From Pseudomonas abieticivorans (GTDB taxonomy: Bacteria; Pseudomonadota; Gammaproteobacteria; Pseudomonadales; Pseudomonadaceae), in NCBI RefSeq assembly GCF_023509015.1, contig NZ_CP094975.1, positions 5,821,501-5,885,500 on the forward strand: a stretch of 64,000 nt of DNA. Direction: 5' to 3'. A program made the position numbers and the translations under genes. The stretch's first letter is position 1. Every line of letters starts with the position of its first letter. Shown one piece after another: positions 1 through 64,000 of this stretch. The notes below the pieces were generated by a model, which was not told where the DNA came from, did not search any database, and worked only from the letters and a program-made list of their open reading frames with translations.

Positions 1-1001
1 TCCGAAGGGATGGTGGCCATGAAGATCGGCGCGACACCGCTGGCCGACCAGGTCACGAACAGCAGGCCGCACAGTGCCCAGAAGGGCCCCTGAAAGTACA
101 GCGCGGCCAAGGGCGTAAGGGCGCCGATCAATGAAAATACCACCACCACGCTACGGCGCCCCCACCGGTCGGACAGGGCGGGTACGATAAAACTGCACAG
201 GGTGGCGCTGGCGCCCAGCACGCTCATCAGGATGCCCATGTCGGTTGAGCTGAAGTGGCGCTCGTTCAAGTAATACACCGGCATGAAGGCCCAGCCCAGC
301 ACCATCCAGGCCACGTAAAAACAGGCGATCACCATGCTCAGCCAGACGTTGCGATAGCGCAGCAGGTCCAGCAGCGAGGTTGTGGTACGCGCCCGCGGCG
401 TGGGTGTGGTGGTGACGGTGGCCTTGGGTTCCTTGACGTATTTCCAGATCAGGCAGGCGGCAATCAAACCAGGCACCCCGGCCACGAAGAACGCCAACCG
501 CCAGTGGTAGTGGCTGGCAATCGCCACCAGCACCAGCGGGGCGATGCAGGAGCCCAGCAAGTTGCTGCCAAAGTTCTGCATGATGCCCATGTTCCGGCCC
601 CTGCGGGCGGGCGTCGAGTTCATCGCCATCAAGGTTTGCGAAATCGGCAGGATGGGCCCCTCGGCAAGGCCCATCAACAGACGGGCAGCCAGCAACATGA
701 AAAATGAACCGGCCAGGCCGGACACGAACGAGCACGCCGAGAAAATCATGACCGCCGCCAACAGGTAGGGTTTGCGCCGGCCGCTACGATCGGACTGGGC
801 GCCCAGCACGTAACCGGACAGCGCCCAGGTAAGCGAAAGGGCCGACACCAGCAGGCCGATCTGGGTGTTGCTCAAGGCTAGGTCCTGCGCCACGAAAGGC
901 GCCAGGAAGCTCATGGCATTGCGATCGAAAAAGACAAAGCCGAAGCTCAGGCTGAGGACAAACAACAGACGGTTTTCATAGCAAGTGAACCAGCGGCGCA
1001 T
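1..1001 (-). CDS. MFS transporter (3' end outside the window)
   Basis: N-terminal 333 residues of a major facilitator permease, read from the ATG at 1001 and running off the left edge without a stop. The start MRRWFTCYENRLLFVLSLSF leads into a first membrane helix. A cytoplasmic loop after helix 2 carries SDRSGRRKPY, the MFS signature between helices 2 and 3, and a related loop SDRWGRRS lies in the second half. Long hydrophobic stretches alternate with short loops throughout. It resembles anion/organic-acid symporters (ACS-like). A sigma-54 promoter at 1071-1086 points into it, with a TTGATGATCAA palindrome further upstream, so it is probably co-regulated with the porin and enzyme operon to its right and may import their substrate. 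The substrate is inferred only from context. Confidence 0.85.
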   Translation of the reverse strand, partial: MRRWFTCYENRLLFVLSLSFGFVFFDRNAMSFLAPFVAQDLALSNTQIGLLVSALSLTWALSGYVLGAQSDRSGRRKPYLLAAVMIFSACSFVSGLAGSFFMLLAARLLMGLAEGPILPISQTLMAMNSTPARRGRNMGIMQNFGSNLLGSCIAPLVLVAIASHYHWRLAFFVAGVPGLIAACLIWKYVKEPKATVTTTPTPRARTTTSLLDLLRYRNVWLSMVIACFYVAWMVLGWAFMPVYYLNERHFSSTDMGILMSVLGASATLCSFIVPALSDRWGRRSVVVVFSLIGALTPLAALYFQGPFWALCGLLFVTWSASGVAPIFMATIPS

Positions 1002-1070
1002 GGTCAATCTCCGGCATGATTATTGTTATTGGATTACCGACGGGCAGGGCTCGTCGGTTAGCCATGACTT

Positions 1071-1086
1071 AGCAAGGGTCAGGCCA
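1071..1086 (-). promoter_or_regulatory. Sigma-54 (-24/-12) promoter of the MFS gene
   Basis: On the minus strand the sequence reads TGGCCTGACCCTTGCT, matching the consensus TGGCAC-N5-TTGCW at the invariant GG and GC with correct 10-nt spacing. The predicted transcript start near 1060 leaves a leader of about 60 nt before the ATG at 1001. Confidence 0.65.
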
Positions 1087-1181
1087 GCGGCGATTAGCGC
1101 GTTCAACCGATTGAAATCAAAGCATTCAGCCTGCCTGTGCGGTGGCGCTGCCTTGATCTTTGTTGATGAACGTGGGAAAAA

Positions 1182-1192
1182 TTGATGATCAA
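1182..1192. promoter_or_regulatory. Candidate activator site (TTGATGATCAA)
   Basis: The palindrome TTGA-TGA-TCAA lies about 100 bp upstream of the -24 box of the MFS promoter. The same word occurs at 7506-7516 upstream of the cupin operon, and related TTGATCAA words at 3020-3045 precede the porin promoter. XylR/DmpR-type activators are known to bind TTGATCAATTGATCAA-like sites. Assignment to the adjacent activator is inference. Confidence 0.5.
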
Positions 1193-1254
1193 ACCCGATC
1201 TCTCCAATCCCCCGCGCACCGATGCGGCGGATAACAACAATAACCGGAGAAGGC

Positions 1255-3009
<1,755 letters not shown>

Positions 3010-3019
3010 TCATCCAGGC

Positions 3020-3045
3020 TGATCAAAGCCGATCAATTTGATCAA
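3020..3045. promoter_or_regulatory. Candidate upstream activating sequence of the porin promoter
   Basis: This 26-bp stretch contains TGATCAAA (3020-3027), GATCAA (3031-3036) and TTGATCAA (3038-3045), and another TGATCA overlaps the activator stop codon at 3007-3012. The arrangement CGATCAA-T-TTGATCAA closely resembles the known XylR/DmpR site TTGATCAATTGATCAA, with one extra base between the halves. It lies 65-90 bp upstream of the -24 box. Confidence 0.6.
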
Positions 3046-3109
3046 GTGATGCGGGCTTGCCGGCAGCCCCAGGCCAGGTTTTACCGGCCTTGGCGCTTGC
3101 CGTGCTGGC

Positions 3110-3125
3110 TGGCATAGCCTTTGCG
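3110..3125 (+). promoter_or_regulatory. Sigma-54 (-24/-12) promoter of the porin
   Basis: TGGCATAGCCTTTGCG matches TGGCAC-N5-TTGCW at GG, GC and most other positions. It shares its first eleven bases with the cupin operon promoter on the other strand at 7418-7433. Transcription would begin near 3136, which rules out the upstream in-frame ATG at 3121 as the porin start. Confidence 0.72.
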
Positions 3126-3183
3126 ATGCACCTCTGGCGGCCCGCTGGCCGCACTTCATAACAACAACAATAGAGAGTGCATC

Positions 3184-4473
3184 ATGATTGCTCAGCAGCG
3201 CGGCACCCGCTCGCCCGGTGTTTGCCTCAGCCCTTTGCCCGCTTTGTTCCTGACCCTGTTCAGCAGTTGCTCGATGGCCGCCGAGGCGCCCTTTGATGCG
3301 ATCAAGCTCAACTTACAGGTGTGGAACCTCTCGGTGAAAAACCTCGACACTGGCCCCCAACCTTATCGCTACGGCAACAGTGGCAACGTGTTCGCCGGCG
3401 CCGATATTGACCTGGCCAAGCTGGCTGCGATCCAGGGTGCCTCGGTGTCGTTTCAGTACGTGTTTTTTCCGTGGATGCGTGGCCAAGGTCAACCCGCCCA
3501 GGACCATTGGCAAGGCAAGGCCGGCAGCTATTTCGCTGGCGCGCCGATGCACAACGATATCGACGCCGGCTACCTGGCGCGCTTTACCTGGAACCAGCGC
3601 TTGCTGGAAGACCGCCTGGAACTGGTGGCAGGCCGTAGCAACGCCAAGCAGCATTTCTACATGGCCAACTGCGACAATGTCGTCACCTGCAACGACCCGG
3701 TGATCGACAACTCCACCGGCATTTTGCCGTTCCCGTATGGCAGCTGGAGCCTGTACTCACGCTACCACCTGGAGCAGGGGCGTTACGTGCATGCCGGCGT
3801 GTTCGAATCCAACCCGCAGCATTACCTCAAGCGCACCGAAGGCTTTGACTGGGACCCGGGTGATGCCAGCGGCGTGTCGGTATTGGCGGGGTGGGGAGGC
3901 GAACAGGGGTTCGCTCAAACCCCGTTCGCCTACCATTATGAATTCAACGGCTTTTACAACAGTGGCCAGCAGATCGACCCGCTTGATGGATCGTTGCGCC
4001 GTGGCAGCAGCGGCTTGTTGTTCAAATTTCGCCAGACATTGTCTCGCGAGGGCACGGGCGCGGTGCCGCAAAGCGCCTGGCAATGGTTCGGTTCCTGGTC
4101 GTGGAGCGCCGATGACATGCAGCCTTTCGAGCATTTTGCCGAAGTGGGCGTGACCCGCCTTGGGCCGTTTGGGCGCCCGCAGGACAGCCTCAACCTCAAG
4201 GCCAGTTACCTGCGCCTGGGCGAGCGCCAGGCCCATTGGCAAGAGCAGGCACGCCTGGCTGCGACCGGCGAGGATGAGCGCACCCGGCGCGGTGTGTCGA
4301 GGGTGGAGCTCAATACCCATTGGCAGGTCAGTCGCGACCTGGCGTTGGAGCCCAGCGTGCAATACATCTTCAACCCGGACAACTTCTACAACCCGCAGGC
4401 GCCGCTCAGCCGTAATGGCGCAGTGATCGCCGTGCAGGTGATGTACGACTTGGGCACCGCGTTGGGGCTTTAG
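3184..4473 (+). CDS. OprB-like outer-membrane porin
   Basis: 429-aa exported protein. A long signal peptide (MIAQQRG...LFSSCSMAAEA) precedes a beta-rich sequence with alternating aromatic and hydrophobic residues. It has the OprB-family (carbohydrate-selective porin) pattern: an early GNVFAGADIDLAKL segment, and a C-terminal LEPSVQYIFNPDNFYNP strand before the closing VQVMYDLG. Start 3184 is chosen because the sigma-54 promoter lies over the alternative at 3121; an AGAGAG ribosome site precedes it. Although the family is named for sugars, members sit beside many catabolic clusters. Here co-regulation with an MFS permease and an oxidoreductase operon suggests uptake of the pathway's substrate. 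A strong hairpin follows the stop. Confidence 0.82.
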   Translation: MIAQQRGTRSPGVCLSPLPALFLTLFSSCSMAAEAPFDAIKLNLQVWNLSVKNLDTGPQPYRYGNSGNVFAGADIDLAKLAAIQGASVSFQYVFFPWMRGQGQPAQDHWQGKAGSYFAGAPMHNDIDAGYLARFTWNQRLLEDRLELVAGRSNAKQHFYMANCDNVVTCNDPVIDNSTGILPFPYGSWSLYSRYHLEQGRYVHAGVFESNPQHYLKRTEGFDWDPGDASGVSVLAGWGGEQGFAQTPFAYHYEFNGFYNSGQQIDPLDGSLRRGSSGLLFKFRQTLSREGTGAVPQSAWQWFGSWSWSADDMQPFEHFAEVGVTRLGPFGRPQDSLNLKASYLRLGERQAHWQEQARLAATGEDERTRRGVSRVELNTHWQVSRDLALEPSVQYIFNPDNFYNPQAPLSRNGAVIAVQVMYDLGTALGL

Positions 4474-4484
4474 CCGCGTGAAAG

Positions 4485-4512
4485 CACACCTCCCGCCAAG
4501 GCGGGAGGTGTG
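4485..4512. terminator. Bidirectional terminator hairpin
   Basis: Perfect 13-bp inverted repeat CACACCTCCCGCC/GGCGGGAGGTGTG with a 2-nt loop, between the convergent porin and VOC genes. It lacks a clear T-run. Confidence 0.6.
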
Positions 4513-4530
4513 GGCGAGGGCTAAATCGAA

Positions 4531-4914
4531 TCAGGCAGGCTCAAAGCAGTACACCGCCAGTTTGTTGCCGTCCGGGTCGCGGGCATAGGCGGCGTAGGCG
4601 TTCGGTGCCCAACTGCGTGGGCCGGGCAGGCCTTCACAGCGACCGCCGGCGGAAATGGCCGCGGCATGGAAATTGGCCACGGCTTGGCGGCTGGGTGCCT
4701 GAAAACTGATTGTCACGCCATTGCCGACGGTCGCCGCGGCGCCGTCGGCTGGGCGCAGCACGAAAAAGGCGGGTTCTTTCTCGCCCCAGATCGAGCCGTT
4801 GTCTTGCAGGTCCACCAGCCTGTTCAGGCCGATCTGGCCGAGCACGATGTCGTAGAACTGGCGTGCTTTGGTCAGGTCATTGCTGCCGACGGTTACGTGG
4901 GTGTACACACTCAT
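4531..4914 (-). CDS. VOC (glyoxalase/dioxygenase-fold) protein
   Basis: 127-aa single-domain vicinal-oxygen-chelate protein. It opens with YTHVTVGSNDLTKARQFYD, the typical first beta-strand and helix with a metal-ligand His, and ends with YAAYARDPDGNKLAVYC, the DPDGN motif before the last strand. The start at 4914 (MSVYTHV) is supported by GGAGA eight bases upstream; an earlier in-frame ATG at 4953 would add residues atypical of the family. It is last in the minus-strand run cupin-SDR-ADH-VOC, 63 bp after the ADH. Possible roles are isomerase, ring-cleavage or glutathione-related steps; the sequence does not decide which. Confidence 0.78.
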   Translation of the reverse strand: MSVYTHVTVGSNDLTKARQFYDIVLGQIGLNRLVDLQDNGSIWGEKEPAFFVLRPADGAAATVGNGVTISFQAPSRQAVANFHAAAISAGGRCEGLPGPRSWAPNAYAAYARDPDGNKLAVYCFEPA

Positions 4915-4977
4915 CAAGATTCTCCAGTACAGGTTGAAAGCGGGCGGTGCCACATGGCACCGCTCAGGTTGAAGGCT

Positions 4978-5988
4978 TCAGTTTGAAAACGGTGCCACCA
5001 TGACCTTGCACTGGTGGGTGCGTTGGCGCAGCGCTTCGAATGCCTGAGGCATGGCGGCCAGTGACACGGTGTCGCTGACCATCGCCAGCGCCGTTGCGTG
5101 TGGGCCGTCGAGTACGTCCAGGGCGGCGCGAAATTCATCCAGGTTGAAAAACGCCGAGGTAACCAGGCTGACTTCCTTGGACAGGGCACGGAAGGGCATG
5201 AAGCTGTCGGCCACCGTGCACAGGCCCAGGATGACCACGGTGCCGCGCGGGCGCACGTGCTCCACGGCAGCGGCGATCAGCCCGGGGCGCCCCACGCATT
5301 CGAAGACGATGTCCGGCGGCCCCCCCAGGCATTCGGGGATGCGCCGCGCCAGGTTGCCGTCATCCACCAGGAAATCACTGGCGCCCAGTTGCAGGGCGCG
5401 CTCGCGTTGCCAATCGCCCAGGTCGGTGATGCACACCTTTGCTGCGCCCAGGCGCCGGGCCCAATACGCCACGGCCAGGCCGATGGCACCCGCACCCAGT
5501 ACCAACACCTTTGCGCCAGGGCGCAAGCGGGCCCGCATGACGCCGTGCAAGGCCACGGCCAGGGGCTCGGCCAGCGCGCTGTCGGCCAGGCCGATGCTGG
5601 CGGGCAATACCACGCACTGGTGTGCCCGGGCGGTGGCCAACTCGGCGAACCCACCGCCTTGCAGGCTGAAGGCCGCACACCAGGCCGGCTCGCCACGACG
5701 ACAGTGCTCGCACTGGCCGCAACCGCGCAACGGTGCCACGGCCACGTGGTCGCCCACGCGCAAGCCGTTCACCTGTGCGCCGCATTCAACCACGCGCCCG
5801 CTGTATTCGTGGCCCAGCACGGTGTCAGGGGCAATGGCAAAGGTAGGGTCGTGGGTCATGTGCAGGTCACTGCCGCAGATACCACACCGGCAGACCTCGA
5901 TCAGCACTTCGTCCGGCCCAGGCGTCGGCGCGGGCAGGCTGGCCACCTGCAACGGTTGGTGCGGGGCCTTGAAAACAATAGCTTGCAT
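4978..5988 (-). CDS. Zinc-dependent alcohol dehydrogenase (MDR family)
   Basis: 336-aa medium-chain dehydrogenase. Catalytic-zinc ligands lie in CGICGSDLH and GHEYSGRV. The structural zinc lobe is GCGQCEHCRRGEPAWC (four Cys). The Rossmann motif VLVLGAGAIGLAVAYWARRLGA binds NAD(P). It resembles the sorbitol/threonine/butanediol dehydrogenase branch, which oxidises secondary alcohols. AGGAGG seven bases before the ATG supports the start. It is the third gene of the cupin operon, 10 bp after the SDR. It could oxidise a hydroxyl group on the side chain of the pathway substrate; the substrate is inferred only from context. Confidence 0.86.
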   Translation of the reverse strand: MQAIVFKAPHQPLQVASLPAPTPGPDEVLIEVCRCGICGSDLHMTHDPTFAIAPDTVLGHEYSGRVVECGAQVNGLRVGDHVAVAPLRGCGQCEHCRRGEPAWCAAFSLQGGGFAELATARAHQCVVLPASIGLADSALAEPLAVALHGVMRARLRPGAKVLVLGAGAIGLAVAYWARRLGAAKVCITDLGDWQRERALQLGASDFLVDDGNLARRIPECLGGPPDIVFECVGRPGLIAAAVEHVRPRGTVVILGLCTVADSFMPFRALSKEVSLVTSAFFNLDEFRAALDVLDGPHATALAMVSDTVSLAAMPQAFEALRQRTHQCKVMVAPFSN

Positions 5989-5998
5989 GCTTGCCTCC

Positions 5999-6817
5999 TC
6001 AGTCGACTCGCCCGAGCATTTGGCCGCCGTCGATCACAATCTGGGCGCCGGTGACGTAGCTTGAGGCCGGGGAGGCCAGGAACAACGCCAGCCCCTTGAT
6101 CTCTTCGGTGCTGGCAATCCGGTGCTGGGGCACCCGTTGGGCAAAGGCGGCGCGGTCCGCGGCATTGTTCAGCCGGCCCCCGGCGATGTTGGTGACGAAG
6201 GGGCCCGGGGCGATGGCGTTGACGTTGATGCCGTAGCGCGCCAGTTCCATCGCGGCCTGGCGCACCAGTGAGGCGGCGCCAGCCTTGGCGGGCATGTAGG
6301 GGGTGCCGACGATCGCTTCGTTGAGCATCGCGGCGTTGGAGGTGGTGACGATGATGCGCCCGCTGCCTTGGGGCTTCATCAGGCGCACGGCGGCGCGCAA
6401 CGTGGTGAATACCGAGGTCAGGTTGGTGGCCAGCACCTTGTCCCAATGCGCCTCTTCCAGGGCTTCCAGCGCCCCTTGCGGGCAGCGCTGGCCGTCGCAG
6501 TCGAGAAAGCCTGGGCCGGCATCGATGCCGGCATTGGCAAACACCACGTCGAGCCGGCCGTGGCGTTGCCCGATGCGCTCAAAGCAGTCATACATCGCGG
6601 CGCGATCAGTGGCGTCCACCACCTCGCCCTGTACGTTCAAGCCACTCTCGCACAAACGCTCGACCTGTTCGTGCAGCCGTGTGGCGTCTATGTCCAGCAA
6701 GGTGACCTGGGCGCCGGCCTCGGCCATGACTTCCGAATAGGCCAGGCCAATGCCGCTGGCAGCTCCGGTGACCACGCAGTGGAGTCCTTCAACGGCAAAT
6801 CGTTCCCAAAACTTCAT
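5999..6817 (-). CDS. Short-chain dehydrogenase/reductase (SDR)
   Basis: 272-aa classical SDR. Cofactor motif TGAASGIG (about residues 16-23) is followed by DIDATRL, where the acidic residue suggests NAD preference, then NAG in VFANAGID. The active site is Y-x3-K in YMPAKAGAASLVRQ, and the C-terminal motif is PASSYVTGAQIVIDGG. Start 6817 is chosen because AAGGA precedes it and the residues before it are not family-like. It lies 11 bp after the cupin gene and 10 bp before the alcohol dehydrogenase, clearly in one transcript. Two dehydrogenases in one operon suggest successive oxidations of an alcohol intermediate. Confidence 0.88.
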   Translation of the reverse strand: MKFWERFAVEGLHCVVTGAASGIGLAYSEVMAEAGAQVTLLDIDATRLHEQVERLCESGLNVQGEVVDATDRAAMYDCFERIGQRHGRLDVVFANAGIDAGPGFLDCDGQRCPQGALEALEEAHWDKVLATNLTSVFTTLRAAVRLMKPQGSGRIIVTTSNAAMLNEAIVGTPYMPAKAGAASLVRQAAMELARYGINVNAIAPGPFVTNIAGGRLNNAADRAAFAQRVPQHRIASTEEIKGLALFLASPASSYVTGAQIVIDGGQMLGRVD

Positions 6818-6828
6818 GCTCGCGATCC

Positions 6829-7350
6829 TTATAGAAACAGTGCCTTGTTGATGGGCAGGCCGTGCTTTTGGCAATGGCTGACGTAGTGGTTGATAAACCA
6901 GAACACGTCGGTGGTTTCGGTGTGCTGACCTTGCTCGTCGAAGAACTCGATGGGGCCGTGAATCCAGAACAGCGCTTTCATGCCCTGTGGGTCGTCGGAG
7001 TAAAGCGTATGGGCGGTGCCTGGCGTCTCGTAGACAAAGCTGCCGGGGCGGGAGGTCCAGTCATATTCGTAGTAGCCCCAGCTGCCCTCCAGGGTCACGG
7101 CCGAGACGGCGGCGCGGTGGCGGTGGGTACCGATGCGCCCGCCACCCTTGACCCAGAGGATGTTGCAGACACTGCCAGTGCGTACGTCGAAGCTGAGGTG
7201 GCGAATCGCTGCGCTGTCGCCAAACGGCACCCACGGCGATTCAGTTTCGCTGCTGCTGATGTGGCCGCCGTGCAAGGCATAGCGGTCGATGATGTGCGCG
7301 TGCGCTTCAGGGGGGAGTTGGACAATGTCTGGCTTGACGGAATGGGACAT
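6829..7350 (-). CDS. Cupin dioxygenase, 2,4'-dihydroxyacetophenone dioxygenase-like
   Basis: 173-aa single cupin. The metal site is visible as THRH (His76, His78) and AHTL (His114), with the family pattern GGGRIGTHRHR...VTLEGSWGYYEYDW...PGTAHTL. Length and layout match the 2,4'-dihydroxyacetophenone dioxygenase family, iron enzymes that cleave the side-chain C-C bond of hydroxyacetophenones to a benzoate and formate; many family members have unknown substrates. It is the first gene of the operon, and a sigma-54 promoter at 7418-7433 leaves a leader of about 57 nt. With a XylR-type aromatic sensor nearby, breakdown of an aryl ketone or related aromatic is plausible but not proven. Confidence 0.75.
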   Translation of the reverse strand: MSHSVKPDIVQLPPEAHAHIIDRYALHGGHISSSETESPWVPFGDSAAIRHLSFDVRTGSVCNILWVKGGGRIGTHRHRAAVSAVTLEGSWGYYEYDWTSRPGSFVYETPGTAHTLYSDDPQGMKALFWIHGPIEFFDEQGQHTETTDVFWFINHYVSHCQKHGLPINKALFL

Positions 7351-7417
7351 GGGCTTAGCCTCGGATGATTGTTTTTATGGGCCGGGCGCACAAGGGCGAC
7401 TGGCCAGGCAGAGCATT

Positions 7418-7433
7418 TGCACAGGCTATGCCA
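7418..7433 (-). promoter_or_regulatory. Sigma-54 (-24/-12) promoter of the cupin operon
   Basis: On the minus strand: TGGCATAGCCTGTGCA. It is identical to the porin promoter (3110-3125) over the first eleven bases and matches the consensus GG/GC spacing. The predicted start is near 7407. Confidence 0.7.
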
Positions 7434-7493
7434 AGCGATGAAACGGCCAGATTGCGGGGCCTGCGGCACGCAGGCGGTGTGGTGCAGTGAGCG

Positions 7494-7519
7494 GATTTGA
7501 CCTAGTTGATGATCAAATC
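7494..7519. promoter_or_regulatory. Candidate activator site upstream of the cupin operon
   Basis: An inverted repeat GATTTGA (7494-7500) / TCAAATC (7513-7519) encloses TTGATGATCAA (7506-7516), the word also seen at 1182-1192. It is about 75-80 bp upstream of the -24 box, in the gap between the cupin gene and the divergent AraC gene, so either regulator could use it. Confidence 0.5.
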
Positions 7520-7624
7520 GGGTTAATGTTTCGGGAGGTATCCAAAGGGTAACGACGTTGTCATGTTCCCTTGCTAGGGTGCAGGCGATTCGCCCGCAGG
7601 GCGCCCCAGGGACAGGTACCGAGC

Positions 7625-8608
7625 ATGTACGCAAGCGCCACGCGCAAACCGATCATCATTCGCTGCGAAGGCCTGGGCGCCGATGATTTCGGCGAGCGCT
7701 TTTCCCAGGTGTTCGGCAGCCTGTATGCCGACCTGCCGCAACAGGGCATGCCGATCAGCGTGGCCGGGGTGTACGGGCGGTATGAGGGGGTGAGCTTCCG
7801 GCGCATGAGTTATCGCGGCGATTTCACGGTGCAAATCCCAGATTTGGACGATGAAATCACCTTTGTCATACCCACCGCCGGCCAGATCGTTTTCAACCTG
7901 GCCTGCCAGACAGTCGGCACGCCCCACGTGGGCCTTGCCGTGGAGAAGACCGCGGTGCGCTCGGTGCGCTTTATCGATGGCCACGGGCAACACGGGCTTT
8001 CGGTGAGGCGTGGGCTGTTCACCCAGCGGTTGTGCGCGTTGCTGGGCCGCCCGGTGGTCGACAAGATCCGCTTTGAACCGGTGGTTGACCTGCGCCGCCC
8101 GGCGTTCGACAGCATCAAGGCGTTGGTCGGGTTTGCCACGGGCAGCGAGCTTGACGTGCTGATGAACGCCAGCGTGCTGATGCCCACGCGCTTGCAGGAA
8201 ATGCTGGTAGACGCGGTGCTGGAGGTGTGGCCGCACAACTACAGCCAGGCGCTCAAGCAACCGGGGCCGGCCATTGCGCCGCGGCACGTGAAGCTTGCGA
8301 TGGACTATATCCAGGCGCATCCGGACGCGTTGGTCAGCGGGAGCGAATTGGCCGCACTGAGCAACGTCAGCCTGCGGGCCTTGCAGGAAGGCTTTCGACG
8401 CTGTTTGGGCACCTCGATCGTGGCGTATCAGCGCCAGGTACGGCTGGAGCGCGCCCACCAGGCGTTGCGCCAGGGCGCGCCGGTGTCGGTGACGGAGGTC
8501 GCATTGGGGTTGGGCTTTTCCAATGTCGGCAGGTTCTGCCAGTATTTCCAAAGTGCCTATGGGGTCAGCCCGCAGGACGTTCGGCTTGGCCTGCGCGGCC
8601 GCCATTGA
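7625..8608 (+). CDS. AraC-family transcriptional regulator
   Basis: 327-aa regulator. The N-terminal two thirds form an AraC_binding_2-like sensing domain. The C-terminal 100 residues hold two HTH motifs: LVSGSELAALSNVSLRALQEGFRRCLGTS and VSVTEVALGLGFSNVGRFCQYFQSAYGVSPQ, the second being the conserved AraC signature. The ATG at 7625 follows a GGGACAGG-like ribosome site. An in-frame ATG at 7571 would add an arginine-rich tail atypical of the family. It is divergent from the cupin operon across 274 bp containing the sigma-54 promoter and palindrome, so it may act as a second, substrate-specific regulator of that operon. Confidence 0.88.
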   Translation: MYASATRKPIIIRCEGLGADDFGERFSQVFGSLYADLPQQGMPISVAGVYGRYEGVSFRRMSYRGDFTVQIPDLDDEITFVIPTAGQIVFNLACQTVGTPHVGLAVEKTAVRSVRFIDGHGQHGLSVRRGLFTQRLCALLGRPVVDKIRFEPVVDLRRPAFDSIKALVGFATGSELDVLMNASVLMPTRLQEMLVDAVLEVWPHNYSQALKQPGPAIAPRHVKLAMDYIQAHPDALVSGSELAALSNVSLRALQEGFRRCLGTSIVAYQRQVRLERAHQALRQGAPVSVTEVALGLGFSNVGRFCQYFQSAYGVSPQDVRLGLRGRH

Positions 8609-8618
8609 TGGCTCAGGC

Positions 8619-8644
8619 CAGGGGTAGGCAAACGCCCACCCCTG
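8619..8644. terminator. Terminator-like hairpin between convergent genes
   Basis: CAGGGGTAGGC (8619-8629) pairs with GCCCACCCCTG (8634-8644) across a 4-nt loop. It lies between the AraC stop and the autotransporter stop. A short TTTT follows after nine bases on the plus strand. Confidence 0.5.
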
Positions 8645-8654
8645 AACCTGGCTT

Positions 8655-10577
8655 TTAAAACCGATAGCTGGCCTTGAGGCTGGCGCTTGCCCCGTGGCTA
8701 TCGCCACCGCCCACGGCCCCCACCTCGGCACCCACGCTGACCGCCCCCAGGCTGGCGGTCAGGTTGACTGCGCCCATGAACTGGTCGCGGTTGGCGAAGG
8801 CTGCGCGCTGCTCGATGTCCAGGCCTAGCAGGTGGGCGTCGCTGTTCACCTGCTGGTCACCCAGCACGTGTTCGTAACCCACCTGCGCCCCCGGCACCAG
8901 TTGCCAGCCACCGGCCAGGCCAATCGGCGCGAAGGTCGCCTTTACCTCGGTGAACGCGCTGCGGCGGGTTTGCTGCAGGCCGTCGACATCCAAGGCCAGC
9001 TCGCTGCCTTTTTCGGTGAAGCCGGACAGGTTCAGGTGGCTCACGCGCAGGCCCAGGCTGGGCTCCAGGGTGATGCCGGCCATGGGCAGGCGGTAGCCCA
9101 ATGCCAGGCTGGCACCGCTGAGGGTGCCATGGGTATCGCCCTTGGCCGTGCCCAGGCCGCCGCCGATGTCGCGCTTGCTGCTGTAGTCCACGTAGCCGGT
9201 GCTGGCATTGGCGGCCGCGAACAGGCCCTGTTCCAGGCCGCCCGGGGCCAAGCGGGCCCCCACGCTGAAAAAGGTCAGGTCGGTGTCCACCTCGCCACCG
9301 GCGGCGCCTACGCTGCCGCGGCTGTAGCCAAAACTGGCGTGGCCGCTGAGCTGTTCGGTAAAACGCTGGGTCAGGCCGACTATCATGCCCTGGGTGTGTT
9401 CGTTGCTGCTTTGCGCATGGGCGCTACCGTCGGTGCCCAGGTAGCCGGCAAGCCCGGCCGTCCATACGCTGCGCTGGCCGACCTTGAGGTCGGTGCCGCT
9501 GGTGTAGGGCGCGGCGGCCTGGTCGATCAAGGCGTCCTGGCGCAACAGGTAGCTTGCGGCGTCGGCGTGCACTTGGCCGCCGACGGTCGATTGCACGCCG
9601 CCCAGGGTGCCGGCATCGATGGCCGACTGCAGGTAGTAGTTGTAGGCGGTGTAGGTGCCTGACAGGCTGCTGTTCTGCAATTGTTGCAACAGCAGCGCAC
9701 CGGCGGCGGCGTTACCGAACAGCCCGGCCTGGCCGGGCAGGCTGTTGTAATAGACCATCTTGGCGCGCAGCACGTAGAGGGTCGCCTGGGACAGCCCCAG
9801 GCCTTGCTTGAGGTAGTTGTCCATGCTGCCATACAACGCCGTCACCTCGTCCAGGCCAGCTTGCAGGTAGCTGGCGTCCACGCCCAGCAGCGGCGCGTAG
9901 ATGGCCGCCATGCTCGAGGGCATCGCCGCCAGGGTCGCGGCCACCCGTGCGGCGGTGTAGTCGTTGGTGGCCAGGTAGTTGGCCATGATGGTCGTGCTGT
10001 CGACCCCGGCGATGCTCAGCAGCACGGCCGCGGTCCAGCCGGTGCGGTCCTTGCCAGCGGTGCAATGGAAGAGGGCGGCGCCATCGGCCCCGGCCAGGTC
10101 GTTGAACAGCACGGAAAACTGGCTGCGCATGCCGGCGTCGCTGACGAACTGGCGGTTGGTTTCCTGCATCATCGCCACCGCGCTGGCGGCGCTGGTGAGG
10201 GAGATGTTGGTGATATTGGCCCCCGAAATGCCGCCGCCGATGATGTCGATGTTGGTGTAGGTGGCGCCGGTGAGCAGGGTGTCTGGCGTGGCGGCAATCT
10301 CGCTGGGCGTGCGCAAATCGTACACCGCGCTGATACCCAGGCTGTTCAAGGTGGCCAGGTCTGCGGCCGACGGGGTCAAGGCGTTGGAGCGGTAGAACAC
10401 CCCGGAACGCATCGTGCCGTCGTTGGCCGTGGTGTAGGCGGTGGTGGTGCCGGCGATGTCACGAAAGTTGTCGATGCTGGCCAGGTGCGGGGTGTCGAGG
10501 GTGTAGGTCTCGGTGGCCTGCGCAGCGTTGATGGACAGGGTGATCAAGGACAGCGAGCACAAAATGCGGTGCAACAC
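8655..10577 (-). CDS. Autotransporter with tyrosine-phosphatase passenger
   Basis: 640-aa protein with three parts. A Sec signal peptide (MLHRILCSLSLITLSINAAQA) comes first. Next is a passenger of about 250 residues of the Y_phosphatase3 family, containing FRDIAGT, VYDLRTPSE and the P-loop HCTAGKDRTG (near residue 170), with catalytic Cys and Arg intact. Last is a C-terminal autotransporter beta-barrel (about 370-640) ending in SLKASYRF with a terminal Phe. The enzyme should therefore be shown on the cell surface or released after type V export. Related soluble enzymes dephosphorylate phosphotyrosine, phosphoinositides or small phosphoesters; the outside location suggests a nutrient-scavenging or host-interaction role (inference). 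Divergent from an IclR gene. Confidence 0.85.
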   Translation of the reverse strand: MLHRILCSLSLITLSINAAQATETYTLDTPHLASIDNFRDIAGTTTAYTTANDGTMRSGVFYRSNALTPSAADLATLNSLGISAVYDLRTPSEIAATPDTLLTGATYTNIDIIGGGISGANITNISLTSAASAVAMMQETNRQFVSDAGMRSQFSVLFNDLAGADGAALFHCTAGKDRTGWTAAVLLSIAGVDSTTIMANYLATNDYTAARVAATLAAMPSSMAAIYAPLLGVDASYLQAGLDEVTALYGSMDNYLKQGLGLSQATLYVLRAKMVYYNSLPGQAGLFGNAAAGALLLQQLQNSSLSGTYTAYNYYLQSAIDAGTLGGVQSTVGGQVHADAASYLLRQDALIDQAAAPYTSGTDLKVGQRSVWTAGLAGYLGTDGSAHAQSSNEHTQGMIVGLTQRFTEQLSGHASFGYSRGSVGAAGGEVDTDLTFFSVGARLAPGGLEQGLFAAANASTGYVDYSSKRDIGGGLGTAKGDTHGTLSGASLALGYRLPMAGITLEPSLGLRVSHLNLSGFTEKGSELALDVDGLQQTRRSAFTEVKATFAPIGLAGGWQLVPGAQVGYEHVLGDQQVNSDAHLLGLDIEQRAAFANRDQFMGAVNLTASLGAVSVGAEVGAVGGGDSHGASASLKASYRF

Positions 10578-10794
10578 GATGTAGCCTCCTGGGTGCGGGG
10601 TAGGCTGGCTACTATCGTTGTCGATTCAATACGCAATGTTACAGGTTTTGATACATCGCAAATGCCTGCGCGATCTGTCCGTGGCGTGCGTGATTGGTCT
10701 GTGGGTGGGGGCGCCAGGTTGGCGAGTTGCATCGTGCCCCACCATGCGGTGCTATCATCCTCGCCATACGATACGCCGCAGATGAGCCCGCCCC

Positions 10795-11559
10795 GTGAAC
10801 GACCCGCAAGATAAACGCGACAACTCAGGTATCCAGGTCATTGCCCGTGCGGCCGACTTGATGCGTAGCCTGGGCGGCGATACGGCGAGCCTGGGCGCGC
10901 TGGCCAAGCGCACCGGCCTGCCGCGCTCCACGGTGCAGCGTATTGTCGATGCCTTGGCCCGCGAGCGATTGCTGGAGATTGGCGAGGGCGGCGTGCGCCT
11001 GGGCTGGGGGCTCAAGGAACTGGGCGACTACGTGTCGTCCGGGGTGGTCAGCCAGTTGCGCGGGCCGCTGGAAGCGCTGTTCCGGCACACCCGGGAAACC
11101 ATCGACCTGTCGGTGCTGCAAGGCCAGGAGATCCGCTTTCTGGAGCGCTTCGTGTCGGATCAGGAAGTGCGCGTGGTGCCCGTGCTGGATCGGCCGTTCG
11201 CGCCCCACGCCATGGCCAACGGCAAGGCAATCCTGGCCTGCCACCGCGCCGAGGAGGTTGAGCGCATCCTGCCGGCCTCACTGGCCGCGTTGACGCCGCG
11301 CACCCTGACCTCGCGGGCCGCATTGGCTGAAGCGCTGGACAACGTGCGCGCCACCGGGCTTGCCACCGACCGCGAGGAGCATGCCCAGGGGGTGTGTGCG
11401 TTGGCCACGGCCATCAGCCTGCCGGGCATGCGCGCCTATGCGATTTCGGTGGTGGTGCCGGCGTTTCGCTTCGAGGCTCGCTTGCCAATGATCAAGGAGG
11501 CCCTGCTGGCCTGCAAGGAGCAGTGCCTGGCGATTCTGTTGGAGCAAACCCGGCATTAA
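10795..11559 (+). CDS. IclR-family transcriptional regulator
   Basis: 254-aa regulator starting at GTG 10795. The winged HTH is at about residues 15-75 (LMRSLGGDTASLGALAKRTGLPRSTVQRIVDAL). The IclR effector domain follows, with IDLSVLQGQEIRFLERF and ending in MPGMR-like LPGMRAYAISVVVPAFRFEARL. It is divergent from the phosphatase autotransporter across 217 bp. Its stop codon overlaps that of the convergent MFS gene by 4 nt. No effector can be read from the sequence. The ribosome site before the GTG is weak, and no better in-frame start is apparent. Confidence 0.88.
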   Translation: MNDPQDKRDNSGIQVIARAADLMRSLGGDTASLGALAKRTGLPRSTVQRIVDALARERLLEIGEGGVRLGWGLKELGDYVSSGVVSQLRGPLEALFRHTRETIDLSVLQGQEIRFLERFVSDQEVRVVPVLDRPFAPHAMANGKAILACHRAEEVERILPASLAALTPRTLTSRAALAEALDNVRATGLATDREEHAQGVCALATAISLPGMRAYAISVVVPAFRFEARLPMIKEALLACKEQCLAILLEQTRH

Positions 11560-12788
11560 TCGGGCAGCGGTGCTGCGGCGCTGCCGATCGGGGCGGCCTT
11601 GATGCGCAGTATCCATAGCACCATCAGTGCGCCAGCCACGGCGCAGCCCAGCATGGTCAGGCTCATGGCCTGCACGCCCAATCGCGGAAACAGCAGGGCC
11701 ACCCCGGCGCTGGTCGCCGCCCCCGCCAGCATTTGCAACGAGGTCAGCAAGCCGCCGGCAATGCCGGCCAAGCGTGGCAGCGGCTCCAGCGCGCCGCTGG
11801 CGGCGTTGGGTGCGGTCATGCCGAACGCAGCAGTGGCCAATACCAGCAGCGGCATGAAACTGACCAGCGATACACGGTCCGTATAGGCCAGGGTTTGCAG
11901 GCAGACGGTGGTGCCAATGGCCAGCAGCACGGCAGCCAGCAAAACCGTGCGCTGTGACACGCCGTGCTTGACCAGTTTGCCCCCCACCATCGCGCCTACC
12001 ACGATGCCGCCGCCGGTACAGGCGAACAGCAGCGCGTACAGCCCTTGGCTGACGTGCAGCACCTGCATCAACAGCCAGGGCGAAGCGGCCACGTAAGCAA
12101 ACATCCAGCCAAAGCCAAAGGCGTTGAGCAGCACGTGTGCCATGATGCCTGGGTGGCTCAGTACCGTACGATAGCCCGCCAGCACCGCGCCGAGCAACGG
12201 CGGCTGTGGCCCTTGGGGCAGGGTGGCGGTTTCGCCCACGCACAGCCACGTTGCCGCCAGGGTGGCGAAACCCCACAGCGCGATGGCGCCGTAAATGCCG
12301 CGCCAGCCCAGCCAGCCGGCCAGTGCCGCGCCCAGGGCCGGGGCGAGCATCGGCGCGACGTTCACCACCACGGTAATCAAGGTCAGCCGGGCTTGGGCTT
12401 CACGGCCATGGAACACGTCGCGCACCATGGCCATGGCCAGGGTCATCCCCACCCCAGCCCCCATGCCCTGCAGCAAGCGCGCACCCAGCAACAGGCCGAT
12501 GCTCGGCGCCAGGGTGGCCACCAACCCGCTCACGGCGAACAGCCCAAGGCCGGCCAGCAACACCGGCCGGCGCCCGTAGCGATCGGACAGCGGGCCGTAG
12601 AAAAACGGGCTGAAGGCAAACCCTGCCATGAACAGGCTCAAGGTCAGCCCCGCCAACCCGGCGCGGGCCTGCAGGCTGATGCCGATGTCGTTGAGCGCGG
12701 GCAGCGCCATGTCCGTGGCGACGGGGGGCAGGGCGGCCAGTACGCCAAGAAAGAGCGCGAAGGCGCTGCTGCGGGGGTGGAGGCGCAT
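11556..12788 (-). CDS. MFS multidrug efflux transporter, Bcr/CflA type
   Basis: 410-aa permease with about 12 hydrophobic segments. Drug:H+ antiporter-1 signatures are present: LPALNDIG near residue 35, GPLSDRYGRRPVLLAGL between helices 2 and 3, and R-x2-QGMGAGVGMTLAMAMVRD (motif C/D region). Start 12788 (MRLHPRSSAFALFLGVLAALPPVATD) fits the family; the open frame extends 122 codons upstream without family-like sequence. It converges with the IclR gene, sharing four bases at the stops. Members of this group expel bicyclomycin, sulfonamides or chloramphenicol; the substrate here is not determined. Confidence 0.88.
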   Translation of the reverse strand: MRLHPRSSAFALFLGVLAALPPVATDMALPALNDIGISLQARAGLAGLTLSLFMAGFAFSPFFYGPLSDRYGRRPVLLAGLGLFAVSGLVATLAPSIGLLLGARLLQGMGAGVGMTLAMAMVRDVFHGREAQARLTLITVVVNVAPMLAPALGAALAGWLGWRGIYGAIALWGFATLAATWLCVGETATLPQGPQPPLLGAVLAGYRTVLSHPGIMAHVLLNAFGFGWMFAYVAASPWLLMQVLHVSQGLYALLFACTGGGIVVGAMVGGKLVKHGVSQRTVLLAAVLLAIGTTVCLQTLAYTDRVSLVSFMPLLVLATAAFGMTAPNAASGALEPLPRLAGIAGGLLTSLQMLAGAATSAGVALLFPRLGVQAMSLTMLGCAVAGALMVLWILRIKAAPIGSAAAPLPD

Positions 12789-13085
12789 GGCGGGGGCCTG
12801 GATAGAGGAGGGAGCGAGTATCCTAGCGCCGAACAGATATGACCGCAATGCGGTTTTTGATGCACCGCATCGTGGTCGTTGTTCTGATGGGGCGCAGCAC
12901 CGGCCACACCGATTGGCCATTTCTATCCCCTTTTGGCCAACCGCGCACTGTGATCCGGCCAGCCCGTCAGCAAGAATCGACGTCACAACAAGAACCCTGA
13001 TGCTGAGCCTTTGGCTTTTTTCAAGACCGCTGCCGTGTACAGAACATAAGAAAACCATCGTACGGACGACACTTCTGGGGAAACC

Positions 13086-14186
13086 ATGAACACGATCAAA
13101 CGCGTATTGAACGTCACGGTGTGTGGGCTGGCACTGTTGGCCGCTGGCGCCCACGCCGAACAGCGTGAACTGCGGGTCTATAACTGGGCCGACTACATCT
13201 TGCCCTCGGTGCCCAAGGACTTCGCCAAGGACACGGGCATCAAGGTCACCTGGGACACCTTCGACACCAACGAATCACTGGAAGCCAAATTGCTGACCGG
13301 CAACTCGGGCTACGACTTGGTGGTGCCGTCCAACCAGTTTATCGAAACCCAGATCAAGGCCGGGGTGTTCCAGAAACTCGACAAGTCCAAGTTGCCCAAT
13401 TGGCAGCACCAAGACCCGGCACTGCTGGCGCTGCTGAACAAGAACGACCCCGGCAACCAGTACGGCGTGCCCTACATGTACGGCACGGTGTTGATCGGCT
13501 TCAACCCGGCCAAGGTCAAGGCCGTGCTGGGTGACAATGCACCGGTGGACAGTTGGGATTTGGTGTTCAAGCCCGAGAACATGGCCAAGCTCAAATCCTG
13601 CGGCGTGGCCATGCTCGACTCGCCTTCGGAGATCCTGCCGCTGGCGTTGCACTACCTGGGGCTGGACCCGAACAGCCAGAACCCCGACGACTATGAAAAA
13701 GCCAAGGCGCTGATGTTGAAAATCCGCCCCTATGTCGCCTATTTCAACTCGGCCAAGTACATGACCGACATCGCCAATGGCGATATCTGCGTGGCCATCG
13801 GTTATTCCGGCAGTTTCTACCAGTTTGCCAATCGGGCCAAAGAGGCCGGCAACGGCGTGGTGGTTGATTGGCGCCTGCCCAAAGAGGGCGCGCCGATCTG
13901 GTTCGACACCTTTGCCATCCCCAAAAGCTCGAAAAACGTCGAAGAGGCCCACGAGTTCCTCAACACCTTGTTGGAACCCAAGGTGATCGCCGGCATCAGT
14001 GACTTCCTCGGCTACCCCAACGCCAACAAGGATGCATTCGCGCTGATCAACAAGGACATCACCGGCAACCCGAACCTGACGCCGACCCCCGAGGCCTTGA
14101 AGACCCTGTACGTGGTGCAGCCCCTGCCGCAAAAGCTTGAACGGGTGCGCACGCGCGTGTGGACCAACATCAAGTCGGATAAGTAA
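13086..14186 (+). CDS. Polyamine ABC-transporter periplasmic binding protein (PotF/SpuD-like)
   Basis: 366-aa secreted solute-binding protein. The signal peptide MNTIKRVLNVTVCGLALLAA is cleaved near AHA-EQ. The mature start ELRVYNWADYI and the motifs TWDTFDTNESLEAKLLTGNSGYDLVVPS and MYGTVLIGFNP are hallmarks of the putrescine/spermidine binding family (PotD/PotF/SpuD/SpuE). GGGG at 13078-13081 serves as ribosome site. No permease or ATPase genes follow, so it is an orphan that probably feeds a transporter encoded elsewhere. Which polyamine it prefers cannot be read from the sequence. Confidence 0.9.
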   Translation: MNTIKRVLNVTVCGLALLAAGAHAEQRELRVYNWADYILPSVPKDFAKDTGIKVTWDTFDTNESLEAKLLTGNSGYDLVVPSNQFIETQIKAGVFQKLDKSKLPNWQHQDPALLALLNKNDPGNQYGVPYMYGTVLIGFNPAKVKAVLGDNAPVDSWDLVFKPENMAKLKSCGVAMLDSPSEILPLALHYLGLDPNSQNPDDYEKAKALMLKIRPYVAYFNSAKYMTDIANGDICVAIGYSGSFYQFANRAKEAGNGVVVDWRLPKEGAPIWFDTFAIPKSSKNVEEAHEFLNTLLEPKVIAGISDFLGYPNANKDAFALINKDITGNPNLTPTPEALKTLYVVQPLPQKLERVRTRVWTNIKSDK

Positions 14187-14231
14187 CGCGACTTGCGGCC
14201 CTGTGGTGGGGATGAGCACGATGTGTTGCGC

Positions 14232-14735
14232 CTAGGCGCGCCAGTGCATGTGCGTCGTTTGCCACACCGGGTCGGCTTCGACATCGACGGTTTGCAACCC
14301 CTGCTTGTGCCAGAAGTCGATGGCGCCAGGCAGGAACGGGTGGGTGTGCAGGTACAGCACCTCGATGCCGTCCTGCAGCGCCAGGCCCTTGATCGCCTGG
14401 TACAGCCGCGCGGCCAGACCGCAGCGACGTAGGGCGGGGGAAACGAACAGGCGGACCACTTCGACCACCCGTTGGCCCTGGTAGTCCAACTGCTCGAAAC
14501 GATGATCGTAGGGCAGGTAGCCGATGCCCGCGACGATGTCACCGTGCGCCCGGGCGATCAGGAAACGACCACGGCCTGGGGCCAGGTAGGTGCTGGCAAA
14601 GGCGGCCAGGTCGGCGGGCAGTACGCTGGGGTCGAGCAGGGGGAACAGTTGCGCGCGCGCCTCCATGATGAAGGCTTGGGTGGCGGCGATGTCGGGGTGG
14701 CTGACGGGGGTGATGACGATGTCGGGCGAATGCAT
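14232..14735 (-). CDS. GNAT-family N-acetyltransferase
   Basis: 167-aa acetyltransferase from the ATG at 14735 (MHSPDIVITPVSHPDIAATQ). The fold pattern is IVAGIGYLPYDH (beta-4), VVEVVRLFVSPALRRCGLAARLYQAI (acetyl-CoA-binding R-x2-G-x-A/G loop, here RRCGLA) and VLYLHTHPFLPGAIDFWHKQGLQ (beta-5 and alpha-4). It converges with the polyamine-binding gene, 45 bp apart. The adjacency to polyamine uptake hints at polyamine acetylation, but that is only context. The region upstream of 14735 reads open in frame, so the start is moderately certain. Confidence 0.8.
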   Translation of the reverse strand: MHSPDIVITPVSHPDIAATQAFIMEARAQLFPLLDPSVLPADLAAFASTYLAPGRGRFLIARAHGDIVAGIGYLPYDHRFEQLDYQGQRVVEVVRLFVSPALRRCGLAARLYQAIKGLALQDGIEVLYLHTHPFLPGAIDFWHKQGLQTVDVEADPVWQTTHMHWRA

Positions 14736-14846
14736 GGGCGAGGGGCCGGGCTGGAACGGTCCGGGCACTTTACGCAATGCCGGGGTGCCCGCAAAGGGCC
14801 CCGCACCCACGCGCTGACCGGTGAGGGCGGGTGCGGGCGGCCATCA

Positions 14847-16121
14847 TCAGCCGTCGATCAACTCCAGCGCCAGCAATTCGTTCAACGTCTGGCGACGACG
14901 AATCACCCGGCTTTGGTCGCCGTCGATCAACACTTCCGGAATCAACGGCCGGCTGTTGTAGTTCGACGACATCGATGCACCGTAGGCACCGGTGGTATGG
15001 ATCACCAACAGGTCGCCAACCTCGGCCGCTGCCAAGGGCCGAGGCGCCACCAGGCCGCCTTCGTGCTGGGTGAAGACGTCCCCGGATTCACACAGGGGGC
15101 CGGCCACCACGCTGTCGCGCAGGCCCGCGGTCTTGGCCACGCCGTCGCGGTCCAGCAGGCTGAAACCGTGGTAGCTGCCGTACATGGAGGGGCGCATCAG
15201 GTCGTTGAAACCGGCGTCCACCAGCACGAAATGCTGGCTGCCGACGTCCTTGACCGCACGCACTTCGCTGAGCAGGCAGCCGGCCTCGGCCACCAAAAAG
15301 CGGCCCGGCTCGATTTCCAGGCGCACGGGGTGGCCCAGGCGGGTTTCGATCTGCCGGCGCGCCTGGTTCCAGATCTGCGCGTAACGCTCGGTGTCGATGG
15401 CCGCGTCACCTTCACGGTACGGCACCGACAGGCCGCCACCGGCGGAGATCGCTTGCAGGTCATGGCCCATGCCGCTGACGGCCTCGACCATGGCACTGCA
15501 CACGTGCTCCAGGTGGTCGTAGTCAACGCCCGAACCGATGTGCATGTGCAGCCCCACCAGTTGCAGGTCGTACTGGCGCACCACGGCCAAGGCGTCGCCC
15601 AAGTGGGTGTGCCAGATACCGTGCTTGCTGTTCTCGCCGCCGGTGTTGGTTTTCTGGCTGTGGCCGTGGCCAAAGCCTGGGTTCAGGCGGATCCACACGC
15701 GGTGGCCGGGGTGGCGCTCGCCCAGTTGGCGAAGCATGTCGATGGAACCGCAATTAACCTCCATGTCCAGCTCGATCACCCGTTCCAGGGTCGGGCGGTC
15801 CAGCAGGTCGCAGGTCAGCACCATGCCCGCAGGCTCGCCCTGGGGGCTGTAGCCGGCCAGCAGGGCGCGCTCGATTTCGCCTAGAGATACCGCGTCCACC
15901 TGCACGCCTTGTTCGCGCAGCAGCTTGAGGATGTGCACGTTGGAACAGGCTTTCTGGGCGAAGCGGATCACATCGAAGCCTTGCAGGCGGGCGATTTGCC
16001 GGCGGATCACGGCCGCGTCGTAGCACCATAAGGGGGTGCCGTGCTGTTGGGCAAGGGCGTTCAGGCGGGGGGCGTGTTCGAGCATGGCGCGCAATCTTCG
16101 GCTGCTGAATGAGGCCGCCAT
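14847..16121 (-). CDS. lysA: Diaminopimelate decarboxylase (E. coli-type LysA)
   Basis: 424-aa fold-III PLP enzyme converting meso-diaminopimelate to L-lysine, the last step of lysine synthesis. PLP lysine sits in RFAQKACSN near residue 54, the phosphate loop is HMHIGSG and AGGGLSVPY, EIEPGR and the CESGD catalytic-Cys motif are intact, and YNSRPLIPEVL is near the end. The sequence is strikingly like E. coli LysA (GHRVWIRLNPGFGHGHSQKTN, HFVLVDAGFNDLMRP), rather than the dapF-linked form usual in pseudomonads, so it may be a second isozyme. The start could be 16121 or the ATG at 16085; neither has a strong ribosome site. Divergent from its probable activator lysR. Confidence 0.92.
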   Translation of the reverse strand: MAASFSSRRLRAMLEHAPRLNALAQQHGTPLWCYDAAVIRRQIARLQGFDVIRFAQKACSNVHILKLLREQGVQVDAVSLGEIERALLAGYSPQGEPAGMVLTCDLLDRPTLERVIELDMEVNCGSIDMLRQLGERHPGHRVWIRLNPGFGHGHSQKTNTGGENSKHGIWHTHLGDALAVVRQYDLQLVGLHMHIGSGVDYDHLEHVCSAMVEAVSGMGHDLQAISAGGGLSVPYREGDAAIDTERYAQIWNQARRQIETRLGHPVRLEIEPGRFLVAEAGCLLSEVRAVKDVGSQHFVLVDAGFNDLMRPSMYGSYHGFSLLDRDGVAKTAGLRDSVVAGPLCESGDVFTQHEGGLVAPRPLAAAEVGDLLVIHTTGAYGASMSSNYNSRPLIPEVLIDGDQSRVIRRRQTLNELLALELIDG

Positions 16122-16142
16122 GATGCAAAAAACCGGTCATTC

Positions 16143-16160
16143 AATAAAATATCTTTTATT
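16143..16160. promoter_or_regulatory. Inverted repeat in the lysA-lysR gap (candidate LysR operator)
   Basis: Perfect inverted repeat AATAAAA-TATC-TTTTATT in the 91-bp divergent intergenic region. It is AT-rich in an otherwise GC-rich stretch, as expected for overlapping promoters and operator. Confidence 0.5.
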
Positions 16161-16172
16161 CATTCTGCTATT

Positions 16173-16185
16173 CATATCTGATATG
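16173..16185. promoter_or_regulatory. Second palindrome in the lysA-lysR gap
   Basis: CATATC-T-GATATG, a perfect 13-bp palindrome 28-40 bp upstream of the lysR start. LysR-type proteins commonly bind two sites of this spacing (recognition and activation sites). Confidence 0.45.
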
Positions 16186-16212
16186 GAGGGTGTTTGCTTC
16201 AAGGAATGTCAA

Positions 16213-17136
16213 ATGGAAATCTCCATCCGCCATATCGAAGTGTTTCGCGCGGTGATGAACGCCGGCAGCGTGACCGGTGCGGCGCAATTGCTGTTCAGCT
16301 CGCAACCCACCGTGAGCCGCGAACTGGCGCGCCTGGAAAGCCTGCTGGGCATTCGCCTGTTCGAGCGTGAGCGCGGGCGCCTGGAGCCCACCGCGCAGGG
16401 TTTGATGTTGTTCGAGGAGGTGCAGCGCTCGTACGTGGGGCTTGAGCGCATCACCAGCGTGGCCGAGTCGATTCGCCGCTTCGACCAAGGCCAGTTGAAC
16501 ATCACCTGCCTGCCGGTGTTCGCCCAGGTGCTGTTGCCGGCAGCGTGCCAGGCGTTCAGCGCACAGTACCCCGGCGTGGCGCTGAGCATCACCGCCCAGG
16601 AGTCGCCGCTGCTGGAAGAGTCCCTCAGCGGCCAGCGCTACGACCTGGGCCTGAGCGAAAGCCAGGTGTACCCGCGCGGCACGGCGGGGCAGGAGTTGCT
16701 GCGCGCCGACATGGTGTGCGTGCTGCCGCCGGGCCATCCGCTGTTGGCCAAGGCGCGGTTGGCGCTGGAGGATTTCGACGGGGTGGACTTCATCAACCTG
16801 TCGGGCATGGACCTGTACCGCAAGCGCCTGGACGAGCAGTTTCGCCAGGCCGGCGTGCAGCGCACGGCACTGATCGAAACCAGCACGGCAGCCTCGGTGT
16901 GCGCCATGGTGCGCCAGGGCCTGGGCGTGGCCATCGTCAACCCGCTGACCGGCCTTGATGAGGCCACGCGCGGCCTGGCTTGGCGACCGCTGGCGGTGTC
17001 GGTGCCCTTCAGCGTGAGCCTGATTTTGCCCCAGTACCGGCCCGCTTCGCCCTTGGTGCAGGCTTTTGAGCAGTGCCTGAAGGCTTGCGCTTGCTCTTTT
17101 TCCACGGCGTGGCACCGCGAGGCGCCGGGCCGCTGA
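16213..17136 (+). CDS. lysR: LysR, activator of lysA
   Basis: 307-aa LysR-type regulator. The HTH is at residues 5-62 (IRHIEVFRAVMNAGSVTGAAQLLFSSQPTVSRELARLE). The following segments LFERERGRLEPTAQGLMLFEEVQRSYVGL and LNITCLPVFAQVLLP...QESPLLEE resemble E. coli LysR closely, the protein that activates lysA when diaminopimelate is present. Start 16213 follows AAGGAA by seven bases. The divergent placement next to lysA repeats the E. coli arrangement. Its last 128 bp overlap the 3' end of topB on the opposite strand. Confidence 0.88.
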   Translation: MEISIRHIEVFRAVMNAGSVTGAAQLLFSSQPTVSRELARLESLLGIRLFERERGRLEPTAQGLMLFEEVQRSYVGLERITSVAESIRRFDQGQLNITCLPVFAQVLLPAACQAFSAQYPGVALSITAQESPLLEESLSGQRYDLGLSESQVYPRGTAGQELLRADMVCVLPPGHPLLAKARLALEDFDGVDFINLSGMDLYRKRLDEQFRQAGVQRTALIETSTAASVCAMVRQGLGVAIVNPLTGLDEATRGLAWRPLAVSVPFSVSLILPQYRPASPLVQAFEQCLKACACSFSTAWHREAPGR

Positions 17137-18964
17137 TGTTCAGGGTGAGCCCGGTGCAGCGTTCCACCTGCTTGCTCATCCAGGCCGATTGTTTGGCGAC
17201 GAATACGTCCAGGGTCATCTCGCCGCTTTGCACCATGTCCAGTGCCTGCTCCCAGATGGCGGTGGTGCCAGGGTCGGCAATCGCCCGCGGCACGGCGTCG
17301 ATCAGGCTGAAGGCGGCGGGCGTCGCGTGCAGCGCCTTGCCTTGTTTGCCCAGGTAGCCGCGGTCGATCAGGCCCTGGATGATGCCGGCGCGGGTGGCTT
17401 CGGTGCCGATGCCGGTGGTGTCCTTGAGCTTTTGCTTGAGCCTGGGATCGTCGACCAACTTGGCCACGTTTTTCATCGCCTTGATCAGATCGCCCTCGGT
17501 GTAGGGCTTGGGCGGTTGCGTCCACAGGTCCTTGGGGGTGACGGCATCGACCTCGCAGTCACGGCCCTCTGCCAGCGGCGGCAAGGGCTGCGGGGCAGGG
17601 GCCTCGCGGCCTTTGGCCGGGGCCAGGGCTTCGGGCAGGGCGCGCTTCCAGCCAGGCTCCACGATCTGTTTGCCCACGGCGCGCAGGGCCTGGCCTGCGC
17701 ACGTGAAGTCGGCCTGGGTGCGGTCGTACTCATGGTTAGGCAGGAACTGCGCCAGGTAGCGCGCGCGGATCAGGGTGTAGACCGCGCGGTGCTTGCCGCT
17801 CAGGCGCTCAAGGGCCGCGGCGGCGGCCGTGGGGATGATGCCGTGGTGGGCGCTGACCTTGGCGTCGTTCCAGGCGCGGGAGCGGCGCTGGGGCTGCAAG
17901 TGTTTGGCAAGCTCGCCCAGTGCTGGGTCGGCTCGGCCCAAGGCGGCAAGGATGGCCGGCGCTTCACTGTGCTGGCTGAGCGGCAAGTAGCCGCAATCGC
18001 TGCGTGGGTAGCTGATGAGCTTGTAGGTTTCGTACAGCGCCTGGGCGATGTCCAGGGTCTCCTGCGCGCCCAGGCCGAGCTTTTTCGAGCACACCTCTTG
18101 CAGCGTGCCCAGGTCGAACGGCAACGGCGCCGGCTCTTGCAGGCGTTCGGTGCGCAGCTTGGCCACCCGCGCGCTGGCGGCACGTGCCATGGCGCTCGCA
18201 GCGTCCCGGGCCAAGGCCTGGTTCAGGCAGCGGCCCTGGTCGTCGCAGGCGCTTTCGGGCGCGCGCCACTGGGCGCTGAATACGATGCCCTCGCTGCGCA
18301 ATTGCACGTCGATGGCCCAATACGCCACGGGCACGAAGTCGGCGATGCTGCGGTCGCGGTCCACCACCAGCCGCAGGGTGGGTGTCTGCACCCGGCCCAC
18401 CGGCAACACGCCCTGGTAGCCGGACTGGCGGCCGAGCAGGGTGAACAGCCGGCTCATGTTCATGCCGATCAGCCAGTCGGCCCGCGAACGGCCCAACGCC
18501 GAATGGTACAGGCTGAAGGTATCGGCGCCCGGTTTGAGCGCCGCCAGGGCCTTGCCAATGGACGCCTCGTCCAGCGCCGACAGCCACAGGCGCTGGATCG
18601 GCCCGCGGTAACGGCAATGCTCCACCAGCTCGCGGGCGATCATCTCGCCCTCGCGGTCGGCGTCGGTGGCGATCACCAGCTCGCCGGCTTCGCCCAATAG
18701 CCGCTTGACCGCCTTGTACTGGCTGGCGGTCTTGGGCTTGACGGTCATCTTCCATTTTTCCGGGATGATCGGCAGGTCCGCCAGCACCCAGCGCTTGTAG
18801 CGGGCGTCGTAGGCATCGGGCGGGGCGGTTTCCAGTAGATGGCCGATGCACCAGGTGACCGTGACCCCGTTGCCTACCCAGCAGCCGTCACCGCGCCGGC
18901 TGGCGCCAAGCACCTTGGCGATGTCTTTTGCCTGGGAGGGTTTTTCACAGAGGTACAGTCGCAT
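17009..18964 (-). CDS. topB: DNA topoisomerase III
   Basis: 651-aa type IA topoisomerase, close to the E. coli TopB length. The TOPRIM domain starts at the N-terminus (MRLYLCEKPSQAKDIA, then ATDADREGE for metal binding). The catalytic Tyr lies in LISYPRSDCGYLP, and later motifs include VGRVQTPTL and GIGTEATRAGII. The C-terminus is a basic tail rich in Lys, Arg, Ala and Gly. It decatenates and unlinks single-stranded DNA during replication and recombination. Start 18964 is set by the conserved MRLYLCEKPSQ. The stop lies 128 bp inside lysR on the other strand. A LexA-like box occurs 66-91 bp upstream. Confidence 0.95.
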   Translation of the reverse strand: MRLYLCEKPSQAKDIAKVLGASRRGDGCWVGNGVTVTWCIGHLLETAPPDAYDARYKRWVLADLPIIPEKWKMTVKPKTASQYKAVKRLLGEAGELVIATDADREGEMIARELVEHCRYRGPIQRLWLSALDEASIGKALAALKPGADTFSLYHSALGRSRADWLIGMNMSRLFTLLGRQSGYQGVLPVGRVQTPTLRLVVDRDRSIADFVPVAYWAIDVQLRSEGIVFSAQWRAPESACDDQGRCLNQALARDAASAMARAASARVAKLRTERLQEPAPLPFDLGTLQEVCSKKLGLGAQETLDIAQALYETYKLISYPRSDCGYLPLSQHSEAPAILAALGRADPALGELAKHLQPQRRSRAWNDAKVSAHHGIIPTAAAAALERLSGKHRAVYTLIRARYLAQFLPNHEYDRTQADFTCAGQALRAVGKQIVEPGWKRALPEALAPAKGREAPAPQPLPPLAEGRDCEVDAVTPKDLWTQPPKPYTEGDLIKAMKNVAKLVDDPRLKQKLKDTTGIGTEATRAGIIQGLIDRGYLGKQGKALHATPAAFSLIDAVPRAIADPGTTAIWEQALDMVQSGEMTLDVFVAKQSAWMSKQVERCTGLTLNISGPAPRGATPWKKSKRKPSGTAQKPAPRAKRAGTGAKSGSR

Positions 18965-19029
18965 GGCCACCACTTTATTGCTTGTTGCGAAGGGCTCAAG
19001 GATGCTGGTTGGCAGGGGTCCTGGCAACC

Positions 19030-19055
19030 TTTATCTGTATGGATATACAGATAAA
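19030..19055. promoter_or_regulatory. LexA-like SOS box
   Basis: Two perfect 11-bp arms TTTATCTGTAT and ATACAGATAAA flank GGAT. The central 16 bases CTGTATGGATATACAG (19035-19050) fit the LexA consensus CTGT-N8-ACAG. It lies 66-91 bp upstream of the topB start and well upstream of the dioxygenase gene at 19334. Control of topB is the simplest reading. Confidence 0.62.
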
Positions 19056-19333
19056 TGTGTCGCGCCGCTCGTCGTTTTTTCAACAGGCAGTCGCCAGCCA
19101 GCGTTTTCGCTGCTAGGCTCTGGGCTAGTCCACCTTGCCGGGTGTGTTTTCTGGCAAGGGCGCGACAGCCCACTTCTGAAACAATCGTGACTCGCAGCTT
19201 TCGGCACAGCCCAAAGGCCTGCGGTAGCTCACCTCTCGTCTAGACGCAGCCCGCTCAAGCTGACGGCCCCAAGCCTTCGGCGCATTCGGCTGCGCGCCGA
19301 AAATTTGCCAACGCCAATGCCGGGGATACGGAC
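19056..19333. other. Intergenic stretch, no gene recognised
   Basis: From the SOS box to the dioxygenase start nothing convincing is encoded. A 62-codon frame from the ATG at 19055 has no ribosome site and no recognisable sequence. A hairpin TTCGGCGC (19276-19283) / GCGCCGAA (19294-19301) lies just before the ribosome site GGGGA of the dioxygenase and may be a leader structure or terminator remnant. Confidence 0.4.
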
Positions 19334-20095
19334 ATGCAATACGCAGCCTTCAGCGATGAACAAATCAAGACGCTGGTCGACAGCATCGACCGCGACGGTT
19401 ACGCCGTGTTGCCCAACTGGGCCACGCCTGAACAATTGGCCGAGCTCAAGGGGCTGGTCACCGACAGCATCGCCTCGGCCGGCGGCAACTATGTGGCCTT
19501 GAGTGGGCGCCAGGCGGTGACCGGCACCTTGCTGCACGAGTGGGGCACCTCACCGGTGTTCATCGACTTGTGCAAACGGGTGGTCAATACCGCCACCGGC
19601 CGAGATTCGGAGGAGACTGGCCTGTTCCAGGTACTGCGCTGCCTGACCGGGTCCACCGGCCGGCGCGAGTCGATGATCTTCCACTATGACTCTTACGTGC
19701 TGACCACCATCATGCCAGTGTGCCTGCCGGAAAACGGCCCCAAGGGCGACCTGCTGATGATCCCCAACAAGCGCCCGGTACGCAGCCATTACGCCTGGAA
19801 CCTGCTGGACAAGGTGAAGGTGGACAACCGATGGGTGCAGGGTTGGCTGGCCAAGCGTCACCAGCAAAAATCCAAGGCGTTCACCCAAATCGCCATGAAC
19901 CCCGGCGACATGTATTTCTTCTGGGGCTACCGCTCGTTGCATACCAACCTGCCCGGCGACCCCAACGGCGTGCGCGCCACGGCGGTGTTCCATTACGACA
20001 ACGTGCATGGCTCAAGCTCGCTGGCCAGCCGCATCCGCCAGGTGTTCAAACCGGCCAAGCCGGCCCGCTCCCTGGCCAGACCCCAACCCCGCTGA
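19334..20095 (+). CDS. Phytanoyl-CoA dioxygenase (PhyH)-like Fe(II)/2-oxoglutarate oxygenase
   Basis: 253-aa protein. It opens DRDGYAVLPNWATPEQLAEL, the usual N-terminus of PhyH-family hydroxylases. The facial triad can be placed at H-x-D in FHYDSY and the distal His in YRSLHTNLPGD, followed by an Arg in NGVRATAVFHYD for 2-oxoglutarate binding. PGDMYFFWGYRSLH is the core strand. The C-terminal 25 residues are basic and proline-rich. No signal peptide is evident, so it is probably cytosolic. Substrates of this family range from fatty acyl-CoAs to small metabolites; none can be assigned. A clean terminator overlaps its stop. Confidence 0.8.
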   Translation: MQYAAFSDEQIKTLVDSIDRDGYAVLPNWATPEQLAELKGLVTDSIASAGGNYVALSGRQAVTGTLLHEWGTSPVFIDLCKRVVNTATGRDSEETGLFQVLRCLTGSTGRRESMIFHYDSYVLTTIMPVCLPENGPKGDLLMIPNKRPVRSHYAWNLLDKVKVDNRWVQGWLAKRHQQKSKAFTQIAMNPGDMYFFWGYRSLHTNLPGDPNGVRATAVFHYDNVHGSSSLASRIRQVFKPAKPARSLARPQPR

Positions 20096-20108
20096 CGCGG
20101 GGTTTTTT
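20087..20108 (+). terminator. Rho-independent terminator
   Basis: Stem CCCCGC (20087-20092) / GCGGGG (20097-20102) with loop TGAC, followed by six T residues. The stop codon of the dioxygenase lies in the loop. Confidence 0.85.
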
Positions 20109-20215
20109 ATGGGCGCTGTATGGCCAGCAGTGCACTTTTTCCGATTTTGCCGCTCTATCCATGGCCAGACGCAGCGATCCCCGCTGCCTCGACAGTGTCC
20201 AAGACCCCGAGATCC

Positions 20216-20950
20216 ATGGCCTGTGTGTTTCGTTTTGCCACCTTTAGAGTCGCTTGCGCCTGCTTGCTGATGCTCACCGCCAGTGCCTGCAGCCAGCAGC
20301 AGGGGCACGATATCGCCACCCAATTCAGCAACGGCAAGCCCGACGAGTTCTTCCAGACCAGCGTCGACCGCATGGCCACCCTTACCATGCACGACAACCT
20401 GCAGAGCCTGTACCTGCTGATGAACAAGCTGTACCTGCGCAACCCCGCCGAGTGGAGGAAGTCCGGCTTCCTGAGCCCGGCCATTGCCGAGCAGCAAGTG
20501 CGCCAGGCCATCGAGCAGCAACAGCCGCTGCCCACCCTGGGCAACCGCCGCGACCTGGCGGCGTTGAGCTACGCCTTGAGCCCGGAGTTTCTCGGTGATC
20601 GCGTGGGTGCATTCATCTACGCCATCGGCAGCATGCTGGTGACCGCCCATGGCAACCGGTTGCAGTTTTACATGACCGATTCGCTCAACCCGCAGTTCAT
20701 CAGCAACGCGGCGCGCAACATCGAGAAGGCGACCTGGATGCTCAGCCAACGGCAGACCCGTGAGGGCCAGCCGCTGCTGTTTTCCAATGAGATTTCGGAG
20801 GAGGGCAGCAACCTGAGTTTCGCCACCGAGTTTGGCAAGATCGTCGCCCGGCTGGAGTTGCTGACGCAGATGCTCGACGAGCGATACCGACGGATCGGTC
20901 TGAATTATGCGCAGAGCTTGCTGTTCATGAATTTCCTGCCGGTGCAGTGA
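20216..20950 (+). CDS. Uncharacterised lipoprotein
   Basis: 244-aa protein from the ATG at 20216. The N-terminus MACVFRFATFRVACACLLML ends in a lipobox-like TASAC with Cys25 as lipidation site. The mature part is mostly helical and polar, with segments such as RNIEKATWMLSQRQ and FGKIVARLELLTQMLDERY. No catalytic motif is apparent. The frame stays open back to an ATG at 20120, but that start would put a non-signal segment before the lipobox and lies just after a terminator. It is transcribed toward the convergent DUF2938 gene. Function unknown. Confidence 0.75.
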   Translation: MACVFRFATFRVACACLLMLTASACSQQQGHDIATQFSNGKPDEFFQTSVDRMATLTMHDNLQSLYLLMNKLYLRNPAEWRKSGFLSPAIAEQQVRQAIEQQQPLPTLGNRRDLAALSYALSPEFLGDRVGAFIYAIGSMLVTAHGNRLQFYMTDSLNPQFISNAARNIEKATWMLSQRQTREGQPLLFSNEISEEGSNLSFATEFGKIVARLELLTQMLDERYRRIGLNYAQSLLFMNFLPVQ

Positions 20951-20959
20951 CGCCCCGGC

Positions 20960-21442
20960 TCAACCCACCAGCAATGCGGTGCCGTATAGCCCGATGGCGA
21001 ACACAATGTGCCCGACCACGTTCAGCAAGCGTGCCTGGTTGGGTTTGGGCGCACCCGAGCAGGCAATGCCCACGCCCATGCCCGGTTGCAACACGAACCA
21101 ACCCAGGCCCACGGTCAAAAGGCCCACGATCAAGGCCGGCGTGAAGTGCGGCGCATGCACCCAGTCCACGCCCCAGATCAGCAACAACGCGCCGGCGAAG
21201 ACCATGCCGGTGAAGTAGTGCATCGCCCAGCCCACCGCCAACTCGCCCTCCACGGGCTTGGACTGGCTGATGCCTTGCTGGTGCACGAACCTGCCGCCGG
21301 CCATGCCGGCAAACCAGCGGCCCACGAAGTGCCAGGGTGGGGTTGGCAGTTTGAACAGGGTCTTGAGTAGCAGGGCCCAAAGGTCGAGCAGCGCGGTGGC
21401 GCCAGCGCCCAGCCATACGGAATAAACAATGAAGTCGAGCAT
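20960..21442 (-). CDS. DUF2938 membrane protein
   Basis: 160-aa integral membrane protein with four hydrophobic helices (MLDFIVYSVWLGAGATALLDLWALLL; MHYFTGMVFAGALLLIWGV; TPALIVGLLTVGLGWFVLQPG; VVGHIVFAIGLYGTALLVG). The conserved pattern GxWxxGMxGGxFVHxxI and QPGMGVGIACSGAPKPNQAR fits the DUF2938 family. Function unknown. It is divergent from aroA, 163 bp away. Confidence 0.82.
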   Translation of the reverse strand: MLDFIVYSVWLGAGATALLDLWALLLKTLFKLPTPPWHFVGRWFAGMAGGRFVHQQGISQSKPVEGELAVGWAMHYFTGMVFAGALLLIWGVDWVHAPHFTPALIVGLLTVGLGWFVLQPGMGVGIACSGAPKPNQARLLNVVGHIVFAIGLYGTALLVG

Positions 21443-21605
21443 GTGAACCCTTGTCTGCCATGGTCTGTTAAGGCCGCTAAAGTACCAGAGCCGCGGCCAA
21501 AACGCTTAATAGGGGCTGAACAAGGCCGGCAAAAATGGCAACATGGGCGTCTTTATTGCCTGTGGTTCTGCCGGCGGCATGGGTTTGGATGTGGAGTGTT
21601 GATCT

Positions 21606-22877
21606 ATGGCTGTACAACAAACAATGACAGTGACCCCGTTCAGCGGCCCGTTGCAGGGCCAGGTTTCGCCTCCGGGGTCCAAGTCGATCACCAACCGTGC
21701 GTTGCTGTTGGCCGCCCTGGCCAAGGGCACCAGCCGCCTGGATGGCGCGCTGAAAAGCGATGACACCCGGCACATGTCCGATGCGTTGCGCCAAATGGGC
21801 GTGACCATCGATGAGCCCGACGACACCACCTTCGTGGTCACCAGCGTGGGCCACCTGAGCGTGCCGGCTCAAGCGCTGTTCCTGGGCAACGCCGGTACCG
21901 CCGTGCGCTTTTTGACTGCCGCCGTGGCCACGGTCAACGGCAGCGTCACCCTGGACGGCGATGAATACATGCGCAAGCGCCCCATTGGCCCGTTGCTGGG
22001 CGCCTTGCGCGCCGGTGGCGTGAGCGCCGAAAGCGCCACCGGTTGCCCACCCGTGCAGGTCCAGGGTACCGGGCGCCTGCAGGCCAGGCGCTTTGAAATC
22101 GATGGCGGTTTGTCCAGCCAGTACGTCTCGGCACTGCTGATGGTGGCTGCCTGCGGCGAAACCCCGATCGAAGTGGCCCTGACTGGCAAGGACATTGGTG
22201 CGCGCGGCTATGTCGACCTCACCTTGGCCTGCATGCGAGCGTTCGGCGCCCAGGTCAGCGAAGTCGACGACGGCACCTGGCGGGTCGAGCCCACCGGCTA
22301 CCGCGCCTGTGACTACTTCATCGAGCCGGACGCTTCGGCCGCCACCTACCTGTGGGCTGCCCAGGCGCTGACCCAAGGCCGCATCGACCTGGGCGTGGCC
22401 GATGAGGATTTCACCCAACCGGACGCCAAGGCCCGCGAAATCATCGCGCAGTTCCCGCACATGCCGGCAGTGATCAACGGCTCGCAAATGCAGGACGCGA
22501 TCCCCACCCTGGCGGTGCTGGCGGCGTTCAACGAAACGCCGGTGCGCTTCGTCGACCTGGCCAACCTGCGGGTCAAGGAGTGCGACCGCGTGCAGGCCCT
22601 GCACGACGGCCTGAACGAAATCCGCACGGGCCTGGCCAGCGTCGAGGGCGATGACCTGCTGGTGGCCGCCGACCCGGCGTTGGCCGGTATTACCTGCAAC
22701 GCGCTGATCGACACCCACTCCGACCATCGCATCGCCATGTGCTTTGCCTTGGCGGGGCTGAAAGTGGCCGGCATTCGCATTCGCGACCCCTTGTGCGTGG
22801 GCAAGACCTATCCTCAATACTGGAATGCCTTGGCATCGTTGGGTGTGCAGATGCAAGGCGGCGAAGTCGACATTTGA
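21606..22877 (+). CDS. aroA: EPSP synthase (3-phosphoshikimate 1-carboxyvinyltransferase), stand-alone
   Basis: 423-aa shikimate-pathway enzyme joining shikimate-3-phosphate and PEP. Recognisable motifs are PPGSKSITNRALLLAALAKG near residue 20, GNAGTAVRF at 95-102, DGDEYMRKRPIGPLLGAL and the late DTHSDHRIAMCFALAGLKV. Pseudomonads usually carry a TyrA-AroA fusion elsewhere, so this single-domain form is probably a second copy. Phe102 stands where E. coli AroA has Pro101, a position known to alter glyphosate binding when changed. A 44-aa acidic protein gene begins 13 bp after the stop and is probably co-transcribed. Confidence 0.93.
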   Translation: MAVQQTMTVTPFSGPLQGQVSPPGSKSITNRALLLAALAKGTSRLDGALKSDDTRHMSDALRQMGVTIDEPDDTTFVVTSVGHLSVPAQALFLGNAGTAVRFLTAAVATVNGSVTLDGDEYMRKRPIGPLLGALRAGGVSAESATGCPPVQVQGTGRLQARRFEIDGGLSSQYVSALLMVAACGETPIEVALTGKDIGARGYVDLTLACMRAFGAQVSEVDDGTWRVEPTGYRACDYFIEPDASAATYLWAAQALTQGRIDLGVADEDFTQPDAKAREIIAQFPHMPAVINGSQMQDAIPTLAVLAAFNETPVRFVDLANLRVKECDRVQALHDGLNEIRTGLASVEGDDLLVAADPALAGITCNALIDTHSDHRIAMCFALAGLKVAGIRIRDPLCVGKTYPQYWNALASLGVQMQGGEVDI

Positions 22878-22890
22878 ACCGGAGGCGCGC

Positions 22891-23025
22891 ATGAACCTTG
22901 GAGCCGAGGACACCGATGAGGATGTGCCTGAGCCGTGGGATGAGGACGAAGGCACGGGCTGCTCGGAGGTGCCGCTGAACGATCTGGATGAAGCGGCGGA
23001 TGTGGGCAATACCGATTCGGATTAA
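22891..23025 (+). CDS. Small acidic protein downstream of aroA
   Basis: 44-aa open frame with a canonical ribosome site GGAGG (22881-22885) five bases before the ATG, 13 bp after the aroA stop. The product MNLGAEDTDEDVPEPWDEDE... is extremely acidic: 19 of 44 residues are Asp or Glu and no Lys or Arg is present. No motif beyond the acidity is visible, and it is likely disordered. The strong ribosome site and operon position argue that it is translated. Function unknown. Confidence 0.65.
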   Translation: MNLGAEDTDEDVPEPWDEDEGTGCSEVPLNDLDEAADVGNTDSD

Positions 23026-23113
23026 CCCGCCGCATCAGGCCAATCCCACTCTGTAGGCGCGCATTCAGCCGCGAAGGCGCCGCCGCGGTAGGCCTGATAC
23101 CGAGCGGCGTTTT

Positions 23114-23136
23114 TTCGCGGATCAATCCGCTCCTAC
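23114..23136. repeat. REP element
   Basis: TTCGCGGATCAATCCGCTCCTAC, the same family as the units at 54402 and in the 58144-61786 array. It is preceded at 23053-23105 by a degenerate inverted partner (tgtaggcgcgcattcagccg...). It lies in the 157-bp gap between the acidic ORF and the convergent DUF4142 gene. Confidence 0.75.
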
Positions 23137-23182
23137 AGGGCGGATGGGGTTATCCGTGGGCGCGGACTCATTCGCTGCGCTG

Positions 23183-23686
23183 TCATGGGTTGTATTTGGT
23201 CTGCAACGCCTTGGCCTGGTCCAGGTGGTGCTCGATCTTGGGCAGGGTCTTCGCCGCCCAGGCTTTTAGCTCAGGGTTATCGCTGGTATCGGCCTCCTTC
23301 TTGAACAGCGCCACAGTGTCTTCGTGGGCCTTGACCTGGTTATTGGTGTAGGCCTTGTCGAAGGATTCGTCGCGCATTTCCAGGATCATCTTCTTCGCTT
23401 TGGCGGTCAGCGCGGCGTCGTCGGGCACTTGCAGGTCAAGTTTTTTCGCAAGCGCCGTCAACTCGTGGTTGGCAGCGGTGTGGTCCTTGACCATTTCGCT
23501 GGCAAACGCCTTGATGTCTGCGGACGCACTTTTCTCTTGCGCCAATTTGCCGGCCTCGACCTCCGCGATACCGCCGGCGGCCGCAGTGTCGACGAAGTCA
23601 TTGGAGGTGGCGGCAAACGCCTGGCCGGCAAGGCCACTGGCGATCAGGCCGGCGACGGCCAGGTGCTTGAAGTTGAAATGATCCAT
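23183..23686 (-). CDS. DUF4142 exported protein
   Basis: 167-aa protein. The signal peptide MDHFNFKHLAVAGLIASGLAG is cleaved at AFA-AT. The mature part is a four-helix bundle of the DUF4142 (ferritin-like) type: NDFVDTAAAGGIAEVEAGKLA, IKAFASEMVKDHTAANHELTALAKK and AYTNNQVKAHEDTVALFKKEA, with repeated H/E/D positions. Start 23686 follows GGGAGA; the frame upstream is not signal-like. Periplasmic, function unknown; family members are often stress-induced. Confidence 0.85.
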   Translation of the reverse strand: MDHFNFKHLAVAGLIASGLAGQAFAATSNDFVDTAAAGGIAEVEAGKLAQEKSASADIKAFASEMVKDHTAANHELTALAKKLDLQVPDDAALTAKAKKMILEMRDESFDKAYTNNQVKAHEDTVALFKKEADTSDNPELKAWAAKTLPKIEHHLDQAKALQTKYNP

Positions 23687-23770
23687 GGTGATCTCCCGAT
23701 TATTATTGGCACGGCAAAGGCCGTTACAGGTATGGAGCTTGCGGGAGCGCAAAAGGTTTAAAGATTTTGT

Positions 23771-24037
23771 TCACGGCGCCGCGTGCACGGTCCACGCCAC
23801 TAGCTTGGCCACAATGGGCCGCACAATCAGCACGCAAACAAATGCCGCAGGCATGGCCACGCGGTAAGCACTCAATACGTTTGCAAGGTAATCGGCGCCC
23901 AGGCCGAACTCCGCGGCCGTGATCACCAGGCACATCAAAAAGGCCATGATCGAGGCCATGTAGAACGCAAAGATATACGGCGTGGTGCGCCGCGACAGCT
24001 TGAAGGTACGAGCGATACGGGTATTTTCGGCAGTCAT
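23771..24037 (-). CDS. DUF2798 small membrane protein
   Basis: 88-aa protein with two membrane helices (YIFAFYMASIMAFLMCLVITAAEFG and VAMPAAFVCVLIVRPIVAKLVAWTV), the DUF2798 pattern. The ribosome site GGGGGAAGC precedes the ATG at 24037. It is divergent from the LysR gene at 24161, whose product may regulate it (inference from position only). Confidence 0.75.
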   Translation of the reverse strand: MTAENTRIARTFKLSRRTTPYIFAFYMASIMAFLMCLVITAAEFGLGADYLANVLSAYRVAMPAAFVCVLIVRPIVAKLVAWTVHAAP

Positions 24038-24160
24038 GAGCTTCCCCCTGAAGCGGTGATTGATCAGCGTGGGCCACGGTAACAAGGGCTGTCGGCCAGC
24101 GGTAGACGGCCGTCGATTGGTTCTTTATAAAGTAACGCTTACGAATAAGAGCCCAGTGCC

Positions 24161-25090
24161 ATGAACCTGCTCGGCGCGATCTCAAGTTTTACCCAGGTGG
24201 TGGAGGCGGGCAGCATCGCCGGGGCCGCCCGCACCTTGGGCATCAGCGCTGCCGCCGTCAGCCAGAACGTGGCGCGCCTGGAGGCCCACCTGGGCAGCCG
24301 TTTGTTGTCGCGCACCACGCGCAGCATGGCCCTGACCGACAGTGGCGCGTTGTACTACCAGCAAGTGCGGCACATCCACCGCGACCTGGAGCGCGCTCAC
24401 CAGGCCGTCGCCACGGCGGGCGAGCCCCAGGGACGCCTGTGCGTGGCCACCACTTCGGCATTCGGCCGCCATGTGCTGGCCCCCCTGATTCCAGGGTTCA
24501 AGGCGCGCTACCCGAAACTCACCCTTGAAATCATCAGCACCGACCGCCGGGTCAATCACCTGCAAGAAGCCATCGACGTGAGCCTGCGCATCAAGCCGCA
24601 ACTGGAAGACCGCCTGGTGGCCAGGTTGATCGCCCGCGTGCCGTTCATCTTCTGCGCAGCACCGGCCTACCTCGCCCAGGCCGGCTGGCCGCAAACCCCT
24701 GAAGACCTCAAGCAGCACGCCTGCCTGGTGTTCCGCTACCCGGTGGACGGGCGTTTTCTGCGCTGGGGCTTTATCCGCGACGGGGTGCGCTTCGACGCGC
24801 CGCTGAACGCGTCGATGATCAGCGATGACATCGACGTGCTGGCCCAGATGGCCGTGCATGGGGGTGGGATTACCCGGTTGGCCGACTTCGTGGCGCAACC
24901 GTTTATCGACAGCGGGCAACTGGTGGCGCTGTTTGATGACGCCAGCCGCAACAGCGCCTACGCCGAGCCTGAGCCGATGGAAGTCTATGCCTGTGTTACT
25001 GACCACAGCGCGTTGACGGCCAAGACGCGGGCGTTTATTGACTATGTTCAGGATTGTTACGGTCGTAGCCGTACAGGCCTGGAAGGTTAG
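24161..25090 (+). CDS. LysR-family transcriptional regulator
   Basis: 309-aa regulator with the HTH at residues 5-62 (ISSFTQVVEAGSIAGAARTLGISAAAVSQNVARLEAHLGSRLLSRTTRS). The substrate-binding domain is of the CrgA/PA14-type subgroup (GRLCVATTSAFGRHVLAPLIPGFKARYPKLTLEI; DVSLRIKPQLEDRLVARLI). It is divergent from the DUF2798 gene across 123 bp. The effector is unknown. Confidence 0.87.
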   Translation: MNLLGAISSFTQVVEAGSIAGAARTLGISAAAVSQNVARLEAHLGSRLLSRTTRSMALTDSGALYYQQVRHIHRDLERAHQAVATAGEPQGRLCVATTSAFGRHVLAPLIPGFKARYPKLTLEIISTDRRVNHLQEAIDVSLRIKPQLEDRLVARLIARVPFIFCAAPAYLAQAGWPQTPEDLKQHACLVFRYPVDGRFLRWGFIRDGVRFDAPLNASMISDDIDVLAQMAVHGGGITRLADFVAQPFIDSGQLVALFDDASRNSAYAEPEPMEVYACVTDHSALTAKTRAFIDYVQDCYGRSRTGLEG

Positions 25091-25210
25091 GATTGTACGG
25101 GCAATACCCGTACCTTTTGCGCAAAGAATGCCCTGGGCCGGCTAAACCTTCGCCAAAAACACCGGTCAGTGTTTTTACAGGGGCGCAAAACCGCCCCACG
25201 GGAGGTACCC

Positions 25211-25339
25211 ATGACCATCATCTGCTTGATCCGCGGCTGCGAATGGAGCCCGCAGCCCGATAACGAACTGCACAACCCCTTGATGCTGTGTGAACGCTGC
25301 GTGCGTTGTGGCGCGCAGCGTTATTTGCGGGTGAGTTGA
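25211..25339 (+). CDS. 42-aa Cys-rich small protein
   Basis: Short open frame with a strong ribosome site GGGAGG (25199-25204) before ATG 25211. The product MTIICLIRGCEWSPQPDNEL... has five Cys: Cys5, Cys10 and the cluster CERCVRC at 27-33, which suggests a small zinc-binding knuckle. It resembles the very short Cys-rich proteins annotated in pseudomonads as the PSPA7_2676 family (from memory, unchecked). It lies between LysR and a VOC gene and is transcribed on its own. Function unknown. Confidence 0.7.
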   Translation: MTIICLIRGCEWSPQPDNELHNPLMLCERCVRCGAQRYLRVS

Positions 25340-25345
25340 GCAGGT

Positions 25346-25759
25346 TTACTGGTCTTTCTCGCAGTTGACCATCCAGGCCACGCCGAAGCGGTCGGTGAGC
25401 ATGCCGAAGCGTGCGGCCCAGAAGGTCGCCTCCAGGGGCATTTGCACGGTGCCGCCCTGGGCCAGTTCGCCGAACACTTTTTCGGCCTCGGGAATGCTGT
25501 CGACGTTCAGCGAGATCGAACTGCCGCTCATGCCGGCAGTGGGGCGGTCTGGGGTGGTGTCGGAGCCCATGATGGCCTGGTCGCCGATCGACAGCCGAGT
25601 GTGGATGATCAGATCATGAAATTCGGCGGCCACGTGGTCTTTGGCCGGGCTTTCGCCGAAGGTCATCATGGCGTCCAGATGGCCGGGCAGGGCATGGGCG
25701 TAGAAGGTGAAGGCGGCCCGGCAGTCGCCGTTGAAGATCAGGTACGGATTGATTTTCAT
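25346..25759 (-). CDS. PhnB-like VOC protein
   Basis: 137-aa VOC-fold protein. It begins MKINPYLIFNGDCRAAFTFYAHAL and ends FGMLTDRFGVAWMVNCE, both typical of the PhnB/YhcV-type subgroup (formerly '3-demethylubiquinone-9 methyltransferase-like'). Its function is not settled. The ATG at 25759 follows GGAG within AAGGAGTATTCCC. The adjacent TetR gene on the same strand lies 40 bp upstream. Confidence 0.82.
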   Translation of the reverse strand: MKINPYLIFNGDCRAAFTFYAHALPGHLDAMMTFGESPAKDHVAAEFHDLIIHTRLSIGDQAIMGSDTTPDRPTAGMSGSSISLNVDSIPEAEKVFGELAQGGTVQMPLEATFWAARFGMLTDRFGVAWMVNCEKDQ

Positions 25760-25799
25760 GGGAATACTCCTTCAGGGAGTACTCAGTGTAGCCCAGCCC

Positions 25800-26393
25800 C
25801 TACAGCAACAACCCCTGGCACAACAGCGTCGCGCAGCCGCGCGCATTGGCCGCGCGCTCCCGGGCGCTGACCTGGCCGCGGGCCATCTGGTCGAGCATGC
25901 CGACAAAGCATTTGCCGATCTGTACCGAGGTCACGTCCGCGCGGTACAACCCGATGGCCTGCTCCTTGGCGATGTTGCTGGCGATCCAGGCGGCAAGCCC
26001 GGCCTTGGTCGCGGTGCAGCCCGGGGGCTGGAAAAACCCGATCTCGGTGAGGCACGGGTCTTCTGCCAAAAAATCCAGGAACTGCTGAAAGCTGCTGGTG
26101 ACGCTGTCCAGCGCCTCGCCCGGGCTCATCACGGTCTTGATCAGCAGGGTTTGGGTCAGGGCCTCCAGGCGCCGACGGAATTCACCGACCAGTTCCTCGT
26201 AGGCCGCTTCCTTGCTTTGGAAATAGTTGTAGAAGGTTGGCTGGCTCAAGCCGCTGGCCAGCACGATGTCGCTGACCTTGGTGTTGTGAAAACCGCGCTT
26301 GGCGAATTCGGCGGTGGCCACCGCGCGCAGCCGGGCATGGGTTTGCTCGCCTTTGGTCAAGGCGGCGGGGCGTTTCTTATTCTGGATGCTCAT
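25800..26393 (-). CDS. TetR-family repressor of the adjacent MFS gene
   Basis: 197-aa repressor. The HTH is near residues 18-60 (GEQTHARLRAVATAEFAKRGFHNTKVSDIVLASGLSQPTFYNYFQSKEAAYEEL), and the ligand domain includes FFQPPGCTATKAGLAAWIAS. The ATG at 26393 (MSIQNKKRPAAL) is the better start; one 16 codons upstream would extend into the operator region. It is divergent from an MFS pump gene, with a near-perfect inverted repeat between them, the classic repressor/pump arrangement. Confidence 0.87.
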   Translation of the reverse strand: MSIQNKKRPAALTKGEQTHARLRAVATAEFAKRGFHNTKVSDIVLASGLSQPTFYNYFQSKEAAYEELVGEFRRRLEALTQTLLIKTVMSPGEALDSVTSSFQQFLDFLAEDPCLTEIGFFQPPGCTATKAGLAAWIASNIAKEQAIGLYRADVTSVQIGKCFVGMLDQMARGQVSARERAANARGCATLLCQGLLL

Positions 26394-26454
26394 GGCAAAT
26401 CGGACTCTTGCGTGGGCGGCAAAACTGAAATGACTTTGCACGGATCATACTGGA

Positions 26455-26481
26455 GAGTAGTATTTAAACGAAATATTACTC
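26455..26481. promoter_or_regulatory. TetR operator candidate
   Basis: Arms GAGTAGTATTT (26455-26465) and AAATATTACTC (26471-26481) form an inverted repeat with one mismatch and a 5-nt AAACG spacer, 17 bp before the MFS start. Confidence 0.72.
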
Positions 26482-26497
26482 CTGAGTAGGTTTTGTC

Positions 26498-27661
26498 ATG
26501 CGATTTATCCTCTTCTCCTTGGCGCTGGCGGCGTTTGCCATCGGCACCACCGAATTCGCGCCCATGGGCCTGTTGCCGGTGATTGCCAGCGGCGTGGGCG
26601 TGTCCATCCCCAGCGCCGGCATGTTGATCAGCGCGTACGCGGTGGGCGTGATGGTCGGTGCGCCGCTGATGACCCTGTTGCTCAGCCCGGCGCGGCGCAA
26701 GACCGCGCTGTTGTTGCTGATGGCGATCTTCACCGTGGGCAACGTGCTGTCGGCCTTCGCACCGGGCTACGCGAGCTTGCTGTTCTCGCGGGTGTTCACC
26801 AGCATGGCCCATGGCGCGTTCTTCGGCCTGGGTTCGGTGGTGGCGGCAAGCCTGGTGGCCAAGGAAAAACAGGCCGGTGCCGTGGCCACCATGTTCCTGG
26901 GCCTGACCATTGCCAACATTGGCGGGGTGCCAGTGGCTACTTGGATCGGCCAATTGATCGGCTGGCGCGCGGCGTTCTTCGCCACCGCAGGCCTGGGCGT
27001 GCTGGCGATGGTGTCCCTGGCGTTCGCCTTGCCACGGGGTGAGAAGGGCCAGATGCCCGAAGTGCGCCGCGAGTTGCGCGTGCTGATGCGCCCGCAAGTG
27101 CTGCGCGCGTTGCTGACCACAGTGCTCGGCGCTGGCGCCATGTTCACGCTGTACACTTACATCGCCTCGGTGCTGCAGCACCTGACCCACGCCACACCGA
27201 CCTTCGTGACCGCCATGCTGGTGGTGATTGGTATCGGTTTCACGCTGGGCAACCTGCTCAGCGGCAAGCTCGCCGAGCGCTCGCTGGAAGGCACGCTGAT
27301 GGGCTTTCTGGGCGTGCTGGCGGTGATCATGCTGGCGTTCCCGTTTATCGCGACCACCTCGCCAGGCGCGGCCATCACCCTGTTGCTGTGGGGCGCGGCC
27401 ACTTTCGGCGCCGTACCGCCGTTGCAGATGCGGGTGATGCACGCGGCCCACGATGCGCCGGGCATGGCCTCTTCGGTGAACATTGGCGCCTTCAACCTGG
27501 GCAATGCCCTGGGGGCGGCGGTGGGTGGCGGCGTGCTGGGCCTGGGCCTGGGGTATGAATGGATTGCGCCGGCCGGTGGCGTGCTGGCCCTGGCCGGGCT
27601 GCTGCTGACCGCGGCCAACCGCAGCCCGGCAGCGGCCACCGGCGCAGCAATGGCTCAGTGA
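26498..27661 (+). CDS. MFS transporter, AraJ/drug-proton antiporter-1 type
   Basis: 387-aa permease. It begins MRFILFSLALAAFAIGTTEF, the DHA1 signature (A-x-G-T-T-E-F) of AraJ/YdhP-like proteins, and has about 12 hydrophobic segments. A positively charged loop LLSPARRKTALLL lies after helix 2, and FSRVFTSMAHGAFFGLGSVVAASLV is helix 4. It is controlled by the divergent TetR. It probably exports small organic compounds or sugars; the substrate is unknown. Its stop overlaps the stop of the convergent gspF by 7 bp. Confidence 0.88.
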   Translation: MRFILFSLALAAFAIGTTEFAPMGLLPVIASGVGVSIPSAGMLISAYAVGVMVGAPLMTLLLSPARRKTALLLLMAIFTVGNVLSAFAPGYASLLFSRVFTSMAHGAFFGLGSVVAASLVAKEKQAGAVATMFLGLTIANIGGVPVATWIGQLIGWRAAFFATAGLGVLAMVSLAFALPRGEKGQMPEVRRELRVLMRPQVLRALLTTVLGAGAMFTLYTYIASVLQHLTHATPTFVTAMLVVIGIGFTLGNLLSGKLAERSLEGTLMGFLGVLAVIMLAFPFIATTSPGAAITLLLWGAATFGAVPPLQMRVMHAAHDAPGMASSVNIGAFNLGNALGAAVGGGVLGLGLGYEWIAPAGGVLALAGLLLTAANRSPAAATGAAMAQ

Positions 27662-28842
27662 ATACTGGACGCCAACTCGAAGATCGGGATGTACATCAGG
27701 ATCACGATGACCCCGATCAATAGCCCGATGAAGGTCATCAGCAACGGCTCGAACAGGCGCACGAACCATTCGATCCAACGGCTGATCTCCTCGTCGTAGA
27801 AGTCCGCGCTGCGCTCCATCATCTGCCCCAGGTTGCCGGACTGTTCGCCAGCCCGCAGCAGGCGCAGCGACACCGGGGTCACTAACTGGTTGAGCTCCAG
27901 CGCGTTGGACAACGACAGGCCTTCGCGCACCCGCTCGGCGGCCTGGTCCAGGCGCACCCGGGACTGGACGGTGAGCAGCCCGCGCACCATGCCCATGGCC
28001 GTGAGGATCGGGATGCCGCCTTGCAGCAAAATCCCCAATGAGCGGTAGAAACGTGCCAGTTCGTACATGACGATGCGTTGGTGCACGGCAGGCACCTTCT
28101 GGATCAGCCGGTCGACGGCGCGGCGAAACAGCGGTTGGCGCTGTACCACGCCCAGCGCCACCGCCGCCACCGCCAGGCCCGTGAAAAACTCGGCCTGGTG
28201 GCCGTGCAGGAACATCCCGGTGTTCATCAACACTTGCGACAGCCACGGCAGGTTGTCACCCAGCCCCTCGAACACCAGGCTGAAGCGCGGCACCACGTAG
28301 CCCATCAAAAACAACACCACGCCACCGCCGACGATCAGCAGCAGCATCGGGTAGATTGAGGCGCTGACGATCTTCTGGCGCACCTCGTCCATGCGCTGGC
28401 GATAGGACACGTAGCGGCCCAGTGCCTCGCCGACCGACCCGGTCTTTTCGCTCGATTGCACCAACGCCACGTACAGCGGCGGGAACACCGCGCCCAGTTG
28501 GCTGAGGGCCAGGGAGAACGACTTGCCTTCGTACAACAGGCGTACCAGCTCGCTCAGGGTCTTGCGGGCGTTGGGGGCGGTCTCCTTTTCCGCCAGGCTT
28601 TCCAGGGCGTCAATCAGCGGCAGGCCGGCATTGATCAATGTGGTCAGCTCCTGGCTGAACAGCACCAGGTTGAAGGACTCCTTGCGGTGCAAGCGTAGCG
28701 GGTGCCAGTGGCGTTCGGCGCGCAGGCTGACCACCCGCAAGCCCTGGTCCTCGGCCAAGCGACGGGCTTCGGCCTGGCCGGGCGCTTCGACCGTCAGGGA
28801 TACCACCGCACCTTTGCCGACTGCCTTGAGATGAAACCGCAT
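27655..28842 (-). CDS. gspF: Type II secretion inner-membrane platform protein GspF
   Basis: 395-aa polytopic protein. Two T2SSF repeats are present (about 62-185 and 260-385), each with the pattern F-S-Q-E-L-T-T-L-I-N-A-G-L-P-L-x-DAL and LARFYRSLGILLQGGIPILTAM, each followed by a transmembrane helix; a third helix lies at the C-terminus (IGLLIGVIVILMYIPIFEL). It anchors the pseudopilus-assembly ATPase GspE, encoded 15 kb away at 42358. Its partner gspG lies 12 bp upstream on the same strand. The ATG at 28842 begins MRFHLKAVGKG. Confidence 0.93.
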   Translation of the reverse strand: MRFHLKAVGKGAVVSLTVEAPGQAEARRLAEDQGLRVVSLRAERHWHPLRLHRKESFNLVLFSQELTTLINAGLPLIDALESLAEKETAPNARKTLSELVRLLYEGKSFSLALSQLGAVFPPLYVALVQSSEKTGSVGEALGRYVSYRQRMDEVRQKIVSASIYPMLLLIVGGGVVLFLMGYVVPRFSLVFEGLGDNLPWLSQVLMNTGMFLHGHQAEFFTGLAVAAVALGVVQRQPLFRRAVDRLIQKVPAVHQRIVMYELARFYRSLGILLQGGIPILTAMGMVRGLLTVQSRVRLDQAAERVREGLSLSNALELNQLVTPVSLRLLRAGEQSGNLGQMMERSADFYDEEISRWIEWFVRLFEPLLMTFIGLLIGVIVILMYIPIFELASSIH

Positions 28843-28854
28843 GCCGTGCGCCCC

Positions 28855-29289
28855 TTACTGCCAGTTGGTGATTTCGGCGTTCTCGCCTTCGCCGCCGGGT
28901 TGGCCGTCCTTGCCCATGGAGCTCAGGTCGTATTCGCTGTTTTCCCCGGGGTAGCGGTACAGGTAATTGCGCCCCCAAGGGTCTTGCGGCACTTTTTTCT
29001 GAAGGTAAGGGCCGGTCCACTTGGTTTCATCGCTGGGCGCCACCACCAGTGCCTGCAAGCCCTGCTCGGTGCTGGGGTAATGCCCCACCTCCAGCCGGTA
29101 CAGGTCCAAGGCCTTGCCCAGGCCCTCGATCTGCGCCTTGGCCACCTTGGCTTCGGAGCGGCCCAATTGGGCGAAATACTTGGGGGCGACGATGCCGGCC
29201 AACAGGCCCAGCACCACCAACACCACCAGCAATTCGAGGAGGGTGAAGCCGGCCTGGGCACGGCGGCGGTTAATGCAGGAACGGTTCAT
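28855..29289 (-). CDS. gspG: Major pseudopilin GspG
   Basis: 144-aa prepilin. After a short basic leader, the peptidase site is AG^FTLLELLVVLVVLGLLAG (Glu at +5). The C-terminal part carries the major-pseudopilin calcium-site region: GHYPSTEQGLQALVVAP, GPYLQKKVPQDPWGRNYLYRYPG, EYDLSSMGKDGQPGGEGENAEITNW. This is a complete GspG. Start 29289 follows GAGG; the open frame runs 79 codons further upstream but without prepilin character. With gspF it forms a leftward pair, split from the main secretion genes by the oxidase operon. Confidence 0.93.
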   Translation of the reverse strand: MNRSCINRRRAQAGFTLLELLVVLVVLGLLAGIVAPKYFAQLGRSEAKVAKAQIEGLGKALDLYRLEVGHYPSTEQGLQALVVAPSDETKWTGPYLQKKVPQDPWGRNYLYRYPGENSEYDLSSMGKDGQPGGEGENAEITNWQ

Positions 29290-29389
29290 GGTGACCTCAC
29301 AGAGTCGGTAGGCCCAACGCCTGATGCAATTGCCATGCTCACCGGCCCTCAAGCCTGCCAACCCCAGGTAAACCGGGCCTTGCGCGAGT

Positions 29390-29405
29390 CGGCACAGTGC
29401 TTGCT
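29390..29405 (+). promoter_or_regulatory. Possible sigma-54 promoter of the transglycosylase gene
   Basis: CGGCACAGTGCTTGCT matches TGGCAC-N5-TTGCW at all positions but the first T. The GGGGCATATCCCC palindrome then lies downstream of the predicted start, unlike the arrangement at the oxidase, so the assignment is tentative. Confidence 0.4.
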
Positions 29406-29429
29406 CAAGGCTTGGTTGCGTGTGGCCAC

Positions 29430-29450
29430 TGGGGCATATCCCCCACTTTT
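29430..29450. promoter_or_regulatory. G/C palindrome, motif copy 1
   Basis: TGGGG-CATAT-CCCCCACTTTT (core 29431-29443). It is nearly the same as the word at 30133-30152 (TGGGG-CAAAT-CCCCCACTT). It lies in the divergent gap between gspG and the transglycosylase, so it could serve either. Confidence 0.5.
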
Positions 29451-29476
29451 CGGTTGCCGCGAAGGGGAGGTTCACC

Positions 29477-30085
29477 ATGCGCTTGATCATCACCGCATTC
29501 CTGGCCGGGCTTGCCGCCAGCAGCATCGTCCAGGCCGACGTCTATATTTCGCGGGACGCCAACGGCGGCTACGTGCTGTCCAACGTGCACCGCCCCGGCC
29601 GCCACTATGAGCGGGTTATCCAGGAAGCCTCGCTGGGGGTGGCCAGCGTGGCCGAACAGCCGCAGATGATTGCCAACCAGCCGTACGCCGAGTTGGTGTC
29701 GGCGGCCGCTACCGCTAACCAATTACCTGCGGCCTTGCTGCATGCGGTGATCAAGGCTGAATCGGCCTACAACCCCAGTGCCTTGTCGCCCAAGGGGGCT
29801 GCGGGGTTGATGCAACTGATGCCCGACACGGCGCGGCAAATGGGCGTGGCCAACGTGTACGACCCCCAGGCCAACATCCAAGGCGGCGCGCGTTACCTCA
29901 AGCAGTTGATGACCCTGTTCGGCAACGACATCGCCCTGGCCGTGGCGGCGTATAACGCCGGGCCCGATGCGGTGCTGAGCCGCGGCCGGGTGATCCCGCC
30001 GTTCGCCGAAACCCAGCGCTACGTGCCCAGCGTGCTGCGCCAGTACCGGCGCTTGCAAGGCTTGGCGGTGGATGCCCCACTGTAA
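29477..30085 (+). CDS. Lytic transglycosylase (SLT family)
   Basis: 202-aa exported enzyme. The signal peptide MRLIITAFLAGLAASSIVQA is followed by a DUF4124-like segment (DVYISRDANGGYVLSNVHRPGRHYERV). The SLT domain has the catalytic Glu in KAESAYNPSALSPKGAAGLMQLMP, then YDPQANIQGGARYLKQLM and AYNAGPDAV. Such enzymes open peptidoglycan locally so that a secretion apparatus can be inserted; here it sits between two halves of a type II system. Ribosome site GGGGAGG (29464-29470) sets the start at 29477. Confidence 0.9.
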   Translation: MRLIITAFLAGLAASSIVQADVYISRDANGGYVLSNVHRPGRHYERVIQEASLGVASVAEQPQMIANQPYAELVSAAATANQLPAALLHAVIKAESAYNPSALSPKGAAGLMQLMPDTARQMGVANVYDPQANIQGGARYLKQLMTLFGNDIALAVAAYNAGPDAVLSRGRVIPPFAETQRYVPSVLRQYRRLQGLAVDAPL

Positions 30086-30100
30086 CCCCCAACAGTGGGG
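30075..30100 (+). terminator. Hairpin at the transglycosylase stop
   Basis: CCCCACTG (30075-30082) and CAGTGGGG (30093-30100) pair perfectly around the stop codon. No T-run follows, so it may be a weak terminator or another copy of the G/C-palindrome operator. Confidence 0.45.
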
Positions 30101-30132
30101 CCAGCCGGCCCCGCGGGGAATGTGGGGAATGT

Positions 30133-30152
30133 GTGGGGCAAATCCCCCACTT
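30133..30152. promoter_or_regulatory. G/C palindrome, motif copy 2 (upstream of the oxidase promoter)
   Basis: GTGGGG-CAAAT-CCCCCACTT, centred 59 bp upstream of the -24 box at 30199. Its position suits an enhancer site for an NtrC-type activator. Confidence 0.6.
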
Positions 30153-30198
30153 GATTAAGTTGATAATGTAAGCTCATGAAATATAACAAATAATAATC

Positions 30199-30214
30199 TG
30201 GCATGAGCTTTGCT
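30199..30214 (+). promoter_or_regulatory. Sigma-54 (-24/-12) promoter of the multicopper oxidase operon
   Basis: TGGCATGAGCTTTGCT fits TGGCAC-N5-TTGCW at all but one position and shares TGGCATGA with the promoter at 41655-41670. Transcription would start near 30225. That excludes the ATG at 30203 and supports translation from 30260. Confidence 0.75.
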
Positions 30215-30259
30215 CGGGTGGTTTTGTCCTGTACAGCACCCCCTTGCGAGGCCCGTCCC

Positions 30260-33200
30260 ATGAACGGCATATCCCCGTCACCGCGGTTGATGAACCTGCT
30301 TCTGCTGATCGGTTCCCTGTTTGGCCTTGAGCCGTTTGCCGAGGCCCAGGTGCGCTGTGAGCGCAACCTGGTCGCGCAGGTGGTAGCCCTTGATCAACCC
30401 CTGATGTTCAACCGCCTGGGCGCGCAAAACGCCAACGGCATGCTCTACGCGCTGCGCCGCGACGTGGTCGATGACCGTGGCGTGTCGCTGGCCCAGGGCG
30501 GGGCGGCGGTGCCTGGCAAAGTGACCCTGCGCGCCGACAAGCGCCCACGGCCGATCGTGCTGCGCATGGCCGCCGGCGACTGCCTGACCGTGCACTTGCA
30601 GAACTTGCTGGCCTATCAGGCCAACCCGGCGAGTGACCAGGGGCAGGATGAAGTCCAAGATCAGGCGGGCGCCCAACTGCCGGTGGTCGATGACCAGGTG
30701 GCCGACCGTCACGTGGGCTTTCAGGTCAACGGCCTGCAGGCCGTCAGCAGCATCGATGACATTGCCTCGTTCAGCGGGCGTAACGCCAACAGCCTGGTGG
30801 CCCCCGGGGCCAGCCGCAGCTATGTGTTGTTCGGTGAGCGCGAAGGCGCCTTTGCCGCCAGCAGCCGTGGCGCGACGTTTGGCGGGGAGGGCAATGCCGG
30901 CAACGCGGCCAATGGCCTATTTGGCGAAGTGGTGGTACTGCCCAAGGGTGGCCGCGCCTACCGCAATACCGTGACCGAAGAAGAGCTGCGCCTGGCCAGT
31001 GTGGGCCGCACGCCAGCCGGCCAGCCGGTGGTGGATTACCAGGCGCGCTACCCGCAACGCCAACCCTGGGTCGGCGAAGCCCGCGGCGGGCTGCCGATTC
31101 TGAACATGCTCGATGGCAATGAAATCATTGCCAGCGACAGCGATGCCATCGTCATGGGCAGCAATGCCGATGGCAGCTTCCCCCCGGCCACCTACCCGCT
31201 GGAAGCGGTGGGCAAGCGCAACCCGGCGTTGCCCAACCGGCTGGAACCCTTTCGTGATTTTGCCTCGCAGTTCCAGGATGAGGTGGCCGTGACCCAGGCG
31301 TTCCCCGGTTACTGGGCGGACCCGGTGATGGCCCATGTGCTGGAGCCCACCCGCGATTCGTTCATGATCAACTACGGCTCCGGCGGCATGGGCGCCGAGG
31401 TCATCGCCAACCGCCTGGGCGTGGGCCCGATGCATGATTGCCTGTCGTGTGCCTACGAAGAATTCTTTTTAAGCTCGCACACCGTCGGCGACGTGGCGAT
31501 GCTGGTGGACGTGCCGGCCAACGTCGGCCTGGAAAACATCCGCCCAGGCCAAGTGCCGAGTGCCGACCAGGTGGGCGTCAAGGCCAGCATGGCGCTGTAC
31601 CCGGCCGAGCCGTCCAACGTGAACCACAGCTACATCGGCGACCTGGTGAAGTTTCGCAACACCCACAATGGCCACGAGCAGCACATCTTCCACCTGCACG
31701 GGCATCAGTGGCTGTTCAACCCCAACGACGACAACTCCGACTACATCGACGCCCAAGGCATTGGCCCGGGCGCCGGCTACACCTACGAAATCGCCAACGG
31801 CGGCTCGGGCAACCGCAACCGCGTGGCGGGCGACGCCATTTACCACTGCCATTTCTACCCCCACTTTGCCCAGGGCATGTGGGCCATGTGGCGCATCCAT
31901 GACGTGTTCGAGGAGGGCACTGTGCTTGAGGTGTCGCAACAAGGCGTCGACGGTTACCACACCGCGCCCTTCGCCTTGCGCAGCGGCAAGCCGGCCGCCG
32001 GCGCACGGGCCTTGCCCGATGGCGAGATCATTGCCGGCACACCGATCCCGGCGGTGGTGCCACTGCCGGGCAAGGCCATGGCGCCGATGCCCGGCAAAGT
32101 GGCGGTGGTGCCCAAACTGGGTGAAACCCGGCTGGCCGCCAACGATGACGACGGTGAGGGCGACGATGATGATGGGCAACACGGCGGCGGCCAGCAGGCC
32201 ATCGGTTCCCTGGCCGTGGTGGACCGCAGCCAGGCCAACCGCAACGCCGACGGCAGTTTGAAAAACCCAGGCTACCCGTTCTGGATCGGTGGCATGGAAA
32301 GCAGCGTCGGCCAACGTCCGCCGACCCCGCCGCTGGACATGCTCGACCCGGCCCAGGCCACTGCGCTCAAGGCCACGGGCAAGGCCTTGTGGGCCAACCT
32401 GGACCCGGTCCAGGCCGGTGGTTGGAACGGCGGTTTGCCGCGCCATGCGCTTGACGGCGTGGCGGCAGGGGGCGAGGCCGACACCCAGACCACCTCGCTG
32501 GACTTCTCCAAGGTGGTGACCCGCGCCAAGCCCCTGTACCTGCCTGAAGAGGGCACAGAGGTTGAGCAGTCTGCCATGGCCTTCCATGCACTCAAGGAAC
32601 ACCCAAGCTACGCCGTGCTACCCGGCAACCAAGTGGTGCCCAAGCCGTTTCGCACCAACGGTGCCTTGCCGGTGGCCGGCGCGCCGTACTACGAGCCGTG
32701 CATGGACGATCGGCAAAAACGCCTGACCGCCAGTGCCGGCCTGGGTGAATTCAACAGCGGCGAGCGCCTGGACGGCGTCTCGTTCACTGGCGCGTCCACC
32801 TTCAGCGCCGACCGCCCGCGGCTGTACAAGGCGGCCAACATCCAGTTCGACGCGGTGTACAACAAGGTCGGCTACCACTTCCCGCAGGCGCGCATCCTGG
32901 CCTTGTGGGAAGACGCCTGGCCGGTGATCACCAAGCAGCGCCCACCCGAACCCCTGGTGATGCGCATGAACACCTTTGACTGCGTGATGTACCAGCAAAC
33001 CAACCTGATCCCGGCCACCTACGAGATGGACGACTACCAGGTGCGCACGCCCACCGACGTGATCGGCCAGCACATCCACCTGCCCAAGTGGGACCTGACC
33101 TCGGCCGATGGTTCCTCCAATGGTTGGAATTACGAAGACGGCGTACTCTCGCCCGGCGCGGTGGTGGAGCGCATCCATGCCATCCGCACCTTCAACGGCT

Positions 33201-36070
33201 GCACCGCCAGCGACCCGCGCGAAGGCAGCGCGGCGTGCCCACAGGCAAAAAACCATCCGTTCTTCGGCCGCTATGGGCGCGCCGATTGGCTGGGTGCACG
33301 CACAGCCATGCAGCGCTGGTTCATCGACCCGCTGGTGAACACCCGTGGCATTGATCGGGGCCTGGGCACCATCTTTACCCATGACCACCTGGGCCCTTCG
33401 ACGCACCAGCAGATCGGCTTGTACGCCACGGTGCTGGCCGAGCCTGCCGGCTCCACCTGGAACCATGCCGAAACCGGCGAGCCGTTGTACAGCGGCGCAC
33501 GCCAGGACGGCGGGCCGACGTCCTGGCAAGCGGTGGTCAACACGGGCGACCTGGATGGCGACGGGCGCAACGACAGCTTCCGCGAATTTTTCCTGGAATA
33601 CAGCGACTTCCAGCACGCCTATGAAGCCGGCGTCTACGTGGGCGCAGGCCCCGATGGGGTGCCCAATGCCCAGGCATTCCCGGCCACCACCGAGAGCTTT
33701 CGCTACGCCATCAACCCGCCGCTGCGCAAGCAGGGCCCCAACTTGCTCGAGTCGGTGGTGGAAACCCGCGGCGGCCTGGCACCCGGCTGCCCGAGACGGC
33801 CCTGCCCGCAAGCGATCTCGGTGGATGACCCAGGCATGTTCGTGGTCAATTACCGCAACGAGCCGCTGGCCCTGCGCGTGTACGACCCCAACAAGGTTGG
33901 CCCCGACGGCAAGCGCGGGCTGCAGGCCGACGGCCTGGGTGGCGACCTGGCGTACGCGATGCACAGCCGCACCGACCGGGCCATCGCGGCGATGAACCTG
34001 GCGCCCAACCTGGTCACCTCGGCCACCGGGCCCACGGGCGGCACCACGCTGTTCCCGCCGCACATCAACAAGGGCGGGGCCGAGCCCGGTGACCCGTTCA
34101 CCCCCATGCTGCGCACCTACACCGGTGACAACGTGCGCCTGCGGGTGCACGCCGGTGGCCACGAGGAAGAGCACAACGTGACCCTGCACGGGGTCAAGTG
34201 GCTGCAAAGTGGCTCGGGCTTCGGCAACAGTTCCAACTCCGGCTGGCGCGCCTCGCAGATGATCGGCATTTCCGAGCAGATGGGCTTTATCGCGCCGGTG
34301 TCGATGCTCTCGAGTTCTGCCGCCACCACCGGGGATTACCTGTATTCCATGGACGCCTCCATCGAGGGCTACTGGAACGGCATCTGGGGGGTGATGCGCA
34401 ACTACACCGCCAAGCGCGCCGACCTGTTCGCACTGCCCAACAATGCCACCCCGGCCGGGGCGCGCAACACCGTGGCGTTCGACGGCGCCTGCCCGCGTAT
34501 CGGTGTCAACCCCACTGGCATCGGCACCCGGCCCACGCCGCAGCGCAACTATGAAGTGGTCGCGGCATTGGCCAACGATATTCTGAAAAACCCGCTGAAC
34601 GTCAGCCTGACGGACCCTGCCGGCATCAACCAGCACATCGGCGGGCCACTGAACCCGGCCGGCGGTACCCTGGTGTTCAACAGCCGGGCCACCGCCATTG
34701 CCCAAGTGACGGTCACTGACCCCGAGGACGGCGAAACCTTCACCATCGGCGGCAATAGCGGGCCGTTGCATGACCCCACGGCGATCCTCTACGTGCGCAA
34801 GGCCGACCTGGACCCGGCCACCGGCAAGCTCAAGCCCGGTGTGCCGATCGAGCCGCTGGTGCTGCGCGCCACTGCCGGTGACTGCATCAACATCACCCTG
34901 GAAAACCGCCTGCCCAGCATGATGCCGGACCTGGCCAGCACCGCCGTGATGCAAGGCCTGGTCAAGCGCGATCGCAACCACACCGAGGGTGCCAGCACCT
35001 TCAACAACAACCAGTTGCGCCCCTCCAGCCACGTGGGCCTGCACGCGCAATTGCTGGCCTATGACATCACCAAGTCCGACGGCACCAACGTCGGCACCAA
35101 CCCGATCCAGACCGTGCCACCCAGGGTTGGCAGCACCGGCGCGTACCCCAGCCGGGTGTACCAGTACTACGCCGGGCACCTGGAGCGCGAAGGCAAGCCG
35201 GTGTCGCAGTTGGGCCGCAGCGTGGACAACATCAACGCCACGGCCATCGAGTTTGGTGGCCTCAACCTGACCACGGCCGACGTGATCAAGCAGCCGCAAA
35301 AAGGCTTGGGCGGCGCCATGAGCATCCTGCCCCAGGCCGCGACCTGGGTTGAAGATGCGCGCAGCCGCGCCTCGGCCACGGTGACCGTCAGCGGGCAAGC
35401 ACCGTACCGCGACTTTGCCCAGGTGTGGCAGCGCTCCTTGAACATGCGCTGGGCCAACGGCCGCCCGGTGGAGGGCATGAACACCGAGGGCAACGGCGTG
35501 CCGACCGACCCCAAGGACAACTCCGACATGGCCATCAACTACAAGAGCGAACCGTTGTGGTTTCGCTATGGCGTGGCGCCCAACGCGCCGTTCGGGCGCG
35601 CGGGCGGTTATGGCCTGGGCGACATCGTCAATGCCCACATGGCCTACAGCAACGCGCTGGTCGGCGGCGATCCGCAGACGCCGGTGTTATGGGTCAAGCC
35701 TGGCCAACCGTTTCGCACGCACATCCTGATGCCTTCGGGCGGCAGCCGTGGCGGCACCTACCAGTTGGACGGGCACCTGTGGTCGGTCAACCCCTTCCAA
35801 TCGGAAAAAAGCGACACCGCTGGCTACCCCATGAGCACGCCTGGCGTGGGCTCGGTGCGGTTTGGCTATAACCCGATGTCGATGTACGTCGGTGCCCACG
35901 AAAGCGTCTTGCCGGGGGGGCACTTCAGCTTTATGCACCCCAGTGCCGGCGGCGCCAATGCCATCCCTGGCGACTACCTGTACCGCGATTACGCCGCCTA
36001 CGGCAATGCCAGCGGGCTGTGGGGGCTGCTGCGGGTGACCAACGAGCCAGAACCTGCGCCGGCGCCTTAG
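30260..36070 (+). CDS. mnxG: Giant multicopper oxidase, MnxG-like (candidate Mn(II) oxidase)
   Basis: 1,936-aa exported protein with signal peptide MNGISPSPRLMNLLLLIGSLFG (cleaved near AEA-QV). Copper-ligand motifs recur: HEQHIFHLHGHQW (about 471-485), YHCHFYPHFAQGMW (about 527-541), QHIHLPKWD (about 936), THDHLGPSTHQQIGLY (about 1040), HEEEHNVTLHGV (about 1301) and SSHVGLHAQ (about 1589). An acidic linker NDDDGEGDDDDG lies near 630. This size and set of motifs match the MnxG/McoA-type oxidases tied to Mn(II) oxidation in P. putida. The beta-propeller protein, SCO chaperones and secretion genes around it support assembly and export. Start 30260 is fixed by the promoter at 30199-30214, although its ribosome site is weak. 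Mn oxidation is inferred. Confidence 0.85.
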   Translation: MNGISPSPRLMNLLLLIGSLFGLEPFAEAQVRCERNLVAQVVALDQPLMFNRLGAQNANGMLYALRRDVVDDRGVSLAQGGAAVPGKVTLRADKRPRPIVLRMAAGDCLTVHLQNLLAYQANPASDQGQDEVQDQAGAQLPVVDDQVADRHVGFQVNGLQAVSSIDDIASFSGRNANSLVAPGASRSYVLFGEREGAFAASSRGATFGGEGNAGNAANGLFGEVVVLPKGGRAYRNTVTEEELRLASVGRTPAGQPVVDYQARYPQRQPWVGEARGGLPILNMLDGNEIIASDSDAIVMGSNADGSFPPATYPLEAVGKRNPALPNRLEPFRDFASQFQDEVAVTQAFPGYWADPVMAHVLEPTRDSFMINYGSGGMGAEVIANRLGVGPMHDCLSCAYEEFFLSSHTVGDVAMLVDVPANVGLENIRPGQVPSADQVGVKASMALYPAEPSNVNHSYIGDLVKFRNTHNGHEQHIFHLHGHQWLFNPNDDNSDYIDAQGIGPGAGYTYEIANGGSGNRNRVAGDAIYHCHFYPHFAQGMWAMWRIHDVFEEGTVLEVSQQGVDGYHTAPFALRSGKPAAGARALPDGEIIAGTPIPAVVPLPGKAMAPMPGKVAVVPKLGETRLAANDDDGEGDDDDGQHGGGQQAIGSLAVVDRSQANRNADGSLKNPGYPFWIGGMESSVGQRPPTPPLDMLDPAQATALKATGKALWANLDPVQAGGWNGGLPRHALDGVAAGGEADTQTTSLDFSKVVTRAKPLYLPEEGTEVEQSAMAFHALKEHPSYAVLPGNQVVPKPFRTNGALPVAGAPYYEPCMDDRQKRLTASAGLGEFNSGERLDGVSFTGASTFSADRPRLYKAANIQFDAVYNKVGYHFPQARILALWEDAWPVITKQRPPEPLVMRMNTFDCVMYQQTNLIPATYEMDDYQVRTPTDVIGQHIHLPKWDLTSADGSSNGWNYEDGVLSPGAVVERIHAIRTFNGCTASDPREGSAACPQAKNHPFFGRYGRADWLGARTAMQRWFIDPLVNTRGIDRGLGTIFTHDHLGPSTHQQIGLYATVLAEPAGSTWNHAETGEPLYSGARQDGGPTSWQAVVNTGDLDGDGRNDSFREFFLEYSDFQHAYEAGVYVGAGPDGVPNAQAFPATTESFRYAINPPLRKQGPNLLESVVETRGGLAPGCPRRPCPQAISVDDPGMFVVNYRNEPLALRVYDPNKVGPDGKRGLQADGLGGDLAYAMHSRTDRAIAAMNLAPNLVTSATGPTGGTTLFPPHINKGGAEPGDPFTPMLRTYTGDNVRLRVHAGGHEEEHNVTLHGVKWLQSGSGFGNSSNSGWRASQMIGISEQMGFIAPVSMLSSSAATTGDYLYSMDASIEGYWNGIWGVMRNYTAKRADLFALPNNATPAGARNTVAFDGACPRIGVNPTGIGTRPTPQRNYEVVAALANDILKNPLNVSLTDPAGINQHIGGPLNPAGGTLVFNSRATAIAQVTVTDPEDGETFTIGGNSGPLHDPTAILYVRKADLDPATGKLKPGVPIEPLVLRATAGDCINITLENRLPSMMPDLASTAVMQGLVKRDRNHTEGASTFNNNQLRPSSHVGLHAQLLAYDITKSDGTNVGTNPIQTVPPRVGSTGAYPSRVYQYYAGHLEREGKPVSQLGRSVDNINATAIEFGGLNLTTADVIKQPQKGLGGAMSILPQAATWVEDARSRASATVTVSGQAPYRDFAQVWQRSLNMRWANGRPVEGMNTEGNGVPTDPKDNSDMAINYKSEPLWFRYGVAPNAPFGRAGGYGLGDIVNAHMAYSNALVGGDPQTPVLWVKPGQPFRTHILMPSGGSRGGTYQLDGHLWSVNPFQSEKSDTAGYPMSTPGVGSVRFGYNPMSMYVGAHESVLPGGHFSFMHPSAGGANAIPGDYLYRDYAAYGNASGLWGLLRVTNEPEPAPAP

Positions 36071-36093
36071 CGGCCAAGAAAAGGGGAACGCAC

Positions 36094-38034
36094 ATGGACA
36101 AGCAACTTACCCGGGCCGGCCTTGTGGCCGTGGCGGCCCTGCTGTTGGTCGGCTGGCTGGCATTGCCACGCAGCCAGTCACTGGCCAGCGTGCCGCTGCC
36201 CGACACCTGGACCGGCCAGCGCCTGGAACGCGATGGCGTGGCCGTGGCCTTCGAGGTGCGCGCGGTGGGCGACAAGGGCGCGCTCAACGAAGGCGATTTT
36301 GCCGACGTGCGCTTCAAGGTCAGCGACCTTGCCTCGGGCCAGCCGTTGGCGGATTTGGCCCCCGGCGCCTGGCTCGACCCGGCGCAAACCCAGGTCGGCA
36401 GCGACAGCGAACAGAGCTGCAAGTCGCGGGCCGCGTTGTTTCTCAAGAGCAGCATCGGCGCGCGGCCGTTGCTCGACCTCAACAGTTATTACCTGCTGGT
36501 GATGAACCAGGACGCCAGCGTGTCGGTGATCGACCCTTCGGTGTCCCTGGGCGGCACCACCAGTACCCTGGGCCGCATCGGGCTGGTGGCCGCGCCCATG
36601 GACTGGGTGGCACTCAAGGACAACCGCCGGGTGTTCGTCTCGCAGCCCAGCGCAGGCGAGGTGGCGGTGATCGATGCCCAGCAGTTCCGGCGCGTGGCGT
36701 CGATCGCCGCGGGCAACCAACCGGTGCGCGTGGCCTTGCAGCCCGACGAGCGCCTGTTGTGGGTGGGCAATAACGCCAGCGACCCGGCGCTGGCCGGCGT
36801 GACCCTGATCGACCCGGGCACCTTGCAGGCGGTCAAGTTTTTGGCCACCGGCCGCGGCCACCACGAGATCGCCTTCAGCAACGATTCGCGCCATGCCTTT
36901 GTCAGCAACCGCGACGATGGCACCCTGAGCGTGATCGACATTGCCAGCCGTACCCAGGTGGCGCAACTCAAGACCGGCGGCCAACCGTTGGCGGTGGCCT
37001 ACTCGGCGTTGTCCCAGGCGGTGTACGTGGCCGATGGCAGCACCGGCACGGTGACCGTGGTGGATGCGCGCAGCCACCGCGTGCGCACGCTGATCCACAG
37101 CCAGCCAGGGTTGGGGCCGATACGCTTCAGCCGTGACGGGCGCTGGGGGATTGTGCTTAACACCCTGGAAAACCGCGCGGTGGTCATCGATGCGGCCACC
37201 GACAGCCTGGTCCATGACCTTGAGGTGTCGGCCGAGCCTTGGCAGGTCAACTTCACCCAGGCCTACGCCTATGTGCGCGGCCTGGGGTCGCCAAAGGTCA
37301 GCATGATCAACCTGTCCTCGCTGGGCGAGGGCCGCACGCCCATTACCCAGGTGTTCGAGGCCGGGGCAGCAGCGCCACGCCAGGCCGGCGACCTGCCGCT
37401 GGCCAGCAGCATGGCCAGCTCGCGGGACGAGAACTCGGTGTTCGTGGTCAACCCGGTGGACAACACCACCTACTTTTACGCCGAAGGCATGAACGCCCCG
37501 ATGTCCGGCTACCTCAACCGCGGGCAGCAGGCGCGCGCGGCGCTGGTGATCGACCACAGCCTGCGCGAGGTTGCGCCTGGGGTGTACAGCGCGCGGGTCA
37601 AGTTGCCGCCCGCCGGCAGGTTCGACGTGGCGTTCTTGCTTAACCAGCCCAGCATCATCCACTGCTTCAGCGCCCAGGTATTGCCGGGGGCGGTGGCCGA
37701 CCCGCGCCTGGCGCAGCCCAAGGTCGACTTCTTGCTCAAGCGCCGCACCGTGACGCTGGGCAGCCCCTATGTGGCGCGGTTCCGTATCGCCCAGGACAGC
37801 GGCCGGGTGCCTCGCCGTGGGGTAGCTGACGTGCAGGTGCGCTATTACCTGGCCCCCACCTCGCAGCTGCGCGTGGTGCCGGCCCGCGAGGTGGGCGATG
37901 GCCTTTATGAAGCGGCCCTGGACCTGAACCAGAGCGGCGCCTGGTACCTGCACGTGCGGGCGCCGTCCCTGGGCGCGAACTTCGATGACAAGACCTATGC
38001 CAGCGTGCGGGTATTGCCCGCGCCAGGCCAATGA
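36094..38034 (+). CDS. YVTN-type beta-propeller protein of the oxidase operon
   Basis: 646-aa protein with one N-terminal membrane/signal segment (LTRAGLVAVAALLLVGWLAL). The middle part has repeated propeller blades with the YVTN/YncE pattern: VAVIDAQQFRRVASIAAGNQPVRVALQPDERLLWVGN; HAFVSNRDDGTLSVIDIASRTQVAQLKTGGQPLAVAYS; YVADGSTGTVTVVDARSHRVRTLIHS. The C-terminal region (about 500-640) is beta-rich and Ig-like. Ribosome site AAGGGGAA (36081-36088) precedes ATG 36094, 23 bp after the oxidase stop. It may scaffold the oxidase or bind metal in the periplasm; no catalytic motif is seen. Confidence 0.82.
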   Translation: MDKQLTRAGLVAVAALLLVGWLALPRSQSLASVPLPDTWTGQRLERDGVAVAFEVRAVGDKGALNEGDFADVRFKVSDLASGQPLADLAPGAWLDPAQTQVGSDSEQSCKSRAALFLKSSIGARPLLDLNSYYLLVMNQDASVSVIDPSVSLGGTTSTLGRIGLVAAPMDWVALKDNRRVFVSQPSAGEVAVIDAQQFRRVASIAAGNQPVRVALQPDERLLWVGNNASDPALAGVTLIDPGTLQAVKFLATGRGHHEIAFSNDSRHAFVSNRDDGTLSVIDIASRTQVAQLKTGGQPLAVAYSALSQAVYVADGSTGTVTVVDARSHRVRTLIHSQPGLGPIRFSRDGRWGIVLNTLENRAVVIDAATDSLVHDLEVSAEPWQVNFTQAYAYVRGLGSPKVSMINLSSLGEGRTPITQVFEAGAAAPRQAGDLPLASSMASSRDENSVFVVNPVDNTTYFYAEGMNAPMSGYLNRGQQARAALVIDHSLREVAPGVYSARVKLPPAGRFDVAFLLNQPSIIHCFSAQVLPGAVADPRLAQPKVDFLLKRRTVTLGSPYVARFRIAQDSGRVPRRGVADVQVRYYLAPTSQLRVVPAREVGDGLYEAALDLNQSGAWYLHVRAPSLGANFDDKTYASVRVLPAPGQ

Positions 38035-38047
38035 GCGGGAGCCTGCG

Positions 38048-38692
38048 ATGAACACATACCCTAGCTGCGCATTGATGATCGGGCTACTGGCCCTGGGGGC
38101 CGGGCCGGCGCAGGCCCATTCGGCCGACGAACACGCAGGCCACGGCCCGGCCAAACCACGCCTGGAAGCCACCCGCGTGACCTTCGCCGACGTACCGCTC
38201 ACCGACCAGGCCGGCAAACCGATACGCCTGGAAAAAGACCTGTTGGCCAACAAGATCGTGGTCATGGGCTTCATCTACACCCGCTGCACCACGGTGTGCC
38301 CGGTGGTGTCCTCGATCATGGGCAAGGTCCAGCAACAACTGGGCGGGCGGGTGGGCACCGAGGTGCAATTGGTGTCGATCAGCGTCGACCCGCTGCGCGA
38401 CGACCCACCGCGCCTGGCGGCCTACGCCCGGCAGTTCCAGCATGGCCCCGGCTGGAGTTGGCTGACCGGCAGCAGCCAGTCGATCACCGCCACCCTCAAG
38501 GGGTTGGGCAGTTGGAGCCCGAACCTGCTCCAACACCCGCCGTTGATTCTGGTGGGTGATGGCAACAGCCCGCACTGGACCCGCTATTACGGCTTCACCG
38601 ACCCGGCCGTGCTGGTGCGCGAGGTGGATGAGCTGAGCAGCCTGCACCGCAAGGCCCGGCGTACGGTGATCGCCCAGGATGTGCAGCCATGA
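38048..38692 (+). CDS. SCO1/SenC-like copper chaperone, copy 1
   Basis: 214-aa thioredoxin-fold protein. The signal peptide (MNTYPSCALMIGLLALGAG) is cleaved near AQA-HS, and a His-rich start HSADEHAGHGP follows. The copper motif is C-x3-CP in YTRCTTVCPVVSS. The distal copper His of SCO proteins is not obvious: the expected place reads LILVGDGNSPHWTRYYG. GGGAGC before the ATG sets the start, 13 bp after the propeller gene. The next gene overlaps it by 4 nt. It probably delivers copper to, or reduces disulfides in, the oxidase. Confidence 0.85.
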   Translation: MNTYPSCALMIGLLALGAGPAQAHSADEHAGHGPAKPRLEATRVTFADVPLTDQAGKPIRLEKDLLANKIVVMGFIYTRCTTVCPVVSSIMGKVQQQLGGRVGTEVQLVSISVDPLRDDPPRLAAYARQFQHGPGWSWLTGSSQSITATLKGLGSWSPNLLQHPPLILVGDGNSPHWTRYYGFTDPAVLVREVDELSSLHRKARRTVIAQDVQP

Positions 38693-39288
38693 AGCGTGCC
38701 CATGCCTTGATCGTATGCCTGATGCTGTGTGGCAGCGCCTTGGGCCATGAACCTGCGCCTGCAGTGGCCACCGAACGCCCGGCCAGCGGTACCCGTGACG
38801 CCCAGGCCTGGTTTACCGATACACCGCTGTACGACCAGCACGGCAATACGCTGCGCTTCTACAGCGACGTGTTGAAAGATCGGGTGGTGCTGCTCAATGT
38901 CATCTTCACGAGCTGCACGGACGCCTGCCCGCTGATCACCCGCAAGTTGCTCCAAGTGCGCCAGGCACTGGGCAAGGACGCTGCGCAGGTGACGTTTATC
39001 TCCCTGACCAGCGACCCGCAGACCGACACCCCGGCGGTGCTCAAGGCCTATACCCTCAAGCACGGCGTGGACGACCCGCAATGGCTATTTCTGACCGGTG
39101 ATGCACAGGCGATGGCCCTGGTGCTGGGCCGTATCGGCCAGGTGATCCCCAGCCCCGAACAACACTCCACCCAGTTGATCGTCGGCGACGTGGCCGGCAA
39201 GCGCTGGAGCAAGATCCGCCCCGATGCCCCGGCGGCCGCCATCGCCCAGCGCTTGCAACTGCTGGCACTGCCAGTGGCCGGGCGGTGA
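38689..39288 (+). CDS. SCO1/SenC-like copper chaperone, copy 2
   Basis: 199-aa protein with signal peptide MKRAHALIVCLMLCGSALGHE. Copper ligands are intact: C-x3-CP in FTSCTDACPLITRK and a His in PSPEQHSTQLIVGD. The mature N-terminus resembles other SCO proteins (WFTDTPLYDQHGNTLRFYSDVLKDRVVLLNVIFTSC). The ATGA overlap with the preceding gene implies coupled translation. Having two SCO proteins in one operon suggests a heavy copper-loading demand, consistent with a 1,936-residue oxidase. Confidence 0.88.
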   Translation: MKRAHALIVCLMLCGSALGHEPAPAVATERPASGTRDAQAWFTDTPLYDQHGNTLRFYSDVLKDRVVLLNVIFTSCTDACPLITRKLLQVRQALGKDAAQVTFISLTSDPQTDTPAVLKAYTLKHGVDDPQWLFLTGDAQAMALVLGRIGQVIPSPEQHSTQLIVGDVAGKRWSKIRPDAPAAAIAQRLQLLALPVAGR

Positions 39289-39291
39289 CCG

Positions 39292-40851
39292 ATGAACGTC
39301 GGGGCGGCTGTGTGCCTGGTGCTGCTGTGCGGCTTGAGCGCGGTGGCTGCCGGCGTGCCGCTGTCGGCTATCGAGAGCGCCGGCAAGCGCCTGTATCGCG
39401 AGGGCCTGTCGAGCAGTGGCGAGCCGATCATGGCGCGGGTGGGGGCGGCTGACATCAGCGTGCCGGCCACCGCGCTGCCCTGCGCCGGCTGCCACGGCAC
39501 CGACGGCCTGGGGCGCCCGGAAGGCGGAATCAGGCCAGCCGACCTTAGCTGGCGACGCCTGGCCGGCGCCCACGGCCAGCAGCGCATCAACGGCCGCGAC
39601 TACCCCGCCTATAACGACGCCACGCTGGCCCGGGCCGTGCAGGAAGGCCGCGACCCGGCCAACAACCGCCTGGACCCGAGCATGCCGCGCTTCGTGCTGA
39701 CGCTCAATGACCAGCGCAACCTCACCGCCTACCTCAAGCGACTGCAGGATGAGCAGGACCCGGGCCTTGAACCGGATCGGCTGCGCCTGGGCACCTTGTT
39801 GCCCACCCGCGGGCCACTGGCCGAGGAGGGCGCCACCGTGGCGGCGATCCTCACGGGCAGTATCGCGCGCATCAACCAGGCCGGAGGCATTCATGGGCGC
39901 CAACTGCAACTGATCGTGGCCGACCCTGGCCCCGACCGTGCCAGCGCCCGGCAGGCGTTGGCGCAACTGATCGATCAACCGGTGTTCGCGCTGGTCGCGC
40001 CCCTGGCCCCGGCGCTGGACGAGGACCTGTCGGCGCAACTGGAACAGGCCGGCGTGCCGTTGATTGGCGCACTGTCGCTGCTGGGGGCCAGCCAAACCAG
40101 CCGGCAGATTTTCGAGCCGTTGCCGGGCCTTCGCGAGCAATGGGTGGCGTTGGCCGACTACGCCCAGCAAGGCCTGCAACTGTCCCAGGGGCCGACCCTG
40201 GTGGCCTGGTATGGCGATGCCCACCAGCAACAGGCGGCCGCCGCGTTTGCCGACTACCTGCAAGGGCAGGGCTGGCTACAGGTGCGCGCCCTGGCGTTCG
40301 ACCCACGGCAACCGCAGGGCTTTACCGGCCAGGCGGCCAGCGCCCGCGCGGTGTTCTACGTGGGCGAGGGCGCAGGCTTCGGCCCCTTGGCCGGGCACCT
40401 GCAGGAAGCCGGCGTGCAACCCTACCTGTTCGCCGCCTCAAGCCAGGTGGCCGGCGACGTGTTGCAGTTACCGAGCGGGTTTTCCCGGCGGGTGTTTCTA
40501 GCCTATCCGTTCATTCCCAGCGACTGGACCCCCAGTGGCCGTGCGGCGCTGACCCAATTGCGCCAGCGCCAGGGCTTGAATGGCCAGCACGCGGTGTTGC
40601 AGGTGGCGGCCTACAGTTCGATGTTGTTGCTGTGCGAGGGCTTGAAGCAGGCTGGCCGCGATGCCAGCCGGGAAAAGCTGATCAGCGCGCTGGAAGGCCT
40701 GCACGACTTCGTCACCGGCGTCACGCCACCGATCAGTTTTGGCCCGGGCAAGCGCTTGGGCCTGAACGGCGCGCACATCGTCACGGTAGAACTGCCCGAG
40801 CAGCGCTTCTACCCCGTGGCCCCCTACCAATCGCTGCAAGCCAGACCCTGA
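39292..40851 (+). CDS. Cytochrome c / periplasmic solute-binding fusion
   Basis: 519-aa exported protein (signal MNVGAAVCLVLLCGLSAVAAG). Residues about 30-155 form a c-type cytochrome with heme site CAGCH near 64-68 and a candidate axial Met in DPSMPRFVLTLNDQ. From about residue 165 to the end it is a type-1 periplasmic binding fold of the branched-chain amino-acid (Peripla_BP_6) kind: LGTLLPTRGPLAEEGATVAAILTGSIARINQAGGIHGRQLQLIVAD. The domain pairing is unusual. It could relay electrons from the oxidase while sensing a ligand, but the ligand is unknown. It starts 3 bp after the second SCO gene. Confidence 0.83.
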   Translation: MNVGAAVCLVLLCGLSAVAAGVPLSAIESAGKRLYREGLSSSGEPIMARVGAADISVPATALPCAGCHGTDGLGRPEGGIRPADLSWRRLAGAHGQQRINGRDYPAYNDATLARAVQEGRDPANNRLDPSMPRFVLTLNDQRNLTAYLKRLQDEQDPGLEPDRLRLGTLLPTRGPLAEEGATVAAILTGSIARINQAGGIHGRQLQLIVADPGPDRASARQALAQLIDQPVFALVAPLAPALDEDLSAQLEQAGVPLIGALSLLGASQTSRQIFEPLPGLREQWVALADYAQQGLQLSQGPTLVAWYGDAHQQQAAAAFADYLQGQGWLQVRALAFDPRQPQGFTGQAASARAVFYVGEGAGFGPLAGHLQEAGVQPYLFAASSQVAGDVLQLPSGFSRRVFLAYPFIPSDWTPSGRAALTQLRQRQGLNGQHAVLQVAAYSSMLLLCEGLKQAGRDASREKLISALEGLHDFVTGVTPPISFGPGKRLGLNGAHIVTVELPEQRFYPVAPYQSLQARP

Positions 40852-40860
40852 GGCACCGTC

Positions 40861-41517
40861 ATGAAGCTCAAGCCCCTGTTGTTGCTGACCCTGTCGCCAC
40901 TCTTCATGCAGGCCTTGGCCGACGATGGCCGGGTGGCCGCGCGGGTCAACGGCCAAGCCATCAGCGAGTTCCGCCTGGAGCGCTACTTTACCGAGTACCT
41001 GGAAGAACAGGGGCGGGCGGTGGCGAGCATTCGCAGCCCCCAGGCCTACCGGCAATTGCGGCAGGCGGCCCTGGGTGAGTTGATCGACAAGGAGCTGTTG
41101 TGGCAAGAGGCGGGCAGGCGCGGCGTGATCATCAGCGACAGTGCAGTGCAGGCGCAGGTCGAGCAGACGCGGCAGGCCTTTGGCAGCCCTCAACGCTTCA
41201 ACCAGCGCCTGCAGGACGCAGGTTTCGATGAGCACAGTTACGCCGACTACACCCGACGTGAACTGGCGGCCCGGCAGGTCTACGCTCAATGGGGGCAAGT
41301 GCCCGCACCCACTGATGAACAGGTGCGCGCGTTCATGGATGAAAACCGACTTTTAATCACCTCGCAGAACCACCTGCAAGGTGCTGATGTCGAACCGCTA
41401 CAGGGCCTGGAAGCGGCCAGGGCATTGCTCGGCTCACGCCAGCAGGCCCAAGCACGACAGCAAGCGTTGGCACGCTTGCGTACGCAAGGCAGCGTCGAAC
41501 GGATTGACGCCCATTGA
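40861..41517 (+). CDS. SurA N-terminal-like periplasmic chaperone, no PPIase domain
   Basis: 218-aa exported protein (signal MKLKPLLLLTLSPLFMQALA-DDG). VNGQAISEFRLERYFTEYL and LRQAALGELIDKELLWQEAGRRGVIISDSAVQAQVEQTRQAFGS match the SurA_N/PpiC-type helical chaperone domain. The parvulin domain expected afterwards is absent; the C-terminus is a short helical Gln/Ala/Arg-rich tail. It probably assists folding or transit of the giant oxidase in the periplasm. Last gene of the oxidase operon, 9 bp after the cytochrome fusion. Confidence 0.78.
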   Translation: MKLKPLLLLTLSPLFMQALADDGRVAARVNGQAISEFRLERYFTEYLEEQGRAVASIRSPQAYRQLRQAALGELIDKELLWQEAGRRGVIISDSAVQAQVEQTRQAFGSPQRFNQRLQDAGFDEHSYADYTRRELAARQVYAQWGQVPAPTDEQVRAFMDENRLLITSQNHLQGADVEPLQGLEAARALLGSRQQAQARQQALARLRTQGSVERIDAH

Positions 41518-41522
41518 AGTTT

Positions 41523-41584
41523 CCCCCCCAATAGTGGGGAACCTTGGCAGTCGGCATTCAGGCAGTTCCCCAAATTTGGGGGAT
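41523..41584. promoter_or_regulatory. G/C palindromes upstream of the receiver gene
   Basis: CCCCCCAATAGTGGGG (41523-41538) and CCCCAAATTTGGGGGAT (41568-41584) lie 70-130 bp upstream of the -24 box at 41655. The word TGGGGGAT is shared (in reverse orientation) with the sites at 29430 and 30133. The first hairpin, five bases after a stop codon, could also act as terminator of the oxidase operon. Confidence 0.5.
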
Positions 41585-41654
41585 GGGGGCATGGGAGTAC
41601 TATTTTTCCCATGGAAATCAGCGGCATGGCACGGTAAAAATCCGTCGCCGGGTC

Positions 41655-41670
41655 TGGCATGAAGTGTGCT
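41655..41670 (+). promoter_or_regulatory. Sigma-54 (-24/-12) promoter of the secretion operon
   Basis: TGGCATGAAGTGTGCT: correct GG/GC spacing, eight bases identical to the start of the oxidase promoter at 30199. The predicted transcript start near 41681 rules out the ATG at 41680 and supports the TTG start at 41737. Confidence 0.68.
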
Positions 41671-41736
41671 CAAGCCTAAGTGAGGCGCGCACTCCCAGGC
41701 TCGGATTCACGGACCTGCAGTTTCAAGGAGTCCACC

Positions 41737-42186
41737 TTGTTAAACAAAGTACTGGTTGTCGAAGATGAACAGATCCTTGCGCAAAACCTGGAAGTTTACC
41801 TCCAGGCCCAAGGTCTGGACGTTCGTGTGGCTCACGAGGGCGCCAAGGCCATCGGCATCGCCGAGACCTTTGCCCCGGATGTAATGGTGCTCGATTACCG
41901 CTTGCCCGACATGGAAGGCTTTCAGGTACTCGATGCCGTCCGCCAGAACAGGCACTGTCATTTTGTGCTGATCACCGCCCACCCGACCGCCGAGGTCTGT
42001 GAGCGGGCCCGCAACCTGGGGGTCAGCCATATCCTGTTCAAACCGTTTCCGTTGGCGGAACTGGCACGAGCGGTCTGCGACCTGCTGGGGATCAAGCGCG
42101 AGCCACAGGGCGGGAGTGACCATGTCCGAAGGGTTTGTCGAACGGCGCCAGAGCAGGACCGAGAGCTTCCCCCTGCAGCTGTATGA
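41737..42186 (+). CDS. Stand-alone response-regulator receiver
   Basis: 149-aa protein, essentially one receiver domain: acidic pair E9-D10, phosphoacceptor Asp53 (MVLDYRLPDMEG), Thr in LITAHPT and Lys in HILFKPF. No output domain follows, only a 30-residue polar tail. TTG at 41737 is taken as the start because AAGGAG (41725-41730) precedes it at ideal distance and the promoter lies over the upstream ATG. No histidine kinase is in the window. It opens the secretion operon and may control secretion or assembly through protein contact rather than DNA. Confidence 0.82.
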   Translation: MLNKVLVVEDEQILAQNLEVYLQAQGLDVRVAHEGAKAIGIAETFAPDVMVLDYRLPDMEGFQVLDAVRQNRHCHFVLITAHPTAEVCERARNLGVSHILFKPFPLAELARAVCDLLGIKREPQGGSDHVRRVCRTAPEQDRELPPAAV

Positions 42187-42274
42187 CGGCAGTTGGGTGC
42201 TGGCGGACCGCCGACGTGGCGACGAGTTGGCGACCACCGCATCACACGACCGAGACATGCTCACCGGGGAGTAA
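42122..42274 (+). CDS. 50-aa protein overlapping the receiver gene
   Basis: Open frame from ATG 42122 with GGGAG eight bases upstream (42111-42115), overlapping the last 65 bp of the receiver gene in another frame. The product MSEGFVERRQSRTESFPLQL... continues YDGSWVLADRRRGDELAT. It is polar and lacks signal or membrane segments. The overlap with a good ribosome site in an operon suggests translational coupling. No family recognised. Confidence 0.55.
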   Translation: MSEGFVERRQSRTESFPLQLYDGSWVLADRRRGDELATTASHDRDMLTGE

Positions 42275-42357
42275 TGGCGCGATAGACGTTCCGGCACACG
42301 CCGCGATGGCCTGCCGCGCCGAGAGGGCCAAAAGCCCCGGGTGTTGGAGAGCGTGCC

Positions 42358-44064
42358 ATGGAACGTTTGTCCCTTGCTGTAGAACCGGCATCGCCGGCCC
42401 GTGCACCCCACCGATTCGCCAGTGATCAGCTGGCCCAGGCCCGAACCCTCGCCTCATCCTCTGGCGAGCGCATGCTCGACGCCCTGCAACAACTCTGCGG
42501 GTTGCCCCCGCAGGGCTTTGTCCAGTGCCTGGGCGCGACCCTGCATTACCCCGTGCTGGATGGCCCGAGCCTGTTCGATGCCGTGCCGGTGTTCGACCGG
42601 GTCACCCTGGCGCAGTGCCTCAAGCGCGAATTCATTCTGCTGCGCCACGCCGGCGCGGTCATCGGCGTGTTTGCCGACCCCTTCGATGGCGCCCGCCTGG
42701 CCTGGATCGACGACTGCCTGCATGGCGCACCGTTGTACCTGGTGCACGCCGACGACCTGAAGGCCTACCTGGCCCGCCATGAAGAAAGCTTCCACGCGGT
42801 GGAGTCGCTCAATGCCCAGGCTGATGCCGGCACGCAGATCGACACGCTGCAGAGCCTGTCGCTGACCAGTATCAGCGAAGATGCGAGCGTGGTGGTCAAA
42901 CTGGTCAACTCCACGCTGTACGACGCCTTGAAGATGCACGCCAGTGATATCCACCTCGGCACCACGGGCAGCGGCCTGGTGATCAAGTACCGCATCGATG
43001 GCGTACTCAACAACATCAGCAAGATCCAGGGCACCGAGTTCGCCGAGCAGGTGATCTCGCGGGTCAAGGTCATGGCCGAACTGGACATCGGCGAGAAGCG
43101 GGTGCCCCAGGATGGCCGGTTCAAGATCGGCATCAGCGGCCGCCAGATCGACTTTCGGGTCTCGATCATGCCGAGCATCTTCGGCGAGGACGCGGTGCTG
43201 CGGGTGCTCGACAAGCAGGACCTGGCCGATAAGGTCAGCGGCGTGCAACTGCAGGCCTTGGGCTTTGCCGACGAGACCTTGCGCAGCCTGCGCCGCCTGG
43301 CCGCCGAACCCTACGGCATGGTGCTGGTGACCGGGCCCACCGGCAGCGGCAAGACCACCACCCTGTACGCGATGATCACCGAGATCAACCACGGCGTGGA
43401 CAAGATCATCACCATCGAAGACCCGGTGGAGTACCAGTTGCCCGGCGTGTTGCAGATCCCCGTCAACGAAAAGAAAGGCCTGACCTTCGCCCGTGGCCTG
43501 CGCTCGATCTTGCGCCACGACCCGGACAAAATCATGGTCGGCGAGATCCGCGACCCCGACACCGCGCAGATCGCCGTGCAGTCGGCGCTGACTGGCCACC
43601 TGGTGTTCACCACCATCCACGCCAACAACGTGTTCGACGTGATCGGGCGGTTTACCCAAATGGAAATCGACCCCTACAGCCTGGTTTCGGCGCTCAACGC
43701 CGTGCTGGCCCAGCGCTTGATCCGCCTGTCGTGCAGCCATTGCAGCGTGCCTTGCCAGCCCACTGAGGAGGAGTTGCTGGCCGCCCGGATCGACCCCGCG
43801 GACGCCGGCCATTACCACTTTGTGCATGGCAAGGGCTGCGGCCATTGCCGGGGCACGGGCTACCGCGGGCGCACGGCGATCGCCGAGTTGCTGCACCTGG
43901 ACGACGAATTGCGGCAGATGATCGTCGAACGCCAACCCATCTCGAAAATCAAGGCCCTGGCCTGTGCCCGTGGCTTGCGCCTGTTGCGCGAGTCGGCACT
44001 GGAGCTGGTGCGCGATGGCCGGACCACCCTGGAGGAGATCAATCGTGTCACTTTTGTCGCGTGA
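42358..44064 (+). CDS. gspE: Type II secretion ATPase GspE
   Basis: 568-aa PulE/GspE ATPase. The N-terminal GspE_N region (about 40-150) is followed by the ATPase core: Walker A GPTGSGKTT near 326, Asp box IEDPVEYQ, Walker B IMVGEIRDPDTA near 391, His box TGHLVFTTIHANN. A zinc-binding tetra-Cys lies near 459-496 (SCSHCSVPC and CGHC). It powers pseudopilus assembly by cycling ATP under GspF. GGAGAG precedes ATG 42358. Its last 20 bp overlap the next gene. Confidence 0.95.
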   Translation: MERLSLAVEPASPARAPHRFASDQLAQARTLASSSGERMLDALQQLCGLPPQGFVQCLGATLHYPVLDGPSLFDAVPVFDRVTLAQCLKREFILLRHAGAVIGVFADPFDGARLAWIDDCLHGAPLYLVHADDLKAYLARHEESFHAVESLNAQADAGTQIDTLQSLSLTSISEDASVVVKLVNSTLYDALKMHASDIHLGTTGSGLVIKYRIDGVLNNISKIQGTEFAEQVISRVKVMAELDIGEKRVPQDGRFKIGISGRQIDFRVSIMPSIFGEDAVLRVLDKQDLADKVSGVQLQALGFADETLRSLRRLAAEPYGMVLVTGPTGSGKTTTLYAMITEINHGVDKIITIEDPVEYQLPGVLQIPVNEKKGLTFARGLRSILRHDPDKIMVGEIRDPDTAQIAVQSALTGHLVFTTIHANNVFDVIGRFTQMEIDPYSLVSALNAVLAQRLIRLSCSHCSVPCQPTEEELLAARIDPADAGHYHFVHGKGCGHCRGTGYRGRTAIAELLHLDDELRQMIVERQPISKIKALACARGLRLLRESALELVRDGRTTLEEINRVTFVA

Positions 44065-44848
44065 TCGATTTGTTGCGGTGATCGGCGCCAGTGGCGTGGG
44101 CCTGGGGCGTTTGCAGGGCGCCCGCACCTGCTGGCTGGGCAGCGTCGGCTTCATCGACGAGGGCTTCGCCGCCTTCGCGGTGGCGCTGGACACCCTGGAC
44201 CGCCTGCTGGCCGAACATGCCAAAGGCCGGGCCGATTTATGCGTGCTGGTCTCGGCGCATTTCAGTCGCTACTGCCTGGTGCCCTGGAGTGAGCAGATCA
44301 CCAGCGTGAACGAGCTGCAGGGCTTTGCCCAGGTGTGTTTCGAAGACCTGTACGGCGTGCCCAGCCAGCCCTGGAGCATCGTGTTGTCGGCAGAAGCGGC
44401 TGGCCGCGAGCGCATCGCCAGCGCCTTGCCCCAGGACCTGTTGGGCCGCTTGCGCCAGTTGGTGGCGGCACGCGGGCTGCGCCTGAGGTCGGTGCAGCCG
44501 TACCTGATGGCGGCGTTCAACCGCTTTGACCGCAGCCTTGCCAGCGGCGATTTCCTGTTCGTGGTGGCGGAGCCGGTGCGCAGCGTCGTGCTGCTGGCGC
44601 GCGAAGGGCGCTGGGCCGCCGTGCGCTCGGTGGGCTGCGCCGACAACGACGCCGCCTTGGGTGCCCTGATCAGCCGCGAACGGGAGCTGCAGGCCGCCCT
44701 CAGTGAGCGGCCCTTGAATATTTATCTGCACGCGCCGGGCCGGCTCGACAGCCTGCCCGAGTTGCCCGGCGTGCAACTGCGCACCCTGGAAGACGACCCG
44801 GCGCCGCTGCGCGACGGGTTGTACGTGATGTCCCGGGCGGTGGCTTGA
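44045..44848 (+). CDS. PilM/GspL-cytoplasmic-domain-like protein
   Basis: 267-aa protein starting at GTG 44045, with GGAGGAG in the gspE end as ribosome site. It has no signal or membrane helix. The pattern (VAVIGASGVGLGRLQGARTC; GRADLCVLVSAHFSRYCLVPWSEQI; VAARGLRLRSVQPYLMAAFNRFD; GDFLFVVAEPVRSVVLLARE) resembles the actin-like cytoplasmic domain of GspL/PilM, which ties the ATPase to the membrane platform. Its place between GspE and PilN-like genes fits. The assignment is by context and weak resemblance. Confidence 0.65.
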   Translation: MSLLSRDRFVAVIGASGVGLGRLQGARTCWLGSVGFIDEGFAAFAVALDTLDRLLAEHAKGRADLCVLVSAHFSRYCLVPWSEQITSVNELQGFAQVCFEDLYGVPSQPWSIVLSAEAAGRERIASALPQDLLGRLRQLVAARGLRLRSVQPYLMAAFNRFDRSLASGDFLFVVAEPVRSVVLLAREGRWAAVRSVGCADNDAALGALISRERELQAALSERPLNIYLHAPGRLDSLPELPGVQLRTLEDDPAPLRDGLYVMSRAVA

Positions 44849-44849
44849 G

Positions 44850-45395
44850 ATGCGCCCGCTAACGCTCGACTTCCAGCCGCGCCGGCGCTCAGGCCCACTG
44901 GGCTGGGGCTTGCTGGGCCTGGGCCTGGCCGTGGCCATCGGCTGTGTCATCGGCCAGCAGCAGTTGGACCAATGGGCGGCGCAACAGCACACCCACCTGC
45001 GCCACGCCCAACGCCAACTCACCGGCGACAGTGGCGCAGGCGTGAGCCTGACCCCCGCGCAATTGCGCGAGCAGGAGCAGAACCTGGCGCAAATGCGCCA
45101 AGTGTCGCAGCAACTGCGCAGGCCCTGGGAACGGCTGTTCGCCATGCTCGAGGCGCTGCAGCTGGACAACGTGGCGTTGCTGACCCTGACCCCCGACGCG
45201 CGCAAAGGGCAAGTACGCATCACCGCCGAGGCGCGGGACCTGGACGCGATGCTCGACTTCCACCGGCAACTGGAAGCCAGCGAAGAGCTCAGCGACGTGT
45301 CGTTGCTCAACCACGAGATTGACGCCAAGTCGCCGGAGCACCCGGTGCAGTTCAACTTGCTGGCCAATTGGGAGATCGGCGATGCGCATCCCTAG
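44850..45395 (+). CDS. PilN-like inner-membrane assembly protein
   Basis: 181-aa protein: a short cytoplasmic segment (MRPLTLDFQPRRRSG), one membrane helix (LGWGLLGLGLAVAIGCVIG), a coiled-coil stretch rich in Gln, Arg and Leu, then a ferredoxin-like periplasmic domain (VALLTLTPDARKGQVRITAEARDLDAMLDFHRQLE). This is the PilN layout, equal to the membrane and periplasmic part of GspL. It starts 1 bp after the PilM-like stop and overlaps the next gene by 14 bp. Confidence 0.75.
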   Translation: MRPLTLDFQPRRRSGPLGWGLLGLGLAVAIGCVIGQQQLDQWAAQQHTHLRHAQRQLTGDSGAGVSLTPAQLREQEQNLAQMRQVSQQLRRPWERLFAMLEALQLDNVALLTLTPDARKGQVRITAEARDLDAMLDFHRQLEASEELSDVSLLNHEIDAKSPEHPVQFNLLANWEIGDAHP

Positions 45396-45930
45396 ATTGA
45401 TTGTGCAGGAATACCTCCAGGGCCTGGGCCTGCCCGGCCTGGTCGGCATCGCGTTGCTGGTGTTGGCACTGGTGTATGCCGCGGCCGGTTTGCTGCCCGG
45501 TTGGCGCAGCGTCGAGCAACTCAACCAGCAAACCCGCGACGCCGGCGAGTACCTGGCCAAGGTCCAAGCGGGCAGTGTCGCAGCCCCGGTGGTGCCGCAG
45601 CGCGAGCTTGAGGATTTTCGCCGCAAACTGCCGGCCCAGCCCCAAGCCACGGTGGCCATCGACCGCATCTATGCCCTGGCCGCCCAGGAGCACATCACCC
45701 TGGCCCGCGGCGAATATGCCTTGGGCGTGGACCCCAATACCCACCTGGCGCGTTATCAGATCCTGCTGCCGGTCAAGGGCAGTTACCCGCAGCTGCGGCG
45801 CTTTCTGCACGCCTTGTTGGGTGAGCTGCCCGCGGTGGTGGTGGAGGACGTGGAGTTCCAACGCAAACGCATCGCCGACACCGACCTGACCGGGCGGATC
45901 CGCATGACCCTTTACCTGTCGAGGTCGTGA
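45382..45930 (+). CDS. PilO/GspM-like inner-membrane assembly protein
   Basis: 182-aa bitopic protein with one helix (LGLPGLVGIALLVLALVYAAAGLL), a coiled coil (VEQLNQQTRDAGEYLAKVQ) and a ferredoxin-like periplasmic domain (HLARYQILLPVKGSYPQLRRFLHALLGELPAVVVEDVEFQRKRIADTDLTGRIRMTLYL) characteristic of PilO/GspM. It overlaps the PilN-like gene by 14 bp and ends at the start of the next gene, so the set is translationally coupled. Confidence 0.78.
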   Translation: MRIPRLIVQEYLQGLGLPGLVGIALLVLALVYAAAGLLPGWRSVEQLNQQTRDAGEYLAKVQAGSVAAPVVPQRELEDFRRKLPAQPQATVAIDRIYALAAQEHITLARGEYALGVDPNTHLARYQILLPVKGSYPQLRRFLHALLGELPAVVVEDVEFQRKRIADTDLTGRIRMTLYLSRS

Positions 45931-46445
45931 TGAACAATAAACGGGTCGTGGGCTGGCTGGTGTTTTTCGCGGTGGCAGCGGCGGTGGCGAGCTACCCGGA
46001 CCTGTTCCTCAAATCCGACGTGGCCGAGCAGGAGGCCACCGCCACGGCGCCGGTCAAGGCGCGGTTACGCGGCAGCCTGCCGGCCGCGGGCGCGGCGAAA
46101 GCCGAGGCGCCGATCAAGGACCTGAGCCCAGCGGGCGACCTGTTCGCAGCCAAGAGTTGGAAACCACTGGCCACCCTGGCCACCGTCACCGAACAACCGG
46201 TGAACCCCACCACCGTGGTGCAAGCCCCCAGTGCACCGCCCATGCCGTTCCAGTTCATCGGCCGGTTGGATGACCGTCGTGACCTGCAAGTGTTCTTGCA
46301 GAACGGCGAAAAAATATACGTCGTGCGCAAAGGGGATGTGATCGACGACACCTGGCGGATCGAGACCATTTCCGACAAGGAACTGCGCCTGGTTTATCTG
46401 CCGCTGCATTTAGCGCAGACCTTGTCTGTGGGGAGCACGCAATGA
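45930..46445 (+). CDS. GspC/PilP-like secretin-coupling protein
   Basis: 171-aa protein: one N-terminal helix (RVVGWLVFFAVAAAVASYPDLFL), an Ala/Pro-rich linker (about 35-100), and a C-terminal HR-like beta domain PFQFIGRLDDRRDLQVFLQNGEKIYVVRKGDVIDDTWRIETI, as in GspC and PilP, which couple the inner-membrane platform to the secretin. ATG 45930 overlaps the preceding stop; a GTG three bases earlier is also possible. The stop overlaps the secretin start (ATGA). Confidence 0.78.
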   Translation: MNNKRVVGWLVFFAVAAAVASYPDLFLKSDVAEQEATATAPVKARLRGSLPAAGAAKAEAPIKDLSPAGDLFAAKSWKPLATLATVTEQPVNPTTVVQAPSAPPMPFQFIGRLDDRRDLQVFLQNGEKIYVVRKGDVIDDTWRIETISDKELRLVYLPLHLAQTLSVGSTQ

Positions 46446-48271
46446 ACTCACCGCGTTTGAGACTGACCTTGCTGGCCTTGTGCATTGGCCTGGCCGCCTG
46501 CAGCACCGCCCGCGTCGCCAACCAGGAGGCCAGCGACCTGGTGGCCCAGGGGCAATATGAAGCCGCCATCGCCCGCATCGAGGACGGCCTGCGCGAGAAC
46601 CCGCGTGACACCGAACTGCACCTGGCGTTGAACAATGCCCGCAGCACGGGCGTCAAGGCGTTGCTGGCCCAAGGCGACACCGCCCGGGCCAACCGCGAAT
46701 TCGCCGTGGCCCAGCAAAGCTACAGCCGGGTGCTGCACATCGAACCCAACAACCGCCGCGCCCAGGACGACCTGCGCCAACTGGATTACCTGCGCACCCA
46801 GGACCAGAAACTGGAACTGGCCCGCGGCGACCTGCGTCGTGGCGACATCAATGGCGCCGACCGCCAGGTACGGCAGATTCTTGAGCTGGACCCCAAGAAC
46901 GAAGGCGCCCTGGAGCTGCGCAGCAATATCCAACTGGTACAGAGCCGCAACGTGGTGAGCTACCCGCAGCTGCACACGCGCCTGGACCGGCCCGTGACGC
47001 TTGAGTTTCGCGACGCCAACATGAAGGTGATCTTCGAGGTGCTGTCCCAGGTGGCGGGGCTTAACTTTATTTTCGACAAGGACCTGCGCCCCGACATGAA
47101 AGCCACGATCTTTGTGCGCGACGTGCGCATCGAGGACGCCGTGGCGTTACTGCTGCAACAGAACCAATTGCACCAGAAGGTGGTGAACGAGAACACCATC
47201 CTGATCTATCCGGACTCGCCGCAGAAGGTCAAGGACTACCAGGAGCTGGTGATGCGCACCTTCTACCTGACCAACATCGAAGCCAACACCGCGCTGAACA
47301 TGATCAAGACCATGCTCAAGACTCGCGACGTGTTCGTCGATGAACGCCTCAACACCTTGACCATGCGCGACACCGAAGACGCGGTGCGCATGGCCGAGAA
47401 ACTGCTGCAGGCCCAAGACCAGTCCAACCCCGAGGTGGTGCTGGAAGTGGAGGTGATGGAGGTGGCTCGCCAGCGCATCCTTGACCTGGGCCTGCAATGG
47501 CCCAACACCTTTGGGGTGATCAACAGCGATGGCACCGGGGTCAGCGTGCTCGACCAGTTGCGCGGCATCAATGCCGGCCGCATCTCCATCTCGCCCTCGC
47601 CACAGCTGAAAATCAACGCCCAGGACAACGACATCAACACCTTGGCAAGCCCAGTGATCCGCGTGAGCAATCGCGAGCAGGCGCGTGTTCACATCGGCCA
47701 ACGGGTGCCGATCATCAGCGCCACCTCGGTGCCGTCCACCCAAGGCCCGGTGATCACCGAAAGCGTGACCTACCTGGACGTGGGCTTGAAGCTTGAGGTG
47801 CAACCCATCGTGCACCTGAACAACGAAGTGGCCATCAAGATAGCCCTGGAAGTGAGTAACGCAACGCCTCTGGAACCTACCCGCCAAGGCACCATCCCGG
47901 TCCAGGTGGACACCCGCAACGCCCAGACCACCTTGCGCCTGCACGACGGCGAAACCCAGGTGCTGGCAGGCCTGGTACGAAACGACCACGGCGACACCGG
48001 CAACAAAATCCCGGGCCTTGGCGACATACCGGGGCTGGGGCGGTTGTTTGGCAGCAACAAGGACACCATTGGCAAGTCGGAGCTGGTGCTCTCGATTACC
48101 CCGCACATCGTGCGCAACCTGCCGTACCAGAGCCCTTCGGACATGGAGTTCAGCACCGGCACCGAAACCAGCATGCACGTGCAGGCGCCGGACCGCGCCT
48201 GGGAGTCGGCCGAACAGCCCAAACCGCTGGCCGCACCGATTGCCGCCACGCACGTGATCGAGAGGCCTTGA
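46442..48271 (+). CDS. gspD: TPR-containing secretin lipoprotein (GspD/PilQ/MshL-like)
   Basis: 609-aa outer-membrane channel protein. The lipoprotein signal ends GLAAC (Cys20). TPR-like repeats follow (about 25-155: ASDLVAQGQYEAAIARIEDGLRENPRDTELHL; ARGDLRRGDINGADRQVRQILELDPKNEGALEL). An STN/N0 domain comes next (RPVTLEFRDANMKVIFEVLSQVAGLNFIFDKD), one secretin_N repeat, and the secretin core with VPIISAT and the lid/gate TRQGTIPVQVDTRNAQTTLRLHDGETQVLAGLVR. Classical GspD has three N repeats and no TPR, so this is a hybrid form closer to type IV-pilus/MSHA secretins. Probable export channel for the oxidase. Confidence 0.9.
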   Translation: MNSPRLRLTLLALCIGLAACSTARVANQEASDLVAQGQYEAAIARIEDGLRENPRDTELHLALNNARSTGVKALLAQGDTARANREFAVAQQSYSRVLHIEPNNRRAQDDLRQLDYLRTQDQKLELARGDLRRGDINGADRQVRQILELDPKNEGALELRSNIQLVQSRNVVSYPQLHTRLDRPVTLEFRDANMKVIFEVLSQVAGLNFIFDKDLRPDMKATIFVRDVRIEDAVALLLQQNQLHQKVVNENTILIYPDSPQKVKDYQELVMRTFYLTNIEANTALNMIKTMLKTRDVFVDERLNTLTMRDTEDAVRMAEKLLQAQDQSNPEVVLEVEVMEVARQRILDLGLQWPNTFGVINSDGTGVSVLDQLRGINAGRISISPSPQLKINAQDNDINTLASPVIRVSNREQARVHIGQRVPIISATSVPSTQGPVITESVTYLDVGLKLEVQPIVHLNNEVAIKIALEVSNATPLEPTRQGTIPVQVDTRNAQTTLRLHDGETQVLAGLVRNDHGDTGNKIPGLGDIPGLGRLFGSNKDTIGKSELVLSITPHIVRNLPYQSPSDMEFSTGTETSMHVQAPDRAWESAEQPKPLAAPIAATHVIERP

Positions 48272-48274
48272 GCG

Positions 48275-48748
48275 ATGAAAACCTCGGCGCGCGGTTTCAC
48301 CCTGATTGAAGTCGTGGTGACCCTGGCCTTGCTTGGGCTGCTCGCCAGCATGGCCGCGCCCTTGACCGAAACCGTGGTGCGCCGCGGCAAAGAACAGGAG
48401 CTCAAGAGCGCCCTGTACCAGATCCGCGACGCCATCGACGCCTACAAGCGCGCCTTCGACGCCGGCTACATCGAAAAATCGCTGAACAGCAGCGGCTACC
48501 CGCCCAGCCTGCAGGCGCTGGTGGACGGCGTGCGCGACGTGCGCAGTGCCAAGGGCGCGAAGTTCTATTTTTTGCGGCGCGTGCCCCGTGATCCGTTCGC
48601 CACTGCCCGGCAAGACGACACGGGGGGCTGGGGCTTGCGCTCCTACGACAGCAGCGCCGACAGCCCGCGTGATGGCGAGGACGTGTTTGACGTGTATTCC
48701 CAGGCCCGTGGCAAGGGCCTTAACGGCATCGCTTACCGCGAGTGGTGA
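48275..48748 (+). CDS. Pseudopilin 1
   Basis: 157-aa prepilin with leader MKTSARG and cleavage before FTLIEVVVTLALLGLLASMAAP (Glu at +5). The globular part has a GspG-like helix and a proline-rich end (RRVPRDPFATARQDDTGGWGLRSYDSSADSPRDGEDVFDVYS). It starts 3 bp after the secretin. Likely a pseudopilus subunit; major or minor status is uncertain because gspG is encoded elsewhere in the region. Confidence 0.87.
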   Translation: MKTSARGFTLIEVVVTLALLGLLASMAAPLTETVVRRGKEQELKSALYQIRDAIDAYKRAFDAGYIEKSLNSSGYPPSLQALVDGVRDVRSAKGAKFYFLRRVPRDPFATARQDDTGGWGLRSYDSSADSPRDGEDVFDVYSQARGKGLNGIAYREW

Positions 48749-48752
48749 ACCT

Positions 48753-49127
48753 ATGCGACGGCAAACCGGCTTTACCTTGATCGAGCTGATGGTGGTGATG
48801 GCGATCATCGCTACCCTGATGACCATCGCCTTGCCGCGCTATTTCAATAGCCTGGAAGCCTCCAAGGAAACCACTTTGCACCAGAGCCTGGCGGCCATGC
48901 GCGAAGCCCTGGACCATTACTACGGCGACACCGGGCACTATCCCGATTCCCTCGACCAACTGGTCGAACAGCGTTACTTGCGCAACCTGCCGGTGGACCC
49001 GATCACTGAGCGTGCCGACCAATGGGTACTGGTGTCGCCGCCCGATGGCGTGGCCGGCGGGGTGGCCGACGTCAAGAGTGGTTCCAATGGGAGGGCGCGC
49101 GATGGCAGCCAATTCGCCGAGTGGTGA
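48753..49127 (+). CDS. Pseudopilin 2
   Basis: 124-aa prepilin, leader MRRQTG, cleavage before FTLIELMVVMAIIATLMTIALPRYF (Glu at +5). GHYPDSLDQLVEQRYLRNLPVDPITERADQWVLVSPPDG is the GspG-like C-terminal half, ending GSNGRARDGSQFAEW. It begins 4 bp after pseudopilin 1; its 3' end overlaps pseudopilin 3 by 26 bp. Confidence 0.87.
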   Translation: MRRQTGFTLIELMVVMAIIATLMTIALPRYFNSLEASKETTLHQSLAAMREALDHYYGDTGHYPDSLDQLVEQRYLRNLPVDPITERADQWVLVSPPDGVAGGVADVKSGSNGRARDGSQFAEW

Positions 49128-49632
49128 GCGCGTGGGGCAGGGGGGCTTTACCTACCTGGGCGTGTTGCTGTTGATCATGGTGATGGGCATGGGCCTGGCC
49201 AGTGCCGGCGAGCTATGGGCCACCGCAGCCCGGCGCGACCGCGAGCGCGAACTGCTGTGGGTGGGCACCCAGTATGCCCAGGCGCTGCGCAGCTACTACC
49301 GCGCCTCGCCGGGCCTGGCGCAGTACCCGCGCGACTTGCAGGACCTGCTGGTCGACGACCGTTTCCCCAGCCCCCGGCACCACTTGCGCAGGCTCTACCC
49401 AGACCCCGTGGGCAACACCGAGTGGGGCCTGATGCGCGGCTTGGACGGGCGCATCAACGGGCTCTACAGCCAAAGCGACGCGACCCCGCTCAAACAGGCC
49501 GGCTTTGATGCCCAGTGGTCGGACTTCAACGGCATGGTGCGCTACCGCGACTGGCAGTTCGTGGCCGAGAAGGCCTTTCTCGACAGCCCTGCCAAGGGCC
49601 AGCCGGCCGCCACCGGCGGGTTGGCACCATGA
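49102..49632 (+). CDS. Pseudopilin 3, lacking the conserved Glu+5
   Basis: 176-aa prepilin-like protein: leader MAANSPSGERVGQGG then FTYLGVLLLIMVMGMGLASAG. The residue at +5 is Gly instead of Glu. In type II systems the tip subunit GspK characteristically lacks Glu+5. This protein is shorter than GspK, so it may be a tip subunit of a reduced pseudopilus. GGGAGGG (49089-49095) within pseudopilin 2 serves as ribosome site for ATG 49102. The stop overlaps the csgE start (ATGA). Confidence 0.8.
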   Translation: MAANSPSGERVGQGGFTYLGVLLLIMVMGMGLASAGELWATAARRDRERELLWVGTQYAQALRSYYRASPGLAQYPRDLQDLLVDDRFPSPRHHLRRLYPDPVGNTEWGLMRGLDGRINGLYSQSDATPLKQAGFDAQWSDFNGMVRYRDWQFVAEKAFLDSPAKGQPAATGGLAP

Positions 49633-50021
49633 AGCGCGGGCCTGCGCTGGCGTTGGCTTGCCTGCTGCTGGCGGGCAACGCCTGGGCCGGCGCCGAAGAC
49701 GAAATGATGGGCTTTATCACCGAGGACTGCATCTCGCACATCGGCCACGACTTTTACTACAGCTTCAGCAAGCGCATGCGCGACATCAGCCGCATGGATT
49801 TCAACTTGGTGGTGCGCGAACGCCCCTCGGCGCGCTGGGGCAGCCTGGTCACCATCGAATATCAGCAACGCGTGATCTACCGGCGCTTCCTGCCGCCGAA
49901 CACCGTGGATTTACAGGCCACGGCCAATGAGGCCGCTGACCTGGTCAAGGCGCAGATCATCCAGCGCAAGCTGGAAACCCTATTGCAGGACACCACCGAC
50001 CTTGAGAAGGATGAACTATGA
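49629..50021 (+). CDS. csgE: Curli secretion specificity factor CsgE
   Basis: 130-aa periplasmic protein (signal MKRGPALALACLLLAGNAWA). The motif ISHIGHDFYYSFSKRM followed by LVVRERPSARWGSLVTIEYQQRVIYRRFL is the CsgE signature. In curli systems CsgE caps the CsgG channel and escorts the amyloid subunit CsgA. Its start overlaps the stop of the last pseudopilin, placing it in the same transcript as the secretion genes rather than next to csgBA. Confidence 0.92.
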   Translation: MKRGPALALACLLLAGNAWAGAEDEMMGFITEDCISHIGHDFYYSFSKRMRDISRMDFNLVVRERPSARWGSLVTIEYQQRVIYRRFLPPNTVDLQATANEAADLVKAQIIQRKLETLLQDTTDLEKDEL

Positions 50022-50434
50022 ACACGACAACCCTCTCGCGCCGCGTTGGCCTGCTGTTGGCGGGCGTGTGCGGCAGTGGCCTGGTCTGCGCCACGGAGCT
50101 GGTCTACACGCCGGTGAACCCCTCGTTTGGCGGTAACCCGCTCAACGGCACCTGGCTGCTCAACAACGCCCAGTCGCAGAACGATTACGACGACCCGGAC
50201 TTGAAAAAGTCCTCGGCCACCGGCACCACGGCCCTGGAGCGGTTCACCAGCCAGTTGCAGGCGCGGTTGCTCAACCAGGTGCTGGACAATATCTCGACCG
50301 GCAACTCGGGCAGCCTGTCCACCGATGCATTTATCGTCAACGTCGTCGACGACTCGGGGGCCCTGAGCATTCAGGTGACCGACCGGGCGACCGGCGAGGT
50401 CTCGGAAATCCAGGTCAATGGCCTGTCCCAGTAG
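50018..50434 (+). CDS. csgF: Curli assembly protein CsgF
   Basis: 138-aa exported protein (signal MNTTTLSRRVGLLLAGVCGSGLVCA). The mature start TELVYTPVNPSFGGNPLNGTWLLNNAQSQNDY is the conserved segment that plugs the CsgG channel. It ends LSIQVTDRATGEVSEIQVNGL as in E. coli CsgF. ATGA overlap with csgE. CsgF normally couples secretion to surface nucleation of curli. Confidence 0.93.
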   Translation: MNTTTLSRRVGLLLAGVCGSGLVCATELVYTPVNPSFGGNPLNGTWLLNNAQSQNDYDDPDLKKSSATGTTALERFTSQLQARLLNQVLDNISTGNSGSLSTDAFIVNVVDDSGALSIQVTDRATGEVSEIQVNGLSQ

Positions 50435-50462
50435 GGATTTGGGCTGATGGGGAGTGTGCGTC

Positions 50463-51323
50463 ATGAAAAAACTGATCATTGCCACCCTGCTGTTGGCGGC
50501 GCTGGCGGGCTGCGGCTTGCGCGAGCCGATGCCGGCCGAGCAGGACACCGAAACCCCGACCCTGACACCACGGGCCTCGACCTATTACGACCTGTTGAAA
50601 ATGCCGCGGCCAAAGGGCCGGCTGATGGCGGTGGTGTATGGGTTTCGCGACCAGACCGGGCAGTACAAGCCAACCCCGGCCAGCTCTTTTTCCACCAGTG
50701 TGACCCAAGGCGCGGCCAGCATGCTGATGGACGCCCTGCAGGCCAGTGGCTGGTTCGTGGTGCTGGAGCGCGAAGGCCTGCAGAACCTGCTGACCGAACG
50801 CAAAATCATCCGCGCCTCGCAGAAAAAACCCGATACCCCAGTGAACATCATGGGTGAACTGCCGCCCCTGCAGGCTGCCAACCTGATGCTGGAGGGCGGC
50901 ATCATCGCCTACGACACCAACGTGCGCAGCGGCGGCGAAGGTGCCCGCTACCTGGGGATCGACATCTCCCGCGAGTATCGGGTCGACCAGGTTTCGGTCA
51001 ACCTGCGCGCCGTGGACGTGCGCAGCGGGCAAGTGCTGGCCAACGTCATGACCAGCAAGACCATCTACTCGGTAGGGCGCAGCGCCGGGGTGTTCAAGTT
51101 CATCGAATTCAAGAAACTGCTGGAGGCAGAGGTGGGCTATACCACCAACGAGCCGGCGCAATTGTGCGTGCTGTCGGCCATCGAGTCCGCCGTCGGCCAC
51201 CTGCTGGCCCAAGGCATCGAGCGCCACTTGTGGAGCGTGGCCAGCGACAATTCGGGGGACAATGCCACGCTGGACCGGTACTTGAGCCAAAACCGCCAGG
51301 ACAGCGAGAGCCAGAACCCGTGA
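50463..51323 (+). CDS. csgG: Curli outer-membrane channel lipoprotein CsgG
   Basis: 286-aa lipoprotein (MKKLIIATLLLAALAGC, Cys17). Conserved parts are MPRPKGRLMAVVYGFRDQTGQYKP, the transmembrane/constriction region SSFSTSVTQGAASMLMDALQASGWFVVLEREGLQNLLTERKI, and VSVNLRAVDVRSGQVLANVMTSKTIYSVG. It forms a nonameric diffusion channel. ATG 50463 is chosen as the lipoprotein start. It ends the operon; the next genes converge, so no csgA or csgB follows here. Confidence 0.93.
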   Translation: MKKLIIATLLLAALAGCGLREPMPAEQDTETPTLTPRASTYYDLLKMPRPKGRLMAVVYGFRDQTGQYKPTPASSFSTSVTQGAASMLMDALQASGWFVVLEREGLQNLLTERKIIRASQKKPDTPVNIMGELPPLQAANLMLEGGIIAYDTNVRSGGEGARYLGIDISREYRVDQVSVNLRAVDVRSGQVLANVMTSKTIYSVGRSAGVFKFIEFKKLLEAEVGYTTNEPAQLCVLSAIESAVGHLLAQGIERHLWSVASDNSGDNATLDRYLSQNRQDSESQNP

Positions 51324-51338
51324 GCGGGTGGCTGGCCC

Positions 51339-52037
51339 TCAGCCCAGCCCGCGCTCGGAAGGCGAGGGCGCGCACCGGTTGGGCTGGCAGGGGGCGATTG
51401 CCGCAGCCACCCAGGTGCAGGCCTTGGGCGCATTGCCCTCGGCCAGCGCCGCCACCAGGTTGCGCCTGGCCGCCCACGACGCCAAGTGGTCAACCGCCAC
51501 CCCTCGCGCCGTGATCAGGCAGCCCAGTGGCACCACTGTTTCGGCGAAGCGCATCAACGGCTTGTTGCCTGTCATCGACGCCAGGTGCAGGTGCAACTCC
51601 ACCACCGTGCACAGCGCCAGGGCCGGCTGGCCACTGCACAGGTAATGATGCTCGCGCGCCAGCCACTGTTGCAGCCGCGCCACGTCCATCTCGTTGCAGT
51701 GCCTGGCCACCTGGGCCATGTTCAAGCGTTCGGCCATTTGCCAGGCGGTCAGGGTTTGCTGCGCCTGGGCGTCGCTTGATTGCACCACCCGGGCCGGGCA
51801 GCCGGGGTGGGCCTCGATCAGCCCGTTGCGGGCCAGGCGGCTCAACACCTGGCTGGTGACGTTGCGGCCCACGCCGCAGCGCTGGCTGATCCAGCCCGCC
51901 GTGAGTGCGGCGCCTGCAGGTAGTTGCTGGTCGAGCAGGGCGTACAGCACCTGGTCATAGGCGTCGCCGGCCGAACATTTGCGCCGCGGCGTGTGCCGAC
52001 GGGCACTCACCGGGAAGGTCAATACGTTACTCAGCAT
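51339..52037 (-). CDS. GntR-family regulator, copy 1 (FCD-like)
   Basis: 232-aa regulator. The winged HTH is GDAYDQVLYALLDQQLPAGAALTAGWISQRCGVGRNVTSQVLSRLARNGLIEAHPG. A helical effector domain of FCD type follows (ALCTVVELHLHLASMTGNKPLMRFAETVV, with His-rich metal-site positions). It lies 14 bp after GntR copy 2 on the same strand, so dctA-gntR-gntR reads as one operon. Family members sense small organic acids. Confidence 0.82.
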   Translation of the reverse strand: MLSNVLTFPVSARRHTPRRKCSAGDAYDQVLYALLDQQLPAGAALTAGWISQRCGVGRNVTSQVLSRLARNGLIEAHPGCPARVVQSSDAQAQQTLTAWQMAERLNMAQVARHCNEMDVARLQQWLAREHHYLCSGQPALALCTVVELHLHLASMTGNKPLMRFAETVVPLGCLITARGVAVDHLASWAARRNLVAALAEGNAPKACTWVAAAIAPCQPNRCAPSPSERGLG

Positions 52038-52051
52038 CGCGGGCCTCGCGC

Positions 52052-52771
52052 TCAGGCATTGTCGGGTATCTGCAGGGGCACGTTCAGGCGTCGGCCTTCC
52101 TGCAGGATGTGTTGGCGCATCAGGTCGCTGGCGCCCGCGCTGTCCTTGTTGCGGATGGCGCGCACCAGCGCCTCGGCTTCGCCAAGGCGCGCGGCCTGAT
52201 GTTCGGCGGACACCTTCAACGCTTGCGCCGACTGCTGCAGGGCGCTGCGGGTTTGCTGCACCATGCTGTGGAAAATCGGGTTTGCGGTCAGGGCGAACAG
52301 TTGCTCGTGGAAGGCGATGTAGGCGTGGTTGCCAGCCTCGCCGTCGGCCTCCTCCAGGGCTTCGCGCAAGTCCATCAGGCTCAGGCGCAACTCGCCGGTT
52401 TCCTTTTGGCTGATGGACTGGGCCAGCAGGCCGACGATGAACGGCTCCAGGGTGTAGCGCAGTTGCAGGTAGTCGCCCAGGGTGGCCTGGGCCACCGCGC
52501 TGGCGCTGGCGACGCCATCGGCCAGGGGTTCATCCAGCACCACCACGCCTTTGCCGGGCATGGAGCGCACCAGGCCCAGGGTTTCCAACACGATGATGGC
52601 CTCGCGCAGGCTGGGCCGGCTGATGCCCAGTTGCTCGGCCAGTTCGCGCTGGCCGGGCAGCATGTCGCCGGAGCGCCAGCGGCCGGTGGCCAGGGCCTGC
52701 CGGAGTTTTTCGACCACTGAAGTGACGACGGTAGATGAGCTGATCACCGGGTTTTCCTTATTGAAAGTCAA
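52052..52771 (-). CDS. GntR/FadR-family regulator, copy 2
   Basis: 239-aa regulator. The HTH LRQALATGRWRSGDMLPGQRELAEQLGISRPSLREAIIVLETLGLV is a textbook FadR/PdhR/LldR-type domain. The FCD domain follows (LRYTLEPFIVGLLAQ; AYIAFHEQLFALTANPIFHSMVQQ), including metal-site His residues. Its start overlaps the dctA stop by 4 bp. The palindromes at 54153 and 54228 upstream of dctA fit the TGGT-N2-4-ACC-type sites of this group, so it probably controls dctA. Confidence 0.88.
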   Translation of the reverse strand: MTFNKENPVISSSTVVTSVVEKLRQALATGRWRSGDMLPGQRELAEQLGISRPSLREAIIVLETLGLVRSMPGKGVVVLDEPLADGVASASAVAQATLGDYLQLRYTLEPFIVGLLAQSISQKETGELRLSLMDLREALEEADGEAGNHAYIAFHEQLFALTANPIFHSMVQQTRSALQQSAQALKVSAEHQAARLGEAEALVRAIRNKDSAGASDLMRQHILQEGRRLNVPLQIPDNA

Positions 52772-54081
52772 AAGTCCTGTTGGTGCGCCACGTTCACAGG
52801 CTTCTGGGCCTTGAAGGCGAACCCTTGGCGGGCGGCGAGCACATTATTGGCACGTTTGAGGTCTATATCGTTTTCCCAACGGCCGATGGCAACGGTGGCC
52901 ACGCAATTGCCGATCAGGTTGGTCAGTGCCCGGCCGATGCCCATGAACCAGTCCACGGCCAACACCAGCACCAGGCCCACCACCGGTATCGCCGGCACCG
53001 CGGTCAAGGTCGCGGCCAGGATCACCAAGGCCGAGCCGGGGATGCCGTGGGCGCCCTTGGAGGTGACCAGCGACACCAGCAAAATGGTCAGCAGGTCGGT
53101 GAAGGCCAGCGGCGTGCCGGTGGCATGGGCGATGAACACGATGGCCAGGGTCAGGTAGATGGAGAAACCGTCGAGGTTGAACGAGTACCCGGTCGGTACC
53201 ACCAGCCCTACGGTGGAACTGCCGATGCCCAGATGTTCGAGCTTGCGCATCACTTGCGGCAACACGGCGTCGGAGGAGGCGGTGCCGAGCACGATCAGCA
53301 GTTCTTCGCGCAGGTATTTGATGAAGGGCAGGATGCGCAGCCCCGACAGGCGCATCACCGTGCCCAGCACCAGCAGCACGAACACCGAACAGGTCAGGTA
53401 GAACACCACCACCAGGCTGCCCAGGTGCTGCAGCGACTGGATGCCGTACTTGCTGGTGGTGAACGCGATGGCGCCAAACACGCCGATGGGCGCCAGGCGC
53501 ACGATCATGCCCATGATGCGAAACACCACGTGGCTCAGCTCACTGATCAGCCGCGAGATGCCCGAGGCCTGTTCGCCTACCAGGTTCAGCGCACTGCCAA
53601 ACAGCACGGCAAACAGCAGCACTTGCAGGATGTTGTTGTCAGCAAAGGCGCCGATCACCGAGTTGGGGATCAGGTCCATGATAAAGGTAGAGGCACCGTG
53701 GATTTGATGGGTGCGTGCGGTCAGGTCGCCCAAGTCGCTAGTGGACAGTTGGTCCAGGTGGATGTTGGCGCCGGTGCCCAGGTCCGTGGCGTAGGCGCAC
53801 ACCAGGCCGATCACCAGGGCCAGGGTGGTCAGCACTTCAAAATACAGCACCGATTTCAAGCCGATGCGCCCCACCTTCTTCAGGTCGCCAGCGCCGGAAA
53901 TGCCGCTGACCACGACGCAAAAGACCACCAGGCCGATGAGCATCTTGATCAGTTTGATAAAGCCGTCACCCAAGGGTTTGAGTTCGGCGCTGAAGGCGGG
54001 AAAGCTGAGGCCGCAGACGATGCCTATGATCAGTCCGAGCACAACCTGTAGGAAAATCGAGCGAGAGCACCACTTGAGCAT
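52768..54081 (-). CDS. dctA: C4-dicarboxylate transporter DctA-like
   Basis: 437-aa sodium/proton:dicarboxylate symporter (DAACS family). Characteristic regions are LIKMLIGLVVFCVVVSGISGAGDLKKVGRIG, the serine-rich hairpin LGTASSDAVLPQVMRKLEHLGI and the substrate site VGLVVPTGYSFNLDGFSIYLTLAIVFIAHATG. It takes up succinate, malate, fumarate or related acids. First gene of a dctA-gntR-gntR operon. Regulation by linked GntR proteins instead of the usual DctB/DctD suggests a specialised substrate rather than general succinate uptake (inference). Confidence 0.9.
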   Translation of the reverse strand: MLKWCSRSIFLQVVLGLIIGIVCGLSFPAFSAELKPLGDGFIKLIKMLIGLVVFCVVVSGISGAGDLKKVGRIGLKSVLYFEVLTTLALVIGLVCAYATDLGTGANIHLDQLSTSDLGDLTARTHQIHGASTFIMDLIPNSVIGAFADNNILQVLLFAVLFGSALNLVGEQASGISRLISELSHVVFRIMGMIVRLAPIGVFGAIAFTTSKYGIQSLQHLGSLVVVFYLTCSVFVLLVLGTVMRLSGLRILPFIKYLREELLIVLGTASSDAVLPQVMRKLEHLGIGSSTVGLVVPTGYSFNLDGFSIYLTLAIVFIAHATGTPLAFTDLLTILLVSLVTSKGAHGIPGSALVILAATLTAVPAIPVVGLVLVLAVDWFMGIGRALTNLIGNCVATVAIGRWENDIDLKRANNVLAARQGFAFKAQKPVNVAHQQDF

Positions 54082-54152
54082 GAGGAGGATCCTGGTCGGT
54101 GTCTTTGCCGGGACGCAAGGGTACCCAAAGCAAGGACTTAATTATTTTGGTC

Positions 54153-54169
54153 TTACCGGTATGTCCAGT
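54153..54169. promoter_or_regulatory. GntR operator candidate 1
   Basis: TTACCGGTATGTCCAGT, matching the second copy at 54228-54245 at all but three positions, 72 bp upstream of the dctA start. Confidence 0.6.
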
Positions 54170-54227
54170 GCAGGTCGATTCTAGGACGCAATTCACCGAT
54201 TGCGCAATGCCTGGAGCGCATCAAGAT

Positions 54228-54245
54228 CTGACCGGTATGACCAGT
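54228..54245. promoter_or_regulatory. GntR operator candidate 2
   Basis: CTGACCGGTATGACCAGT (reverse ACTGGTCATACCGGTCAG), an imperfect palindrome typical of FadR/PdhR/LldR-type sites, 75 bp from copy 1, on the same helical face within about 0.2 turn. Confidence 0.62.
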
Positions 54246-54524
54246 GGTCAAACAGCAAGATCCAGGCCAGCGCCGTAAACAGGGCCTGTAACGCTGTGTA
54301 AGGGGCTGTTTTTGAACTTAAATGAGGCGCTCCCCTGCACCACGCCCCTTGTGGGGGCACCGGACCGCCGCCTTGGTTTGCCTGAGATAGCCACTCGATC
54401 GTTCGCGGATAAGTCCGCGCCTACTGTTGCGCAGGCTGAAATGATGGATTGCCAAAACTGGTTATTCCATCACTTCGGGTGCAGGTTCAAGCTGGCTCCA
54501 CACCCACTTGACCTGGAGCCGACC
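54246..54524. other. Intergenic region between the dctA operators and the GST gene
   Basis: Holds one REP-type unit (54402-54424). An in-frame extension of the GST reading frame back to 54312 shows no ribosome site or family-like sequence. Nothing else is recognised. Confidence 0.5.
54402..54424. repeat. REP element
   Basis: TTCGCGGATAAGTCCGCGCCTAC, a diverged member of the same REP family as at 23114 and 58144-61786. Confidence 0.7.
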
Positions 54525-55145
54525 ATGGCGATCAAACTCTACGACTTCCCCCTTTCCGGCCACGCCCATCGGGTGAAACTGATGCTCTCGCTGCTGGAGT
54601 TGGACACTGAACAGGTGTTCGTTGACCTGGCCAAGGGTGAGCACAAGCAGCCTGCCTTCCTGGCGCTGAACCCTTTTGGCCAGGTGCCGGTGATCGATGA
54701 CAACGGTACCGTGCTGGCCGACTCCAATGCGATCCTGGTGTATTTGGCCACCCGCTACGGCAAGGGCCTCTGGCTGCCCACCGACCCGGTCGAACTGGCA
54801 CAGGTGCAGCGCTGGCTGTCGGTGGCGGCGGGGCCTTTGCACGCCGGCCCCGCCTCGGCGCGGTTGATCACGGTGTTTGGCGCCAAGCTGGACGCGCAGG
54901 CCACCATCGCCCGCGCCCATGACCTGCTCAAGGTGATCGACCAGGCATTGGCCGGCCGCCAATACCTGGTCGGGGGCGCAGTGAGCATCGCCGACATCGC
55001 CTGCTATACCTACATCGCTCACGCACCGGAAGGCAATGTCTGCTTGGCCGAGTACCCACACGTGCGCGCCTGGCTGGCCCGCATCGAGGCGTTGCCGGGG
55101 TTTGTCGGCATGCCGCGCACCGTCGTGGGCCTGCAAACCGCTTGA
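54525..55145 (+). CDS. Glutathione S-transferase family protein
   Basis: 206-aa protein. The thioredoxin-fold N-terminal domain has [19 protein letters not shown] (active-site Ser4-Gly region) and the cis-Pro/Ser motif [27 protein letters not shown] for glutathione binding. The helical C-terminal domain has the N-capping box [19 protein letters not shown]. Start 54525 follows GGAG by seven bases. It is 16 bp upstream of the reductase fusion gene and probably co-transcribed, suggesting a joint detoxification or redox role. Confidence 0.88.
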
Positions 55146-55161
55146 TACAGGAGCACCGGTA

Positions 55162-57201
55162 ATGGCAATCGAATCGTTCCCCTGGCACGCCGGCGAACTG
55201 CAGCTGCAACAGCGCGCCGGCGTGGCCGAACGCATGGCCGTGGTGGGGCGCCGGGCCATTGGCAAGCAACTGCCCGACCAGCATCGTCAGTTTTATCCGT
55301 TGCTACCGTACCTGGTGATGGGCGGCGTGGATGCCGACGGGCGGCCGTGGGCGACGATGCTGGAAGGCCCTCCAGGCTTCGCCCATTCGCCCGGCCCACA
55401 GGTGCTGCGGCTCGACAGCCTGCCGGGCAGCAGCGACCCATTGGCCGTGGCCCCTGGCAGCGCCGTGGGCCTGCTTGGCATCGACCTGAACACCCGCCGG
55501 CGCAACCGCGTCAACGGCCAGGTCGCGGTGGTGGACGACCAAGGCTTCAGCGTGGCGGTGGCCCAGGCCTTCGGCAATTGCCCGCAGTACATTCAGTTGC
55601 GCGCGGTGCAGTCTGGCGGGGTGCCCGAAAAACCGGGCCCGGTCGAACGTGCCCCTGAACTGAACGAGCGCGACCGGCAGTGCATCAGCCGCGCCGACAC
55701 CTTTTTCGTCGCCAGTTTCGTGGATGAAGACGGCGATCCCGAACGGCGCTCCGTGGATGTTTCCCACCGTGGCGGCAACCCAGGGTTTGTGCGGGTGCAG
55801 GGCAATGTGCTGACGATTCCGGACTTTGCCGGCAATCTGTTTTTCAACACGCTGGGCAATCTGCTGCTCAACCCCATGGCGGGGTTGTTGTTTGTCGACT
55901 TTGCCACGGGCGACCTGCTGCACCTGAGCGGGCGTACCGAGATCCTGCTGCAGAGCGATGAAATCGCCGCGTTCCAGGGCGCCGAGCGCCTCTGGCAACT
56001 GGCCGTGGAGCAGGTGGTGCGCCGCCCGGCCGCGCTGGCCTTGCGTTGGCAATTGCACGGCGTGTCGCCCACCAGCCAACTGACTGGCGATTGGGTGCAG
56101 GCCGCCGCGCGGCTGCAAGCCGACGCGTTACGCGACACCTGGCGGCCTTGGCGGGTGACGCGCATCGTCGATGAAAGCCGCGACATCCGTTCGTTTTACC
56201 TGGCGCCCGATGACGGCGCCGGGCTGCCACGTTTCGATGCCGGGCAGCACTTGCCAGTGCGCATTGCCCTGAGCCCCGGCCAGGCGCCGGTCATTGGCAC
56301 TTACAGCCTGTCCAGCGCACCGTCCGATGATTTTCTACGCATCAGCGTCAAGCGCGATGGGCGGGTGTCGGCATACCTGCATGACCAGGTGGGCGTGGGC
56401 GACGTGATCCAAGCCCGTGCGCCCCAGGGCCGCTTCAGTGTGCAGGCCCAGGCGCGTCGGCCACTGGTGCTGCTCGCCGCAGGCGTGGGCGTGACGCCGT
56501 TGCTGTCGATGCTGCGCGAGGTGGTTTACCAAGGCCAGCGCACCCGGCGTACCCGGCCTACCTGGTTTATCCAGAGCGCCCGGCACCTGGCGGACCTGGC
56601 CTTTGGCGAGGAGTTGCAGGCGCTGCAAGCACAGGCCGGCGATGCGCTGCAGGTGATCCGCCTGCTCAGCCAGCCTGAGGCCTGCGCCCGGGCGGGGCAG
56701 GATTACCATGGGCAAGGGCGCATCGACATTGCGCTGCTCAAGGCGGTGTTGTCGTTGGATGACTTCGACTTCTACCTGTGCGGCCCCGGCACGTTTACCC
56801 AGGCGCTGTACGATGGTCTGCGTGACTTGCACCTGCAGGACGACCGCATCCATGCCGAAACCTTTGGCCCTTCCAGCCTCAAGCGGACCCAGGACAAGCC
56901 TGTGGCTAGCGTGCAGCAACCGCCCGCCGCCAGCGCGCCGGTGCCGGTGGTGTTTGCCACCTCAGGCCAGCAGGCGCGCTGGAAGCCGGGGGGTGGCAGT
57001 TTGCTGGAACTGGCCGAAAGCCGTGGCCTGGCCCCCGAATTCAGTTGCCGGGGTGGTTCGTGCGGCACGTGCGCCACCCGCCTGGTCAGTGGCCAGGTGC
57101 ATTACCCCAGCCCACCGGCCGAGTTGCCGGCGCCTGGGGAGGTGTTGATTTGCTGCGCGGTGCCGGCACAGGGCGCGGATCCGTTGGTGCTGGCGCTCTG
57201 A
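55162..57201 (+). CDS. PNPOx / FAD reductase / 2Fe-2S fusion protein
   Basis: 679-aa three-part flavoprotein. Residues 1-315: pyridoxamine-phosphate-oxidase-like domain (MGGVDADGRPWATMLEGPPGF; ADTFFVASFVDEDGDPERRSVDVSHRGGNPGFVRV; FFNTLGNLLLNPMAGLLFVDF). Residues about 340-575: ferredoxin-NADP reductase fold with FAD site GTYSLSSAP and NAD site LLAAGVGVTPLLSMLREV and FYLCGPGTFTQAL. Residues about 595-679: plant-type 2Fe-2S domain, C-x4-C-x2-C in FSCRGGSCGTCATRL with the last ligand in LICCAVP. It is likely a soluble NAD(P)H-driven electron-transfer enzyme. CAGGAGC precedes ATG 55162. Substrate unknown. Confidence 0.9.
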   Translation: MAIESFPWHAGELQLQQRAGVAERMAVVGRRAIGKQLPDQHRQFYPLLPYLVMGGVDADGRPWATMLEGPPGFAHSPGPQVLRLDSLPGSSDPLAVAPGSAVGLLGIDLNTRRRNRVNGQVAVVDDQGFSVAVAQAFGNCPQYIQLRAVQSGGVPEKPGPVERAPELNERDRQCISRADTFFVASFVDEDGDPERRSVDVSHRGGNPGFVRVQGNVLTIPDFAGNLFFNTLGNLLLNPMAGLLFVDFATGDLLHLSGRTEILLQSDEIAAFQGAERLWQLAVEQVVRRPAALALRWQLHGVSPTSQLTGDWVQAAARLQADALRDTWRPWRVTRIVDESRDIRSFYLAPDDGAGLPRFDAGQHLPVRIALSPGQAPVIGTYSLSSAPSDDFLRISVKRDGRVSAYLHDQVGVGDVIQARAPQGRFSVQAQARRPLVLLAAGVGVTPLLSMLREVVYQGQRTRRTRPTWFIQSARHLADLAFGEELQALQAQAGDALQVIRLLSQPEACARAGQDYHGQGRIDIALLKAVLSLDDFDFYLCGPGTFTQALYDGLRDLHLQDDRIHAETFGPSSLKRTQDKPVASVQQPPAASAPVPVVFATSGQQARWKPGGGSLLELAESRGLAPEFSCRGGSCGTCATRLVSGQVHYPSPPAELPAPGEVLICCAVPAQGADPLVLAL

Positions 57202-57232
57202 TAAAGTGACACACGTCGTGTAGGGATGAGCC

Positions 57233-58183
57233 ATGGATCGATTTCAGGAAATGCAGGTGTTTCTGGCCGTGGCCGATGCCCAGGGGTTTGCCGCGGCGGC
57301 GCGCCGCCTCAAGCTGTCGCCGCCCAGTGTGACCCGCGCAGTGGCAGCCCTGGAAGCGCGCATTGGCACGCAACTGTTGACCCGCACCACCCGCAGCTTG
57401 CACCTGAGCGAGGCAGGCCAGCGTTACGCCGAGGATTGCCGGCGTATCCTGGGTGAACTCGATGAGGCCGAAGCGGCCGCGGCCGGTAGTTATTCGCTGC
57501 CCAGTGGCGTGTTGACGATCACGGCCCCCGTGTTGTTCGGCGACCTGTACGTCACGCCGCTGATGGCTGGCTATCTGGACCGCTACCCGCCCGTGTCGAT
57601 CAATGCGCTGTTGGTAGACCGAGTGGTCGATATGCTTGAGGAGGGCGTCGACGTGGCCATTCGCATCGGCCACCTGCAAGAGGCCGGGCACCATGCGGTG
57701 ACGGTCGGCCACGTGCGCCAGGTGGTCTGTGCCACCCCCGGCTATTGGGATGTGCATGGCCGCCCCAGCCACCCCGGCGAGCTGCGCCGGGCCACGATCA
57801 TCCAGACCTCGGCCAGCCATTTGCACACCGACTGGCACTTCGTGGAAAACGGTCAGCCGCTGAGCTGGCGCCCCGAGCCACGGCTGGTAGTCACCGCCAA
57901 CCAGGCGGCGATCCATGCCGCAAGCCTTGGGTGGGGCGTGACCCGGGTGCTGTCCTATCAAGTGGCGCGCCGGGTGGCGGCGGGGGAGTTGGAGGTGGTG
58001 CTGGCCGAGTTCGAGCCGCCGGCGTTGCCGATACAGGTGGTGTACGCCAAGGGCGCCCGATTAGCGGCCAAGGTCAGCACCTTCGTGGCGCACTGTGTGG
58101 AGCAACTGGGCCAGGACCCCGCGCTGAACCCGCTGATATCTTCCGTAGGCGCGGATTTATCCGCGAATGGATCGCCGCGGTGA
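57233..58183 (+). CDS. LysR-family regulator with REP-encoded C-terminus
   Basis: 316-aa regulator. The HTH is at residues 5-62 (MQVFLAVADAQGFAAAARRLKLSPPSVTRAVAALEARIGTQLLTRTTRSLHL), followed by a CrgA-type effector domain (GVLTITAPVLFGDLYVTPLMAGYLDRYPPVSINALLVD). It follows the reductase fusion by 31 bp on the same strand, so it may be in the GST-reductase transcript. The last 13 or so residues ([13 protein letters not shown]) are translated from the first REP unit (58144 onward), so the native C-terminus was probably altered by repeat insertion. Confidence 0.88.
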   Translation: MDRFQEMQVFLAVADAQGFAAAARRLKLSPPSVTRAVAALEARIGTQLLTRTTRSLHLSEAGQRYAEDCRRILGELDEAEAAAAGSYSLPSGVLTITAPVLFGDLYVTPLMAGYLDRYPPVSINALLVDRVVDMLEEGVDVAIRIGHLQEAGHHAVTVGHVRQVVCATPGYWDVHGRPSHPGELRRATIIQTSASHLHTDWHFVENGQPLSWRPEPRLVVTANQAAIHAASLGWGVTRVLSYQVARRVAAGELEVVLAEFEPPALPIQVVYAKGARLAAKVSTFVAHCVEQLGQDPALNPLISSVGADLSANGSPR

Positions 58184-58385
58184 ATCAGGTAGACGCGCGT
58201 TGTGTTTTTCGCGGATGAATCCGCTCCTACAATTCATACCCTGTAGGAGCGGATTTATCCGCGAATGGATCGCCGAGGTGAATCAGGTAGATGCGCGTTG
58301 TGTTTTTCGCGGATGAGTCCGCTCCTACAATTCATACCCTGTAGGAGCGGATTTATCCGCGAATGGATCGCTGCGGTGAATCAGG
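58144..58385. repeat. 98-bp tandem REP/BIME array, left part
   Basis: Units start at 58144, 58242 and 58340, exactly 98 bp apart. Each carries two inverted REP cores (GTAGGAGCGGATTTATCCGCGAA and TTCGCGGATGAATCCGCTCCTAC) joined by a linker (gatcgccgcggtgaatcaggtagatgcgcg type). The third unit is cut after 46 bp by the IS66-family insertion and resumes at 61645. Confidence 0.9.
58378..58385. repeat. Target-site duplication, left copy
   Basis: GAATCAGG, repeated at 61637-61644. Eight bases is the usual duplication length of the IS66 family. Confidence 0.88.
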
Positions 58386-58407
58386 GTAACCGTCCGGCCA
58401 AGTCACC
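58386..58407 (+). repeat. IS66 left terminal inverted repeat
   Basis: Begins GTAA as usual for IS66 elements; complementary to three right-end-like words at 60724-60745 (15/22), 61511-61532 (16/22) and 61615-61636 (16/22). Confidence 0.82.
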
Positions 58408-58423
58408 TACCGAACTCCAGCAT

Positions 58424-58471
58424 TAAGGGCGATGGTGTCCGCGTATTTTTAAGCGGACGCGATCGCCCTTA
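58424..58471. other. Long hairpin upstream of tnpA
   Basis: TAAGGGCGAT (58424-58433) pairs with ATCGCCCTTA (58462-58471), and GTCCGC (58437-58442) pairs with GCGGAC (58453-58458). Such a structure before tnpA could block read-through translation into the transposase or act as transposase-binding site. Confidence 0.55.
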
Positions 58472-58485
58472 TCGCCAGGATTTCC

Positions 58486-58803
58486 ATGCGCCAACGAAGC
58501 TTTTATCCCAAACCATTCAAAGCCCAGGTCGTCCAAGAATGCCTGCAACCCGGAGCGACGATTTCCAGCGTAGCCATCCATCACGGCATCAACGTCAACG
58601 TGATCCGCAAGTGGCTACCGACTTACAGGGATCAATCGCCTGCAACCTTGCCGGCTTTCGTTCCGGTAAAAACGGTACCAAGGCGAGCATCAGAAGAGAT
58701 GGTGATCATCTCGCTGCCTCTGGGTGATAAATCCATCACCGTAAAATGGCCAGCCTCGGATCCGGACGGCTGCGCCTGTTTCATTCGTGGCTTGGCCCAA
58801 TGA
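58486..58803 (+). CDS. tnpA: IS66 accessory protein TnpA
   Basis: 105-aa HTH protein (FKAQVVQECLQPGATISSVAIHHGINVNVIRKWLPTYR), the first reading frame of IS66 elements. Its stop overlaps the tnpB start (ATGA). The base composition is less GC-rich than the flanking genes. Required with TnpB and TnpC for transposition in this family. Confidence 0.9.
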   Translation: MRQRSFYPKPFKAQVVQECLQPGATISSVAIHHGINVNVIRKWLPTYRDQSPATLPAFVPVKTVPRRASEEMVIISLPLGDKSITVKWPASDPDGCACFIRGLAQ

Positions 58804-59135
58804 TTCGCGTCGATACAATCTGGCTCGCCACCATGCCTATGGACATGCGCGCCGGCACTGAGACTGCGTTGGCCCGAGCGGTCGCGGTGTTCGGTGCGGC
58901 GAAGCCGCACTGCGCTTACCTCTTTGCCAACCGTCGGGCCAATCGGATGAAAGTCCTTGTGCATGACGGCGTCGGTATCTGGCTGGCGGCACGGCGCTTG
59001 AACCAAGGTAAGTTTCATTGGCCAGGCCTCCATCGTGGAACGGAGGTCGAACTCGACCCCGAACAACTCCAGGCGCTGGTACTTGGATTACCCTGGCAAC
59101 GAGTCGGTGCGGGCGGCGCAATTACATTGCTTTAA
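58800..59135 (+). CDS. tnpB: IS66 accessory protein TnpB (Orf2)
   Basis: 111-aa protein with the IS66_Orf2 signature: IRVDTIWLATMPMDMRAGTETALARAV, NRRANRMKVLVHDGVGIWLAARRLNQGKFHWP. It is coupled to tnpA by a 4-nt overlap. The family consensus after MDMR usually reads KG or AG followed by DGL; here AGTETAL. Confidence 0.9.
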   Translation: MIRVDTIWLATMPMDMRAGTETALARAVAVFGAAKPHCAYLFANRRANRMKVLVHDGVGIWLAARRLNQGKFHWPGLHRGTEVELDPEQLQALVLGLPWQRVGAGGAITLL

Positions 59136-59187
59136 ATGCTGCCTTTTAGCTGAAGCAGTCGGGCTGCTTTTGGTAAAATCCACCCCC

Positions 59188-60714
59188 ATGACTTCCTTGC
59201 CCGATCTCGACCAAATGACCCCCGAACAACTGCGCACACTGGCTGCGCAGTTGATGTCCAAGGTCGACACCCAGAGCCGAAAGATCCATCGTGATGAAAC
59301 GATCATCGAGCAGCTCACTCACGAAATCGCCATCCTTAAACGCCACAAGTTTGCCAAGCGCAGCGAGCAGATCAGCCCGGCGCAAGGCAGCTTGCTCGAT
59401 GACCTGCTCAATACCGACCTCGAAGCCATCGAGGCCGAGTTAAAAGCCCTTCATCCCGCTCCCGCACAGACAGAACCACGCCAGCAACCAAAGCGTGCGC
59501 CGTTGCCGCCGGAGTTTCCACGCACTGTAATCCATCACGAGCCGGACAATACTTAGTGCGCTTGCGGCTGCCAGCTTCAGCGCATCGGTGAAGACGTCAG
59601 CGAAAAACTGGACTACACGCCGGGCGTGTTCACCGTCGAACAGCATGTGCGTGGGAAATGGGCTTGCCGGCAGTGCGAAACACTGATCCAGGCCCCGGTA
59701 CCCCCACAGGTGATCGACAAGGGCATTTCCACTGCCGGCCTGCTGGCGCACGTGATGGTAGCCAAGTTCGCCGACCACCTGCCGCTGTATCGACAGGAAA
59801 AGATCTTCGGCCGTGCCGGCCTGGCAATACCACGTTCGACCCTGGCGCATTGGGTGGGCCGAACCGGCGTACAGCTTCAGCCGCTGGTCGATGCGATGCG
59901 CGAAGTGGTACTGGTCCAGCGCGTGGTTCACGCCGATGAAACGCCGGTACAAATGCTCGCGCCCGGCGAGAAGAAAACCCACCGCGCTTATGTCTTGGCC
60001 TACAGCACTACGCCATTCTCGGCCCTCAAGGCCGTGGTCTACGACTTCAGCCCCAGCCGTGCCGGTGAACATGCGCGTAACTTCTTGGGCACCTGGAACG
60101 GGAAGCTGGTCTGTGATGACTTTGCCGGCTACAAGGCCAGCTTTGAGCTGGGCATCACCGAGATCGGCTGCATGGCCCATGCACGCCGTAAGTTCTTTGA
60201 CTTGCATGTAGCCAATAAAAGCCAATTGGCGGAGCAGGCGCTTCACTCGATTGGCGGGCTTTACGAAGTCGAGCGACACGCCAGGGAAATGAGCGACGAA
60301 GACCGTTGGCGATTACGCCAGGAAACAGCAGTGCCCCTCGCTGAAAAGCTACATGAGTGGATGCTGGCCCAGCGTGAACTTGTGCCCGAGGGGTCGGCTA
60401 CAGCGAAGGCTCTGGATTACAGTCTCAAACGCTGGGTAGCGCTGACGCGCTACCTGGCAGATGGTGCTGTGCCCATCGACAACAACCAGATCGAGAACTT
60501 GATCCGGCCGTGGGCGCTTGGGCGGTCTAACTGGTTGTTTGCGGGATCGCTGCGCAGCGGCAAGCGGGCGGCCGCGATCATGAGCCTGATCCAGTCAGCA
60601 CGCATCAATGGGCATGATCCGTATGCTTATCTCAAGGACGTGCTGACGCGGCTGCCGACGCAGCGGGCCAGTGAGATCGAGCGACTGCTGCCGCATCAGT
60701 GGATACCTGCCTGA
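59188..60714 (+). pseudogene. tnpC: IS66 transposase TnpC, interrupted by an amber codon
   Basis: The 509-codon frame encodes a full DDE transposase, except that codon 123 (59554-59556) is TAG. The first part (MTSLPDLDQMTPEQLRTL...) is the coiled-coil/zinc-finger N-terminus. After the TAG the same frame continues with the Cys-rich C-A-C-G-C-Q-L-Q-R-I-G segment, WACRQCE, then the catalytic core (VVHADETPVQML; LVCDDFAGYKASFE; CMAHARRKFFDL; DNNQIENLIRPWALGRSNWLFAGS). No frameshift is present, so one base change (perhaps from CAG) would explain it. It is inactive unless the amber codon is suppressed. Confidence 0.88.
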
Positions 60715-60723
60715 TCTGAGCAA

Positions 60724-60745
60724 GGTATGTGTGCCAGACGCTTAC
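60724..60745 (-). repeat. Right-end-like IS66 repeat, internal copy 1
   Basis: Complement reads GTAAGCGTCTGGCACACATACC, 15 of 22 identical to the left end. It begins 10 bp after tnpC, where the right end of a simple IS66 element would be expected. Confidence 0.62.
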
Positions 60746-60930
60746 AAAAATACGAACTGATCTAACAGCTCTGTTGTAGTCCGGCCAAGGCTCCTTGTTT
60801 GATCATTATTCATGCTCATGGACTCTCGACAGGCTTGCATTCCACAGGCTCATTTCGTAACACTTGAGTTGCGTAGCTGCCTTCTCAGTCGTCGGTACGC
60901 GCTAATATCTACCAATCCAAGGAGCGATGT
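60746..60930. other. Cargo leader region
   Basis: AT-richer sequence between the internal right-end copy and the acetyltransferase. It ends with AAGGAG (60920-60925) as ribosome site five bases before the ATG at 60931. No gene seen. Confidence 0.45.
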
Positions 60931-61431
60931 ATGCGTGTGCGTCCAGCGATAATGGGTGACTCTGAGAGCATGAGTAGAATCGCGAAGGCTACCTTTTCAT
61001 TGGCGTGCCCAACTGACACTCCAGCAGAAGAACTGGAGCGCTACATCAGCGAAAATCTGACCGCGCGTTGTTTTCAGATCGCACTGGATACGTCAAGCGA
61101 AGAGGTGCGAGTGTTGGAGAAAGCTGGAGATATTGTGGGTTTCAGTTTGGTCGACTACAAACCAGATCGATTAAACATCCCACTGGCGGATGGCATCCCT
61201 GAGTTGAAGCGATGCTATGTCGATTCAAAACACCATGGAACCGGTGCCGCACAACTCCTCTTAACTGCGACGCTTACGGGTATTACAGATCGTATCCGGC
61301 TCACGGTGAATGATCAGAATGCCCGCGCAATAGGCTTCTACCAACGTAATGGATTTTTGACAGTTGGAGAAACCAGTTTTCAATGCGGCGATGATGTCCA
61401 CCGAGACTTGGTGATGGTACGTGAACTGTAG
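60931..61431 (+). CDS. GNAT acetyltransferase carried by the IS66 element
   Basis: 166-aa protein starting MRVRPAIMGDSESMSRIAKA. The acetyl-CoA loop appears as YVDSKHHGTGAAQLLLTATL (Q/R-x2-G-x-G/A type, here HHGTGAA), then RIRLTVNDQNARAIGFYQRNGFLTVGE (beta-5 and the NxRAIxFYxxxGF motif). It resembles RimI/PaiA-like small-molecule acetyltransferases. AAGGAG precedes the ATG. The gene is clearly less GC-rich than the chromosome around it and lies inside the insertion borders, so it is horizontally acquired cargo. Possible roles are drug, polyamine or toxin-residue acetylation; none can be fixed. Confidence 0.85.
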   Translation: MRVRPAIMGDSESMSRIAKATFSLACPTDTPAEELERYISENLTARCFQIALDTSSEEVRVLEKAGDIVGFSLVDYKPDRLNIPLADGIPELKRCYVDSKHHGTGAAQLLLTATLTGITDRIRLTVNDQNARAIGFYQRNGFLTVGETSFQCGDDVHRDLVMVREL

Positions 61432-61636
61432 GGTTGCGGTTTTGGCGTAAGCGTTCCGGGAAAACAGATGGCGAGACTCCTGCATTCAGGCGATCGGTGC
61501 CGATTACCTAGGTCAGGTCGTCGGACGCTTACAATGAACGGTCAAATCGAATGCAAACGCGCAGTCGACTGGAGTGCAATCTTGCGACAGGTAGGCACCC
61601 GTCTAATTAGGCAAGGTGTGTTGAGCGGACGCTTAG
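61432..61636. other. Right flank of the IS66 element, no gene
   Basis: Contains right-end-like repeat copy 2 (61511-61532, complement GTAAGCGTCCGACGACCTGACC) and the true outer right end (61615-61636, complement CTAAGCGTCCGCTCAACACACC). No reading frame of note. Confidence 0.6.
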
Positions 61637-61644
61637 GAATCAGG
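61637..61644. repeat. Target-site duplication, right copy
   Basis: GAATCAGG, identical to 58378-58385. Confidence 0.88.
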
Positions 61645-61786
61645 TAGATGCGCGTTGTGTTTTTCGCGGATGAATCCGCTCCTACAATTCATACCCTGTA
61701 GGAGCGGATTTATCCGCGAATGGATCGCCGCGGTGAGTCAGGTGGATGCGCGTTGTGTGGTTCGCGGATGAATCCGCTCCTACACA
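61645..61786. repeat. 98-bp tandem REP/BIME array, right part
   Basis: The last 52 bp of the interrupted third unit (61645-61696) and a fourth, slightly diverged unit from 61697 that ends CCGCTCCTACACAGG just before the cfa stop. Confidence 0.88.
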
Positions 61787-61789
61787 GGA

Positions 61790-62947
61790 TCACGTGATGC
61801 GTTGGTAACCGCCGACCAAGCCTTTGCGCGACAACACCCACTGCCACAGCTGAATATCGCGGGCGCGGAATGCCCCCGCGCACGACAGCAGGTAGTAACG
61901 CCACATGCGGTAGAAGCGTTCACCCAGTTGTTCGGCGAACTGTGGCCATGCTGCTTCGAAGTTGCTGTGCCAGGCCATCAGCGTCTTATCGTAGTCGGCG
62001 CCGAAGCTGTGCAGGTCTTCGGCCACGAACAGGCCATCCAGCGCATCGCCGATCTGGCCGATGGAGGGTAAATCGCCGTTGGGGAAAATGTACTTGTCCA
62101 CCCACGGGTCAGGGGTGGAGTGGCGCTGGTTCTTGCCGATGGTGTGCAGCAGGAACAGCCCTTCGTCTGCCAGGCAGCGGTGCGCGGTTTCCATGTACAC
62201 GCGGTAGTTCTTGTGGCCCACGTGCTCGAACATGCCGATGCTGGCGATGCGGTCGAAGCGCTCGTCCAACTCGCGGTAGTCTTGCAGGCGGAACTCCAAG
62301 GGCAGGTGCGAATAGCGCTCGCGGGCCCATTCGCATTGTTCTTTGGAAATGGTCACGCCCACGCATTCCACGCCGTAGTGTTCGGCGGCGTAGGCCATGA
62401 AACTGCCCCAGCCGCAGCCGATGTCCAACACGCGCATGCCCGGTTGCAGCCCGAGTTTGCGGCACACCAGGTCAAGCTTCGCTTCCTGGGCGTCGGCCAG
62501 GTTGTCGGCGTGCTGCCAGTAGCCGCAAGTGTAGGTCAGGCGCGGGTCGAGCATGGCGGTGTAGAAGTCATTGCCCAGGTCGTAGTGCTGCTGGCCGACC
62601 TGCCAGGCGCGGCGTTCGTTTTGCAGGTTGAGCAGGCGGGCGCTCAAGGCATGGAAAATCAACGCCGCAGGGTGTACGGCGTCGCCAATACCGCCGCGCA
62701 GCAGCCGCGCGAAGAACTCATCCAGGTGCTGCGCATCCCAATCCCCGTCCATGTAGGCCTCGCCCAGGCCCAGGTTACCGTAGCCCAGGCCACGTTCCAG
62801 CACGCCCGGGGCATTGAGGCGCATGTCCCAGGGGTTGGGCCCGTTGACCAGGATGCCAGCATTGCCAAGCATCTGCTCGGCCACCCGTTGAGTCTTGCCG
62901 GGGCGCGGTGGGACGGGAATGTCGTCGTCGGAACACTCTGAATCCAT
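61790..62947 (-). CDS. cfa: Cyclopropane-fatty-acyl-phospholipid synthase
   Basis: 385-aa SAM-dependent methylene transferase acting on unsaturated acyl chains of membrane phospholipids. The N-terminal lipid-binding domain has GLGYGNLGLGEAYMDGDWDAQHLDEFFARLL. The methyltransferase core has QQHYDLGNDFYTAMLDPRLTYTCGYW, SAM motif MRVLDIGCGWGSFMAYAAEHYGV, and SIGMFEHVGHKNYRVYM with catalytic Glu and Tyr. Its length matches E. coli Cfa. Start 62947 (MDSECSDDD) follows GAGG; a start 14 codons upstream is possible. Usually induced in stationary phase; no promoter was assigned. Confidence 0.93.
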   Translation of the reverse strand: MDSECSDDDIPVPPRPGKTQRVAEQMLGNAGILVNGPNPWDMRLNAPGVLERGLGYGNLGLGEAYMDGDWDAQHLDEFFARLLRGGIGDAVHPAALIFHALSARLLNLQNERRAWQVGQQHYDLGNDFYTAMLDPRLTYTCGYWQHADNLADAQEAKLDLVCRKLGLQPGMRVLDIGCGWGSFMAYAAEHYGVECVGVTISKEQCEWARERYSHLPLEFRLQDYRELDERFDRIASIGMFEHVGHKNYRVYMETAHRCLADEGLFLLHTIGKNQRHSTPDPWVDKYIFPNGDLPSIGQIGDALDGLFVAEDLHSFGADYDKTLMAWHSNFEAAWPQFAEQLGERFYRMWRYYLLSCAGAFRARDIQLWQWVLSRKGLVGGYQRIT

Positions 62948-63008
62948 GGCGATCGTCCTCGAGGAATGATACAGGTAGGACCCTTGCAATCACCCGGCAG
63001 TTTCATGC

Positions 63009-63593
63009 TCAAGGTGCATGGGCCTGCAACAGCGCCGGCGTGTTGAAATTGACCAGGCGTGGATCGCCCGCCGGGCACTCCAGCGGTAGCAGGCCGTGGG
63101 GCAACAAGGCCCGCAACACGCTGCGCTCGCCCTGATGCCAGGCCTCTTGCAATGCCGGCAACAGGTGGCGCGGGATCAGGCTGAACATCGGTTGCCATTG
63201 GCCGGCCTCGCGCACCATCGCAGGCTGCCGCGGCCCCAGCGCGAGCAGGCTGCGCAGCAGTGGGCGGTCAACGCACGGGGCGTCGCAGGCCAACACCAGC
63301 ATCTGCGGGTGCCGGGCCTTGGCAAGGCCTGCCAACACGCCGGCCAGGGGGCCGGGAAAGTCTGCCTGCGCATCGCTGACCAAGTGGTCGGCGAAGGCTT
63401 GGTAGCGCTCCGGGTTGCGGTTGCAGGAAATGATCAGGTCGTCGGTCAGCGGGCGAACCACCGCCTGTACGTGGGCAACCAGGGGTTGCCCGTGCCAGGC
63501 AATCAGGCCCTTGTCTGCGCCGCCCATGCGTTGGCCGCGGCCGCCGGCCAGCAGCAGGATGGAACAGTGGGCAGTGGGTGCAGTGGCGGTCAT
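63009..63593 (-). CDS. mobA: Molybdenum cofactor guanylyltransferase
   Basis: 194-aa nucleotidyltransferase that attaches GMP to molybdopterin to form MGD cofactor for the DMSO-reductase family. GTP-binding motif LLAGGRGQRMGGADKGLIAW, metal site ACDAPCVDRPLL and the closing segment DPRLVNFNTPALL are all present. Length matches E. coli MobA. It lies 20 bp downstream of a small exported-protein gene on the same strand. Confidence 0.92.
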   Translation of the reverse strand: MTATAPTAHCSILLLAGGRGQRMGGADKGLIAWHGQPLVAHVQAVVRPLTDDLIISCNRNPERYQAFADHLVSDAQADFPGPLAGVLAGLAKARHPQMLVLACDAPCVDRPLLRSLLALGPRQPAMVREAGQWQPMFSLIPRHLLPALQEAWHQGERSVLRALLPHGLLPLECPAGDPRLVNFNTPALLQAHAP

Positions 63594-63613
63594 GGCTTTC
63601 CATCGCGATAAGG

Positions 63614-63955
63614 CTAATCAGTGCTGGCCGGTGCCTGCGGATCGATCGGTTTGAGCGCGCGAACCTCGGTGTCCACGTACACCCCGCGCTGCGGGTCGTA
63701 GGTACGCCGGAACAGGCGCGGCTGGGTATCGACCACGGTCGGCGGCTGCGAGTCGCTGAATTCATGCTGCTGGGGCACTACCACGAAGTCGTCTGGTTGG
63801 GTGCCGACGTAGGGGCTGGCGGGCACCGACTGCAGCGCGGGCGGTTCGGCAAACAACAGCGCCGGGGCCTGGCCGTCGGCGGGCAGGGTCTGGGCCTGTG
63901 CGGCCAGTGCCAGGCCACAACAAAGCACGGTGCCCAGCGAACGCAGACGGTACAT
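63614..63955 (-). CDS. Small exported protein of unknown function
   Basis: 113-aa protein with signal peptide MYRLRSLGTVLCCGLALAAQA. The mature part is Pro/Gln/Val-rich and probably extended (PALLFAEPPALQSVPASPYVGTQPDDFVVVPQQHEF), ending RTYDPQRGVYVDTEVRALKPIDPQAPASTD. No domain recognised. CGGAGG (63965-63970) on the minus strand precedes the ATG. The segment to the window end (63956-64000) shows only this leader. Confidence 0.7.
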   Translation of the reverse strand: MYRLRSLGTVLCCGLALAAQAQTLPADGQAPALLFAEPPALQSVPASPYVGTQPDDFVVVPQQHEFSDSQPPTVVDTQPRLFRRTYDPQRGVYVDTEVRALKPIDPQAPASTD

Positions 63956-64000
63956 GGCGAACCCTCCGTTAACCGCCGCCCAACATGAACCTGCACTATA

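Follow-up and report, generated by a model that had tools for sequence, protein, structure and literature searches.

Positions 27655-51323 of the window, by which we mean the whole 64-kb stretch of Pseudomonas abieticivorans DNA that was analysed, hold mnxG with its partner genes, a type II secretion system (T2SS) of an unusual kind, named Xcm, and csgEFG. In our opinion this block is likely to be a manganese-oxidation island, in which Xcm would deliver the giant multicopper oxidase MnxG and a McoA-like oxidase, the co-encoded CsgEFG would export curlins, and all parts would stand under one sigma-54 regulation. The curlins and the second oxidase of P. abieticivorans are encoded outside the window. 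What is observed directly is which genes are present and in what order, which of them co-occur, promoter-like sites that are conserved, and genomes in which the oxidase is another one or absent.

All pieces named in the original prediction were found, with the same order and coordinates, by Pfam and NCBIfam profile scans and inspection of the open reading frames. The two genes on the minus strand encode the T2SS inner-membrane platform protein F (xcmF, xcmS-like, 27655..28842; Pfam T2SSF, 187.1 bits), which sits in the same place in relatives, and the major pseudopilin GspG (xcmG, xcmT1-like, 28855..29289, with a probable start at 29289; Pfam T2SSG, 145.5 bits, and N_methyl). The plus strand carries a lytic transglycosylase (SLT, 29477..30085; Pfam SLT, 98 bits), mnxG (30260..36070) and the partner genes: a YVTN beta-propeller protein (36094..38034; NCBIfam TIGR02276, 80.1 bits, cut-off 27.85), SCO1/SenC copper chaperones A (38048..38692) and B (38689..39288; Pfam SCO1-SenC, 66.7 and 62.7 bits, respectively), a fusion of cytochrome c with a periplasmic-binding domain (39292..40851; Pfam Peripla_BP_6, 111.9 bits, and Cytochrom_C, 25.4 bits) and a SurA_N chaperone-like protein (40861..41517; Pfam SurA_N_3, 60.4 bits).

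The plus-strand order then continues with a stand-alone response-regulator receiver (41737..42186, TTG start assumed; Pfam Response_reg, 82.2 bits), the GspE ATPase (xcmE, 42358..44064; Pfam T2SSE, 413 bits), a GspL/PilM-like assembly protein (44057..44848), a PilN-like protein (44850..45395; Pfam PilN, 22.6 bits, slightly below the cut-off of 22.8), a GspM-type protein (45382..45930; Pfam T2SSM_b, 23.1 bits, cut-off 21.7) and a GspC/PilP-like protein (45930..46445). The L and C proteins gave no match in Pfam and NCBIfam scans and are named by position and conservation, with approximate starts. Next come the secretin (xcmD, 46442..48271; Pfam Secretin, 134 bits, with STN, Secretin_N and TPR), which has N-terminal TPR repeats and a lipobox cysteine and is thus termed a liposecretin, three pseudopilin-like genes, namely pseudopilins 1 (48275..48748) and 2 (48753..49127; Pfam N_methyl, 31.5 and 38.6 bits) and the GspK-like minor pseudopilin xcmX (49132..49632, named from its sequence, GTG start assumed), and finally csgE (49629..50021), csgF (50018..50434) and csgG, the outer-membrane curlin channel (50463..51323; Pfam CsgE, CsgF and CsgG, 120.9, 106.3 and 270.7 bits). 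Since relatives repeat the same gene order, the arrangement is more than chance.

The mnxG frame spans 30203-36070 (1955 amino acids), with the ATG at 30260 as the probable true start, and the product has a Sec-type signal peptide; a twin-arginine-like pattern occurs in 2 of the 27 MnxG sequences examined. A Pfam-A scan of MnxG gave no match at E<=0.001, and the NCBIfam equivalog NF041487 is matched with 3848.7 bits (cut-off 3100). The multicopper-oxidase ligand motif HCHxxxHxxxxM is present in all 27 sequences, that of the window included, and MnxG probably oxidises manganese. As for the T2SS components, E, F, G, M and the secretin exceed their Pfam cut-offs, PilN falls just under, and L and C are assigned by position alone; the GspM-type protein is matched wherever the PilN-like neighbour exists (27/27 and 78/78 loci). 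XcmD reaches 148.9 bits with the canonical GspD profile (TIGR02517, cut-off 351.35) and 141.5 bits with PilQ (TIGR02515, cut-off 284.35). The name of a type II/type IV hybrid is therefore a fair one, the two scores being similar and both under the cut-off; judged from its sequence the secretin belongs with the T2SS class without being a canonical Gsp protein. Its Cys20 is invariant across 13 aligned secretins. XcmX gave no match in Pfam and NCBIfam scans; in its motif, GG-FTYLG, the Glu of position 5 is missing.

The association of oxidase and secretion system is very tight. Among 198 Pseudomonadaceae genomes, a close MnxG is present in 28, and every one of these also has the Xcm secretin and XcmX; both are absent from 168 of the 170 others (28/0/2/168, Fisher p 4.9e-32). 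A weaker MnxG match in one genome (G107, at most 46% identity on most pieces) was excluded from the 28 and counted among the 170. The 30 genomes with xcmX are the same 30 that have the secretin, and in 26 of the 28 MnxG and Xcm lie no more than 18 kb apart. A control gene, the EPSP synthase of the window, occurs in 1/28 MnxG genomes vs 23/170 others (p 0.21). This EPSP synthase is accessory, being present in 24/198 genomes. One genome, G056, of the same genus (g17) as the Azotobacter genome, has Xcm and neither MnxG nor a McoA-like oxidase. Co-conservation of the blocks had been chosen beforehand as a check that could refute the original prediction; the oxidase and Xcm are conserved together, and csg only in part (23/28). 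The idea of a dedicated oxidase-plus-secretion unit has thus held up well, since the two co-occur, are mostly adjacent and have conserved sigma-54-like sites in common.

Such sites were scored with ad hoc weights on a sigma-54 consensus (maximum 16). The proposal that sigma-54 signals are shared across the block stands for the sites before mnxG, the SLT gene and the receiver-xcm-csgEFG operon, which recur in relatives, but not as an excess over the whole window, where 20 sites score at least 13.5 and 10 Markov shuffles average 24.5; window-wide enrichment is rejected, and what counts is only where the sites recur in relatives. The highest score in the window, 15 of 16, belongs to the site just before mnxG (30199..30214, plus strand), and a site of at least 14 is found there in 25/29 sequences (control windows, 4.4%). 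The site before the SLT gene (29390..29405, plus strand) scores 14.5 of 16 and reaches 14 in 21/23 sequences (control windows, 5.4%); in a second sequence set one of six does so, and three others score 13.5. The site before the receiver gene (41655..41670, plus strand, score 14) recurs at 14 or above in 34/64 sequences, clustering at -60 to -80 (control windows, 2.2%). At the same threshold the first set gives sites for GspE in 11/32 sequences, the secretin in 3/35, the two kinases in 0/34 and 0/34 and XcmG in 0/3, and the second set for SCO A in 7/63, the McoA-like oxidase in 3/5 and GspL in 0/60; the propeller gene has one in 11/28, located inside the end of mnxG. Overlapping loci are counted twice in the first set (L062/L063, L004/L065, L014/L066) and in the second (L062/L063).

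The remaining parts of the proposed island in P. abieticivorans lie at a distance. At C1:5658577-5664206 are found csgA and csgB, about 211 kb away from csgG, the two curlin-repeat proteins of the genome scoring 100.9 and 74.2 bits, together with genes for two Ig-rich exoproteins for which we coined the names Big762 and Big448. A McoA-like oxidase match (C1:5666138-5668891) is followed by a SCO-like match, a kinase and an NtrC-type regulator; in a Pfam scan the kinase carries HisKA, and the NtrC-type protein of a relative (G078) carries Sigma54_activat. Big448 belongs to no NCBIfam family, had no match in a Pfam scan and is mostly a 'hypothetical protein' in the source annotations; its predicted fold (mean pLDDT 62.8, with residues 15-108 below 50) has structure matches to generic Ig-like folds only. 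The region before big448 has a sigma-54-like site of at least 14 in 7/18 sequences, that of P. abieticivorans scoring only 13, while no such site lies directly upstream of csgB in two sets of 25 and 24 sequences.

Loci in which the oxidase differs or is missing are informative about the cargo of Xcm; those named here belong to the best 80 of 547. Two Ramlibacter species, R. alkalitolerans and R. monticola, have a McoA-like oxidase between the receiver and GspE, inside the Xcm operon. R. monticola has an additional MnxG elsewhere in its genome (57%), therefore the oxidase in its Xcm operon is an addition and not a clean replacement. Pseudomonas fluorescens C8 and Pseudomonas sp. ACN8 and R37 have no match to mnxG, the propeller or SurA beside Xcm and no MnxG anywhere in the genome; they keep SCO A, preceded by a sigma-54-like site, the cytochrome fusion and Xcm, and all three have McoA-like oxidases. 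Given the Ramlibacter operons and the mnxG-less genomes of P. fluorescens type, Xcm is best read as a putative exporter of multicopper oxidases. In most Xcm loci beyond Pseudomonadaceae neither an oxidase nor csg adjoins Xcm within the fetched stretch, so Xcm probably carries other cargo too.

The role of csgEFG deserves a closer look, as the original prediction placed these genes in the export route of the oxidase. The start of csgE overlaps the stop of xcmX by ATGA (49629-49632), csgF overlaps csgE in the same way (50018-50021), the CsgG lineage apparently moves together with the island, and strong CsgG (E<=1e-70) is present in 23/28 MnxG genomes; all this would suit a CsgEFG that exports or anchors the oxidase itself in a second step. 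We nevertheless give this very little credence. A strong CsgG is missing from five of the 28 MnxG genomes, and the Aromatoleum, Azotobacter and P. sagittaria loci (among the best 80 of 547) have no CsgG within the fetched stretch. By its established structures the CsgG pore lets through small proteins in the unfolded state, whereas the oxidase would be a folded copper enzyme of about 200 kDa. Moreover, CsgG always has its usual cargo: curlins occur in 71/71 strong-CsgG genomes, P. abieticivorans among the curlin carriers, where the csgG of the window is the only CsgG match in the whole genome at E<=0.001. (Of 112 genomes with a CsgG match, 41 have only weak ones, E 1.6e-31 to 8.2e-4, which were not counted as strong; curlin matches without strong CsgG occur in two genomes, G085 and G090.) Because CsgG tracks curlin genes more tightly than mnxG, CsgEFG most likely exports curlins, as putative fibres, and not the oxidase, and its role as oxidase exporter is rejected. 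It is also conceivable, though unlikely, that csg is a mere passenger, curli and manganese oxidation being adjacent without functional relation. Strong CsgG is found in 48 of the 170 genomes without close MnxG, csgBA is distant from csgG in P. abieticivorans, and among 44 named csg loci of sufficient length (from the best 80 of 547) 20 have no csgB after csgG within the stretch. In a tree of 44 CsgG rows (all 23 island copies and 21 hand-chosen non-island ones) the island copies do not form a single clade, as two non-island groups branch among them. However, the same tree has 2 island/non-island label changes vs a mean of 15 in shuffles and sets the island copies of genus g5 apart from the ordinary curli copies of that genus; all 17 strong-CsgG genomes of genera g1, g9 and g12 are MnxG genomes; and csgBA adjoins csgG in 18 of the 23 genomes with both MnxG and strong CsgG, behind Big448/Big762 and a conserved sigma-54-like site. 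The tree suggests that curli genes travel with the island and is consistent with their inheritance with it; a looser functional link between csg and the oxidase island may thus exist.

Big762 is present in 28/28 MnxG genomes and 2/170 others, and distant relatives of it adjoin Xcm in Ramlibacter. One could thus suppose that Xcm mainly exports Big448 and Big762, and that the oxidases take another route. We find this rather improbable, as two genomes have the Big pair without Xcm (G011, G062) and two have Xcm without Big762 (G056, G153). Published genetics is also reported to connect export of the Mn-oxidizing factor with a Gsp-related pathway.

We thus prefer the island with two kinds of cargo for two machines, and the substrates, folding roles, regulation and electron flow that we infer for it would be as follows. 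The block would be most of a heritable manganese-oxidation island whose three machines are encoded and regulated jointly. MnxG would be exported by Sec and fold in the periplasm with the SurA-like protein, the two SCO proteins would load its copper, and the propeller and the cytochrome-binding-protein fusion would serve it. Xcm, a T2SS with a TPR liposecretin, would then move folded MnxG to the cell surface, aided by the transglycosylase; that MnxG itself is a cargo we infer from its association with Xcm and from reported GB-1 genetics. The McoA-like oxidase coded elsewhere in the genome would be the second cargo. CsgEFG, co-transcribed with Xcm, would export the ordinary curlins CsgB and CsgA, which derive from the operon with Big448 and Big762, and NtrC-type (MnxR-like) regulators with sigma-54 would turn on all parts together. 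More tentatively, one may speculate that the island is a single regulon for an extracellular matrix that makes mineral. Two copper oxidases, sent out by a private T2SS, would be held in a co-secreted scaffold of curli fibres and Big448/Big762, one sigma-54 activator would switch on the whole, and Xcm would stand for a class of T2SS that specialises in multicopper oxidases from unrelated families.

The comparison bears on two general open questions, namely by which route manganese oxidases of bacteria get to the cell surface and for what purpose they are made. It yields a parts list, namely MnxG with its propeller and SurA-like partner, Xcm for more than one type of oxidase, Big448/Big762 and curli, and strains naturally missing or swapping parts make the secretion and matrix roles testable gene by gene.

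Most parts are already known; what the comparison adds is how they group, and that the curli part is more probably a fibre maker than an oxidase exporter. Pseudomonas putida GB-1 reportedly has an xcmT1-xcmS pair, and xcmX beside xcmT2/xcmT3 and csmEFG, genes of the same description as those of the window. GB-1 Xcm mutants are said to fail to bring the Mn-oxidizing factor to the surface, and the clusters are not known to have been joined there to the mnxG operon, curlins or Big proteins. The join had been called little explored, which is only in part right, as the xcmX-csg neighbourhood in GB-1 was reportedly published in 2003.

The region 30260-41517 has the same kinds of genes as the mnxG operon of P. 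putida GB-1 and Pseudomonas sp. OF001, for which a figure legend of PMC8218464 lists beta-propeller lactonase-family, SCO-family, ABC, SurA and mnxG genes; the words 'secretion', 'csg' and 'curli' do not occur in the main text of that article. The Geobacter T2SS (Pul/OxpG) is, according to a passage of PMC3543383, required to secrete the multicopper oxidase OmpB; it resembles our proposal for Xcm as a T2SS exporting a multicopper oxidase, and that passage mentions no csg link. In P. putida csgEFG and csgAB form two clusters, with no tie to Mn in the passages of PMC3056050 on them. P. abieticivorans shares CsgE, CsgF, CsgG and curlin-repeat proteins with the curli system (type VIII secretion); unlike in the usual system, a T2SS operon here ends with csgEFG, and csgBA comes after two genes for Ig-rich exoproteins.

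Open frames and Pfam and NCBIfam scans recovered every piece of the island that the original prediction had listed (the source genome is one contig of 6.72 Mb, the window its bases 5821501-5885500). Two minus-strand genes, xcmF and xcmG, are followed by genes for a transglycosylase, MnxG, a propeller protein, two SCO proteins, a cytochrome-c/binding-protein fusion, a SurA_N protein and a receiver, and then by GspE, L, N, M and C, a TPR secretin, two pseudopilins, xcmX, csgE, csgF and csgG. With 3848.7 bits the giant oxidase clears the cut-off (3100) that NCBI sets for its MnxG equivalog model. Since xcmX and csgE share a four-base overlap, csgEFG seems to form the end of the operon encoding Xcm, the unusual type II secretion system of the window.

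That oxidase and secretion machine form a dedicated unit is indeed borne out by their distribution. In the 198 Pseudomonadaceae genomes used for every gene, a close MnxG occurs in 28 (near full length in 27, split into two pieces in G044), a distant 29th match in G107 being set aside. The Xcm secretin (E<=1e-30) occurs in 30 and XcmX in the identical 30, which include all 28 MnxG genomes; the other two are G056 and G153, the latter diverged (38% identity). The test on this table (28/0/2/168, Fisher p 4.9e-32) ignores kinship, but the 28 genomes span 6 genera. The accessory EPSP synthase gene at window 21606-22877 (24 of 198 genomes, E<=1e-30) served as a control and is found in 1 of the 28 MnxG genomes versus 23 of the 170 others, so it has no such link. 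The distance from mnxG to the secretin gene is at most 18 kb in 26 of the 28; the two are megabases apart in G028 and on two contigs in G025. Gene order is conserved among the fetched loci. Of 299 genomes sampled from the phylum, 6 have the secretin (E<=1e-50) and 3 have MnxG (E<=1e-20), the source genome counted in both; besides it only G295 has the pair, far from each other, with the secretin ~0.7 Mb from a distant giant oxidase.

Tandem mnxG matches were also seen (loci L025, L031, L032), two in G131 and three each in G150 and G068. Distant giant oxidases at L060:6641-12949 and L079:6225-12389 reach 780 and 807 bits against the MnxG model, whose cut-off is 3100. Each is accompanied by matches to the propeller, SCO and cytochrome-fusion genes, and no Xcm match lies within the stretch; at E<=1e-30 the Xcm secretin is absent from G107.

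By Pfam, Xcm has the type II proteins F, G, E and M and a secretin, which falls below the curated cut-offs for both GspD and PilQ. The N-terminus of the secretin is a lipobox, its cysteine invariant across 13 aligned relatives, and TPR repeats come next; judging by this sequence, it is a liposecretin that may bear its own pilot domain. XcmX is without the usual Glu at position 5 past the cleavage site, a trait of GspK-type minor pseudopilins. The diverged Xcm-like operon of G153 (L058, L059) has RHS/SpvB-type repeat proteins on both sides and a TraI_2 helicase gene nearby, and from this setting, relatives of Xcm may have further large exoproteins as cargo.

Natural variants bear on what Xcm carries. 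In P. fluorescens C8 and Pseudomonas sp. ACN8 and R37 SCO A comes ~200, 230 and 360 bases after the transglycosylase match, mnxG and the propeller gene being missing in between. These loci retain SCO A (with a sigma-54-like site upstream), a partial SCO B match, the cytochrome fusion and Xcm; no SurA-like gene or csgEFG match was found within the Xcm locus, and no MnxG match in the three genomes. All three have McoA-like oxidases, a second multicopper oxidase type. This suggests that the propeller and SurA-like proteins serve MnxG, and that Xcm has an oxidase cargo besides MnxG. Two Ramlibacter species have a McoA-like oxidase between receiver and SCO, directly 5' of the Xcm genes, with distant Big relatives downstream: R. 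alkalitolerans (956 aa, Cu-oxidase_2 by Pfam) and R. monticola (an open frame of 1049 codons). Of these, R. monticola has an MnxG match elsewhere in its genome (57% identity); R. alkalitolerans has none. The whole R. alkalitolerans genome, to which locus L149:1835-4705 belongs, holds five near-full-length McoA-like matches (66-69% identity), plus partial ones. The McoA-like oxidase of the source genome (5666138-5668891), beside csgBA and the Big genes, is of the same type. One Rhodocyclaceae genome groups MnxG with Xcm and an NtrC-type regulator, and Aromatoleum loci (MnxG at 65% in A. diolicum) combine mnx-operon genes with Xcm, with no csg in the fetched stretch. The counter-case is G056, where Xcm is present and both MnxG and a McoA-like oxidase are absent.

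The joining of csgEFG to this unit holds only in part. Strong CsgG (E<=1e-70) occurs in 71 of the 198 genomes, among them 23 of the 28 MnxG genomes and 48 of the 170 others, and curlin repeats accompany it in all 71; the five MnxG genomes lacking it have no curlins at E<=0.001. Among the 23, csgBA adjoins csgG within the fetched stretch in 18; curlin genes and csgG are on different contigs in G135, G150 and G068; G146 has no csgBA within 4.6 kb before the contig end; and the source genome has csgA (482 aa) and csgB (153 aa) at 5658577-5660516, ~211 kb from csgG. Restricting the best 80 named secretin loci to those that carry csg and extend at least 9.5 kb beyond the secretin leaves 44, of which 24 have csgB next to follow. 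With curlins in every strong-CsgG genome and csgBA often beside csgG, the obvious cargo of CsgEFG is therefore the curlins.

The island's other half in the source genome, at chromosomal positions 5658577-5673008 (L062:8578-15910 and L063:2049-9009), encodes CsgA, CsgB, Big762, Big448, a kinase, the McoA-like oxidase, a SCO-like match, a second kinase and an NtrC-type regulator. A possible link to the island being split in this genome is an IS66-family transposase at window 59626-60714, 8 kb downstream of csgG. Two exoproteins are encoded between csgB and the sensor kinase, Big762 with Ig/cadherin-like repeats and Big448 with no Pfam family; big448-big762-csgB-csgA, spaced by a 4-base overlap and then 57- and 29-base gaps, is likely an operon. 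Big762 is present in 28 of 28 MnxG genomes and, among the 198, elsewhere only in G011 and G062, which have the Big pair and regulators, the secretin being absent. In G062 a kinase gene comes next after the transglycosylase, as if the island's middle were missing; this possible remnant (L068:9100-20000) reads Big pair, regulators, xcmG match, transglycosylase, kinase, with no mnxG and no xcm match besides xcmG in between.

A CsgG tree was built from 44 rows (the 23 island copies and 21 selected non-island copies); on it, 2 changes of the island label suffice, versus a mean of 15 in shuffles, and genus g5, which has both kinds, forms two distant groups; in genera g1, g9 and g12, 17 of 17 strong-CsgG genomes are MnxG genomes. 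On these grounds csg appears to be inherited along with the island, though it is sometimes absent. The island copies are not one clade, the non-island groups g6/g8/g14 and g16 falling among them, and the copy of G135 (g9) groups with g1.

Sigma-54-like sites, scored with a sigma-54 consensus and ad hoc weights (maximum 16, threshold at least 14), lie upstream of mnxG in 25 of 29 sequences (control windows 4.4%), of the transglycosylase gene in 21 of 23 (5.4%; second set 1 of 6), of big448 in 26 of 39 (3.8%; second set 7 of 18) and of the receiver gene of the Xcm-csg operon in 34 of 64 (2.2%). At the same threshold none was found upstream of csgB (0 of 25 and 0 of 24), csgG (0 of 25) or csgF (0 of 59), and csgE gave 0 of 25 and 2 of 60. 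Against a shared-promoter reading count the sites upstream of the propeller gene in 11 of 28 and the score of 13 at the big448 site of the source genome. For P. putida GB-1, one paper predicts IHF and sigma-54 sites upstream of mnxG and mcoA (PMC11930936), and another reports that an rpoN insertion in a related strain abolished Mn oxidation (PMC11409713).

The MnxG leader is Sec-type, a twin-arginine-like pattern occurring in only 2 of 27 sequences, so folding and copper uptake should take place in the periplasm. Type II systems carry folded proteins out; CsgG does not. The simplest reading is that the oxidase would exit through Xcm and the curlins through CsgG, with one activator over both.

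Our literature search found no paper linking mnxG and curli functionally. Gsp-related secretion of a Mn-oxidizing factor, and the adjacency of xcmX to csg homologues, were reportedly described by de Vrind et al. 2003. The mnxG operon has likewise been published (PMC8218464). The island therefore belongs to a known kind, to which the present analysis adds structure: its curlin and Big half, a common promoter type, oxidase exchange and signs of inheritance as a unit.
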